DNA of 64,000 bases from Astropecten irregularis (lineage: Eukaryota; Echinodermata; Asteroidea; Paxillosida; Astropectinidae), in NCBI GenBank assembly GCA_963971285.1, contig OZ020248.1:11904001-11968000 (forward strand). Reading direction: 5' to 3'. The notes below the pieces were generated by a model. It did not search any database. It saw only the letters and a program-made list of their open reading frames with translations, and had not been told where the DNA came from. Every line of letters starts with the position of its first letter. The first letter of the stretch is position 1. Both the position numbers and the translations under genes were made by a program. Below, in pieces: positions 1-64,000 of the stretch.

Positions 1-218
1 CCTTCAATACTGAGCCGATCAAGTTGAAAATTGCACAAAATGTAGCCCCAGATGTTCCCTACAGGAAAGAAGCCTAGTTGTTAAATTTCCAAGGCATTTC
101 CATGGCCGAAAGTTCAAGTATAGCACGACTTGTTCCATGTGAAATCAACACGGTTGCCGTCAAAACACTGCGAAAGAACTGTTTGACTAACATTTTTGTG
201 CTAGAGTTGCAAATAACT
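1..218 (+). repeat. Reference monomer m1 of the 9-mer (218 bp)
   Basis: Class A at the two-state site, in the form AAGCCTAGTTGTTAAAT. It is preceded by GGAAAG and followed by GGCATTTCCATGGCCGAAAG. It carries TTCCATGTG at the third pentamer site, CACGGTTGCC, and the hairpin loop GCGAAAGAA. Copies lie at 1970, 3939 and 5908, with close relatives near 11373, 22977, 24950 and 30204. Base 31 (GAAAATTGC) differs from the other copies, which read GAAAACTGC. Confidence 0.9.
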
Positions 219-288
219 CCTTGAATACTGAGCCGATCAAGCTGAAAACTGCACAAAATGTAGCCCCAGATGTTCCCTACAGGATAGT

Positions 289-304
289 AGCCTAGTTGTT
301 ACAT
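289..304 (+). other. Two-state 16 bp site, class A example
   Basis: AGCCTAGTTGTTACAT at the reference position. The alternative state (508-523) differs at four positions while the flanking CATTT is shared. Every monomer is one class or the other, or a visible hybrid. Minor forms are GTTGTTAAAT, GCATAGTTG, CCTTGTTG, CCTCGTTG and GTTGTTATAT. Confidence 0.85.
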
Positions 305-332
305 TTCCAAGGCATTTTCATGGCCGAAAGTT

Positions 333-358
333 CAAGTATAGCACGACTTGTACCAAGT
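333..358. repeat. Alternating pentamer triplet CAAGT-8-ACTTG-3-CAAGT
   Basis: CAAGT (333-337), its reverse complement ACTTG (346-350), and CAAGT again (354-358). The first two are near-invariant in all monomers. The third is one of CAAGT, CAGGT or CATGT and is a main diagnostic of monomer type. The geometry gives two overlapping dyads, with spacers of eight and three bases. Confidence 0.6.
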
Positions 359-376
359 GAAACCAACCCAGTAGCC

Positions 377-405
377 GTCAAAACACTGATAAAGAACTGT
401 TTGAC
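377..405. repeat. Inverted repeat GTCAAA...TTTGAC with variable loop
   Basis: Perfect 6 bp arms (377-382 and 400-405), extendable to 8 bp with one bulged A (GTCAAAACA against TGTTTGAC). The loop varies between monomer types: GCGAAAGAA, ATAAAGAA, AAAAAGAA, AAAAATAA, TAAAATAA, ATGAAGAA and the longer TATATAAAATAA. The arms are almost invariant; exceptions include TTTGATTAAC (8506), GTCAGAACAC (41968, 60798), GTTAGAC (56010, 57755) and GCTTGAC (62794). The element sits directly before the T5 run. Confidence 0.6.
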
Positions 406-421
406 TAACATTTTTGTGCTA

Positions 422-437
422 GAGTTGAAAATAACTC
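422..437. repeat. Boundary dyad GAGTT-6-AACTC
   Basis: The inverted repeat spans the chosen monomer boundary. It is kept in the types GCAAATAACTCC, GGAATTAACTCC, GAAAATAACTCC and GCCAATAACTCC. It is broken in GCAAATTACTCC and in GCAAACAAATCC. Confidence 0.5.
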
Positions 438-655
438 CTTTAATACTGAGCCGATCAAGCTAAAAACTGCACAAAATGTAGCCCCACATGTTCCTATACA
501 GGAAAATAGCGTATTCGTCACATTTACAAGGCATTTTCATGGCCGAAAGTTCAAGTATAGCACGACTTGTATCAGGTGAAAACAACACAGTAGCCGTCAA
601 AACACTGAAAAAGAACTGTTTGACAAACATTTTTGTGCTAGAGTTGGAATTAACT
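437..655 (+). repeat. Reference monomer m3 of the 9-mer (219 bp)
   Basis: Class B (AGCGTATTCGTCACAT, followed by TTACAAGG). It starts CCTTTAATACTG, has AGCTAAAAAC, and has one extra base in CATGTTCCTATACAGG. The third pentamer is CAGGT, the next variant is ACACAGTAGCC, and the loop is AAAAAGAA followed by TTTGACAAAC. It is the most widely redeployed monomer of the window: related copies occur near 2406, 4375, 6344, 17721, 26261, 27137, 30640, 31516, 33923, 37424, 39840, 46211 and 49056. Confidence 0.9.
508..523 (+). other. Two-state 16 bp site, class B example
   Basis: AGCGTATTCGTCACAT. Compared with class A it adds two CpG dinucleotides and a TTCG. Minor forms are AACGTATTCG, GCATATTCG, GTATGCGTCAC (4450), GTATTCGTTACAT (12328, 16050, 19115) and GTATTCTTCACAT (24367, 28526). 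Confidence 0.85.
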
Positions 656-724
656 CCTTCAATACTGAGCCGATCAAGCTGAAAACTGCACAAAATGTAG
701 CCCCAGATGTTCCCTACAGGAAAA

Positions 725-775
725 TAGCCTAGTTGTTACATTTCCAAGGCATTTACATGGCCAAAAGTTCAAGTA
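725..775 (+). promoter_or_regulatory. Pol III-like split internal promoter (A box + B box resemblance)
   Basis: TAGCCTAGTTG at 725-735 fits the type 2 A-box consensus TRGYNNARNNG at all 11 positions. GTTCAAGTA at 767-775 fits the B-box core GWTCRANNC at 8 of 9 positions. Their starts are 42 bp apart, close to the spacing in a tRNA gene. The A-box-like element is the class A form of the two-state site, so it recurs in m2, m4, m6, m8 and m9; m1 and class B monomers break it. The segment does not fold as a tRNA (no T-stem). Function is inferred; only the motif match is seen. Confidence 0.35.
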
Positions 776-847
776 AAGCACGACTTGTTCCAAGTGAAAT
801 CAACCCAGTAGCCGTCAAAACACTGTAAAATAACTGTTTGACTAACA

Positions 848-852
848 TTTTT
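848..852 (+). terminator. T5 run downstream of the Pol III-like boxes
   Basis: ACATTTTTGTGC occurs once in almost every monomer, about 75 bases after the B-box-like motif. If the boxes were active, a transcript of roughly 135-140 nt would end here. In m2-, m8- and m9-like monomers an earlier T4 in GGCATTTTCATGG lies between the boxes; m4 (TTTACATGG) and m6 (TTTATATGG) lack it. A few monomers alter the T5 run, for example ACATGTTTGTG (11781, 25361) and ACATTGTTGTG (27546, 31925). Confidence 0.3.
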
Positions 853-875
853 GTGCTATAGAGTTGCAAATTACT

Positions 876-1093
876 CCTTCAATACTGAGCCGATCAAGCT
901 GAAAACTGCACAAAATGTAGCCCAAGATGTTCCCTTCAGGAAAATAGCGTATTCGTCACATTTCCATGGCATTTTCACGGCCAAAATTTCAAGTATAGCA
1001 CGACTTGTTCCATGTGAATTCAACCCGGTTGCCGTCAAAACACTGCGAAAGGACTGTTTGACTAACATTTTTGTGCTAGAGTTGCAAATAACT
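876..1093 (+). repeat. Reference monomer m5 of the 9-mer (218 bp)
   Basis: Class B (AGCGTATTCGTCACAT, then TTCCATGG). It has CCCAAGATG, TTTTCACGGCCAAAATTTC, CATGTGAATTC and CCCGGTTGCC, with loop GCGAAAGGA. Copies 1 and 2 of the HOR read CCCTTCAGG (near 931 and 2900), whereas copies 3 and 4 read CCCTACAGG. Confidence 0.9.
1023..1039 (-). promoter_or_regulatory. Degenerate CENP-B-box-like sequence (CGGTT-type monomers)
   Basis: Read on the minus strand this is TTTGACGGCAACCGGGT. Against the CENP-B box core NTTCGNNNNANNCGGGN it matches TT, the central A and all of CGGG (seven of nine fixed positions) but has GA where CG is required. Monomers of the CCCAGTAGCC, ACACAGTAGCC and AACAAAGTAGCC types lose the CGGG block. 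Because TTCG is a core contact, binding by CENP-B is doubtful. Confidence 0.25.
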
Positions 1094-1311
1094 CCTTCAA
1101 TACTGAGCCGATCAAGTTGAAAACTGCACAAAATGTAGCCCCAGATGTTCCCTACAGGATAGTAGCCTAGTTGTTACATTTCCAAGGCATTTATATGGCC
1201 AAAAGTTCAAGTAAAGCACGACTTGTTCCAAGTGAAATCAACCCAGTAGCCGTCAAAACACTGAAAAAGAACTGTTTGACAAACATTTTTGTGCTAGAGT
1301 TGGAATTAACT
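1094..1311 (+). repeat. Reference monomer m6 of the 9-mer (218 bp)
   Basis: Class A (TAGTAGCCTAGTTGTTAC). It has GGCATTTATATGGCCAAAAG, TAAAGCACG, TTCCAAGTG, CCCAGTAGCC and loop AAAAAGAA, then GACAAAC and GGAATTAACTCC across its right boundary. In the fourth HOR copy (7001-7218) the left half is replaced by m1-type sequence; see the findings. Confidence 0.9.
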
Positions 1312-1533
1312 CCTTCAATACTGAGCCGATCAAGCTGAAAACTGCACAAAATGTAGCCCCAGATGTTCCCTATAGAAAAAGAGCGTATTCGTCACATTTC
1401 CAAGCCATTTTCATAGCCGAAAGTTCAAGTATAGCACGACTTGTACCAAGTGAAATCAACCCGGTTGCCGTCAAAACACTGTATATAAAATAACTGTTTG
1501 ACTAACATTTTTGTGCTAGAGTTGCAAATAACT
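1312..1533 (+). repeat. Reference monomer m7 of the 9-mer (222 bp)
   Basis: Class B, preceded by CCCTATAGAAAAAGAGCG and followed by CCAAGCCATTTTCATAGCCG. It has TACCAAGTG and CCCGGTTGCC, and the hairpin loop is lengthened by four bases to give TGTATATAAAATAAC (TATATAAAA at 1482-1490). Relatives with the same +4 loop lie near 3281, 5250, 7219, 12685, 14875, 16407, 17940, 19472, 21662, 23635, 53860, 58224 and 59549. Confidence 0.9.
1482..1490 (+). promoter_or_regulatory. TATA-like element TATATAAAA in m7-type monomers
   Basis: A four-base expansion of the hairpin loop (TGTAAAATAAC to TGTATATAAAATAAC) creates a sequence fitting TATA-box consensus. It recurs in all m7-type monomers, for example at 3451-3459, 5420-5428 and 7389-7397. 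Whether it drives anything is unknown; AT-rich loops produce such matches easily. Confidence 0.2.
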
Positions 1534-1751
1534 CCTTCAATACTGAGCCGATAAAGTTGAAAACTGCACAAAATGTAACCCCAGATGTTCCATACAGGAT
1601 AGTAGCCTAGTTGTTACATTTCCAAGGCATTTTCATGGCCAAAAGTTCAAGTATAGCACGACTTGTACCAAGTGAAACCAACACAGTAGCCGTCAAAACA
1701 CTGATAAAGAATTGTTTGACTAACATTTTTGTGCTAGAGTTGCAAACAAAT
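1534..1751 (+). repeat. Reference monomer m8 of the 9-mer (218 bp)
   Basis: Class A. It is recognised by CCGATAAAGTTG, ATGTAACCCC and TTCCATACAGG in its left third, then TTTTCATGGCCAAAAG, TACCAAGTG, ACACAGTAGCC and loop ATAAAGAATTG. It ends with GCAAACAAATCC, which removes the boundary inverted repeat. Confidence 0.9.
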
Positions 1752-1969
1752 CCTTCAATACTGAGCCGATCAAGCTAAAAACTGCACAAAATGTAGCCCC
1801 AGATGTTCCCTACAGGATAGTAGCCTAGTTGTTACATTTCCAAGGCATTTTCATGGCCGAAAGTTCAAGTATAGCACGACTTGTATCAGGTGAAATCAAC
1901 CCGGTTGCCGTCAAAACACTGAAAAATAACTGTTTGACTAACATTTTTGTGCTAGAGTTGCAAATAACT
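1752..1969 (+). repeat. Reference monomer m9 of the 9-mer (218 bp)
   Basis: Class A. It has AGCTAAAAAC, TTTTCATGGCCGAAAG, TATCAGGTG, CCCGGTTGCC and loop AAAAATAA. In the fourth HOR copy (7659-7876) the sequence changes at about 7790 to TACCAAGTGAAAACAACC with loop ATGAAGAATTG. That change marks the right limit of the 9-mer block. Confidence 0.9.
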
Positions 1970-4900
1970 CCTTCAATACTGAGCCGATCAAGTTGAAAAC
2001 TGCACAAAATGTAGCCCCAGATGTTCCCTACAGGAAAGAAGCCTAGTTGTTAAATTTCCAAGGCATTTCCATGGCCGAAAGTTCAAGTATAGCACGACTT
2101 GTTCCATGTGAAATCAACACGGTTACCGTCAAAACACTGCGAAAGAACTGTTTGACTAACATTTTTGTGCTAGAGTTGCAAATAACTCCTTGAATACTGA
2201 GCCGATCAAGCTGAAAACTGCACAAAATGTAGCCCCAGATGTTCCCTACAGGATAGTAGCCTAGTTGTTACATTTCCAAGGCATTTTCATGGCCGAAAGT
2301 TCAAGTATAGCACGACTTGTACCAAGTGAAACCAACCCAGTAGCCGTCAAAACACTGATAAAGAACTGTTTGACTAACATTTTTGTGCTAGAGTTGAAAA
2401 TAACTCCTTTAATACTGAGCCGATCAAGCTAAAAACTGCACAAAATGTAGCCCCACATGTTCCTATACAGGAAAATAGCGTATTCGTCACATTTACAAGG
2501 CATTTTCATGGCCGAAAGTTCAAGTATAGCACGACTTGTATCAGGTGAAAACAACACAGTAGCCGTCAAAACACTGAAAAAGAACTGTTTGACAAACATT
2601 TTTGTGCTAGAGTTGGAATTAACTCCTTCAATACTGAGCCGATCAAGCTGAAAACTGCACAAAATGTAGCCCCAGATGTTCCCTACAGGAAAATAGCCTA
2701 GTTGTTACATTTCCAAGGCATTTACATGGCCAAAAGTTCAAGTAAAGCACGACTTGTTCCAAGTGAAATCAACCCAGTAGCCGTCAAAACACTGTAAAAT
2801 AACTGTTTGACTAACATTTTTGTGCTATAGAGTTGCAAATTACTCCTTCAATACTGAGCCGATCAAGCTGAAAACTGCACAAAATGTAGCCCAAGATGTT
2901 CCCTTCAGGAAAATAGCGTATTCGTCACATTTCCATGGCATTTTCACGGCCAAAATTTCAAGTATAGCACGACTTGTTCCATGTGAATTCAACCCGGTTG
3001 CCGTCAAAACACTGCGAAAGGACTGTTTGACTAACATTTTTGTGCTAGAGTTGCAAATAACTCCTTCAATACTGAGCCGATCAAGTTGAAAACTGCACAA
3101 AATGTAGCCCCAGATGTTCCCTACAGGATAGTAGCCTAGTTGTTACATTTCCAAGGCATTTATATGGCCAAAAGTTCAAGTAAAGCACGACTTGTTCCAA
3201 GTGAAATCAACCCAGTAGCCGTCAAAACACTGAAAAAGAACTGTTTGACAAACATTTTTGTGCTAGAGTTGGAATTAACTCCTTCAATACTGAGCCGATC
3301 AAGCTGAAAACTGCACAAAATGTAGCCCCAGATGTTCCCTATAGAAAAAGAGCGTATTCGTCACATTTCCAAGCCATTTTCATAGCCGAAAGTTCAAGTA
3401 TAGCACGACTTGTACCAAGTGAAATCAACCCGGTTGCCGTCAAAACACTGTATATAAAATAACTGTTTGACTAACATTTTTGTGCTAGAGTTGCAAATAA
3501 CTCCTTCAATACTGAGCCGATAAAGTTGAAAACTGCACAAATTGTAACCCCAGATGTTCCATACAGGATAGTAGCCTAGTTGTTACATTTCCAAGGCATT
3601 TTCATGGCCAAAAGTTCAAGTATAGCACGACTTGTACCAAGTGAAACCAACACAGTAGCCGTCAAAACACTGATAAAGAATTGTTTGACTAACATTTTTG
3701 TGCTAGAGTTGCAAACAAATCCTTCAATACTGAGCCGATCAAGCTAAAAACTGCACAAAATGTAGCCCCAGATGTTCCCTACAGGATAGTAGCCTAGTTG
3801 TTACATTTCCAAGGCATTTTCATGGCCGAAAGTTCAAGTATAGCACGACTTGTATCAGGTGAAATCAACCCGGTTGCCGTCAAAACACTGAAAAATAACT
3901 GTTTGACTAACATTTTTGTGCTAGAGTTGCAAATAACTCCTTCAATACTGAGCCGATCAAGTTGAAAACTGCACAAAATGTAGCCCCAGATGTTCCCTAC
4001 AGGAAAGAAGCCTAGTTGTTAAATTTCCAAGGCATTTCCATGGCCGAAAGTTCAAGTATAGCACGACTTGTTCCATGTGAAATCAACACGGTTGCCGTCA
4101 AAACACTGCGAAAGAACTGTTTGACTAACATTTTTGTGCTAGAGTTGCAAATAACTCCTTGAATACTGAGCCGATCAAGCTGAAAACTGCACAAAATGTA
4201 GCCCCAGATGTTCCCTACAGGATAGTAGCCTAGTTGTTACATTTCCAAGGCATTTTCATGGCCGAAAGTTCAAGTATAGCACGACTTGTACCAAGTGAAA
4301 CCAACCCAGTAGCCGTCAAAACACTGATAAAGAACTGTTTGACTAACATTTTTGTGCTAGAGTTGAAAATAACTCCTTTAATACTGAGCCGATCAAGCTA
4401 AAAACTGCACAAAATGTAGCCCCACATGTTCCTATACAGGAAAATAGCGTATGCGTCACATTTACAAGGCATTTTCATGGCCGAAAGTTCAAGTATAGCA
4501 CGACTTGTATCAGGTGAAAACAACACAGTAGCCGTCAAAACACTGAAAAAGAACTGTTTGACAAACATTTTTGTGCTAGAGTTGGAATTAACTCCTTCAA
4601 TACTGAGCCGATCAAGCTGAAAACTGCCCAAAATGTAGCCCCAGATGTTCCCTACAGGAAAATAGCCTAGTTGTTACATTTCCAAGGCATTTACATGGCC
4701 AAAAGTTCAAGTAAAGCACGACTTGTTCCAAGTGAAATCAACCCAGTAGCCGTCAAAACACTGTAAAATAACTGTTTGACTAACATTTTTGTGCTATAGA
4801 GTTGCAAATTACTCCTTCAATACTGAGCCGATCAAGCTGAAAACTGCACAAAATGTAGCCCAAGATGTTCCCTACAGGAAAATAGCGTATTCGTCACATT

Positions 4901-7810
4901 TCCATGACATTTTCACGGCCAAAATTTCAAGTATAGCACGACTTGTTCCATGTGAATTCAACCCGGTTGCCGTCAAAACACTGCGAAAGAACTGTTTGAC
5001 TAACATTTTTGTGCTAGAGTTGCAAATAACTCCTTCAATACTGAGCCGATCAAGTTGAAAACTGCACAAAATGTAGCCCCAGATGTTCCCTACAGGATAG
5101 TAGCCTAGTTGTTACATTTCCAAGGCATTTATATGGCCAAAAGTTCAAGTAAAGCACGACTTGTTCCAAGTGAAATCAACCCAGTAGCCGTCAAAACACT
5201 GAAAAAGAACTGTTTGACAAACATTTTTGTGCTAGAGTTGGAATTAACTCCTTCAATACTGAGCCGATCAAGCTGAAAACTGCACAAAATGTAGCCCCAG
5301 ATGTTCCCTATAGAAAAAGAGCGTATTCGTCACATTTCCAAGCCATTTTCATAGCCGAAAGTTCAAGTATAGCACGACTTGTACCAAGTGAAATCAACCC
5401 GGTTGCCGTCAAAACACTGTATATAAAATAACTGTTTGACTAACATTTTTGTGCTAGAGTTGCAAATAACTCCTTCAATACTGAGCCGATAAAGTTGAAA
5501 ACTGCACAAAATGTAACCCCAGATGTTCCATACAGGATAGTAGCCTAGTTGTTACATTTCCAAGGCATTTTCATGGCCAAAAGTTCAAGTATAGCACGAC
5601 TTGTACCAAGTGAAACCAACACAGTAGCCGTCAAAACACTGATAAAGAATTGTTTGACTAACATTTTTGTGCTAGAGTTGCAAACAAATCCTTCAATACT
5701 GAGCCGATCAAGCTAAAAACTGCACAAAATGTAGCCCCAGATGTTCCCTACAGGATAGTAGCCTAGTTGTTACATTTCCAAGGCATTTTCATGGCCGAAA
5801 GTTCAAGTATAGCACGACTTGTATCAGGTGAAATCAACCCGGTTGCCGTCAAAACACTGAAAAATAACTGTTTGACTAACATTTTTGTGCTAGAGTTGCA
5901 AATAACTCCTTCAATACTGAGCCGATCAAGTTGAAAACTGCACAAAATGTAGCCCCAGATGTTCCCTACAGGAAAGAAGCCTAGTTGTTAAATTTCCAAG
6001 GCATTTCCATGGCCGAAAGTTCAAGTATAGCACGACTTGTTCCATGTGAAATCAACACGGTTGCCGTCAAAACACTGCGAAAGAACTGTTTGACTAACAT
6101 TTTTGTGCTAGAGTTGCAAATAACTCCTTGAATACTGAGCCGATCAAGCTGAAAACTGCACAAAATGTAGCCCCAGATGTTCCCTACAGGATAGTAGCCT
6201 AGTTGTTACATTTCCAAGGCATTTTCATGGCCGAAAGTTCAAGTATAGCACGACTTGTACCAAGTGAAACCAACCCAGTAGCCGTCAAAACACTGATAAA
6301 GAACTGTTTGACTAACATTTTTGTGCTAGAGTTGAAAATAACTCCTTTAATACTGAGCCGATCAAGCTTAAAACTGCACAAAATGTAGCCCCACATGTTC
6401 CTATACAGGAAAATAGCGTATTCGTCACATTTACAAGGCATTTTCATGGCCGAAAGTTCAAGTATAGCACGACTTGTATCAGGTGAAAACAACACAGTAG
6501 CCGTCAAAACACTGAAAAAGAACTGTTTGACAAACATTTTTGTGCTAGAGTTGGAATTAACTCCTTCAATACTGAGCCGATCAAGCTGAAAACTGCACAA
6601 AATGTAGCCCCAGATGTTCCGTACAGGAAAATAGCCTAGTTGTTACATTTCCAAGGCATTTACATGGCCAAAAGTTCAAGTAAAGCACGACTTGTTCCAA
6701 GTGAAATCAACCCAGTAGCCGTCAAAACACTGTAAAATAACTGTTTGACTAACATTTTTGTGCTATAGAGTTGCAAATTACTCCTTCAATACTGAGCCGA
6801 TCAAGCTGAAAACTGCACAAAATGTAGCCCAAGATGTTCCCTACAGGAAAATGGCGTATTCGTCACATTTCCATGGCATTTTCACGGCCAAAATTTCAAG
6901 TATAGCACGACTTGTTCCATGTGAATTCAACCCGGTTGCCGTCAAAACACTGCGAAAGAACTGTTTGACTAACATTTTTGTGCTAGAGTTGCAAATAACT
7001 CCTTCAATACTGAGCCGATCAAGTTGAAAACTGCACAAAATGTAGCCCCAGATGTTCCCTACAGGAAAGAAGCCTAGTTGTTAAATTTCCAAGGCATTTC
7101 CATGGCCGAAAGTTCAAGTAAAGCACGACTTGTTCCAAGTGAAATCAACCCAGTAGCCGTCAAAACACTGAAAAAGAACTGTTTGACAAACATTTTTGTG
7201 CTAGAGTTGGAATTAACTCCTTCAATACTGAGCCGATCAAGCTGAAAACAGCACAAAATGTAGCCCCAGATGTTCCCTATAGAAAAAGAGCGTATTCGTC
7301 ACATTTCCAAGCCATTTTCATAGCCGAAAGTTCAAGTATAGCACGACTTGTACCAAGTGAAATCAACCCGGATGCCGTCAAAACACTGTATATAAAATAA
7401 CTGTTTGACTAACATTTTTGTGCTAGAGTTGCAAATAACTCCTTCAATACTGAGCCGATAAAGTTGAAAACTGCACAAAATGTAACCCCAGATGTTCCAT
7501 ACAGGATAGTAGCCTAGTTGTTACATTTCCAAGGCATTTTCATGGCCAAAAGTTCAAGTATAGCACGACTTGTACCAAGTGAAACCAACACAGTAGCCGT
7601 CAAAACACTGATAAAGAATTGTTTGACTAACATTTTTGTGCTAGAGTTGCAAACAAATCCTTCAATACTGAGCCGATCAAGCTAAAAACTGCACAAAATG
7701 TAGCCCCAGATGTTCCCTACAGGATAGTAGCCTAGTTGTTACATTTCCAAGGCATTTTCATGGCCGAAAGTTCAAGTATAGCACGACTTGTACCAAGTGA
7801 AAACAACCAA

Positions 7811-10800
7811 GTAGCCGTCAAAACACTGATGAAGAATTGTTTGACTAACATTTTTGTGCTAGAGTTGCAAATAACTCCTTCAACATTGAGCCGATCAAGC
7901 TGAAAACGGCACAAAATGTAGCCCCAGATGTTCCCTACAGGAAAATAGCCTAGTTGTTACATTTCCAAGGCATTTACATGGCCAAAAGTTCAAGTAAAGC
8001 ACGACTTGTTCCAAGTGAAATCAACAAAGTAGCCGTCAAAACACTGTAAAATAACTGTTTGACTAACATTTTTGTGCTATAGAGTTGCAAATTACTCCTT
8101 CAATACTGAGCCGATCAAGCTGAAAACTGCCCAAAATGTAGCCCCAGATGTTCCCTAGAGGAAAATAGCATATTCGTCACATTTCCATGGCATTTTCACG
8201 GCCAAAAGTTCAAGTATAGCACGACTTGTATCAGGTGAAATCAACCCGGTTGCCGTCAAAACACTGAAAAATAACTGTTTGACTAACATTTTTGTGCTAG
8301 AGTTGCAAATAACTCCTTCAATACTGAGCCGATCAAGCTGAAAACTGCACAAAATGTAGCCCCAGATGTTCCCTACAGGATAGTAGCCTAGTTGTTACAT
8401 TTCCAAGGCATTTATATGGCCAAAAGTTCAAGTATAGCACGACTTGTTCCATGTGAAATCAACCCGGTTGCCGTCAAAACACGGCGAAAGAACTGTTTGA
8501 TTAACATTTTTGTGCTAGAGTTGCCAATAACTCCTTGAATACTGAGCCGATCAAGCTGAAAAATACACAAAATGTAGCCCCAGATGTTCCCTACAGGAAA
8601 ATAACGTATTCGTCACATTTCCATGGCATTTTCACGGCCAAAAATTCAAGTATAGCACGACTTGTTCCATGTGAAATCAACCCGGTTGCCGTCAAAACAC
8701 TGCGAAAGAACTGTTTGACTAACATTTTTGTGCTAGAGTTGCAAATAACTCCTTCAATACTGAGCCGATCAAGCTGAAAACTGCACAAAATGTAGCCCCA
8801 GATGTTCCCTACAGGATAGTAGCATAGTTGTTACATTTCCAAGGCATTTATATGGCCAAAAGGTCAAGTAAAGCACGACTTGTTCCAAGTGAAATCAACC
8901 CAGTAGCCGTCAAAACACTGATGAAGAATTGTTTGACTAACATTTTTGTGCTAGAGTTGCAAATAACTCCTACAACATTGAGCCGATCAAGCTGAAAACG
9001 GCACAAAATGTAGCCCCAGATGTTCCCTACAGGAAAATAGCCTAGTTGTTACATTTCCAAGGCATTTACATGGCCAAAAGTTCAAGTAAAGCACGACTTG
9101 TTCCAAGTGAAATCAACAAAGTAGCCGTCAAAACACTGTAAAATAACTGTTTGACTAACATTTTTGTGCTATAGAGTTGCAAATTACTCCTTCAATACTG
9201 AGCCGATCAAGCTGAAAACTGCACAAAATGTAGCCCCAGATGTTCTCTAGAGGAAAATAGCATATTCGTCACATTTCCATGGCATTTTCACGGCCAAAAG
9301 TTCAAGTATAGCACGACTTGTATCAGGTGAAATCAACCCGGTTGCCGTCAAAACACTGAAAAATAACTGTTTGACTAACATTTTTGTGCTAGAGTTGCAA
9401 ATAACTCCTTCAATACTGAGCCGATCAAGCTGAAAACTGCACAAAATGTAGCCCCAGATGTTCCCTACAGGATAGTAGCCTAGTTGTTACATTTCCAAGG
9501 CATTTATATGGCCAAAAGTTCAAGTATAGCACGACTTGTTCCATGTGAAATCAACCCGGTTGCCGTCAAAACACGGCGAAAGAACTGTTTGATTAACATT
9601 TTTGTGCTAGAGTTGCCAATAACTCCTTGAATACTGAGCCGATCAAGCTGAAAAATACACAAAATGTAGCCCCAGATGTTCCCTACAGGAAAATAACGTA
9701 TTCGTCACATTTCCATGGCATTTTCACGGCCAAAAATTCAAGTATAGCACGACTTGTTCCATGTGAAATCAACCCGGTTGCCGTCAAAACACTGCGAAAG
9801 AACTGTTTGACTAACATTTTTGTGCTAGAGTTGCAAATAACTCCTTCAATACTGAGCCGATCAAGCTGAAAACTGCACAAAATGTAGCCCCAGATGTTCA
9901 CTACAGGATAGTAGCATAGTTGTTACATTTCCAAGGCATTTATATGGCCAAAAGGTCAAGTAAAGCACGACTTGTTCCAAGTGAAATCAACCCAGTAGCC
10001 GTCAAAACACTGATGAAGAATTGTTTGACTAACATTTTTGTGCTAGAGTTGCAAATAACTCCTTCAACATTGAGCCGATCAAGCTGAAAACTGCACAAAA
10101 TGTAGCCCCAGATGTTCCCTACAGGAAAATAGCCTAGTTGTTACATTTCCAAGGCATTTACATGGCCAAAAGTTCAAGTAAAGCACGACTTGTTCCAAGT
10201 GAAATCAACAAAGTAGCCGTCAAAACACTGTAAAATAACTGTTTGACTAACATTTTTGTGCTATAGAGTTGCAAATTACTCCTTCAATACTGAGCCGATC
10301 AAGCTGAAAACTGCACAAAATGTAGCCCCAGATGTTCCCTAGAGGAAAATAGCATATTCGTCACATTTCCATGGCATTTTCACGGCCAAAAGTTCAAGTA
10401 TAGCACGACTTGTATCAGGTGAAATCAACCCGGTTGCCGTCAAAACACTGAAAAATAACTGTTTGACTAACATTTTTGTGCTAGAGTTGCAAATAACTCC
10501 TTCAATACTGAGCCGATCAAGCTGAAAACTGCACAAAATGTAGCCCCAGATGTTCCCTACAGGATAGTAGCCTAGTTGTTACATTTCCAAGGCATTTATA
10601 TGGCCAAAAGTTCAAGTATAGCACGACTTGTTCCATGTGAAATCAACCCGGTTGCCGTCAAAACACGGCGAAAGAACTGTTTGATTAACATTTTTGTGCT
10701 AGAGTTGCCAATAACTCCTTGAATACTGAGCCGATCAAGCTGAAAAATACACAAAATGTAGCCCCAGATGTTCCCTACAGGAAAATAACGTATTCGTCAC

Positions 10801-11105
10801 ATTTCCATGGCATTTTCACGGCCAAAAATTCAAGTATAGCACGACTTGTTCCATGTGAAATCAACCCGGTTGCCGTCAAAACACTGCGAAAGAACTGTTT
10901 GACTAACATTTTTGTGCTAGAGTTGCAAATAACTCCTTCAATACTGAGCCGATCAAGCTGAAAACTGCACAAAATGTAGCCCCAGATGTTCCCTACAGGA
11001 TAGTAGCATAGTTGTTACATTTCCAAGGCATTTATATGGCCAAAAGGTCAAGTAAAGCACGACTTGTTCCAAGTGAAATCAACCCAGTAGCCGTCAAAAC
11101 ACTGT
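7811..11105 (+). repeat. 5-monomer higher-order repeat, 1092 bp unit
   Basis: Three copies start at 7877, 8969 and 10061. Monomers start at +0, +220, +438, +656 and +874. Classes alternate strictly A B A B A. Diagnostic features are CAACATTGAG at the first monomer, CCCTAGAGG with GCATATTCG at the second, AACACGGCGAAAG with TTTGATTAAC at the third, GAAAAATACAC with AACGTATTCG at the fourth, and AGCATAGTTG with AAAGGTCAAG at the fifth. The third copy leaves the pattern at about 11105, where the loop ATGAAGAA is replaced by TAAAATAA. Confidence 0.93.
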
Positions 11106-11810
11106 AAAATAACTGTTTGACTAACATTTTTGTGCTATAGAGTTGCAAATTACTCCTTCAATACTGAGCCGATCAAGCTGAAAACTGCACAAAATGTAGC
11201 CCCAGATGTTCCCTATAGGAAAATAGCGTATTCGTCACATTTCTATGGCATTTTCACGGCCAAAAGTTCAAGTATAGCACGACTTGTATCAGGTGAAATC
11301 AACCCGGTTGCCGTCAAAACACTGAAAAATAACTGTTTGAGTAACATTTTTGTGCTAGAGTTGCAAATAACTCCTTCAATACTGAGCCGATCAAGTTGAA
11401 AACTGCACAAAATGTAGCCCCAGATGTTCCCTACAGGAAAGAAACCTAGTTGTTAAATTTCCAAGGCATTTCTATGGCCGAAAGTTCAAGTATAGCACGA
11501 CTTGTTCCATGTGAAATCAACACGGTTGCCGTCAAAACACTGCGAAAGAACTGTTTGACTAACATTTTTGTGCTAGAGTTGCAAATAACTCCTTCAATAC
11601 TGAGCCGATCAAGCTGAAAACTGCACAAAATGTAGCCCCAGATGTTCCCTACAGGATAGTAGCCTAGTTGTTACATTTCCAAGGCATTTTCATGGCCGAA
11701 AGTTCAAGTAAAGCACGACTTGTTCCAAGTGAAATCAACAAAGTAGCCGTCAAAACACTGTAAAATAACTGTTTGACTAACATGTTTGTGCTATAGAGTT
11801 GCAAATTACT
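11106..11810 (+). repeat. Bridge monomers between HOR blocks
   Basis: This stretch holds the end of one monomer and the monomers starting at 11155, 11373 and 11591. The first is class B with CCCTATAGG and CACATTTCTATGG. The second is m1-like. The third is class A with GGCCGAAAG, AAAGCACG and AACAAAGTAGCC. The same succession recurs at about 24731-25388 and 28890-29547, so this looks like a fragment of the same ancestral segment used by the 19/20-mer further right. There is nothing non-satellite in it. Confidence 0.85.
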
Positions 11811-14433
11811 CCTTCAATACTGAGCCGATCAAGCTGAAAACTGCACAAAATGTAGCCCCAGATGTTCCCTACAGGAAAATAACGTATTCGTCACATTTCC
11901 ATGGCATTTTCACGGCCAAAAATTCAAGTATAGCACGACTTATTCCATGTGAAATCAACCCGGTTGCCGTCAAAACACTGCGAAAGAACTGTTTGACTAA
12001 CATTTTTGTGCTAGAGTTGCAAATAACTCCTTCAATACTGAGCCGATCAAGCTGAAAACTGCACAAAATGTAGCCCCAGATGTTCCCTACAGGATAGTAG
12101 CCTAGTTGTTACATTTCCAAGGCATTTATATGGCCAAAAGTTCAAGTAAAGCACGACTTGTTCCAAGTGAAATCAACAAAGTAGCCGTCAAAACACTGTA
12201 AAATAACTGTTTGACTAACATTTTTGTGCTATAGAGTTGCAAATTACTCCTTCAATACTGAGCCGATCAAGCTGAAAACTGCACAAAATGTAGCCCAAGA
12301 TGTTCCCTACAGGAAAATAGCGTATTCGTTACATTTCCATGGCATTTTCACGGCCAAAATTTCAAGTATAGCACGACTTGTTCCATGTGAATTCAACCCG
12401 GTTGCCGTCAAAACACTGCGAAAGAACTGTTTGACTAACATTTTTGTGCTAGAGTTGCAAATAACTCCTTCAATACTGAGCCGATCAAGTTGAAAACTGC
12501 ACAAAATGTAGCCCCAGATGTTCCCTACAGGATAGTAGCCTAGTTGTTACATTTCCAAGGCATTTATATGGCCAAAAGTTCAAGTAAAGCACGACTTGTT
12601 CCAAGTGAAATCAACCCAGTAGCCGTCAAAACACTGAAAAAGAACTGTTTGACAAACATTTTTGTGCTAGAGTTGGAATTAACTCCTTCAATACTGAGCC
12701 GATCAAGCTGAAAACTGCACAAATTGTAGCCCCAGATGTTCCCTATAGAAAAAGAGCGTATTCGTCACATTTCCAAGCCATTTTCATAGCCGAAAGTTCA
12801 AGTATAGCACGACTTGTACCAAGTGAAATCAACCCGGTTGCCGTCAAAACACTGTATATAAAATAACTGTTTGACTAACATTTTTGTGCTAGAGTTGCAA
12901 ATAACTCCTTCAATACTGAGCCGATAAAGTTGAAAACTGCACAAAATGTAACCCCAGATGTTCCATACAGGATAGTAGCCTAGTTGTTACATTTCCAAGG
13001 CATTTTCATGGCTAAAAGTTCAAGTATAGCACGACTTGTACCAAGTGAAACCAACACAGTAGCCGTCAAAACACTGATAAAGAATTGTTTGACTAACATT
13101 TTTGTGCTAGAGTTGCAAACAAATCCTTCAATACTGAGCCGATCAAGCTAAAAACTGCACAAAATGTAGCCCCAGATGTTCCCTACAGGATAGTAGCCTA
13201 GTTGTTACATTTCCAAGGCATTTTCATGGCCGAAAGTTCAAGTATAGCACGACTTGTACCAAGTGAAAACAACCAAGTAGCCGTCAAAACACTGATGAAG
13301 AATTGTTTGACTAACATTTTTGTGTTAGAGTTGCAAATAACTCCTTCAACATTGAGCCGATCAAGCTGAAAACTGCACAAAATGTAGCCCCAGATGTTCC
13401 CTACAGGAAAATAGCCTAGTTGTTACATTTCCAAGGCATTTACATGGCCAAAAGTTCAAGTAAAGCACGACTTGTTCCAAGTGAAATCAACAAAGTAGCC
13501 GTCAAAACACTGTAAAATAACTGTTTGACTAACATTTTTGTGCTATAGAGTTGCAAATTACTCCTTCAATACTGAGCCGATCAAGCTGAAAACTGCACAA
13601 AATGTAGCCCCAGATGTTCCCTAGAGGAAAATAGCGTATTCGTCACATTTCCATGGCATTTTCACGGCCAAAAGTTCAAGTATAGCACGACTTGTATCAG
13701 GTGAAATCAACCCGGTTGCCGTCAAAACACTGAAAAATAACTGTTTGACTAACATTTTTGTGCTAGAGTTGCAAATAACTCCTTCAATACTGAGCCGATC
13801 AAGCTGAAAACTGCACAAAATGTAGCCCCAGATGTTCCCTACAGGATAGTAGCCTTGTTGTTACATTTCCAAGGCATTTATATGGCCAAAAGTTCAAGTA
13901 TAGCACGACTTGTTCCATGTGAAATCAACCCGGTTGCCGTCAAAACACGGCGAAAGAACTGTTTGATTAACATTTTTGTGCTAGAGTTGCCAATAACTCC
14001 TTGAATACTGAGCCGATCAAGCTGAAAAATACACAAAATGTAGCCCCAGATTTCCCTACAGGATAGTAGCCTAGTTGTTACATTTCCAAGGCATTTTCAA
14101 GGCCGAAAGTTCAAGTATAGAACGACTTGTACCAAGTGAAAACAACCAAGTAGCCGTCAAAACACTGATAAAGAACTGTTTGACAAACATGTTTGTGCTA
14201 GAGTTGCAAATAACTCCTTCAATACTGAGCCGATCAAGCTGAAAACTGCACAAAATGTAGCCCCAGATGTTCCCTACAGGATAGTAGCCTAGTTGTTACA
14301 TTTCCAAGCCATTTTCATAGCCGAAAGTTCAAGTATAGCACGACTTGTACCAAGTGAAACCAACCCAGTAGCCGTCAAAACACTGATAAAGAACTGTTTG
14401 ACTAACATTTTTGTGCTAGAGTTGCAAATAACT

Positions 14434-14656
14434 CCTTCAAAATTGAGTCGATCAAGCTGAAAAACTGCACAAAATGTAGCCCCAGATGTTCCCTACAGGA
14501 AAATAGCCTATAGTTGTTAAATTTCCAAGGCATTTTCATGGCCAAAAGTTCAAGTAAAGCACGACTTGTTCCAAGTGAAATCAACCCAGTAGCCGTCAAA
14601 ACACTGTAAAATAACTGTTTGACTAACATTTTTGTGCTATAGAGTTGCAAATTACT
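14434..14656 (+). repeat. 223 bp monomer with three small insertions
   Basis: The monomer has TTCAAAATTGAGTCGATC, an extra A in CTGAAAAACTGC, an extra TA in GCCTATAGTTGTTAAAT, and the usual TA in GCTATAGAG. The TA inserted within the class A site splits the sequence that otherwise resembles a Pol III A box. Copies lie at 21221, 23194, 51231 and 53420; a later relative at 62833 has GAGTCGGTC and lacks the TA inside the class A site. Confidence 0.88.
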
Positions 14657-17600
14657 CCTTCAATACTGAGCCGATCAAGCTGAAAACTGCACAAAATGTA
14701 GCCCCAGATGTTCCCTACGGGAAAATAGCGTATTCGTCACATTTCCATGGCATTTTCACGGCCAAAAGTTCAAGTATAGCACGACTTGTATCAGGTGAAA
14801 CCAACACAGTAGCCGTCAAAACACTGAAAAAGAACTGTTTGACAAATATTTTTGTGCTAGAGTTGGAATTAACTCCTTCAATACTGAGCCGATCAAGCTG
14901 AAAACTGCACAAAATGTAGCCCCAGATGTTCCCTATAGAAAAAGAGCGTATTCGTCACATTTCCAAGCCTTTTTCATAGCCGAAAGTTCAAGTATAGCAC
15001 GACTTGTACCAAGTGAAATCAACCCGGTTGCCGTCAAAACACTGTATATAAAATAACTGTTTGACTAACATTTTTGTGCTAGAGTTGCAAATAACTCCTT
15101 CAATACTGAGCCGATCAAGTTGAAAACTGCACAAAATGTAACCCCAGATGTTCCATACAGGATAGTAGCCTAGTTGTTACATTTCCAAGGCATTTTCATG
15201 GCCGAAAGTTCAAGTATAGCACGACTTGTACCAAGTGAAACCAACACAGTAGCCGTCAAAACACTGATAAAGAATTGTTTGACTAACATTTTTGTGCTAG
15301 AGTTGCAAACAAATCCTTCAATACTGAGCCGATCAAGCTAAAAACTGCGTAAAATGTAGCCCCAGATGTTCCCTACAGGATAGTAGCCTAGTTGTTACAT
15401 TTCCAAGGCATTTTCATGGCCAAAAGTTCAAGTAAAGCACGACTTGTTCCAAGTGAAAACAACCAAGTAGCCGTCAAAACACTGATAAAGAATTGTTTGA
15501 CTAACATTTTTGTGCTAGAGTTGCAAATTACTCCTTCAATACTGAGCCGATCAAGCTGAAAACTGCACAAAATGTAGCCCCAGATGTTCCCTACAGGAAA
15601 ATAACGTATTCGTCACATTTCCATGACATTTTCACGGCCAAAAATTCAAGTATAGCACGACTTGTTCCATGTGAAATCAACCCGGTTGCCGTCAAAACAC
15701 TGCGAAAGAACTGTTTGACTAACATTTTTGTGCTAGAGTTGCAAATAACTCCTTCAATACTGAGCCGATCAAGCTGAAAACTGCACAAAATGTAGCCCCA
15801 GATGTTCCCTACAGGATAGTAGCCTAGTTGTTACATTTCCAAGGCATTTATATGGCCAAAAGTTCAAGTAAAGCACGACTTGTTCCAAGTGAAATCAACA
15901 AAGTAGCCGTCAAAACACTGTAAAATAACTGTTTGACTAACATTTTTGTGCTATAGAGTTGCAAATTACTCCTTCAATACTGAGCCGATCAAGCTGAAAA
16001 CTGCACAAAATGTAGCCCAAGATGTTCCCTACAGGAAAATAGCGTATTCGTTACATTTCCATGGCATTTTCACGGCCAAAATTTCAAGTATAGCACGACT
16101 TGTTCCATGTGAATTCAACCCGGTTGCCGTCAAAACACTGCGAAAGAACTGTTTGACTAACATTTTTGTGCTAGAGTTGCAAATAACTCCTTCAATACTG
16201 AGCCGATCAAGTTGAAAACTGCACAAAATGTAGCCCCAGATGTTCCCTACAGGATAGTAGCCTAGTTGTTACATTTCCAAGGCATTTATATGGCCAAAAG
16301 TTCAAGTAAAGCACGACTTGTTCCAAGTGAAATCAACCCAGTAGCCGTCAAAACACTGAAAAAGAACTGTTTGACAAACATTTTTGTGCTAGAGTTGGAA
16401 TTAACTCCTTCAATACTGAGCCGATCAAGCTGAAAACTGCACAAATTGTAGCCCCAGATGTTCCCTATAGAAAAAGAGCGTATTCGTCACATTTCCAAGC
16501 CATTTTCATAGCCGAAAGTTCAAGTATAGCACGACTTGTACCAAGTGAAATCAACCCGGTTGCCGTCAAAACACTGTATATAAAATAACTGTTTGACTAA
16601 CATTTTTGTGCTAGAGTTGCAAATAACTCCTTCAATACTGAGCCGATAAAGTTGAAAACTGCACAAAATGTAACCCCAGATGTTCCATACAGGATAGTAG
16701 CCTAGTTGTTACATTTCCAAGGCATTTTCATGGCTAAAAGTTCAAGTATAGCACGACTTGTACCAAGTGAAACCAACACAGTAGCCGTCAAAACACTGAT
16801 AAAGAATTGTTTGACTAACATTTTTGTGCTAGAGTTGCAAACAAATCCTTCAATACTGAGCCGATCAAGCTAAAAACTGCACAAAATGTAGCCCCAGATG
16901 TTCCCTACAGGATAGTAGCCTAGTTGTTACATTTCCAAGGCATTTTCATGGCCGAAAGTTCAAGTATAGCACGACTTGTACCAAGTGAAAACAACCAAGT
17001 AGCCGTCAAAACACTGATGAAGAATTGTTTGACTAACATTTTTGTGTTAGAGTTGCAAATAACTCCTTCAACATTGAGCCGATCAAGCTGAAAACTGCAC
17101 AAAATGTAGCCCCAGATGTTCCCTACAGGAAAATAGCCTAGTTGTTACATTTCCAAGGCATTTACATGGCCAAAAGTTCAAGTAAAGCACGACTTGTTCC
17201 AAGTGAAATCAACAAAGTAGCCGTCAAAACACTGTAAAATAACTGTTTGACTAACATTTTTGTGCTATAGAGTTGCAAATTACTCCTTCAATACTGAGCC
17301 GATCAAGCTGAAAACTGCACAAAATGTAGCCCCAGATGTTCCCTAGAGGAAAATAGCGTATTCGTCACATTTCCATGGCATTTTCACGGCCAAAAGTTCA
17401 AGTATAGCACGACTTGTATCAGGTGAAATCAACCCGGTTGCCGTCAAAACACTGAAAAATAACTGTTTGACTAACATTTTTGTGCTAGAGTTGCAAATAA
17501 CTCCTTCAATACTGAGCCGATCAAGCTGAAAACTGCACAAAATGTAGCCCCAGATGTTCCCTACAGGATAGTAGCCTTGTTGTTACATTTCCAAGGCATT

Positions 17601-17720
17601 TATATGGCCAAAAGTTCAAGTATAGCACGACTTGTTCCATGTGAAATCAACCCGGTTGCCGTCAAAACACGGCGAAAGAACTGTTTGATTAACATTTTTG
17701 TGCTAGAGTTGCAAATAACT

Positions 17721-17939
17721 CCTTTAATACTGAGCCGATCAAGCTAAAAACTGCACAAAATGTAGCCCCACATGTTCCTATACAGGAAAATAGCGTATTC
17801 GTCACATTTACAAGGCATTTTCATGGCCGAAAGTTCAAGTATAGCACGACTTGTATCAGGTGAAAACAACACAGTAGCCGTCAAAACACTGAAAAAGAAC
17901 TGTTTGACAAACATTTTTGTGCTAGAGTTGGAATTAACT
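17721..17939 (+). repeat. m3-type monomer replacing four monomers in 17-mer copy 2
   Basis: In copies 1 and 3 of the 17-mer, four monomers (13999-14874 in copy 1, 876 bp) occupy this place. In copy 2 there is a single 219 bp m3-type monomer starting CCTTTAATACTG, with CATGTTCCTATACAGG and class B GCGTATTCGTCAC. The length change of 657 bp is exactly the difference between 3722 and 3065. Both flanks resume the normal order: AACACGGCGAAAG upstream, CCCTATAGAAAAAGAGCG downstream. A double unequal exchange or a conversion with a 9-mer-like donor would produce this. Confidence 0.85.
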
Positions 17940-20900
17940 CCTTCAATACTGAGCCGATCAAGCTGAAAACTGCACAAAATGTAGCCCCAGATGTTCCCTA
18001 TAGAAAAAGAGCGTATTCGTCACATTTCCAAGCCTTTTTCATAGCCGAAAGTTCAAGTATAGCACGACTTGTACCAAGTGAAATCAACCCGGTTGCCGTC
18101 AAAACACTGTATATAAAATAACTGTTTGACTAACATTTTTGTGCTAGAGTTGCAAATAACTCCTTCAATACTGAGCCGATCAAGTTGAAAACTGCACAAA
18201 ATGTAACCCCAGATGTTCCATACAGGATAGTAGCCTAGTTGTTACATTTCCAAGGCATTTTCATGGCCGAAAGTTCAAGTATAGCACGACTTGTACCAAG
18301 TGAAACCAACACAGTAGCCGTCAAAACACTGATAAAGAATTGTTTGACTAACATTTTTGTGCTAGAGTTGCAAACAAATCCTTCAATACTGAGCCGATCA
18401 AGCTAAAAACTGCGTAAAATGTAGCCCCAGATGTTCCCTACAGGATAGTAGCCTAGTTGTTACATTTCCAAGGCATTTTCATGGCCAAAAGTTCAAGTAA
18501 AGCACGACTTGTTCCAAGTGAAAACAACCAAGTAGCCGTCAAAACACTGATAAAGAATTGTTTGACTAACATTTTTGTGCTAGAGTTGCAAATTACTCCT
18601 TCAATACTGAGCCGATCAAGCTGAAAACTGCACAAAATGTAGCCCCAGATGTTCCCTACAGGAAAATAACGTATTCGTCACATTTCCATGACATTTTCAC
18701 GGCCAAAAATTCAAGTATAGCACGACTTGTTCCATGTGAAATCAACCCGGTTGCCGTCAAAACACTGCGAAAGAACTGTTTGACTAACATTTTTGTGCTA
18801 GAGTTGCAAATAACTCCTTCAATACTGAGCCGATCAAGCTGAAAACTGCACAAAATGTAGCCCCAGATGTTCCCTACAGGATAGTAGCCTAGTTGTTACA
18901 TTTCCAAGGCATTTATATGGCCAAAAGTTCAAGTAAAGCACGACTTGTTCCAAGTGAAATCAACAAAGTAGCCGTCAAAACACTGTAAAATAACTGTTTG
19001 ACTAACATTTTTGTGCTATAGAGTTGCAAATTACTCCTTCAATACTGAGCCGATCAAGCTGAAAACTGCACAAAATGTAGCCCAAGATGTTCCCTACAGG
19101 AAAATAGCGTATTCGTTACATTTCCATGGCATTTTCACGGCCAAAATTTCAAGTATAGCACGACTTGTTCCATGTGAATTCAACCCGGTTGCCGTCAAAA
19201 CACTGCGAAAGAACTGTTTGACTAACATTTTTGTGCTAGAGTTGCAAATAACTCCTTCAATACTGAGCCGATCAAGTTGAAAACTGCACAAAATGTAGCC
19301 CCAGATGTTCCCTACAGGATAGTAGCCTAGTTGTTACATTTCCAAGGCATTTATATGGCCAAAAGTTCAAGTAAAGCACGACTTGTTCCAAGTGAAATCA
19401 ACCCAGTAGCCGTCAAAACACTGAAAAAGAACTGTTTGACAAACATTTTTGTGCTAGAGTTGGAATTAACTCCTTCAATACTGAGCCGATCAAGCTGAAA
19501 ACTGCACAAATTGTAGCCCCAGATGTTCCCTATAGAAAAAGAGCGTATTCGTCACATTTCCAAGCCATTTTCATAGCCGAAAGTTCAAGTATAGCACGAC
19601 TTGTACCAAGTGAAATCAACCCGGTTGCCGTCAAAACACTGTATATAAAATAACTGTTTGACTAACATTTTTGTGCTAGAGTTGCAAATAACTCCTTCAA
19701 TACTGAGCCGATAAAGTTGAAAACTGCACAAAATGTAACCCCAGATGTTCCATACAGGATAGTAGCCTAGTTGTTACATTTCCAAGGCATTTTCATGGCT
19801 AAAAGTTCAAGTATAGCACGACTTGTACCAAGTGAAACCAACACAGTAGCCGTCAAAACACTGATAAAGAATTGTTTGACTAACATTTTTGTGCTAGAGT
19901 TGCAAACAAATCCTTCAATACTGAGCCGATCAAGCTAAAAACTGCACAAAATGTAGCCCCAGATGTTCCCTACAGGATAGTAGCCTAGTTGTTACATTTC
20001 CAAGGCATTTTCATGGCCGAAAGTTCAAGTATAGCACGACTTGTACCAAGTGAAAACAACCAAGTAGCCGTCAAAACACTGATGAAGAATTGTTTGACTA
20101 ACATTTTTGTGTTAGAGTTGCAAATAACTCCTTCAACATTGAGCCGATCAAGCTGAAAACTGCACAAAATGTAGCCCCAGATGTTCCCTACAGGAAAATA
20201 GCCTAGTTGTTACATTTCCAAGGCATTTACATGGCCAAAAGTTCAAGTAAAGCACGACTTGTTCCAAGTGAAATCAACAAAGTAGCCGTCAAAACACTGT
20301 AAAATAACTGTTTGACTAACATTTTTGTGCTATAGAGTTGCAAATTACTCCTTCAATACTGAGCCGATCAAGCTGAAAACTGCACAAAATGTAGCCCCAG
20401 ATGTTCCCTAGAGGAAAATAGCGTATTCGTCACATTTCCATGGCATTTTCACGGCCAAAAGTTCAAGTATAGCACGACTTGTATCAGGTGAAATCAACCC
20501 GGTTGCCGTCAAAACACTGAAAAATAACTGTTTGACTAACATTTTTGTGCTAGAGTTGCAAATAACTCCTTCAATACTGAGCCGATCAAGCTGAAAACTG
20601 CACAAAATGTAGCCCCAGATGTTCCCTACAGGATAGTAGCCTTGTTGTTACATTTCCAAGGCATTTATATGGCCAAAAGTTCAAGTATAGCACGACTTGT
20701 TCCATGTGAAATCAACCCGGTTGCCGTCAAAACACGGCGAAAGAACTGTTTGATTAACATTTTTGTGCTAGAGTTGCCAATAACTCCTTGAATACTGAGC
20801 CGATCAAGCTGAAAAATACACAAAATGTAGCCCCAGATTTCCCTACAGGATAGTAGCCTAGTTGTTACATTTCCAAGGCATTTTCAAGGCCGAAAGTTCA

Positions 20901-21149
20901 AGTATAGAACGACTTGTACCAAGTGAAAACAACCAAGTAGCCGTCAAAACACTGATAAAGAACTGTTTGACAAACATGTTTGTGCTAGAGTTGCAAATAA
21001 CTCCTTCAATACTGAGCCGATCAAGCTGAAAACTGCACAAAATGTAGCCCCAGATGTTCCCTACAGGATAGTAGCCTAGTTGTTACATTTCCAAGCCATT
21101 TTCATAGCCGAAAGTTCAAGTATAGCACGACTTGTACCAAGTGAAACCA

Positions 21150-24100
21150 ACCCAGTAGCCGTCAAAACACTGATAAAGAACTGTTTGACTAACATTTTTG
21201 TGCTAGAGTTGCAAATAACTCCTTCAAAATTGAGTCGATCAAGCTGAAAAACTGCACAAAATGTAGCCCCAGATGTTCCCTACAGGAAAATAGCCTATAG
21301 TTGTTAAATTTCCAAGGCATTTTCATGGCCAAAAGTTCAAGTAAAGCACGACTTGTTCCAAGTGAAATCAACCCAGTAGCCGTCAAAACACTGTAAAATA
21401 ACTGTTTGACTAACATTTTTGTGCTATAGAGTTGCAAATTACTCCTTCAATACTGAGCCGATCAAGCTGAAAACTGCACAAAATGTAGCCCCAGATGTTC
21501 CCTACGGGAAAATAGCGTATTCGTCACATTTCCATGGCATTTTCACGGCCAAAAGTTCAAGTATAGCACGACTTGTATCAGGTGAAACCAACACAGTAGC
21601 CGTCAAAACACTGAAAAAGAACTGTTTGACAAATATTTTTGTGCTAGAGTTGGAATTAACTCCTTCAATACTGAGCCGATCAAGCTGAAAACTGCACAAA
21701 ATGTAGCCCCAGATGTTCCCTATAGAAAAAGAGCGTATTCGTCACATTTCCAAGCCTTTTTCATAGCCGAAAGTTCAAGTATAGCACGACTTGTACCAAG
21801 TGAAATCAACCCGGTTGCCGTCAAAACACTGTATATAAAATAACTGTTTGACTAACATTTTTGTGCTAGAGTTGCAAATAACTCCTTCAATACTGAGCCG
21901 ATCAAGTTGAAAACTGCACAAAATGTAACCCCAGATGTTCCATACAGGATAGTAGCCTAGTTGTTACATTTCCAAGGCATTTTCATGGCCGAAAGTTCAA
22001 GTATAGCACGACTTGTACCAAGTGAAACCAACACAGTAGCCGTCAAAACACTGATAAAGAATTGTTTGACTAACATTTTTGTGCTAGAGTTGCAAACAAA
22101 TCCTTCAATACTGAGCCGATCAAGCTAAAAACTGCGTAAAATGTAGCCCCAGATGTTCCCTACAGGATAGTAGCCTAGTTGTTACATTTCCAAGGCATTT
22201 TCATGGCCAAAAGTTCAAGTAAAGCACGACTTGTTCCAAGTGAAAACAACCAAGTAGCCGTCAAAACACTGATAAAGAATTGTTTGACTAACATTTTTGT
22301 GCTAGAGTTGCAAATTACTCCTTCAATACTGAGCCGATCAAGCTGAAAACTGCACAAAATGTAGCCCCAGATGTTCCCTACAGGAAAATAACGTATTCGT
22401 CACATTTCCATGACATTTTCACGGCCAAAAATTCAAGTATAGCACGACTTGTTCCATGTGAAATCAACCCGGTTGCCGTCAAAACACTGCGAAAGAACTG
22501 TTTGACTAACATTTTTGTGCTAGAGTTGCAAATAACTCCTTCAATACTGAGCCGATCAAGCTGAAAACTGCACAAAATGTAGCCCCAGATGTTCCCTACA
22601 GGATAGTAGCCTAGTTGTTACATTTCCAAGGCATTTATATGGCCAAAAGTTCAAGTAAAGCACGACTTGTTCCAAGTGAAATCAACCCAGTAGCCGTCAA
22701 AACACTGTAAAATAACTGTTTGACTAACATTTTTGTGCTATAGAGTTGCAAATTACTCCTTCAATACTGAGCCGATCAAGCTGAAAACTGCACAAAATGT
22801 AGCCCCAGATGTTCCCTATAGGAAAATAGCGTATTCGTCACATTTCTATGGCATTTTCACGGCCAAAAGTTCAAGTATAGCACGACTTGTATCAGGTGAA
22901 ATCAACCCGGTTGCCGTCAAAACACTGAAAAATAACTGTTTGACTAACATTTTTGTGCTAGAGTTGCAAATAACTCCTTCAATACTGAGCCGATCAAGTT
23001 GAAAACTGCACAAAATGTAGCCCCAGATGTTCCCTACAGGAAATAAGCCTAGTTGTTAAATTTCCAAGGCATTTCCATGGCCGAAAGTTCAAGTATAGCA
23101 CGACTTGTTCCATGTGAAATCAACCCAGTAGCCGTCAAAACACTGATAAAGAACTGTTTGACTAACATTTTTGTGCTAGAGTTGCAAATAACTCCTTCAA
23201 AATTGAGTCGATCAAGCTGAAAAACTGCACAAAATGTAGCCCCAGATGTTCCCTACAGGAAAATAGCCTATAGTTGTTAAATTTCCAAGGCATTTTCATG
23301 GCCAAAAGTTCAAGTAAAGCACGACTTGTTCCAAGTGAAATCAACCCAGTAGCCGTCAAAACACTGTAAAATAACTGTTTGACTAACATTTTTGTGCTAT
23401 AGAGTTGCAAATTACTCCTTCAATACTGAGCCGATCAAGCTGAAAACTGCACAAAATGTAGCCCCAGATTTTCCCTACGGGAAAATAGCGTATTCGTCAC
23501 ATTTCCATGGCATTTTCACGGCCAAAAGTTCAAGTATAGCACGACTTGTATCAGGTGAAACCAACACAGTAGCCGTCAAAACACTGAAAAAGAACTGTTT
23601 GACAAATATTTTTGTGCTAGAGTTGGAATTAACTCCTTCAATACTGAGCCGATCAAGCTGAAAACTGCACAAAATGTAGCCCCAGATGTTCCCTATAGAA
23701 AAAGAGCGTATTCGTCACATTTCCAAGCCTTTTTCATAGCCGAAAGTTCAAGTATAGCACGACTTGTACCAAGTGAAATCAACCCGGTTGCCGTCAAAAC
23801 ACTGTATATAAAATAACTGTTTGACTAACATTTTTGTGCTAGAGTTGCAAATAACTCCTTCAATACTGAGCCGATCAAGTTGAAAACTGCACAAAATGTA
23901 ACCCCAGATGTTCCATACAGGATAGTAGCCTAGTTGTTACATTTCCAAGGCATTTTCATGGCCGAAAGTTCAAGTATAGCACGACTTGTACCAAGTGAAA
24001 CCAACACAGTAGCCGTCAAAACACTGATAAAGAATTGTTTGACTAACATTTTTGTGCTAGAGTTGCAAACAAATCCTTCAATACTGAGCCGATCAAGCTA

Positions 24101-25095
24101 AAAACTGCGTAAAATGTAGCCCCAGATGTTCCCTACAGGATAGTAGCCTAGTTGTTACATTTCCAAGGCATTTTCATGGCCAAAAGTTCAAGTAAAGCAC
24201 GACTTGTTCCAAGTGAAAACAACCAAGTAGCCGTCAAAACACTGATAAAGAATTGTTTGACTAACATTTTTGTGCTAGAGTTGCAAATTACTCCTTCAAT
24301 ACTGAGCCGATCAAGCTGAAAACTGCACAAAATGTAGCCCCAGATGTTCCCTACAGGAAAATAACGTATTCTTCACATTTCCATGACATTTTCACGGCCA
24401 AAAATTCAAGTATAGCACGACTTGTTCCATGTGAAATCAACCCGGTTGCCGTCAAAACACTGCGAAAGAACTGTTTGACTAACATTTTTGTGCTAGAGTT
24501 GCAAATAACTCCTTCAATACTGAGCCGATCAAGCTGAAAACTGCACAAAATGTAGCCCCAGATGTTCCCTACAGGATAGTAGCCTAGTTGTTACATTTCC
24601 AAGGCATTTATATGGCCAAAAGTTCAAGTAAAGCACGACTTGTTCCAAGTGAAATCAACCCAGTAGCCGTCAAAACACTGTAAAATAACTGTTTGACTAA
24701 CATTTTTGTGCTATAGAGTTGCAAATTACTCCTTCAATACTGAGCCGATCAAGCTGAAAACTGCACAAAATGTAGCCCCAGATGTTCCCTATAGGAAAAT
24801 AGCGTATTCGTCACATTTCTATGGCATTTTCACGGCCAAAAGTTCAAGTATAGCACGACTTGTATCAGGTGAAATCAACCCGGTTGCCGTCAAAACACTG
24901 AAAAATAACTGTTTGACTAACATTTTTGTGCTAGAGTTGCAAATAACTCCTTCAATACTGAGCCGATCAAGTTGAAAACTGCACAAAATGTAGCCCCAGA
25001 TGTTCCCTACAGGAAATAAGCCTAGTTGTTAAATTTCCAAGGCATTTCCATGGCCGAAAGTTCAAGTATAGCACGACTTGTTCCATGTGAAATCA
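21150..25095 (+). repeat. Nested 9-monomer duplication, 1973 bp period
   Basis: About 21150-23122 and 23123-25095 are tandem copies with a constant 1973 bp offset, overlapping the end of the 17-mer. The join is inside the monomer starting at 22977. Its left part is m1-like (GGAAATAAGCC, TTCCATGTG). At about 23122 it switches to CCCAGTAGCC and loop ATAAAGAA, as at about 21150. A small difference is CAGATTTTCCC at about 23468 against CAGATGTTCCC in the left copy. The period resembles that of the first HOR by monomer number only; the monomer content differs. Confidence 0.88.
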
Positions 25096-28000
25096 ACACG
25101 GTTGCCGTCAAAACACTGCGAAAGAACTGTTTGACTAACATTTTTGTGCTATAGAGTTGCAAATAACTCCTTCAATACTGAGCCGATCAAGCTGAAAACT
25201 GCACAAAATGTAGCCCCAGATGTTCCCTACAGGATAGTAGCCTAGTTGTTACATTTCCAAGGCATTTTCATGGCCGAAAGTTCAAGTAAAGCACGACTTG
25301 TTCCAAGTGAAATCAACAAAGTAGCCGTCAAAACACTGTAAAATAACTGTTTGACTAACATGTTTGTGCTATAGAGTTGCAAATTACTCCTTCAATACTG
25401 AGCCGATCAAGCTGAAAACTGCACAAAATGTAGCCCCAGATGTTCCCTACAGGAAAATAACGTATTCGTCACATTTCCATGGCATTTTCACGGCCAAAAA
25501 TTCAAGTATAGCACGACTTGTTCCATGTGAAATCAACCCGGTTACCGTCAAAACACTGCGAAAGAACTGTTTGACTAACATTTTTGTGCTAGAGTTGCAA
25601 ATTACTCCTTCAATACTGAGCCGATCAAGCTGAAAACTGCACAAAATGTAGCCCCAGATGTTCCCTATAGGAAAATAGCGTATTCGTCACATTTCTATGG
25701 CATTTTCACGGCCAAAATTTCAAGTATAGCACGACTTGTATCAGGTGTAATCAACCCGGTTGCCGTCAAAACACTGAAAAATAACTGTTTGACTAACATT
25801 TTTGTGCTAGAGTTGCAAATAACTCCTTCAATACTGAGCCGATCAAGTTGAAAACTGCACAAAATGTAGCCCCAGATGTTCCCTACAGGAAAGAAGCCTA
25901 GTTGTTAAATTTCCAAGGCATTTTCATGGCCGAAAGTTCAAGTATAGCACGACTTGTTCCATGTGAAATCAACACGGTTGCCGTCAAAACACTGCGAAAG
26001 AACTGTTTGACTAACATTTTTGTGCTAGAGTTGCAAATAACTCCTTGAATACTGAGCCGATCAAGCTGAAAACTGCACAAAATGTAGCCCCAGATGTTCC
26101 CTACAGGATAGTAGCCTAGTTGTTACATTTCCAAGGCATTTTCATGGCCGAAAGTTCAAGTATAGCACGACTTGTACCAAGTGAAACCAACCCAGTAGCC
26201 GTCAAAACACTGATAAAGAACTGTTTGACTAACATTTTTGTGCTAGAGTTGAAAATAACTCCTTTAATACTGAGCCGATCAAGCTAAAAACTGCACAAAA
26301 TGTAGCCCCACATGTTCCTATACAGGAAAATAGCGTATTCGTCACATTTACAAGGCATTTTCATGGCCGAAAGTTCAAGTATAGCACGACTTGTATCAGG
26401 TGAAAACAACACAGTAGCCGTCAAAACACTGAAAAAGAACTGTTTGACAAACATTTTTGTGCTAGAGTTGGAATTAACTCCTTCAATACTGAGCCGATCA
26501 AGCTGAAAACTTGCACAAAATGTAGCCCCAGATGTTCCCTACAGGAAAATAGCCTAGTTGTTACATTTCCAAGGCATTTACATGGCCAAAAGTTCAAGTA
26601 AAGCACGACTTGTTCCAAGTGAAATCAACAAAGTAGCCGTCAAAACACTGTAAAATAACTGTTTGACTAACATTTTTGTGCTATAGAGTTGCAAATAACT
26701 CCTTCAATACTGAGCCGATAAAGTTGAAAACTGCACAAAATGTAACCCCAGATGTTCCATACAGGATAGTAGCCTAGTTGTTACATTTCCAAGGCATTTT
26801 CATGGCCAAAAGTTCAAGTTTAGCACGACTTGTACCAAGTGAAACCAACACAGTAGCCGTCAAAACACTGATAAAGAATTGTTTGACTAACATTTTTGTG
26901 CTAGAGTTGCGAACAAATCCTTCAATACTGAGCCGATCAAGCTAAAAACTGCACAAAATGTAGCCCCAGATGTTCCCTACAGGATAGTAGCCTAGTTGTT
27001 ACATTTCCAAGGCATTTTCATGGCCGAAAGTTCAAGTATAGCACGACTTGTACCAAGTGAAACCAACCCAGTAGCCGTCAAAACACTGATAAAGAACTGT
27101 TTGACTAACATTTTTGTGCTAGAGTTGAAAATAACTCCTTTAATACTGAGCCGATCAAGCTAAAAACTGCACAAAATGTAGCCCCACATGTTCCTATACA
27201 GGAAAATAGCGTATTCGTCACATTTACAAGGCATTTTCATGGCCGAAAGTTCAAGTATAGCACGACTTGTATCAGGTGAAAACAACACAGTAGCCGTCAA
27301 AACACTGAAAAAGAACTGTTTGACAAACATTTTTGTGCTAGAGTTGGAATTAACTCCTTCAATACTGAGCCGATCAAGCTGAAAACTGCACAAAATGTAG
27401 CCCCAGATGTTCCCTACAGGAAAATAGCCTAGTTGTTACATTTCCAAGGCATTTACATGGCCAAAAGTTCAAGTAAAGCACGACTTGTTCCAAGTAAAAT
27501 CAACAAAGTAGCCGTCAAAACACTGTAAAATAACTGTTTGACTAACATTGTTGTGCTATAGAGTTGCAAATAACTCCTTCAATACTGAGCCGATAAAGTT
27601 GAAAACTGCACAAAATGTAACCCCAGATGTTCCATACAGGATAGTAGCCTAGTTGTTACATTTCCAAGGCATTTTCATGGCCAAAAGTTCAAGTATAGCA
27701 CGACTTGTACCAAGTGAAACCAACACAGTAGCCGTCAAAACACTGATAAAGAATTGTTTGACTAACATTTTTGTGCTAGAGTTGCAAACAAATCCTTCAA
27801 TACTGAGCCGATCAAGCTAAAAACTGAACAAAATGTAGCCCCAGATGTTCCCTACAGGATAGTAGCCTAGTTGTTACATTTCCAAGGCATTTTCATGGCC
27901 GAAAGTTCAAGTATAGCACGACTTGTATCAGGTGAAATCAACCCGGTTGCCGTCAAAACACTGTATATAAAATAACTGTTTGACTAACATTTTTGTGCTA

Positions 28001-31000
28001 GAGTTGCAAATAACTCCTTCAATACTGAGCCGATCAAGTTGAAAACTGCACAAAATGTAACCCCAGATGTTCCATACAGGATAGTAGCCTAGTTGTTACA
28101 TTTCCAAGGCATTTTCATGGCCGAAAGTTCAAGTATAGCACGACTTGTACCAAGTGAAACCAACACAGTAGCCGTCAAAACACTGATAAAGAATTGTTTG
28201 ACTAACATTTTTGTGCTAGAGTTGCAAACAAATCCTTCAATACTGAGCCGATCAAGCTAAAAACTGCGTAAAATGTAGCCCCAGATGTTCCCTACAGGAT
28301 AGTAGCCTAGTTGTTACATTTCCAAGGCATTTTCATGGCCAAAAGTTCAAGTAAAGCACGACTTGTTCCAAGTGAAAACAACCAAGTAGCCGTCAAAACA
28401 CTGATAAAGAATTGTTTGACTAACATTTTTGTGCTAGAGTTGCAAATTACTCCTTCAATACTGAGCCGATCAAGCTGAAAACTGCACAAAATGTAGCCCC
28501 AGATGTTCCCTACAGGAAAATAACGTATTCTTCACATTTCCATGACATTTTCACGGCCAAAAATTCAAGTATAGCACGACTTGTTCCATGTGAAATCAAC
28601 CCGGTTGCCGTCAAAACACTGCGAAAGAACTGTTTGACTAACATTTTTGTGCTAGAGTTGCAAATAACTCCTTCAATACTGAGCCGATCAAGCTGAAAAC
28701 TGCACAAAATGTAGCCCCAGATGTTCCCTACAGGATAGTAGCCTAGTTGTTACATTTCCAAGGCATTTATATGGCCAAAAGTTCAAGTAAAGCACGACTT
28801 GTTCCAAGTGAAATCAACCCAGTAGCCGTCAAAACACTGTAAAATAACTGTTTGACTAACATTTTTGTGCTATAGAGTTGCAAATTACTCCTTCAATACT
28901 GAGCCGATCAAGCTGAAAACTGCACAAAATGTAGCCCCAGATGTTCCCTATAGGAAAATAGCGTATTCGTCACATTTCTATGGCATTTTCACGGCCAAAA
29001 GTTCAAGTATAGCACGACTTGTATCAGGTGAAATCAACCCGGTTGCCGTCAAAACACTGAAAAATAACTGTTTGACTAACATTTTTGTGCTAGAGTTGCA
29101 AATAACTCCTTCAATACTGAGCCGATCAAGTTGAAAACTGCACAAAATGTAGCCCCAGATGTTCCCTACAGGAAATAAGCCTAGTTGTTAAATTTCCAAG
29201 GCATTTCCATGGCCGAAAGTTCAAGTATAGCACGACTTGTTCCATGTGAAATCAACACGGTTGCCGTCAAAACACTGCGAAAGAACTGTTTGACTAACAT
29301 TTTTGTGCTATAGAGTTGCAAATAACTCCTTCAATACTGAGCCGATCAAGCTGAAAACTGCACAAAATGTAGCCCCAGATGTTCCCTACAGGATAGTAGC
29401 CTAGTTGTTACATTTCCAAGGCATTTTCATGGCCGAAAGTTCAAGTAAAGCACGACTTGTTCCAAGTGAAATCAACAAAGTAGCCGTCAAAACACTGTAA
29501 AATAACTGTTTGACTAACATGTTTGTGCTATAGAGTTGCAAATTACTCCTTCAATACTGAGCCGATCAAGCTGAAAACTGCACAAAATGTAGCCCCAGAT
29601 GTTCCCTACAGGAAAATAACGTATTCGTCACATTTCCATGGCATTTTCACGGCCAAAAATTCAAGTATAGCACGACTTGTTCCATGTGAAATCAACCCGG
29701 TTACCGTCAAAACACTGCGAAAGAACTGTTTGACTAACATTTTTGTGCTAGAGTTGCAAATAACTCCTTCAATACTGAGCCGATCAAGCTGAAAACTGCA
29801 CAAAATGTAGCCCCAGATGTTCCCTACAGGATAGTAGCCTAGTTGTTACATTTCCAAGGCATTTATATGGCCAAAAGTTCAAGTAAAGCACGACTTGTTC
29901 CAAGTGAAATCAACCCAGTAGCCGTCAAAACACTGTAAAATAACTGTTTGACTAACATTTTTGTGCTATAGAGTTGCAAATTACTCCTTCAATACTGAGC
30001 CGATCAAGCTGAAAACTGCACAAAATGTAGCCCCAGATGTTCCCTATAGGAAAATAGCGTATTCGTCACATTTCTATGGCATTTTCACGGCCAAAATTTC
30101 AAGTATAGCACGACTTGTATCAGGTGTAATCAACCCGGTTGCCGTCAAAACACTGAAAAATAACTGTTTGACTAACATTTTTGTGCTAGAGTTGCAAATA
30201 ACTCCTTCAATACTGAGCCGATCAAGTTGAAAACTGCACAAAATGTAGCCCCAGATGTTCCCTACAGGAAAGAAGCCTAGTTGTTAAATTTCCAAGGCAT
30301 TTCCATGGCCGAAAGTTCAAGTATAGCACGACTTGTTCCATGTGAAATCAACACGGTTGCCGTCAAAACACTGCGAAAGAACTGTTTGACTAACATTTTT
30401 GTGCTAGAGTTGCAAATAACTCCTTGAATACTGAGCCGATCAAGCTGAAAACTGCACAAAATGTAGCCCCAGATGTTCCCTACAGGATAGTAGCCTAGTT
30501 GTTACATTTCCAAGGCATTTTCATGGCCGAAAGTTCAAGTATAGCACGACTTGTACCAAGTGAAACCAACCCAGTAGCCGTCAAAACACTGATAAAGAAC
30601 TGTTTGACTAACATTTTTGTGCTAGAGTTGAAAATAACTCCTTTAATACTGAGCCGATCAAGCTAAAAACTGCACAAAATGTAGCCCCACATGTTCCTAT
30701 ACAGGAAAATAGCGTATTCGTCACATTTACAAGGCATTTTCATGGCCGAAAGTTCAAGTATAGCACGACTTGTATCAGGTGAAAACAACACAGTAGCCGT
30801 CAAAACACTGAAAAAGAACTGTTTGACAAACATTTTTGTGCTAGAGTTGGAATTAACTCCTTCAATACTGAGCCGATCAAGCTGAAAACTTGCACAAAAT
30901 GTAGCCCCAGATGTTCCCTACAGGAAAATAGCCTAGTTGTTACATTTCCAAGGCATTTACATGGCCAAAAGTTCAAGTAAAGCACGACTTGTTCCAAGTG

Positions 31001-32341
31001 AAATCAACAAAGTAGCCGTCAAAACACTGTAAAATAACTGTTTGACTAACATTTTTGTGCTATAGAGTTGCAAATAACTCCTTCAATACTGAGCCGATAA
31101 AGTTGAAAACTGCACAAAATGTAACCCCAGATGTTCCATACAGGATAGTAGCCTAGTTGTTACATTTCCAAGGCATTTTCATGGCCAAAAGTTCAAGTAT
31201 AGCACGACTTGTACCAAGTGAAACCAACACAGTAGCCGTCAAAACACTGATAAAGAATTGTTTGACTAACATTTTTGTGCTAGAGTTGCGAACAAATCCT
31301 TCAATACTGAGCCGATCAAGCTAAAAACTGCACAAAATGTAGCCCCAGATGTTCCCTACAGGATAGTAGCCTAGTTGTTACATTTCCAAGGCATTTTCAT
31401 GGCCGAAAGTTCAAGTATAGCACGACTTGTACCAAGTGAAACCAACCCAGTAGCCGTCAAAACACTGATAAAGAACTGTTTGACTAACATTTTTGTGCTA
31501 GAGTTGAAAATAACTCCTTTAATACTGAGCCGATCAAGCTAAAAACTGCACAAAATGTAGCCCCACATGTTCCTATACAGGAAAATAGCGTATTCGTCAC
31601 ATTTACAAGGCATTTTCATGGCCGAAAGTTCAAGTATAGCACGACTTGTATCAGGTGAAAACAACACAGTAGCCGTCAAAACACTGAAAAAGAACTGTTT
31701 GACAAACATTTTTGTGCTAGAGTTGGAATTAACTCCTTCAATACTGAGCCGATCAAGCTGAAAACTGCACAAAATGTAGCCCCAGATGTTCCCTACAGGA
31801 AAATAGCCTAGTTGTTACATTTCCAAGGCATTTACATGGCCAAAAGTTCAAGTAAAGCACGACTTGTTCCAAGTAAAATCAACAAAGTAGCCGTCAAAAC
31901 ACTGTAAAATAACTGTTTGACTAACATTGTTGTGCTATAGAGTTGCAAATAACTCCTTCAATACTGAGCCGATAAAGTTGAAAACTGCACAAAATGTAAC
32001 CCCAGATGTTCCATACAGGATAGTAGCCTAGTTGTTACATTTCCAAGGCATTTTCATGGCCAAAAGTTCAAGTATAGCACGACTTGTACCAAGTGAAACC
32101 AACACAGTAGCCGTCAAAACACTGATAAAGAATTGTTTGACTAACATTTTTGTGCTAGAGTTGCAAACAAATCCTTCAATACTGAGCCGATCAAGCTAAA
32201 AACTGAACAAAATGTAGCCCCAGATGTTCCCTACAGGATAGTAGCCTAGTTGTTACATTTCCAAGGCATTTTCATGGCCGAAAGTTCAAGTATAGCACGA
32301 CTTGTATCAGGTGAAATCAACCCGGTTGCCGTCAAAACACT
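23803..32341 (+). repeat. 19/20-monomer tandem duplication, 4159/4379 bp
   Basis: Left copy is about 23803-27961 and right copy about 27962-32341. The left copy joins the right copy inside a monomer: CCCGGTTGCC followed by the +4 loop TGTATATAAAA at about 27962, identical to 23803. The offset is 4159 bp up to about 25600 and 4379 bp beyond it, because the left copy lacks one monomer; see 25389-25826. Small shared marks prove common descent: CTTGCACAAAATG (26510 and 30889), GTTGCGAACAAATCC (26906 and 31286), and ACATTGTTGTGC (27546 and 31925). Confidence 0.92.
25389..25826 (+). repeat. Monomer pair with one monomer deleted relative to the right copy
   Basis: The left copy passes directly from the AACGTATTCG monomer (starting about 25389) to the CCCTATAGG, class B monomer (about 25607). 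In the right copy a class A monomer with GGCATTTATATGGCC (about 29766-29985) lies between them. The boundary here reads GCAAATTACTCC instead of GCAAATAACTCC, which is the variant that belongs to the end of the missing monomer. The deletion is therefore an in-register 220 bp homologous exchange between neighbours. Confidence 0.85.
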
Positions 32342-35300
32342 GAAAAATAACTGTTTGACTAACATTTTTGTGCTAGAGTTGCAAATAACTCCTTCAATAC
32401 TGAGCCGATCAAGTTGAAAACTGCACAAAATGTAGCCCCAGATGTTCCATACAGGAAATAAGCCTAGTTGTTATATTTCCAAGGCATTTCCATGGCCGAA
32501 AGTTCAAGTATAGCACGACTTGTTCCATGTGAAATCAACACGGTTGCCGTCAAAACACTGCGAAAGAACTGTTTGACTAACATTTTTGTGCTATAGAGTT
32601 GCAAATAACTCCTTCAATACTGAGCCGATCAAGCTGAAAACTGCACAAAATGTAGCCCCAGATGTTCCCTACAGGATAGTAGCCTAGTTGTTACATTTCC
32701 AAGGCATTTTCATGGCCGAAAGTTCAAGTAAAGCACGACTTGTTCCAAGTGAAATCAACAAAGTAGCCGTCAAAACACTGTAAAATAACTGTTTGACTAA
32801 CATGTTTGTGCTATAGAGTTGCAAATTACTCCTTCAATACTGAGCCGATCAAGCTGAAAACTGCACAAAATGTAGCCCCAGATGTTCCCTACAGGAAAAT
32901 AACGTATTCGTCACATTTCCATGGCATTTTCACGGCCAAAAATTCAAGTATAGCACGACTTGTTCCATGTGAAATCAACCCGGTTGCCGTCAAAACACTG
33001 CGAAAGAACTGTTTGACTAACATTTTTGTGCTAGAGTTGCAAATAACTCCTTCAATACTGAGCCGATCAAGCTGAAAACTGCACAAAATGTAGCCCCAGA
33101 TGTTCCCTACAGGATAGTAGCCTAGTTGTTACATTTCCAAGGCATTTATATGGCCAAAAGTTCAAGTAAAGCACGACTTGTTCCAAGTGAAATCAACCCA
33201 GTAGCCGTCAAAACACTGTAAAATAACTGTTTGACTAACATTTTTGTGCTATAGAGTTGCAAATTACTCCTTCAATACTGAGCCGATCAAGCTGAAAACT
33301 GCACAAAATGTAGCCCCAGATGTTCCCTATAGGAAAATAGCGTATTCGTCACATTTCTATGGCATTTTCACGGCCAAAAGTTCAAGTATAGCACGACTTG
33401 TATCAGGTGTAATCAACCCGGTTGCCGTCAAAACACTGAAAAATAACTGTTTGACTAACATTTTTGTGCTAGAGTTGCAAATAACTCCTTCAATACTGAG
33501 CCGATCAAGTTGAAAACTGCACAAAATGTAGCCCCAGATGTTCCCTACAGGAAAGAAGCCTAGTTGTTAAATTTCCAAGGCATTTCCATGGCCGAAAGTT
33601 CAAGTATAGCACGACTTGTTCCATGTGAAATCAACACGGTTGCCGTCAAAACACTGCGAAAGAACTGTTTGACTAACATTTTTGTGCTAGAGTTGCAAAT
33701 AACTCCTTGAATACTGAGCCGATCAAGCTGAAAACTGCACAAAATGTAGCCCCAGATGTTCCCTACAGGATAGTAGCCTAGTTGTTACATTTCCAAGGCA
33801 TTTTCATGGCCGAAAGTTCAAGTATAGCACGACTTGTACCAAGTGAAACCAACCCAGTAGCCGTCAAAACACTGATAAAGAACTGTTTGACTAACATTTT
33901 TGTGCTAGAGTTGAAAATAACTCCTTTAATACTGAGCCGATCAAGCTAAAAACTGCACAAAATGTAGCCCCACATGTTCCTATACAGGAAAATAGCGTAT
34001 TCGTCACATTTACAAGGCATTTTCATGGCCGAAAGTTCAAGTATAGCACGACTTGTATCAGGTGAAAACAACACAGTTGCCGTCAAAACACTGAAAAAGA
34101 ACTGTTTGACAAACATTTTTGTGCTAGAGTTGGAATTAACTCCTTCAATACTGAGCCGATCAAGCTGAAAACTGCACAAAATGTAGCCCCAGATGTTCCC
34201 TACAGGAAAATAGCCTAGTTGTTACATTTCCAAGGCATTTACATGGCCAAAAGTTCAAGTAAAGCACGACTTGTTCCAAGTAAAATCAACAAAGTAGCCG
34301 TCAAAACACTGTAAAATAACTGTTTGACTAACATTGTTGTGCTATAGAGTTGCAAATAACTCCTTCAATACTGAGCCGATAAAGTTGAAAACTGCACAAA
34401 ATGTAACCCCAGATGTTCCATACAGGATAGTAGCCTAGTTGTTACATTTCCAAGGCATTTTCATGGCCGAAAGTTCAAGTATAGCACGACTTGTACCAAG
34501 TGAAAACAACCAAGTAGCCGTCAAAACACTGATGAAGAATTGTTTGACTAACATTTTTGTGCTAGAGTTGCAAATAACTCCTTCAACATTGAGCCGATCA
34601 AGCTGAAAACTGCACAAAATGTAGCCCCAGATGTTCCCTACAGGAAAATAGCCTAGTTGTTACATTTCCAAGGCATTTACATGGCCAAAAGTTCAAGTAA
34701 AGCACGACTTGTTCCAAGTGAAATCAACAAAGTAGCCGTCAAAACACCGTAAAATAACTGTTTGACTAACATTTTTGTGCTATAGAGTTGCAAATTACTC
34801 CTTCAATACTGAGCCGATCAAGCTGAAAACTGCACAAAATGTAGCCCCAGATGTTCCCTAGAGGAAAATAGCGTATTCGTCACATTTCCATGGCATTTTC
34901 ACGGCCAAAGGTTCAAGTATAGCACGACTTGTATCAGGTGAAATCAACCCGGTTGCCGTCAAAACACTGAAAAAGAACTGTTTGACAAACATTTTTGTGC
35001 TAGAGTTGGAATTAACTCCTTCAATACTGAGCCGATCAAGCTGAAAACTGCACAAAATGTAGCCCCAGATGTTCCCTACAGGAAAATAGCCTAGTTGTTA
35101 CATTTCCAAGGCATTTACATGGCCAAAAGTTCAAGTAAAGCACGACTTGTTCCAAGTGAAATCAACAAAGTAGCCGTCAAAACACTGTAAAATAACTGTT
35201 TGACTAACATTTTTGTGCTATAGAGTTGCAAATAACTCCTTCAATACTGAGCCGATAAAGTTGAAAACTGCACAAAATGTAACCCCAGATGTTCCATACA

Positions 35301-38300
35301 GGATAGTAGCCTAGTTGTTACATTTCCAAGGCATTTTCATGGCCAAAAGTTCAAGTATAGCACGACTTGTACCAAGTGAAACCAACACAGTAGCCGTCAA
35401 AACACTGATAAAGAATTGTTTGACTAACATTTTTGTGCTAGAGTTGCAAACAAATCCTTCAATACTGAGCCGATCAAGCTAAAAACTGCACAAAATGTAG
35501 CCCCAGATGTTCCCTACAGGATAGAAGCCTAGTTGTTACATTTCCAAGGCATTTTCATGGCCGAAAGTTCAAGTATAGCACGACTTGTACCAAGTGAAAC
35601 CAACCCAGTAGCCGTCAAAACACTGATGAAGAATTGTTTGACTAACATTTTTGTGCTAGAGTTGCAAACAAATCCTTCAATACTGAGCCGATCAAGCTAA
35701 AAACTGCACAAAATGTAGCCCCAGATGTTCCCTACAGGATAGTAGCCTAGTTGTTACATTTCCAAGGCATTTTCATGGCCGAAAGTTCAAGTATAGCACG
35801 ACTTGTATCAGGTGAAATCAACCCGGTTGCCGTCAAAACACTGAAAAATAACTGTTTGACTAACATTTTTGTGCTAGAGTTGCAAATAACTCCTTCAATA
35901 CTGAGCCGATCAAGTTGAAAACTGCACAAAATGTAGCCCCACATGTTCCATACAGGAAATAAGCCTAGTTGTTATATTTCCAAGGCATTTCCATGGCCGA
36001 AAGTTCAAGTATAGCACGACTTGTTCCATGTGAAATCAACACGGTTGCCGTCAAAACACTGCGAAAGAACTGTTTGACTAACATTTTTGTGCTATAGAGT
36101 TGCAAATAACTCCTTCAATACTGAGCCGATCAAGCTGAAAACTGCACAAAATGTAGCCCCAGATGTTCCCTACAGGATAGTAGCCTAGTTGTTACATTTC
36201 CAAGGCATTTTCATGGCCGAAAGTTCAAGTAAAGCACGACTTGTTCCAAGTGAAATCAACAAAGTAGCCGTCAAAACACTGTAAAATAACTGTTTGACTA
36301 ACATGTTTGTGCTATAGAGTTGCAAATTACTCCTTCAATACTGAGCCGATCAAGCTGAAAACTGCACAAAATGTAGCCCCAGATGTTCCCTACAGGAAAA
36401 TAACGTATTCGTCACATTTCCATGGCATTTTCACGGCCAAAAATTCAAGTATAGCACGACTTGTTCCATGTGAAATCAACCCGGTTGCCGTCAAAACACT
36501 GCGAAAGAACTGTTTGACTAACATTTTTGTGCTAGAGTTGCAAATAACTCCTTCAATACTGAGCCGATCAAGCTGAAAACTGCACAAAATGTAGCCCCAG
36601 ATGTTCCCTACAGGATAGTAGCCTAGTTGTTACATTTCCAAGGCATTTATATGGCCAAAAGTTCAAGTAAAGCACGACTTGTTCCAAGTGAAATCAACCC
36701 AGTAGCCGTCAAAACACTGTAAAATAACTGTTTGACTAACATTTTTGTGCTATAGAGTTGCAAATTACTCCTTCAATACTGAGCCGATCAAGCTGAAAAC
36801 TGCACAAAATGTAGCCCCAGATGTTCCCTATAGGAAAATAGCGTATTCGTCACATTTCTATGGCATTTTCACGGCCAAAAGTTCAAGTATAGCACGACTT
36901 GTATCAGGTGTAATCAACCCGGTTGCCGTCAAAACACTGAAAAATAACTGTTTGACTAACATTTTTGTGCTAGAGTTGCAAATAACTCCTTCAATACTGA
37001 GCCGATCAAGTTGAAAACTGCACAAAATGTAGCCCCAGATGTTCCCTACAGGAAAGAAGCCTAGTTGTTAAATTTCCAAGGCATTTCCATGGCCGAAAGT
37101 TCAAGTATAGCACGACTTGTTCCATGTGAAATCAACACGGTTGCCGTCAAAACACTGCGAAAGAACTGTTTGACTAACATTTTTGTGCTAGAGTTGCAAA
37201 TAACTCCTTGAATACTGAGCCGATCAAGCTGAAAACTGCACAAAATGTAGCCCCAGATGTTCCCTACAGGATAGTAGCCTAGTTGTTACATTTCCAAGGC
37301 ATTTTCATGGCCGAAAGTTCAAGTATAGCACGACTTGTACCAAGTGAAACCAACCCAGTAGCCGTCAAAACACTGATAAAGAACTGTTTGACTAACATTT
37401 TTGTGCTAGAGTTGAAAATAACTCCTTTAATACTGAGCCGATCAAGCTAAAAACTGCACAAAATGTAGCCCCACATGTTCCTATACAGGAAAATAGCGTA
37501 TTCGTCACATTTACAAGGCATTTTCATGGCCGAAAGTTCAAGTATAGCACGACTTGTATCAGGTGAAAACAACACAGTTGCCGTCAAAACACTGAAAAAG
37601 AACTGTTTGACAAACATTTTTGTGCTAGAGTTGGAATTAACTCCTTCAATACTGAGCCGATCAAGCTGAAAACTGCACAAAATGTAGCCCCAGATGTTCC
37701 CTACAGGAAAATAGCCTAGTTGTTACATTTCCAAGGCATTTACATGGCCAAAAGTTCAAGTAAAGCACGACTTGTTCCAAGTAAAATCAACAAAGTAGCC
37801 GTCAAAACACTGTAAAATAACTGTTTGACTAACATTGTTGTGCTATAGAGTTGCAAATAACTCCTTCAATACTGAGCCGATAAAGTTGAAAACTGCACAA
37901 AATGTAACCCCAGATGTTCCATACAGGATAGTAGCCTAGTTGTTACATTTCCAAGGCATTTTCATGGCCGAAAGTTCAAGTATAGCACGACTTGTACCAA
38001 GTGAAAACAACCAAGTAGCCGTCAAAACACTGATGAAGAATTGTTTGACTAACATTTTTGTGCTAGAGTTGCAAATAACTCCTTCAACATTGAGCCGATC
38101 AAGCTGAAAACTGCACAAAATGTAGCCCCAGATGTTCCCTACAGGAAAATAGCCTAGTTGTTACATTTCCAAGGCATTTACATGGCCAAAAGTTCAAGTA
38201 AAGCACGACTTGTTCCAAGTGAAATCAACAAAGTAGCCGTCAAAACACCGTAAAATAACTGTTTGACTAACATTTTTGTGCTATAGAGTTGCAAATTACT

Positions 38301-38542
38301 CCTTCAATACTGAGCCGATCAAGCTGAAAACTGCACAAAATGTAGCCCCAGATGTTCCCTAGAGGAAAATAGCGTATTCGTCACATTTCCATGGCATTTT
38401 CACGGCCAAAGGTTCAAGTATAGCACGACTTGTATCAGGTGAAATCAACCCGGTTGCCGTCAAAACACTGAAAAAGAACTGTTTGACAAACATTTTTGTG
38501 CTAGAGTTGGAATTAACTCCTTCAATACTGAGCCGATCAAGC
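32130..38542 (+). repeat. 16-monomer period, 3501 bp
   Basis: About 32130-35041 is repeated at about 35631-38542 with a constant 3501 bp offset; 35042-35630 is present once within this pair. Shared private marks are GAAATAAGCCTAGTTGTTATATTTCC (quoted in two parts: GGAAATAAGCC and GTTGTTATATTTCC, at 32460 and 35961), TCAGGTGTAATC (33400 and 36905), AACACAGTTGCC, AAACACCGTAAAA and GGCCAAAGGTTC. The two copies differ at CCCCACATG near 35938 against CCCCAGATG near 32437. The right copy leaves the pattern at about 38543, where AGCTAAAAAC replaces AGCTGAAAAC. Confidence 0.9.
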
Positions 38543-38745
38543 TAAAAACTGCACAAAATGTAGCCCCAGATGTTCCCTACAGGATAGTAGCCTAGTTGTT
38601 ACATTCGTCACATTTACAAGGCATTTTCATGGCCGAAAGTTCAAGTATAGCACGACTTGTATCAGGTGAAAACAACACAGTAGCCGTCAAAACACTGAAA
38701 AAGAACTGTTTGACAAACATTTTTGTGCTAGAGTTGGAATTAACT
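38519..38745 (+). repeat. 227 bp hybrid monomer with out-of-register class A/class B join
   Basis: The class A site runs to TAGTTGTTACATT and is followed directly by CGTCACATTTACAAGG of class B (join at about 38603-38605). The two parents share ATT at positions nine bases apart, so the product is nine bases longer than normal and contains parts of both sites. The same join is present at 42028-42254 and 43348-43574, so it arose once and was then copied. It is the longest monomer in the window. Confidence 0.92.
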
Positions 38746-39649
38746 CCTTCAATACTGAGCCGATCAAGCTGAAAACTGCACAAAATGTAGCCCCAGATGT
38801 TCCCTACAGGAAAATAGCCTAGTTGTTACATTTCCAAGGCATTTACATGGCCAAAAGTTCAAGTAAAGCACGACTTGTTCCAAGTGAAATCAACAAAGTA
38901 GCCGTCAAAACACTGTAAAATAACTGTTTGACTAACATTTTTGTGCTATAGAGTTGCAAATAACTCCTTCAATACTGAGCCGATAAAGTTGAAAACTGCG
39001 CAAAATGTAACCCCAGATGTTCCATACAGGATAGTAGCCTAGTTGTTACATTTCCAAGGCATTTTCATGGCCAAAAGTTCAAGTATAGCACGACTTGTAC
39101 CAAGTGAAACCAACACAGTAGCCGTCAAAACACTGATAAAGAATTGTTTGACTAACATTTTTGTGCTAGAGTTGCAAACAAATCCTTCAATACTGAGCCG
39201 ATCAAGCTAAAAACTGCACAAAATGTAGCCCCAGATGTTCCCTACAGGATAGTAGCCTAGTTGTTACATTTCCAAGGCATTTTCATGGCCGAAAGTTCAA
39301 GTATAGCACGACTTGTACCAAGTGAAAACAACCAAGTAGCCGTCAAAACACTGATGAAGAATTGTTTGACTAACATTTTTGTGCTAGAGTTGCAAATAAC
39401 TCCTTCAACATTGAGCCGATCAAGCTGAAAACTGCACAAAATGTAGCCCCAGATGTTCCCTACAGGAAAATAGCCTAGTTGTTACATTTCCAAGGCATTT
39501 ACATGGCCAAAAGTTCAAGTAAAGCACGACTTGTTCCAAGTGAAATCAACAAAGTAGTCGTCAAAACACTGTAAAATAACTGTTTGACTAACATTTTTGT
39601 GCTATAGAGTTGCAAATTACTCCTTCAATACTGAGCCGATCAAGCTGAA
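38746..39649 (+). repeat. Monomers between 16-mer and mosaic copy
   Basis: These monomers start at about 38746, 38966, 39184 and 39402: an m4-like class A monomer, an m8-like monomer with GAAAACTGCGCAAAATG, a class A monomer with GAAAACAACCAAGTAGCC, and an m4-like monomer with AAAGTAGTCGTC. The GCGCAAAATG and GTAGTCGTC marks recur at about 43828 and 44385, linking this stretch to 43575-44480. Confidence 0.82.
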
Positions 39650-41640
39650 AACTGCACAAAATGTAGCCCCAGATGTTCCCTACAGGATAGTAGCCTAGTT
39701 GTTACATTTCCAAGGCATTTTCATGGCCGAAAGTTCAAGTATAGCACGACTTGTACCAAGTGAAACCAACCCAGTAGCCGTCAAAACACTGATAAAGAAC
39801 TGTTTGACTAACATTTTTGTGCTAGAGTTGAAAATAACTCCTTTAATACTGAGCCGATCAAGCTAAAAACTGCACAAAATGTAGCCCCACATGTTCCTAT
39901 ACAGGAAAATAGCGTATTCGTCACATTTACAAGGCATTTTCATGGCCGAAAGTTCAAGTATAGCACGACTTGTATCAGGTGAAAACAACACAGTAGCCGT
40001 CAAAACACTGAAAAAGAACTGTTTGACAAACATTTTTGTGCTAGAGTTGGAATTAACTCCTTCAATACTGAGCCGATCAAGCTGAAAACTGCACAAAATG
40101 TAGCCCCAGATGTTCCCTACAGGAAAATAGCCTAGTTGTTACATTTCCAAGGCATTTACATGGCCAAAAGTTCAAGTAAAGCACGACTTGTTCCAAGTAA
40201 AATCAACAAAGTAGCCGTCAAAACACTGTAAAATAACTGTTTGACTAACATTGTTGTGCTATAGAGTTGCAAATAACTCCTTCAATACTGAGCCGATAAA
40301 GTTGAAAACTGCACAAAATGTAACCCCAGATGTTCCATACAGGATAGTAGCCTAGTTGTTACATTTCCAAGGCATTTTCATGGCCGAAAGTTCAAGTATA
40401 GCACGACTTGTACCAAGTGAAAACAACCAAGTAGCCGTCAAAACACTGATGAAGAATTGTTTGACTAACATTTTTGTGCTAGAGTTGCAAATAACTCCTT
40501 CAACATTGAGCCGATCAAGCTGAAAACTGCACAAAATGTAGCCCCAGATGTTCCCTACAGGAAAATAGCCTAGTTGTTACATTTCCAAGGCATTTACATG
40601 GCCAAAAGTTCAAGTAAAGCACGACTTGTTCCAAGTGAAATCAACAAAGTAGCCGTCAAAACACCGTAAAATAACTGTTTGACTAACATTTTTGTGCTAT
40701 AGAGTTGCAAATTACTCCTTCAATACTGAGCCGATCAAGCTGAAAACTGCACAAAATGTAGCCCCAGATGTTCCCTAGAGGAAAATAGCGTATTCGTCAC
40801 ATTTCCATGGCATTTTCACGGCCAAAGGTTCAAGTATAGCACGACTTGTATCAGGTGAAATCAACCCGGTTGCCGTCAAAACACTGAAAAAGAACTGTTT
40901 GACAAACATTTTTGTGCTAGAGTTGGAATTAACTCCTTCAATACTGAGCCGATCAAGCTGAAAACTGCACAAAATGTAGCCCCAGATGTTCCCTACAGGA
41001 AAATAGCCTAGTTGTTACATTTCCAAGGCATTTACATGGCCAAAAGTTCAAGTAAAGCACGACTTGTTCCAAGTGAAATCAACAAAGTAGCCGTCAAAAC
41101 ACTGTAAAATAACTGTTTGACTAACATTTTTGTGCTATAGAGTTGCAAATAACTCCTTCAATACTGAGCCGATAAAGTTGAAAACTGCACAAAATGTAAC
41201 CCCAGATGTTCCATACAGGATAGTAGCCTAGTTGTTACATTTCCAAGGCATTTTCATGGCCAAAAGTTCAAGTATAGCACGACTTGTACCAAGTGAAACC
41301 AACACAGTAGCCGTCAAAACACTGATAAAGAATTGTTTGACTAACATTTTTGTGCTAGAGTTGCAAACAAATCCTTCAATACTGAGCCGATCAAGCTAAA
41401 AACTGCACAAAATGTAGCCCCAGATGTTCCCTACAGGATAGAAGCCTAGTTGTTACATTTCCAAGGCATTTTCATGGCCGAAAGTTCAAGTATAGCACGA
41501 CTTGTACCAAGTGAAACCAACCCAGTAGCCGTCAAAACACTGATGAAGAATTGTTTGACTAACATTTTTGTGCTAGAGTTGCAAACAAATCCTTCAATAC
41601 TGAGCCGATCAAGCTAAAAACTGCACAAAATGTAGCCCCA
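39650..41640 (+). repeat. Displaced copy of 33733-35723
   Basis: Nine monomers match 33733-35723 at a constant offset of 5917 bp, and partly 37234-38542 at 2416 bp. The shared marks are AAGTAAAATCAACAAAG, ACATTGTTGTGC, AAACACCGTAAAA, GGCCAAAGGTTC and GGATAGAAGCC. One difference is ACACAGTAGCC near 39991 where the 16-mer copies read ACACAGTTGCC. It shows that long segments were copied to a non-adjacent site or later separated by other duplications. Confidence 0.85.
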
Positions 41641-42027
41641 GATGTTCCCTACAGGATAGTAGCCTAGTTGTTACATTTCCAAGGCATTTTCATGGCCGAA
41701 AGTTCAAGTATAGCACGACTTGTACCAAGTGAAACCAACCCAGTAGCCGTCAAAACACTGATAAAGAACTGTTTGACTAACATTTTTGTGCTAGAGTTGA
41801 AAATAACTCCTTTAATACTGAGCCGATCAAGCTAAAAACTGCACAAAATAAAGCCCCACATGTTCCTATACAGGAAAATAGCGTATTCGTCACATTTACA
41901 AGGCATTTTCATGGCCGAAAGTTCAAGTATAGCACGACTTGTACCAAGTGAAACCAACCCAGTAGCCGTCAGAACACTGATGAAGAATTGTTTGACTAAC
42001 ATTTTTGTGCTAGAGTTGCAAACAAAT

Positions 42028-42254
42028 CCTTCAATACTGAGCCGATCAAGCTAAAAACTGCACAAAATGTAGCCCCAGATGTTCCCTACAGGATAGTAGC
42101 CTAGTTGTTACATTCGTCACATTTACAAGGCATTTTCATGGCCGAAAGTTCAAGTATAGCACGACTTGTATCAGGTGAAAACAACACAGTAGCCGTCAAA
42201 ACACTGAAAAAGAACTGTTTGACAAACATTTTTGTGCTAGAGTTGGAATTAACT
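42028..42254 (+). repeat. Second copy of the 227 bp hybrid monomer
   Basis: The class A/class B join is the same as at 38519-38745, with ATT at 42112-42114. It lies inside the 6-monomer HOR, 1320 bp before the third copy. The monomer before it has GTCAGAACACTG near 41968, a substitution in the left hairpin arm that its sister near 43288 lacks. Confidence 0.9.
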
Positions 42255-43347
42255 CCTTCAATACTGAGCCGATCAAGCTGAAAACTGCACAAAATGTAGC
42301 CCCAGATGTTCCCTACAGGAAAATAGCCTAGTTGTTACATTTCCAAGGCATTTACATGGCCAAAAGTTCAAGTAAAGCACGACTTGTTCCAAGTGAAATC
42401 AACAAAGTAGCCGTCAAAACACTGTAAAATAACTGTTTGACTAACATTTTTGTGCTATAGAGTTGCAAATAACTCCTTCAATACTGAGCCGATAAAGTTG
42501 AAAACTGCACAAAATGTAACCCCAGATGTTCCATACAGGATAGTAGCCTAGTTGTTACATTTCCAAGGCATTTTCATGGCCAAAAGTTCAAGTATAGCAC
42601 GACTTGTACCAAGTGAAACCAACACAGTAGCCGTCAAAACACTGATAAAGAATTGTTTGACTAACATTTTTGTGCTAGAGTTGCAAACAAATCCTTCAAT
42701 ACTGAGCCGATCAAGCTAAAAACTGCACAAAATGTAGCCCCAGATGTTCCCTACAGGATAGTAGCCTAGTTGTTACATTTCCAAGGCATTTTCATGGCCG
42801 AAAGTTCAAGTATAGCACGACTTGTACCAAGTGAAACCAACCCAGTAGCCGTCAAAACACTGATGAAGAATTGTTTGACTAACATTTTTGTGCTAGAGTT
42901 GCAAACAAATCCTTCAATACTGAGCCGATCAAGCTAAAAACTGCACAGAATGTAGCCCCAGATGTTCCCTACAGGATAGTAGCCTAGTTGTTACATTTCC
43001 AAGGCATTTTCATGGCCGAAAGTTCAAGTATAGCACGACTTGTACCAAGTGAAACCAACCCAGTAGCCGTCAAAACACTGATAAAGAACTGTTTGACTAA
43101 CATTTTTGTGCTAGAGTTGAAAATAACTCCTTTAATACTGAGCCGATCAAGCTAAAAACTGCACAAAATGTAGCCCCACATGTTCCTATACAGGAAAATA
43201 GCGTATTCGTCACATTTACAAGGCATTTTCATGGCCGAAAGTTCAAGTATAGCACGACTTGTACCAAGTGAAACCAACCCAGTAGCCGTCAAAACACTGA
43301 TGAAGAATTGTTTGACTAACATTTTTGTGCTAGAGTTGCAAACAAAT

Positions 43348-43574
43348 CCTTCAATACTGAGCCGATCAAGCTAAAAACTGCACAAAATGTAGCCCCAGAT
43401 GTTCCCTACAGGATAGTAGCCTAGTTGTTACATTCGTCACATTTACAAGGCATTTTCATGGCCGAAAGTTCAAGTATAGCACGACTTGTATCAGGTGAAA
43501 ACAACACAGTAGCCGTCAAAACACTGAAAAAGAACTGTTTGACAAACATTTTTGTGCTAGAGTTGGAATTAACT
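43348..43574 (+). repeat. Third copy of the 227 bp hybrid monomer
   Basis: This is the same join, with ATT at 43432-43434. It lies 1320 bp after the second copy. What follows matches 38746 onward at a constant offset of 4829 bp to about 44480, so this copy and the one at 38519 share a longer duplicated segment. Confidence 0.9.
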
Positions 43575-43999
43575 CCTTCAATACTGAGCCGATCAAGCTG
43601 AAAACTGCACAAAATGTAGCCCCAGATGTTCCCTACAGGAAAATAGCCTAGTTGTTACATTTCCAAGGCATTTACATGGCCAAAAGTTCAAGTAAAGCAC
43701 GACTTGTTCCAAGTGAAATCAACAAAGTAGCCGTCAAAACACTGTAAAATAACTGTTTGACTAACATTTTTGTGCTATAGAGTTGCAAATAACTCCTTCA
43801 ATACTGAGCCGATAAAGTTGAAAACTGCGCAAAATGTAACCCCAGATGTTCCATACAGGATAGTAGCCTAGTTGTTACATTTCCAAGGCATTTTCATGGC
43901 CAAAAGTTCAAGTATAGCACGACTTGTACCAAGTGAAACCAACACAGTAGCCGTCAAAACACTGATAAAGAATTGTTTGACTAACATTTTTGTGCTAGA

Positions 44000-46900
44000 G
44001 TTGCAAACAAATCCTTCAATACTGAGCCGATCAAGCTAAAAACTGCACAAAATGTAGCCCCAGATGTTCCCTACAGGATAGTAGCCTAGTTGTTACATTT
44101 CCAAGGCATTTTCATGGCCGAAAGTTCAAGTATAGCACGACTTGTACCAAGTGAAAACAACCAAGTAGCCGTCAAAACACTGATGAAGAATTGTTTGACT
44201 AACATTTTTGTGCTAGAGTTGCAAATAACTCCTTCAACATTGAGCCGATCAAGCTGAAAACTGCACAAAATGTAGCCCCAGATGTTCCCTACAGGAAAAT
44301 AGCCTAGTTGTTACATTTCCAAGGCATTTACATGGCCAAAAGTTCAAGTAAAGCACGACTTGTTCCAAGTGAAATCAACAAAGTAGTCGTCAAAACACTG
44401 TAAAATAACTGTTTGACTAACATTTTTGTGCTATAGAGTTGCAAATTACTCCTTCAATACTGAGCCGATCAAGCTGAAAACTGCACAAAATGTAGCCCCA
44501 GATGTTCCCTAGAGGAAAATAACGTATTCGTCACATTTCCATGGCATTTTCACGGCCAAAAGTTCAAGTATAGCACGACTTGTATCAGGTGAAATCAACC
44601 CGGTTGCCGTCAAAACACTGAAAAATAACTGTTTGACTAACATTTTTGTGCTAGAGTTGCAAATAACTCCTTCAATACTGAGCCGATCAAGCTGAAAACT
44701 GCACAAAATGTAACCCCAGATGTTCCATACAGGATAGTAGCCTAGTTGTTACATTTCCAAGGCATTTTCATGGCCAAAAGCTCAAGTATAGCACGACTTG
44801 TACCAAGTGAAACCAACACAGTAGCCGTCAAAACACTGATAAAGAATTGTTTGACTAACATTTTTGTGCTAGAGTTGCAAACAAATCCTTCAATACTGAG
44901 CCGATCAAGCTAAAAACTGCACAAAATGTAGCCCCAGATGTTCCCTACAGGATAGTAGCCTAGTTGTTACATTTCCAAGGCATTTTCATGGCCGAAAGTT
45001 CAAGTATAGCACGACTTGTACCAAGTGAAAACAACCAAGTAGCCGTCAAAACACTGATGAAGAATTGTTTGACTAACATTTTTGTGCTAGAGTTGCAAAT
45101 AACTCCTTCAACATTGAGCCGATCAAGCTGAAAACTGCACAAAATGTAGCCCCAGATGTTCCCTACAGGAAAATAGCCTAGTTGTTACATTTCCAAGGCA
45201 TTTACATGGCCAAAAGTTCAAGTAAAGCACGACTTGTTCCAAGTGAAATCAACAAAGTAGCCGTCAAAACACTGTAAAATAACTGTTTGACTAACATTTT
45301 TGTGCTATAGAGTTGCAAATTACTCCTTCAATACTGAGCCGATCAAGCTGAAAACTGCACAAAATGTAGCCCCAGATGTTCCCTACAGGATAGAAGCCTA
45401 GTTGTTACATTTCCAAGGCATTTATATGGCCAAAAGTTCAAGTAAAGCACGACTTGTTCCAAGTGAAATCAACCCAGTAGCCGTCAAAACACTGTAAAAT
45501 AACTGTTTGACTAACATTTTTGTGCTATAGAGTTGCAAATTACTCCTTCAATACTGAGCCGATCAAGCTGAAAACTGCACAAAATGTAGCCCCAGATGTT
45601 CCCTATAGGAAAATAGCGTATTCGTCACATTTCTATGGCATTTTCACGGCCAAAAGTTCAAGTATAGCACGACTTGTATCAGGTGTAATCAACCCGGTTG
45701 CCGTCAAAACACTGAAAAATAACTGTTTGACTAACATTTTTGTGCTAGAGTTGCAAATAACTCCTTCAATACTGAGCCGATCAAGTTGAAAACTGCACAA
45801 AATGTAGCCCCAGATGTTCCCTACAGGAAAGAAGCCTAGTTGTTAAATTTCCAAGGCATTTCCATGGCCGAAAGTTCAAGTATAGCACGACTTGTTCCAT
45901 GTGAAATCAACACGGTTGCCGTCAAAACACTGCGAAAGAACTGTTTGACTAACATTTTTGTGCTAGAGTTGCAAATAACTCCTTGAATACTGAGCCGATC
46001 AAGCTGAAAACTGCACAAAATGTAGCCCCAGATGTTCCCTACAGGATAGTAGCCTAGTTGTTACATTTCCAAGGCATTTTCATGGCCGAAAGTTCAAGTA
46101 TAGCACGACTTGTACCAAGTGAAACCAACCCAGTAGCCGTCAAAACACTGATAAAGAACTGTTTGACTAACATTTTTGTGCTAGAGTTGAAAATAACTCC
46201 TTTAATACTGAGCCGATCAAGCTAAAAACTGCACAAAATGTAGCCCCACATGTTCCTATACAGGAAAATAGCGTATTCGTCACATTTACAAGGCATTTTC
46301 ATGGCCGAAAGTTCAAGTATAGCACGACTTGTATCAGGTGAAAACAACACAGTAGCCGTCAAAACACTGAAAAAGAACTGTTTGACAAACATTTTTGTGC
46401 TATAGAGTTGGAATTAACTCCTTCAATACTGAGCCGATCAAGCTGAAAACTGCACAAAATGTAGCCCCAGATGTTCCCTACAGGAAAATAGCCTAGTTGT
46501 TACATTTCCAAGGCATTTACATGGCCAAAAGTTCAAGTAAAGCACGACTTGTTCCAAGTGAAATCAACAAAGTAGCCGTCAAAACACTGTAAAATAACTG
46601 TTTGACTAACATTTTTGTGCTATAGAGTTGGAAATAACTCCTTCAATACTGAGCCGATCAAGTTGAAAACTGCACAAAATGTAACCCCAGATGTTCCATA
46701 CAGGATAGTAGCCTAGTTGTTACATTTCCAAGGCATTTTCATGGCCAAAAGTTCAAGTATAGCACGACTTGTACCAAGTGAAACCAACACAGTAGCCGTC
46801 AAAACACTGATAAAGAATTGTTTGACTAACATTTTTGTGCTAGAGTTGCAAACAAATCCTTCAATACTGAGCCGATCAAGCTAAAAACTGCACAAAATGT

Positions 46901-49900
46901 AGCCCCAGATGTTCCCTACAGGATAGTAGCCTAGTTGTTACATTTCCAAGGCATTTTCATGGCCGAAAGTTCAAGTATAGCACGACTTGTACCAAGTGAA
47001 AACAACCAAGTAGCCGTCAAAACACTGATGAAGAATTGTTTGACTAACATTTTTGTGCTAGAGTTGCAAATAACTCCTTCAACATTGAGCCGATCAAGCT
47101 GAAAACTGCACAAAATGTAGCCCCAGATGTTCCCTACAGGAAAATAGCCTAGTTGTTACATTTCCAAGGCATTTACATGGCCAAAAGTTCAAGTAAAGCA
47201 CGACTTGTTCCAAGTGAAATCAACAAAGTAGTCGTCAAAACACTGTAAAATAACTGTTTGACTAACATTTTTGTGCTATAGAGTTGCAAATTACTCCTTC
47301 AATACTGAGCCGATCAAGCTGAAAACTGCACAAAATGTAGCCCCAGATGTTCCCTAGAGGAAAATAACGTATTCGTCACATTTCCATGGCATTTTCACGG
47401 CCAAAAGTTCAAGTATAGCACGACTTGTATCAGGTGAAATCAACCCGGTTGCCGTCAAAACACTGAAAAATAACTGTTTGACTAACATTTTTGTGCTAGA
47501 GTTGCAAATAACTCCTTCAATACTGAGCCGATCAAGCTGAAAACTGCACAAAATGTAACCCCAGATGTTCCATACAGGATAGTAGCCTAGTTGTTACATT
47601 TCCAAGGCATTTTCATGGCCAAAAGCTCAAGTATAGCACGACTTGTACCAAGTGAAACCAACACAGTAGCCGTCAAAACACTGATAAAGAATTGTTTGAC
47701 TAACATTTTTGTGCTAGAGTTGCAAACAAATCCTTCAATACTGAGCCGATCAAGCTAAAAACTGCACAAAATGTAGCCCCAGATGTTCCCTACAGGATAG
47801 TAGCCTAGTTGTTACATTTCCAAGGCATTTTCATGGCCGAAAGTTCAAGTATAGCACGACTTGTACCAAGTGAAAACAACCAAGTAGCCGTCAAAACACT
47901 GATGAAGAATTGTTTGACTAACATTTTTGTGCTAGAGTTGCAAATAACTCCTTCAACATTGAGCCGATCAAGCTGAAAACTGCACAAAATGTAGCCCCAG
48001 ATGTTCCCTACAGGAAAATAGCCTAGTTGTTACATTTCCAAGGCATTTACATGGCCAAAAGTTCAAGTAAAGCACGACTTGTTCCAAGTGAAATCAACAA
48101 AGTAGCCGTCAAAACACTGTAAAATAACTGTTTGACTAACATTTTTGTGCTATAGAGTTGCAAATTACTCCTTCAATACTGAGCCGATCAAGCTGAAAAC
48201 TGCACAAAATGTAGCCCCAGATGTTCCCTACAGGATAGAAGCCTAGTTGTTACATTTCCAAGGCATTTATATGGCCAAAAGTTCAAGTAAAGCACGACTT
48301 GTTCCAAGTGAAATCAACCCAGTAGCCGTCAAAACACTGTAAAATAACTGTTTGACTAACATTTTTGTGCTATAGAGTTGCAAATTACTCCTTCAATACT
48401 GAGCCGATCAAGCTGAAAACTGCACAAAATGTAGCCCCAGATGTTCCCTATAGGAAAATAGCGTATTCGTCACATTTCTATGGCATTTTCACGGCCAAAA
48501 GTTCAAGTATAGCACGACTTGTATCAGGTGTAATCAACCCGGTTGCCGTCAAAACACTGAAAAATAACTGTTTGACTAACATTTTTGTGCTAGAGTTGCA
48601 AATAACTCCTTCAATACTGAGCCGATCAAGTTGAAAACTGCACAAAATGTAGCCCCAGATGTTCCCTACAGGAAAGAAGCCTAGTTGTTAAATTTCCAAG
48701 GCATTTCCATGGCCGAAAGTTCAAGTATAGCACGACTTGTTCCATGTGAAATCAACACGGTTGCCGTCAAAACACTGCGAAAGAACTGTTTGACTAACAT
48801 TTTTGTGCTAGAGTTGCAAATAACTCCTTGAATACTGAGCCGATCAAGCTGAAAACTGCACAAAATGTAGCCCCAGATGTTCCCTACAGGATAGTAGCCT
48901 AGTTGTTACATTTCCAAGGCATTTTCATGGCCGAAAGTTCAAGTATAGCACGACTTGTACCAAGTGAAACCAACCCAGTAGCCGTCAAAACACTGATAAA
49001 GAACTGTTTGACTAACATTTTTGTGCTAGAGTTGAAAATAACTCCTTTAATACTGAGCCGATCAAGCTAAAAACTGCACAAAATGTAGCCCCACATGTTC
49101 CTATACAGGAAAATAGCGTATTCGTCACATTTACAAGGCATTTTCATGGCCGAAAGTTCAAGTATAGCACGACTTGTATCAGGTGAAAACAACACAGTAG
49201 CCGTCAAAACACTGAAAAAGAACTGTTTGACAAACATTTTTGTGCTATAGAGTTGGAATTAACTCCTTCAATACTGAGCCGATCAAGCTGAAAACTGCAC
49301 AAAATGTAGCCCCAGATGTTCCCTACAGGAAAATAGCCTAGTTGTTACATTTCCAAGGCATTTACATGGCCAAAAGTTCAAGTAAAGCACGACTTGTTCC
49401 AAGTGAAATCAACAAAGTAGCCGTCAAAACACTGTAAAATAACTGTTTGACTAACATTTTTGTGCTATAGAGTTGGAAATAACTCCTTCAATACTGAGCC
49501 GATCAAGTTGAAAACTGCACAAAATGTAACCCCAGATGTTCCATACAGGATAGTAGCCTAGTTGTTACATTTCCAAGGCATTTTCATGGCCAAAAGTTCA
49601 AGTATAGCACGACTTGTACCAAGTGAAACCAACACAGTAGCCGTCAAAACACTGATAAAGAATTGTTTGACTAACATTTTTGTGCTAGAGTTGCAAACAA
49701 ATCCTTCAATACTGAGCCGATCAAGCTAAAAACTGCACAAAATGTAGCCCCAGATGTTCCCTACAGGATAGTAGCCTAGTTGTTACATTTCCAAGGCATT
49801 TTCATGGCCGAAAGTTCAAGTATAGCACGACTTGTACCAAGTGAAAACAACCAAGTAGCCGTCAAAACACTGATGAAGAATTGTTTGACTAACATTTTTG

Positions 49901-49990
49901 TGCTAGAGTTGCAAATAACTCCTTCAACATTGAGCCGATCAAGCTGAAAACTGCACAAAATGTAGCCCCAGATGTTCCCTACAGGAAAAT
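44000..49990 (+). repeat. 13-monomer higher-order repeat, 2845 bp unit
   Basis: Two complete units and the start of a third, offset 2845 bp (for example 44086, 46931 and 49776 begin the same monomer position). The two full copies are near-identical by eye. They share rare marks: CCAAAAGCTCAAG (44776 and 47621), GTAGTCGTC (44385 and 47230), GGATAGAAGCC (45389 and 48234), TCAGGTGTAATC, and GCTATAGAGTTGGAATT. This makes it the most recently duplicated large block here. The third copy leaves the pattern at about 49990, where GCCTAGTTG is replaced by GCGTATTCG. Confidence 0.93.
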
Positions 49991-50244
49991 AGCGTATTCG
50001 TCACATTTCCATGGCATTTTCACGGCCAAAAATTCAAGTATAGCACGACTTGTATCAGGTGAAATCAACCCGGTTGCCGTCAAAACACTGAAAAATAACT
50101 GTTTGACTAACATTTTTGTGCTAGAGTTGCAAATAACTCCTTCAATACTGAGCCGATCAAGCTGAAAACTGCACAAAATGTAGCCCCAGATGTTCCCTAG
50201 AGGAAAATAGCGTATTCGTCACATTTCCATGGCATTTTCACGGC
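49990..50244 (+). repeat. Bridge between 13-mer and 10-mer
   Basis: Class B monomer with AAAAATTCAAG and TATCAGGTG, then the start of a class B monomer with CCCTAGAGG. The latter switches at about 50245 to AAAGCACG, TTCCAAGTG and AACAAAGTAGCC, which normally sit in class A monomers. It is a hybrid and leaves three class B monomers in a row (49979-50470), which is unusual for this array. Confidence 0.8.
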
Positions 50245-53200
50245 CAAAAGTTCAAGTAAAGCACGACTTGTTCCAAGTGAAATCAACAAAGTAGCCGTCA
50301 AAACACTGTAAAATAACTGTTTGACTAACATTTTTGTGCTATAGAGTTGCAAATTACTCCTTCAATACTGAGCCGATCAAGCTGAAAACTGCACAAAATG
50401 TAGCCCCAGATGTTCCCTAGAGGAAAATAGCGTATTCGTCACATTTCCATGGCATTTTCACGGCCAAAAGTTCAAGTATAGTACGACTTGTATCAGGTGA
50501 AATCAACCCGGTTGCCGTCAAAACACTGAAAAATAACTGTTTGACTAACATTTTTGTGCTAGAGTTGCAAATAACTCCTTCAATACTGAGCCGATCAAGC
50601 TGAAAACTGCACAAAATGTAGCCCCAGATGTTCCCTACAGGATAGTAGCCTAGTTGTTACATTTCCAAGGCATTTATATGGCCAAAAGTTCAAGTATAGC
50701 ACGACTTGTTCCATGTGAAATCAACCCGGTTGCCGTCAAAACACGGCGAAAGAACTGTTTGATTAACATTTTTGTGCTAGAGTTGCCAATAACTCCTTGA
50801 ATACTGAGCCGATCAAGCTGAAAAATACACAAAATGTAGCCCCAGATGTTCCCTACAGGATAGTAGCCTAGTTGTTACATTTCCAAGGCATTTTCAAGGC
50901 CGAAAGTTCAAGTATAGCACGACTTGTACCAAGTGAAAACAACCAAGTAGCCGTCAAAACACTGATAAAGAACTGTTTGACAAACATGTTTGTGCTAGAG
51001 TTGCAAATAACTCCTTCAATACTGAGCCGATCAAGCTGAAAACTGCACAAAATGTAGCCCCAGATGTTCCCTACAGGATAGTAGCCTAGTTGTTACATTT
51101 CCAAGGCATTTTCATGGCCGAAAGTTCAAGTATAGCACGACTTGTACCAAGTGAAACCAACCCAGTAGCCGTCAAAACACTGATAAAGAACTGTTTGACT
51201 AACATTTTTGTGCTAGAGTTGCAAATATCTCCTTCAAAATTGAGTCGATCAAGCTGAAAAACTGCACAAAATGTAGCCCCAGATGTTCCCTACAGGAAAA
51301 TAGCCTATAGTTGTTAAATTTCCAAGGCATTTTCATGGCCAAAAGTTCAAGTAAAGCACGACTTGTTCCAAGTGAAATCAACCCAGTAGCCGTCAAAACA
51401 CTGTAAAATAACTGTTTGACTAACATTTTTGTGCTATAGAGTTGCAAATTACTCCTTCAATACTGAGCCGATCAAGCTGAAAACTGCACAAAATGTAGCC
51501 CCAGATGTTCCCTACGGGAAAATAGCGTATTCGTCACATTTCCATGGCATTTTCACGGCCAAAAGTTCAAGTATAGCACGACTTGTATCAGGTGAAACCA
51601 ACACAGTAGCCGTCAAAACACTGAAAAAGAAATGTTTGACAAATATTTTTGTGCTAGAGTTGGAATTAACTCCTTCAATACTGAGCCGATCAAGCTGAAA
51701 ACTGCACAAAATGTAGCCCCAGATGTTCCCTACAGGAAAATAGCCTAGTTGTTACATTTCCAAGGCATTTACATGGCCAAAAGTTCAAGTAAAGCACGAC
51801 TTGTTCCAAGTGAAATCAACAAAGTAGCCGTCAAAACACTGTAAAATAACTGTTTGACTAACATTTTTGTGCTATAGAGTTGCAAATAACTCCTTCAATA
51901 CTGAGCCGATAAAGTTGAAAACTGCACAAAATGTAACCCCAGATGTTCCATACAGGATAGTAGCCTAGTTGTTACATTTCCAAGGCATTTTCATGGCCAA
52001 AAGTTCAAGTATAGCACGACTTGTACCAAGTGAAACCAACACAGTAGCCGTCAAAACACTGATAAAGAATTGTTTGACTAACATTTTTGTGCTAGAGTTG
52101 CAAACAAATCCTTCAATACTGAGCCGATCAAGCTAAAAACTGCACAAAATGTAGCCCCAGATGTTCCCTACAGGATAGTAGCCTAGTTGTTACATTTCCA
52201 AGGCATTTTCATGGCCGAAAGTTCAAGTATAGCACGACTTGTACCAAGTGAAAACAACCAAGTAGCCGTCAAAACACTGATGAAGAATTGTTTGACTAAC
52301 ATTTTTGTGCTAGAGTTGCAAATAACTCCTTCAAGATTGAGCCGATCAAGCTGAAAACTGCACAAAATGTAGCCCCAGATGTTCCCTACAGGAAAATAGC
52401 CTAGTTGTTACATTTCCAAGGCATTTACATGGCCAAAAGTTCAAGTAAAGCACGACTTGTTCCAAGTGAAATCAACAAAGTAGCCGTCAAAACACTGTAA
52501 AATAACTGTTTGACTAACATTTTTGTGCTATAGAGTTGCAAATTACTCCTTCAATACTGAGCCGATCAAGCTGAAAACTGCACAAAATGTAGCCCCAGAT
52601 GTTCCCTAGAGGAAAATAGCGTATTCGTCACATTTCCATGGCATTTTCACGGCCAAAAGTTCAAGTATAGCACGACTTGTATCAGGTGAAATCAACCCGG
52701 TTGCCGTCAAAACACTGAAAAATAACTGTTTGACTAACATTTTTGTGCTAGAGTTGCAAATAACTCCTTCAATACTGAGCCGATCAAGCTGAAAACTGCA
52801 CAAAATGTAGCCCCAGATGTTCCCTACAGGATAGTAGCCTAGTTGTTACATTTCCGCGGCATTTATATGGCCAAAAGTTCAAGTATAGCACGACTTGTTC
52901 CATGTGAAATCAACCCGGTTGCCGTCAAAACACGGCGAAAGAACTGTTTGATTAACATTTTTGTGCTAGAGTTGCCAATAACTCCTTGAATACTGAGCCG
53001 ATCAAGCTGAAAAATACACAAAATGTAGCCCCAGATGTTCCCTACAGGATAGTAGCCTAGTTGTTACATTTCCAAGGCATTTTCAAGGCCGAAAGTTCAA
53101 GTATAGCACGACTTGTACCAAGTGAAAACAACCAAGTAGCCGTCAAAACACTGATAAAGAACTGTTTGACAAACATGTTTGTGCTAGAGTTGCAAATAAC

Positions 53201-53920
53201 TCCTTCAATACTGAGCCGATCAAGCTGAAAACTGCACAAAATGTAGCCCCAGATGTTCCCTACAGGATAGTAGCCTAGTTGTTACATTTCCAAGGCATTT
53301 TCATGGCCGAAAGTTCAAGTATAGCACGACTTGTACCAAGTGAAACCAACCCAGTAGCCGTCAAAACACTGATAAAGAACTGTTTGACTAACATTTTTGT
53401 GCTAGAGTTGCAAATATCTCCTTCAAAATTGAGTCGATCAAGCTGAAAAACTGCACAAAATGTAGCCCCAGATGTTCCCTACAGGAAAATAGCCTATAGT
53501 TGTTAAATTTCCAAGGCATTTTCATGGCCAAAAGTTCAAGTAAAGCACGACTTGTTCCAAGTGAAATCAACCCAGTAGCCGTCAAAACACTGTAAAATAA
53601 CTGTTTGACTAACATTTTTGTGCTATAGAGTTGCAAATTACTCCTTCAATACTGAGCCGATCAAGCTGAAAACTGCACAAAATGTAGCCCCAGATGTTCC
53701 CTACGGGAAAATAGCGTATTCGTCACATTTCCATGGCATTTTCACGGCCAAAAGTTCAAGTATAGCACGACTTGTATCAGGTGAAACCAACACAGTAGCC
53801 GTCAAAACACTGAAAAAGAACTGTTTGACAAATATTTTTGTGCTAGAGTTGGAATTAACTCCTTCAATACTGAGCCGATCAAGCTGAAAACTGCACAAAA
53901 TGTAGCCCCAGATGTTCCCT
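50245..53920 (+). repeat. 10-monomer period, 2189 bp
   Basis: About 50245-51730 is repeated at about 52434-53920 with a constant offset of 2189 bp. The content closely follows part of the 17-mer (13563-14930), including the 223 bp monomer. It differs from the 17-mer in GCAAATATCTCC and in CAGATGTTCCC, where the 17-mer has the one-base deletion. Copy differences include AAGAAATGTTTGAC near 51627 and CATTTCCGCGGCATT near 52852. The intervening 51731-52433 is m4-, m8- and CAACATTGAG-type monomers, one with CAAGATTGAG. Confidence 0.9.
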
Positions 53921-55290
53921 ATAGAAAAAGAGCGTATTCGTCACATTTCCAAGCCTTTTTCATAGCCGAAAGTTCAAGTATAGCACGACTTGTACCAAGT
54001 GAAATCAACCCGGTTGCCGTCAAAACACTGTATATAAAATAACTGTTTGACTAACATTTTTGTGCTAGAGTTGCAAATAACTCCTTCAATACTGAGCCGA
54101 TCAAGTTGAAAACTGCACAAAATGTAACCCCAGATGTTCCATACAGGATAGTAGCCTAGTTGTTACATTTCCAAGGCATTTTCATGGCCGAAAGTTCAAG
54201 TATAGCACGACTTGTACCAAGTGAAACCAACACAGTAGCCGTCAAAACACTGATAAAGAATTGTTTGACTAACATTTTTGTGCTAGAGTTGCAAACAAAT
54301 CCTTCAATACTGAGCCGATCAAGCTAAAAACTGCGTAAAATGTAGCCCCAGATGTTCCCTACAGGATAGTAGCCTAGTTGTTACATTTCCAAGGCATTTT
54401 CATGGCCGAAAGTTCAAGTATAGCACGACTTGTACCAAGTGAAAACAACCAAGTAGCCGTCAAAACACTGATAAAGAATTGTTTGACTAACATTTTTGTG
54501 CTAGAGTTGCAAATAACTCCTTCAACATTGAGCCGATCAAGCTGAAAAACTGCACAAAATGTAGCCCCAGATGTTCCCTACAGGATAGTAGCCTAGTTGT
54601 TACATTTCCAAGGCATTTTCATGGCCAAAAGTTCAAGTAAAGCACGACTTGTTCCAAGTGAAAACAACCAAGTAGCCGTCAAAACACTGATAAAGAATTG
54701 TTTGACTAACATTTTTGTGCTAGAGTTGCAAATTACTCCTTCAATACTGAGCCGATCAAGCTGGAAACTGCACAAAATGTAGCCCCAGATGTTCCCTACA
54801 GGAAAATAACGTATTCGTCACATTTCCATGGCATTTTCACGGCCAAAAATTCAAGTATAGCACGACTTGTTCCATGTGAAATCAACCCGGTTGCCGTCAA
54901 AACACTGTGAAAGAACTGTTTGACTAACATTTTTGTGCTAGAGTTGCAAATAACTCCTTCAATACTGAGCCGATCAAGCTGAAAACTGCACAAAATGTAG
55001 CCCCAGATGTTCCCTACAGGATAGTAGCCTAGTTGTTACATTTCCAAGGCATTTATATGGCCAAAAGTTCAAGTAAAGCACGACTTGTTCCAAGTGAAAT
55101 CAACCCAGTAGCCGTCAAAACACTGTAAAATAACTGTTTGACTAACATTTTTGTGCTATAGAGTTGCAAATTACTCCTTCAATACTGAGCCGATCAAGCT
55201 GAAAACTGCACAAAATGTAGCCCCAGATGTTCCCTACAGGATAGTAGCGTATTCGTCACATTTCTATGGCATTTTCACGGCCAAAAGTTC
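53921..55290 (+). repeat. Bridge monomers after the 10-mer
   Basis: This begins with the m7-like, m8-like and GCGTAAAATG monomers in the order seen at 14875-15530. It then has one extra class A monomer (from about 54300 to 54560, CAACATTGAG with CTGAAAAACTGC), so later positions are offset by 39205 rather than 38986 bp from the 17-mer. A private change CTGGAAACTGC lies near 54762. The monomer from 55176 joins TAGTAG of class A monomers to a class B site. Confidence 0.83.
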
Positions 55291-58200
55291 AAGTAAAGCA
55301 CGACTTGTTCCATGTGAAATCAACCCGGTTGCCGTCAAAACACTGCGAAAGAACTGTTTGATTAACATTTTTGTGCAAGAGTTGCCAATAACTCCTTCAA
55401 TACTGAGCCGATCAAGCTGAAAACTGCACAAAATGTAGCCCCAGATGTTCCCTACAGGATAGTAGCCTAGTTGTTACATTTCCAAGGCATTTTCATGGCC
55501 GAAAGTTCAAGTATAGCACGACTTGTACCAAGTGAAACCAACCCAGTAGCCGTCAAAACACTGATAAAGAACTGTTTGACTAACATTTTTGTGCTAGAGT
55601 TGAAAATAACTCCTTTAATACTGAGCCGATCAAGCTAAAAACTGCACAAAATGTAGCCCCACATGTTCCCTACAGGAAAATAACGTATTCGTCACATTTC
55701 CATGGCATTTTCACGGCCAAAAATTCAAGTATAGCACGACTTGTTCCATGTGAAATCATCCCGGTTGCCGTCAAAACACTGCGAAAGAACTGTTTGACTA
55801 ACATTTTTGTGCTAGAGTTGCAAATAACTCCTTCAATACTGAGCCGATCAAGCTGAAAACTGCACAAAATGTAGCCCCAGATGGTCCCTACAGGATAGTA
55901 GCCTAGTTGTTACATTTCCAAGGCATTTATATGGCCAAAAGTTCAAGTAAAGCACGACTTGTTCCAAGTGAAATCAACCCAGTAGCCGTCAAAACACTGT
56001 AAAATAACTGTTAGACTAACATTTTTGAGTTATAGAGTTGCAAATTACTCCTTCAATACTGAGCCGATCAAGCTGAAAACTGCACAAAATGTAGCCCCAG
56101 ATGTTCCCTACAGGATAGTAGCCTAGTTGTTACATTTCCAAGGCATTTTCATGGCCGAAAGTTCAAGTATAGCACGACTTGTACCAAGTGAAACCAACCC
56201 AGTAGCCGTCAAAACACTGATAAAGAACTGTTTGACTAACATTTTTGTGCTAGAGTTGAAAATAACTCCTTTAATACTGAGCCGATCAAGCTAAAAACTG
56301 CACAAAATGTAGCCCCACATGTTCCCTACAGGAAAATAGCGTATTCGTCACATTTACAAGGCATTTTCATGGCCGAAAGTTCAAGTATAGCACGACTTGT
56401 ATCAGGTGAAAACAACACAGTAGCCGTCAAAACACTGAAAAAGAACTGTTTGACAAACATTTTTGTGCTAGAGTTGGAATTAACTCCTTCAATACTGAGC
56501 CGATCAAGCTGAAAACTGCACAAAATGTAGCCCCAGATGTTCCCTATAGAAAAATAGCGTATTCGTCACATTTCTATGGCATTTTCACGGCCAAAAGTTC
56601 AAGTATAGCACGACTTGTATCAGGTGAAATCAACCCGGTTGCCGTCAAAACACTGAAAAATAACTGTTTGACTAACATTTTTGTGCTAGAGTTGCAAATA
56701 ACTCTTCAATACTGAGCCGATCAAGTTGAAAACTGCACAAAATGTAGCCCCAGATGTTCCCTACAGGAAAGAAGCCTAGTTGTTAAATTTCCAAGGCATT
56801 TCCATGGCCGAAAGTTCAAGTATAGCACGACTTGTTCCATGTGAAATCAACACGGTTGCCGTCAAAACACTGCGAAAGAACTGTTTGACTAACATTTTTG
56901 TGCTAGAGTTGCAAATAACTCCTTCAATACTGAGCCGATCAAGCTGAAAACTGCACAAAATGTAGCCCCAGATGTTCCCTACAGGATAGTAGCCTAGTTG
57001 TTACATTTCCAAGGCATTTTCATGGCCGAAAGTTCAAGTAAAGCACGACTTGTTCCATGTGAAATCAACCCGGTTGCCGTCAAAACACTGCGAAAGAACT
57101 GTTTGATTAACATTTTTGTGCAAGAGTTGCCAATAACTCCTTCAATACTGAGCCGATCAAGCTGAAAACTGCACAAAATGTAGCCCCAGATGTTCCCTAC
57201 AGGATAGTAGCCTAGTTGTTACATTTCCAAGGCATTTTCATGGCCGAAAGTTCAAGTATAGCACGACTTGTACCAAGTGAAACCAACCCAGTAGCCGTCA
57301 AAACACTGATAAAGAACTGTTTGACTAACATTTTTGTGCTAGAGTTGAAAATAACTCCTTTAATACTGAGCCGATCAAGCTAAAAACTGCACAAAATGTA
57401 GCCCCACATGTTCCCTACAGGAAAATAACGTATTCGTCACATTTCCATGGCATTTTCACGGCCAAAAATTCAAGTATAGCACGACTTGTTCCATGTGAAA
57501 TCATCCCGGTTGCCGTCAAAACACTGCGAAAGAACTGTTTGACTAACATTTTTGTGCTAGAGTTGCAAATAACTCCTTCAATACTGAGCCGATCAAGCTG
57601 AAAACTGCACAAAATGTAGCCCCAGATGGTCCCTACAGGATAGTAGCCTAGTTGTTACATTTCCAAGGCATTTATATGGCCAAAAGTTCAAGTAAAGCAC
57701 GACTTGTTCCAAGTGAAATCAACCCAGTAGCCGTCAAAACACTGTAAAATAACTGTTAGACTAACATTTTTGAGTTATAGAGTTGCAAATTACTCCTTCA
57801 ATACTGAGCCGATCAAGCTGAAAACTGCACAAAATGTAGCCCCAGATGTTCCCTACAGGATAGTAGCCTAGTTGTTACATTTCCAAGGCATTTTCATGGC
57901 CGAAAGTTCAAGTATAGCACGACTTGTACCAAGTGAAACCAACCCAGTAGCCGTCAAAACACTGATAAAGAACTGTTTGACTAACATTTTTGTGCTAGAG
58001 TTGAAAATAACTCCTTTAATACTTAGCCGATCAAGCTAAAAACTGCACAAAATGTAGCCCCACATGTTCCCTACAGGAAAATAGCGTATTCGTCACATTT
58101 ACAAGGCATTTTCATGGCCGAAAGTTCAAGTATAGCACGACTTGTATCAGGTGAAAACAACACAGTAGCCGTCAAAACACTGAAAAAGAACTGTTTGACA

Positions 58201-58304
58201 AACATTTTTGTGCTAGAGTTGGAATTAACTCCTTCAATACTGAGCCGATCAAGCTGAAAACTGCACAAAATGTAGCCCCAGATGTTCCCTATAGAAAAAG
58301 AGCG
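55290..58304 (+). repeat. 8-monomer period, 1745 bp
   Basis: Copy 1 is 55290-57034 and partial copy 2 is 57035-58304, with a constant offset of 1745 bp. Shared marks are GTGCAAGAGTTGCC (55373 and 57118), AAATCATCCCGG (55753 and 57498), CAGATGGTCCC (55879 and 57624) and TGTTAGACTAAC with TTTGAGTTATAG (56010 and 57755). Copy 1 contains a one-base deletion, ATAACTCTTCAATAC, at about 56698. Copy 2 has TACTTAGCCG near 58020. Confidence 0.92.
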
Positions 58305-59330
58305 TATTCGTCACATTTCCAAGCCATTTTCATAGCCGAAAGTTCAAGTATAGCACGACTTGTACCAAGTGAAATCAACCCGGTTGCCGTCAAAACACTG
58401 TATATAAAATAACTGTTTGACTAACATTTTTGTGCTAGAGTTGCAAATAACTCCTTCAATACTGAGCCGATAAAGTTGAAAACTGCACAAAATGTAACCC
58501 CAGATGTTCCATACAGGATAGTAGCCTAGTTGTTACATTTCCAAGGCATTTTCATGGCCGAAAGTTCAAGTATAGCACGACTTGTACCAAGTGAAACCAA
58601 CACAGTAGCCGTCAAAACACTGATAAAGAATTGTTTGACTAACATTTTTGTGCTAGAGTTGCAAACAAATCCTTCAATACTGAGCCGATCAAGCTAAAAA
58701 CTGCACAAAATGTAGCCCCAGATGTTCCCTACAGGATAGTAGCCTAGTTTTTACATTTCCAAGGCATTTTCATGGCCGAAAGTTCAAGTATAGCACGACT
58801 TGTATCAGGTGAAATCAACCCGGTTGCCGTCAAAACACTGACAAATAACTGTTTGACTAACATTTTTGTGCTAGAGTTGCAAATAACTCCTTCAATACTG
58901 AGCCGATCAAGCTGAAAACTGCACAAAATGTAGCCCCAGATGTTCCCTACAGGATAGTAGCCTAGTTGTTACATTTCCAAGGCATTTATATGGCCAAAAG
59001 TTCAAGTAAAGCACGACTTGTTCCAAGTGAAATCAACAAAGTAGCCGTCAAAACACTGTAAAATAACTGTTTGACTAACATTTTTGTGCTATAGAGTTGC
59101 AAATTACTCCTTCAATACTGAGCCGATCAAGCTGAAAACTGCACAAAATGTAGCCCCAGATGTTCCCTATAGGAAAATAGCGTATTCGTCACATTTCTAT
59201 GGCATTTTCACGGCCAAAAGTTCAAGTATAGCACGACTTGTACCAAGTGAAATCAACCCGGTTGCCGTCAAAACACTGTATATAAAATAACTGTTTGAGT
59301 AACATTTTTGTGCTAGAGTTGCAAATAACT
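58305..59330 (+). repeat. m7-m8-m9-like segment right of the 8-mer
   Basis: Monomers follow the order m7, m8, m9 of the first HOR (compare 1370-1969), with private changes CCTAGTTTTTACATT near 58744 and CTGACAAATAAC near 58839. They are followed by a class A monomer with AACAAAGTAGCC and, from 59109, a class B monomer with CACATTTCTATGG and the +4 TATATAAAA loop, a combination not seen elsewhere. This is the last stretch with clear HOR order. Confidence 0.82.
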
Positions 59331-60133
59331 CCTTAAATACTGAGCCGATCAAGTTGAAAACTGCACAAAATGTAGCCCCAGATGTTCCCTACAGGAAAGA
59401 AGCCTAGTTGTTAAATTTCCAAGGCATTTCCATGGCCGAAAGTTCAAGTATAGCACGACTTGTTCCATGTGAAATTAACCCGGTTGCCGTCAAAACACTG
59501 AAAAAGAACTGTTTGACAAACATGTTTGTGCTAGAGTTGGAATTAACTCCTTCAATACTGAGCCGATCAAGCTGAAAACTGCACAAAATGTAGCAGCAGA
59601 TGTTCCCTACAGAAAAAGAGCGTATTCGTCACATTTCCAAGCAATTTTCATAGCCAAAAGTTCAAGTATAGCACGACTTGTACCAAGTGAAATCAACCCG
59701 GTTGCCGTCAAAACACTGTATATAAAATAACTGTTTGACTAACATTTTTGTGCTAGAGTTGCAAATAACTCCTTCAATACTGAGCCGATCAAGTTGAAAA
59801 CTGCACAAAATGTAGCCCCAGATGTTCCCTACAGGATAGTAGCCTCGTTGTTAAATTTCCAAGGCATTTCCATGGCCGAAAGTTCAAGTATAGCACGACT
59901 TGTTCCATGTGAAATCAACCCGGTTGCCGTCAAAACACTGAAAAAGAACTGTTTGACAAACATTTTTGTGCTAGAGTTGCAAATTACTCCTTCAATACTG
60001 AGCCGATCAAGCTGAAAAATACACAAAATGTAGCCCCAGATGTTCCCTACAGGATAGTTGCCTAGTTGTTACATTTCCAAGGCATTTTCATGGCCGAAAG
60101 TTCAAGTATAGCACGACTTGTACCAAGTAAACT

Positions 60134-60147
60134 CAACCCGCGGGTTG
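60134..60147. other. 14 bp perfect palindrome CAACCCGCGGGTTG
   Basis: Most CGGTT-type monomers read CAACCCGGTTG here. A three-base insertion has produced a perfect 14 bp palindrome with a central SacII-type CCGCGG hexamer. It is flanked by the variant TACCAAGTAAACTC. A second copy is at 61227-61240 in the same flanking sequence, 1093 bp (five monomers) away. Confidence 0.9.
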
Positions 60148-60209
60148 CCGTCAAAACACTGTAAAATAACTGTTTGACTAACATTTTTGTGCTAGAGTTG
60201 CAAATAACT

Positions 60210-60421
60210 CCTTCAATACTGAGCCGATCAAGCTGAAAAACTGCACAAAATGTAGCCCCAGATGTTCCCTACAGGAAAGTAGCCTAGTTGTTACATTTCC
60301 AAAGCATTTTCATGGCCAAAAGTTCAAGTATAGCACGACTAGTGAAATCAACCCGGTTGCCGTCAAAACACTGCAAAAGAACTGTTTGACTAACATTTTT
60401 GTGCTAGAGTTGCAAATAACT
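60210..60421 (+). repeat. 212 bp monomer with 7 bp deletion
   Basis: The shortest monomer. At about 60340 GCACGACTTGTACCAAGTG is reduced to GCACGACTAGTG, a loss of seven bases that removes the second and third elements of the CAAGT/ACTTG/CAAGT triplet. It also has an extra A in CTGAAAAACTGC, GGAAAGTAGCC, and AAAGCATTTTCATGG. Adjacent repeated AGT/ACT bases may have favoured the deletion. Confidence 0.9.
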
Positions 60422-60857
60422 CCTTCAATACAGAGCCGATCAAGTTGAAAACTACACAAAATGTAGCCCCAGATGTTCCCCACAGGAAAAAAGCGTATTC
60501 GTCACATTTCCATGGCATTTGCACGGCCAAAAGTTTAAGTATAGCACGACTTGTATCCAGTGAAATCAACCCTGTTGCCGTCAAAACACTGTAAAATAAC
60601 TGTTTGACTAACATTTTTGTGCTAGAGTTGCAAATAACTCCTTCAATACTGAGCCGATCAAGTTGAAAACTACACAAAATGTAGCCCCACATGTTCCCTA
60701 CAGGAAAATAGCGTATTCGTCACATTTACAAGGCATTTTCATGGCCGAATGTTCAAGTATAGCACGACTTGTACCAAGTGAAACCAACACAGTAGCCGTC
60801 AGAACACTGATGAAGAACTGTTTGACTAACATTTTTGTGCTAGAGTTGCAAATAACT

Positions 60858-61081
60858 CCTTCAATACTGAGCTGATCAAGTTGAAAACTGCACAAAATGT
60901 AGCCCCAGATGTTCCCTACAGGAAAATAGCCTAGTTGTTACATTTCCAAGGCATTTACATGGCCAAAAGTTCAAGTAAAGCACGACTTGTTCCAAGTGAA
61001 ATCAACCCATGCAGTAGCCGTCAAAACACTGTAAAATAACTGTTTGACTAACATTTTTGTGCTACAGAGTTGCAAATTACT
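60858..61081 (+). repeat. 224 bp monomer with ATGC insertion
   Basis: m4-like class A monomer with a four-base insertion giving CAACCCATGCAGTAGCC (61009 onward) and GCTACAGAG in place of GCTATAGAG. Both marks recur together at 63491-63714. The inserted bases create ATGCA/TGCAT-like symmetry at the insertion point. Confidence 0.88.
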
Positions 61082-61226
61082 CCTTCAATACTGAGCCGAT
61101 CAAGCTGAAAACTGCACAAAATGTAGCCCCAGATGTTCCCTACAGGAAAATAGCGTATTCGTCACATTTCCATGGCATTTTCATGGCCGAAAGTTCAAGT
61201 ATAGCACGACTTGTACCAAGTAAACT

Positions 61227-61240
61227 CAACCCGCGGGTTG
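61227..61240. other. Second copy of the 14 bp palindrome
   Basis: It is identical to 60134-60147, with the same upstream variant AAGTAAACTC. The host monomer (61082-61302) is class B with GGCATTTTCATGGCCGAAAG, whereas the first palindrome lies in a class A monomer. The insertion has therefore moved between monomer backgrounds. Confidence 0.9.
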
Positions 61241-63490
61241 CCGTCAAAACACTGCGAAAGAACTGTTTGACAAACATTTTTGTGCTAGAGTTGGAAATAA
61301 CTCCTTCAATGCTGAGCCGATCAAGCTAAAAACTGCACAAAATGTAGCCACACATGTTCCCTACAGGAAAAAAGCGTATTCGTCACATTTCCAAGGCATT
61401 TACATGGACAAAAAATCAAGTAAAGCACGACTTGTTCCAAGTGAAATCAACAAAGTAGCCGTCAAAACACTGTAAAATAACTGTTTGACTAACATTTTTG
61501 TGCTATAGAGTTGCAAATTACTCCTTCAATACTGAGCCGATCAAGCTGAAAACTGCACAAAATGTAGCCCCAGATGTTCCCTACAGGAAAATAGCGTATT
61601 CGTCACATTTCCATGGCATTTTCACGGCCAAAATTTCAAGTATAGCACGACTTGTTCCATGTGAAATCAACCCGGTTGCCGTCAAAACAATGCGAAAGAA
61701 CTGTTTGACTAACATTTTTGTGCTAGAGTTGCAAATAACTCCTTCAATACTGAGCCGATCAAGCTGAAAAATACACAAAATGTAGCCCCAGATGTTCCCT
61801 ACAGGATAGTTGCCTAGTTGTTACATTTCCAAGGCATTTACATGGCCAAAAGTTCAAGTAAAGCACGACTTGTTCCAAGTGAAATCAACCAAGTAGCCGT
61901 CAAAACACTGTAAAATAACTGTTTGACTACTATTTTTGTGCTATAGAGTTGCAAATTACTCCTTCAATACTGAGCCGATCAAGCTGAAAACTGCACAAAA
62001 TGTAGCCCCAGATGTTCCCTATAGGAAAATAGCGTATTCGTCACATTTCTATGGCATTTTCACGGCCAACAGTTCAAGTATAGCACGACTTGTATCAGGT
62101 GAAATCAACCCGGTTGCCGTCAAAACACTGAAAAATAACTGTTTGACTTACATTTTTGTGCTAGAGTTGCAAATAACTCCTTCAATACTGAGCCGATCAA
62201 GCTGAAAACTGCACAAAATGTAGCCCCAGATGTTCCCTACAGGATAGTAGCCAAGTTGTTATATTTCCAAGGCATTTTCATGGCCAAAAGTTCAAGTATA
62301 GCACGACTTGTTCCATGTGAAATCAACCCGGTTGCCGTCAAAACACTGCGAAAGAACTGTTTGATTAACATTTTTGTGCAAGAGTTGCCAATAACTCCTT
62401 CAATACTGAGCCGATCAAGCTGAAAAATACACAAAATGTAGCCCCAGATGTTCCCTACAGGATAGTTGCCTAGTTGTTACATTTCCAAGGCATTTTTATG
62501 GCCAAACGTTCAAGTATAGCACGACTTGTTCCATGTGAAATCATCCCGGTTGCCGTCAAAACACTGAAAAATAACTGTTTGACTAACATTTTTGTGCTAG
62601 AGTTGCAAACAAATCCTTCAATACTGAGCCGATCAAGTTGAAAACTGCACAAAATGTAGCCCCAGATGTTCCCTACAGGATAGTAGCCTAGTTGTTACAT
62701 TTCCAAGGCATTTTCATGGCCGAAAGTTCAAGTATAGCACGACTTGTACCAAGTGAAAACAACCCAGTAGCCGTCAAAACACTGATAAAGAACTGCTTGA
62801 CTAACATTTTTGTGCTAGAGTTGCAAATAACTCCTTCAAAATTGAGTCGGTCAAGCTGAAAAACTGCACAAAATGTAGCCCCAGATGTTCCCTACAGGAT
62901 AATAGCCTAGTTGTTAAATTTCCAAGGCATTTTCATGGCCAAAAGTTCAAGTAAAGCACGACTTGTTCCAAGTGAAATCAACCCAGTAGCCGTCAAAACA
63001 CTGTAAAATAACTGTTTGACTAACATTTTTGTGCTATAGAGTTGCAAATTATTCCTTCAATACTGAGCCGATCAAGCTGAAAACTGCACAAAATGTAGCC
63101 CCAGATGTTCCCTACGGGAAAATAGCGTATTCGTCACATTTCCATGGCATTTTCACGGCCAAAAGTTCAAGTATAGCACAACTTGTATCAGGTGAAACCA
63201 ACACAGTAGCCGTCAAAACACTGAAAAAGAACTGTTTGACAAACATATTTGTGCTAGAGTTGGAATTAACTCCTTCAATACTGAGCCGATCAAGCTGAAA
63301 ACTGCACAAAATGTAGCCCCAGATGTTCCCTATAGAAAAAGAGCGTATTCGTCACATTTCCAAGCCATTTTTTATAGCCGAAAGTTCAAGTATAGCACGA
63401 CTTGTACCAAGTGAAACCAACCCAGTAGCCGTCAAAACACTGATAAAGAACTGTTTGACTAACATTTTTGTGCTAGAGTTGGAAATAACT

Positions 63491-63714
63491 CCTTCAATAC
63501 TGAGCCGATCAAGCTAAAAACTGCACAAAATGTAGCCCCAGATGTTCCCTACAGGAAAATAGCCTAGTTGTTACATTTCCAAGGCATTTACATGGCCAAA
63601 AGTTCAAGTAAAGCACGACTTGTTCCAAGTGAAATCAACCCATGCAGTAGCCGTCAAAACACTGTAAAATAACTGTTTGACTAACATTTTTGTGCTACAG
63701 AGTTGCAAATTACT
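63491..63714 (+). repeat. Second 224 bp monomer with ATGC insertion
   Basis: It carries the same ATGC insertion (63642 onward) and GCTACAGAG as 60858-61081, with an offset of 2633 bp or 12 monomers. The following monomers (61082 and 63715) are both class B with GGCATTTTCATGGCCGAAAG but differ further on, so the duplicated segment is short or has since been rearranged. Confidence 0.88.
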
Positions 63715-64000
63715 CCTTCAATACTGAGCCGATCAAGCTGAAAACTGCACAAAATGTAGCCCCAGATGTTCCCTACAGGAAAATAGCGTATTCGTCACAT
63801 TTCCATGGCATTTTCATGGCCGAAAGTTCAAGTATAGCACGACTTGTACCAAGTGAAACCAACCCAGTAGCTGTCAAAACACTGATAAAGAACTGTTTGA
63901 CTAACATTTTTGTGCTAGAGTTGCAAACAAATCCTTCAATACTGAGCTGATCAAGTTGAAAACTGCACAAAATGTAGCCCCAGATGTTCCCTACAGGAAA

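Follow-up and report, generated by a model that had tools for sequence, protein, structure and literature searches.

A patchwork of local higher-order periods in a 218-bp satellite array, as expected from local duplication and deletion

The window (the whole stretch of DNA analysed, positions 1..64000 of the forward strand, 64,000 nucleotides) lies entirely inside a satellite array on contig C11 of a 476-Mb animal genome, probably from an echinoderm, with a mitochondrial code of echinoderm-like type. The array is continuous over 115,767 bp (C11:11858420-11974186), with 45,581 bp preceding the window and 6,186 bp following it, and contains 530 anchors of an approximately 218-bp monomer, all on one strand, that is, a long head-to-tail run of a single monomer family. 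In the window, 293 anchors were found on a single strand in an unbroken array, and since the spacing of the monomer starts is 212–227 bp throughout, it carries no insertions. The array is bounded on both sides by other sequence, is flanked by a 147-bp satellite, of which several contigs carry abundant copies (a 37-base pattern, allowing at most three mismatches, gave 3,075 matches), and occupies the position at 43.6–44.0% of the contig, the start of which bears telomere repeats. For the identity matrix, intervals outside 200–235 bp were dropped, which kept 527 of the 529 on C11 and all of those in the pieces of C8 and C14. The general identity between C11 monomers is about 91% (91.2%). Among the 527 monomers, 193 different sequences occur, and 420 monomers are matched exactly by another one in the array, which bears out the claim of an earlier note on this DNA that the blocks draw on a common pool of monomer types. 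The literature search found no paper matching three sequence motifs of the 218-bp satellite and, among the matches listed, nothing on an echinoderm satellite with higher-order repeats (HORs).

Duplication blocks were located by self-comparison, in which exact 50-mers were chained along diagonals. Their copies are 99.2–100% identical, compared with about 91% between monomers generally; the block ends are resolved only to within the next variable position, and many go back to common events, so histograms of where they fall in the monomer are no guide to breakpoint hotspots. The blocks and related features are as follows (window coordinates, identity between copies in per cent).

-332..7792, forward strand: 9-monomer block, period 1969 bp, its first 332 bp preceding the window, 4.13 copies (3.94 if only the window is counted), 99.6%
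7810..11104, forward strand: 5-monomer block, period 1092 bp, 3.02 copies, 99.6%
11794..22805, forward strand: 17-monomer unit in three copies (3722, 3065 and 3722 bp), offsets 3722, 3065 and 6787
21148..25097, forward strand: 9-monomer block, period 1973 bp, 2.0 copies, 99.9%
23773..32342, forward strand: 19/20-monomer duplication, 4159/4379 bp, one copy pair, the second longer by one monomer
28998..34173, forward strand: 15-monomer block, period 3283 bp, 1.58 copies, 99.7%
32128..38543, forward strand: 16-monomer block, period 3501 bp, 1.83 copies, 99.9%
38518..39682, forward strand: interposed 1165-bp stretch in the 16-monomer block, 100% identical to 43347-44511, offset 4829
37211..40959, forward strand: 11-monomer block, period 2416 bp, 1.55 copies, 99.9%
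40872..44225, forward strand: 6-monomer block, period 1320 bp, 2.54 copies, 99.6%
43558..49993, forward strand: 13-monomer block, period 2845 bp, 2.26 copies, 99.9%
50149..53921, forward strand: 10-monomer block, period 2189 bp, 1.72 copies, 99.2%
55173..58299, forward strand: 8-monomer block, period 1745 bp, 1.79 copies, 99.4%
about 58,460..63,940 (approximate), forward strand: region nearly without recent copies, array monomers 475–499, one 25-monomer bin

The earlier note had listed ten different higher-order periods, each in about 1.7 to 4 copies. All ten were recovered where it had placed them, but the list omitted the 15- and 11-monomer periods, and two of its entries, 17/14 and 19/20, are not pairs of separate HORs if, as the alignments suggest, each is one set of units with a small indel. 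The three copies of the 17-monomer unit are followed by a partial extension to 22805. The middle copy is shorter by 657 bp, that is, by three monomers; the 3722 and 3065 offsets probably belong to one unit set with an indel, and those of 4159 and 4379 probably to a single duplication with a one-monomer difference. The copy range given holds for most blocks, although diagonal pieces go down to 1.46 (4159), 1.54 (4379) and 1.59 (3722). Instead of ten different HORs, the window is best described as carrying the overlapping footprints of about a dozen duplications, some of them a single duplication with an internal indel. The 16-monomer block has a third, partial copy at 39627-41724, beyond the interposed stretch of about five monomers. 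In the nearly copy-free region at about 58,460–63,940, only 4% of the 25 monomers have an identical copy and the mean best match is 97.2%.

At the monomer level, a block was defined as a run of at least four monomers that are 98% identical and span no less than half the lag. By this count the window contains 15 blocks with 12 distinct lags (the 15-mer and the 19/20-mer were missed, their runs being too broken), whereas shuffling the monomer order 200 times gave a mean of 0.8 blocks and a maximum of 4. In the whole C11 array, 30 blocks with 18 periods were found, with 1.86 copies per block and 80% of monomers having an identical copy; the largest single period, the 9-mer, covers 26% of the array, and the largest share of any period in the window is 18%. 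Offsets below 40 monomers deviate from whole monomers by a mean of 0.043 monomer (0.25 if random). Near-identical (at least 98%) adjacent monomers are almost absent, with 1 of 526 pairs on C11 and 0 of 292 in the window (mean of the shuffles 4.8%, minimum 1.4%). Mismatches per block range from 0 in 2,865 bp up to 25 in 6,156 bp, indicating that the duplication events were spread in time.

A relative array of the same family (about 80% identical, about 156 kb) is present on contig C8. The counts for it cover about 66 kb; the remaining 90 kb was taken as array from its two ends and scattered matches. Its examined parts contain 16 blocks with 9 periods in 141 monomers, 5 with 5 in 112, and 3 with 3 in 44. 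Here 5–11.6% of adjacent monomers are near-identical, periods of 2–3 monomers occur, and the offsets deviate from whole monomers by a mean of 0.017 and 0.031 monomer in two stretches. The patchwork is thus no peculiarity of the window alone. Among the matches listed, C11 and C8 were the only contigs with large arrays of the 218-bp family; diverged relatives may be missed there.

False local periods could also arise if haplotypes or copies were wrongly stitched together during assembly. The longest exact repeat within the C11 array is 8,727 bp, the copies of a 50-monomer duplication to the left of the window differ at only 2 of 9,192 bp, and the data are the assembly sequence alone, all of which would suit such an artefact. 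Ordinary long reads exceed 8.7 kb, so even the longest repeat falls within their length; in addition, the divergences vary from block to block instead of taking a single heterozygosity value, the array is bounded on both sides on a contig that starts with a telomere, and the same pattern appears in the examined parts of C8. An artefact is hence very improbable.

The proposal that the blocks represent a cascade of local segmental tandem duplications was examined by simulation. The tandem model comprised neutral duplication and deletion with a size parameter of 20 monomers (capped at 60), 300 events and 12 runs; settings were scanned by hand without a fit, and the model breakpoints fall only between monomers. 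It gave 15.3 periods (range 10–20), 29.5 blocks, 79% of monomers with an identical copy and 1.91 copies per block, compared with the observed 18, 30, 80% and 1.86, and so supports the cascade in the counts of periods, blocks, copies and re-use. The spacing of the copies supports it too: of the near-identical runs, the observed fraction separated by over 100 monomers is 0.28, which lies within the 0.05–0.34 of the tandem model at size 20, while the size-10 version misses it (0.00–0.25) and models of random copy-paste and conversion give 0.42–0.79. Most measures are thus reproduced by neutral adjacent duplication and deletion; the share of the largest period and the full tandem runs fall outside the best free setting. 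The 26% share of the 9-mer exceeds the 14–21% of the best free-register setting and is inside the range of settings weakly preferring near-identical registers (0.13–0.27 and 0.17–0.56). The frequency of near-identical neighbours, 0.002, is at the very bottom of the best setting's range (0.002–0.048, mean 0.027). With the strict rule, the share of full tandem runs (0.019) is below what the tandem model predicts (0.03–0.16 at size 20); allowing one hybrid junction monomer, a looser rule applied to the data only, raises it to 0.069. Single-monomer slippage was rejected, as it yielded at most one period and 11–36% near-identical neighbours against 0.2% observed, and a high-mutation-rate simulation (6 runs per setting) left too few identical monomers.

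Random copy-paste through reinsertion of circles, or conversion between distant monomers, could likewise make shared monomer types. Identical stretches do occur far apart in the C11 array, for example 2,015 bp at a distance of 17.5 kb, and on the strict full-tandem-run measure only, the observed 0.019 agrees better with these models (0.00–0.07). In these models 42–79% of the near-identical runs are separated by over 100 monomers, against 28% observed, and partial tandem runs average 0.3–3.5%, against 12%. As the main source of the pattern they were therefore rejected, and this explanation is very improbable; they may still make a minor contribution.

The array is probably a neutral, locally turning-over satellite, the patchwork of which stems from local multi-monomer duplications and deletions. 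The multiple periods, near-integer offsets, single orientation, locality, spread of divergence and recurrence of the pattern in the examined C8 parts are direct observations. Mechanistically, segments of about 4–50 monomers (about 1–11 kb on C11) would be repeatedly duplicated or deleted beside themselves, presumably when monomers only about 90% alike, lying out of register by an integral number of monomers, recombine or are used for repair. As the register would not be locked to one unit, each event would leave its own period in about two copies, and later events would overlap, trim and nest earlier ones, producing a patchwork of periods from one monomer pool. Such a pattern is expected when arrays grow and shrink through chance copying errors. 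The interposed stretch at 38518-39682, with its identical counterpart 4.8 kb away, cannot come from a single tandem event and counts against this explanation.

The array could instead belong to a centromere or pericentromere in which the HOR patchwork is selected or driven, a view favoured by its position on the contig and by the adjoining 147-bp satellite. Neutral turnover already suffices in simulation, and no exact match to the CENP-B-box core was found on either strand of the C11 array. The restriction of large 218-bp arrays to C11 and C8, among the matches listed, argues weakly in the same direction, and a centromeric origin of the pattern appears decidedly unlikely.

HORs in Arabidopsis CEN180 arrays are short, local and varied, and the C11 array resembles them in this respect. 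It differs in that near-identical neighbours are nearly absent (1/526), whereas the HiCAT paper (PMC10053651) describes single-monomer expansion in all Arabidopsis centromeres. Like human alpha-satellite HOR arrays, which have diverged monomers and multi-monomer units 99–100% alike, the C11 array has units far more alike than its monomers (99.2–100% vs 91.2%). Unlike them, it is not dominated by one unit (18 periods, no share above 26%), lacks the exact CENP-B-box core and measures 116 kb, not megabases. In the unequal-exchange model of Smith (1976), as described in PMC8997354, HORs arise from exchange and mutation in head-to-tail monomers through adjacent duplications at whole-monomer offsets; such offsets were found on C11 and in the two C8 stretches, but the C11 register has not settled on one unit over 116 kb despite monomers about 91% alike. 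Orangutan alpha satellite also forms a patchwork, in which several different HOR blocks adjoin one another within an array (PMC11062924); there 3–4 blocks are only 80–90% alike, while C11 has about 30 small overlapping blocks from one monomer pool. The window does lack a dominant unit, yet the oddity implied by the earlier note is weaker than suggested, because such patchworks are known in orangutan (PMC11062924) and the examined C8 parts are alike. The patchwork array is real and instructive, and its kind is already known in print. Assembled with both edges, the 116-kb array is small enough for event-by-event decoding, and the occurrence of the family as two arrays on separate contigs, each a patchwork in the parts examined, offers a clean way to test whether the HOR dominance seen in human centromeres is the default or a special outcome.

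The tandem steps might come from break-induced replication, in which stalled forks re-invade out of register, rather than from reciprocal unequal exchange between sister chromatids. This alternative is a sub-case of local duplication and deletion, not exclusive of it, and differs in the enzyme pathway; a model of this kind for nested HORs is set out in PMC8997354. The many-monomer events and the absence of near-identical neighbours among the 292 pairs of the window fit long-step re-invasion. A simulation without a minimum step (size 20, 150 events) also reaches a lag-1 identity of 0.002–0.019, so the deficit of such neighbours does not demand break-induced replication, and the near-identical neighbours on C8 indicate that single-monomer steps occur in the family. 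The sequence footprints of the two pathways are inseparable here, and we consider break-induced replication a serious candidate, somewhat less probable than its negation.

When recent pairs are excluded, the similarity between neighbours is lower than at any other of the 30 lags in each of three stretches, which lie on two chromosomes. After removal of pairs at least 97% identical, lag 1 is depleted (naive z −4.5, −1.7 and −1.9) and lag 5 slightly enriched (2.6, 2.2 and 3.1), the z values being uncorrected for the 30 lags of each stretch. The order of monomer classes is far from random. These features give hints only of an older hidden HOR; older shared duplications would equally produce a non-random class order. 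Together with the C11 duplications of about 4–50 monomers, almost none of one, the dissimilarity of neighbours is the basis for a further, unlikely reading, that exchange in the 218-bp family mostly ignores the HOR register and prefers long steps. If true, this would suggest that a long-step process such as break-induced replication is the usual way in which satellites turn over in this animal, the opposite of the register-locked growth of human arrays, with arrays of a size that can be traced through pedigrees. The near-identical neighbours (5–11.6%) and the 2–3-monomer periods of C8 speak against a strict lower limit of step size.

The window is filled from 1 to 64000 by a tandem repeat of ~218 bp (292 copies, 90% match in Tandem Repeats Finder), and an anchor search (20 bases, ≤4 substitutions) detected 293 + strand matches spaced by 212–227 bp without a gap. 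The window occupies C11:11904001–11968000; with flanks added to it, the array spanned C11:11858420 to 11974186 (115,767 bp), and its monomers had 91.2% mean pairwise identity. Contig C11, one of the 168 contigs of the 475.7 Mb genome, starts with CCCTAA repeats and contains a histone 3′ stem-loop, a feature that indicates an animal. All ten higher-order periods claimed by the earlier note were recovered at their places by chained 50-mer diagonals from pieces of 99.2–100% identity; the list itself was incomplete, as two local periods had been overlooked:

3283 bp, local period of 15 monomers
2416 bp, local period of 11 monomers

The 3722/3065 pair was interpreted as three copies of a 17-monomer unit, the middle one shorter by three monomers, because the offset of 6787 equals 3722 + 3065, while the 4159/4379 pair was read as a single duplication with a second copy one monomer longer. 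Counted at monomer level (blocks being near-identical runs of ≥4 monomers at 98% identity and at least half the lag), the window contained 15 blocks at 12 lags and the whole C11 array 30 blocks at 18 lags; shuffling the monomer order of the window 200 times gave a mean of 0.8 blocks and a maximum of 4. Left of the window, 50 monomers are involved in a larger duplication at an offset of 10,940 bp, which extends over 9,192 bp with 2 mismatches. The offsets deviated from whole monomers by only 0.043 on average, indicating that joining relies on homology of in-phase monomers. The blocks contained between 0 mismatches (in 2,865 bp) and 25 (in 6,156 bp), thus the duplication events were spread in time. 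In blocks 2189 (12 mismatches in 1,584) and 1745 (9 in 1,382), the mismatches were mostly bunched at one end.

The cascade of segmental tandem duplications proposed in the earlier note was supported by simulation, where 530 monomers ~91% alike underwent random adjacent duplication, deletion and point mutation (12 runs per setting). Most patchwork statistics were matched: with 300 events and a size parameter of 20 monomers, the simulation yielded 15.3 periods (18 in the array), 29.5 blocks (30), 1.91 copies per block (1.86) and identical copies for 79% of the monomers (80%). Two measures were off. The largest single-period share (26%) exceeded the 14–21% of this setting and fell inside settings mildly preferring near-identical registers. 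Full tandem runs under the strict rule amounted to 1.9%, below the 3–16% of the tandem model and resembling the copy-paste and conversion models (0–7%); permitting a hybrid monomer at the junction, a looser rule used for the array only, raised the array's value to 6.9%. Distances were compared in 10 runs per setting. Of the near-identical runs, 28% were separated by over 100 monomers in the array and 5–34% in the tandem model at size 20; at size 10 the range was 0–25%, which the array exceeds. Random-place insertion or overwriting of copies gave 42–79% and was rejected as the main source. Single-monomer changes alone were also rejected, as they produced at most one period and 11–36% near-identical neighbours versus 0.2% in the array. 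According to the model, no selection would be needed to explain the patchwork, which does not prove that selection is absent.

None of the 292 neighbouring pairs in the window was near-identical (shuffles: mean 4.8%, minimum 1.4%), and neighbours were the least alike among 30 lags in all three stretches compared (naive z −4.5, −1.7, −1.9). This deficit would follow from a preference for long steps; the plain tandem model also reached comparably low neighbour identity in some runs. On contig C8, 5–11.6% of neighbours were near-identical, thus a strict lower step limit does not hold for the 218-bp family. Among the matches listed (more diverged copies may exist), this family was located as follows:

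C8, about 23,638,944–23,795,402, minus strand, 218-bp family array
C14, 2.7-kb piece of the family
C25 and C21, few monomers
C11, near 12.30 Mb (locus L023), three matches at 77%

Mean identity was 79.5% between C11 and C8 and 76.1% between C11 and C14. The C8 sample (about 66 of ~156 kb) showed periods of 2 to 26 monomers and 24 blocks over three stretches (16 in 141 monomers, 5 in 112 and 3 in 44; the shuffle comparison refers to the C11 window only), including two units with 99.9% identity between copies, one of 18 monomers (1.96 copies) and one of 8 monomers (2.14 copies). As the same patchwork occurs in the sampled C8 parts, it looks like a property of the 218-bp family. A local assembly error could also generate such periods, but the C8 array, the bounded edges of the C11 array and the spread of block ages speak against it. 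In the consensus alignment of C11, C8 and C14, several blocks, for example GATGTTCCCTACAGGA and TTCAAGTATAGCA, were unchanged across the three subfamilies, and both sequence and length varied around monomer positions 145–200. Judged from the alignment, a protein-binding constraint is possible.

No exact match to the CENP-B-box core was found on either strand of the C11 array. According to PMC11062924, HORs in human arrays can extend over megabases; in orangutan arrays, three to four HOR blocks, 80–90% alike, form a patchwork. The C11 array differs from the former in having no single dominant unit, and is finer than the latter, with about 30 overlapping blocks from one monomer pool. As far as tested, it belongs to the broad class of unequal-exchange satellites; it is of a known type, and its own architecture is instructive and well resolved. 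PMC8997354 describes both reciprocal exchange and break-induced replication in satellites; the two leave the same footprint in this array.

The left neighbour of the 218-bp array is a 147-bp satellite (GC about 0.50), found in 5/5 loci sampled from 11.800–11.858 Mb (11.803–11.834 Mb outside the sample):

C11:11.800–11.858 Mb (loci L017, L018, L029, L030, L031:1–4241), 147-bp satellite, left flank
L036:6189–7760, degenerate 147-bp family, right flank, same orientation as the left, 78%, covering 1,277 bp of a 1.6-kb stretch

The equally oriented degenerate stretch on the right places the 218-bp array within or at the edge of a 147-bp array. A junction piece of about 180 bp on the left (L031:4242–4419) matched neither satellite on comparison, and may be a transposon remnant. 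A 37-base pattern of the 147-bp family (≤3 mismatches) had 3,075 genome matches, with C8, C11, C13, C14 and C18 among the matches listed. The minus strand of this satellite carries GGGTTCAAGACCC, which resembles a tRNA B box and suggests descent from a tRNA-derived SINE. The monomer has the length of the nucleosome core, 147 bp. At L030:7684–9949, inside the satellite, 52-bp forms and composite periods of 200/347/494 bp were observed, thus the 147-bp array has local higher-order structure, too.

COX1 matches were also found elsewhere in the assembly. A 500-base COX1 piece of the 16.3-kb mitochondrial contig was stop-free under codes 5, 9 and 13; its two AAA codons, at positions where animal COX1 has asparagine, encode this residue under code 9 only among the three. 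This reading indicates an echinoderm or a near relative. The partial match at C25:9951047–9952018, on a contig also bearing 218-bp monomers, contains 7 TGA codons and probably represents mitochondrial DNA copied into the nuclear genome. C131, where a bacterial-looking cytochrome c oxidase operon (C131:32162–33484, L053) includes a COX1 match without an internal stop, is probably a symbiont or contaminant contig.
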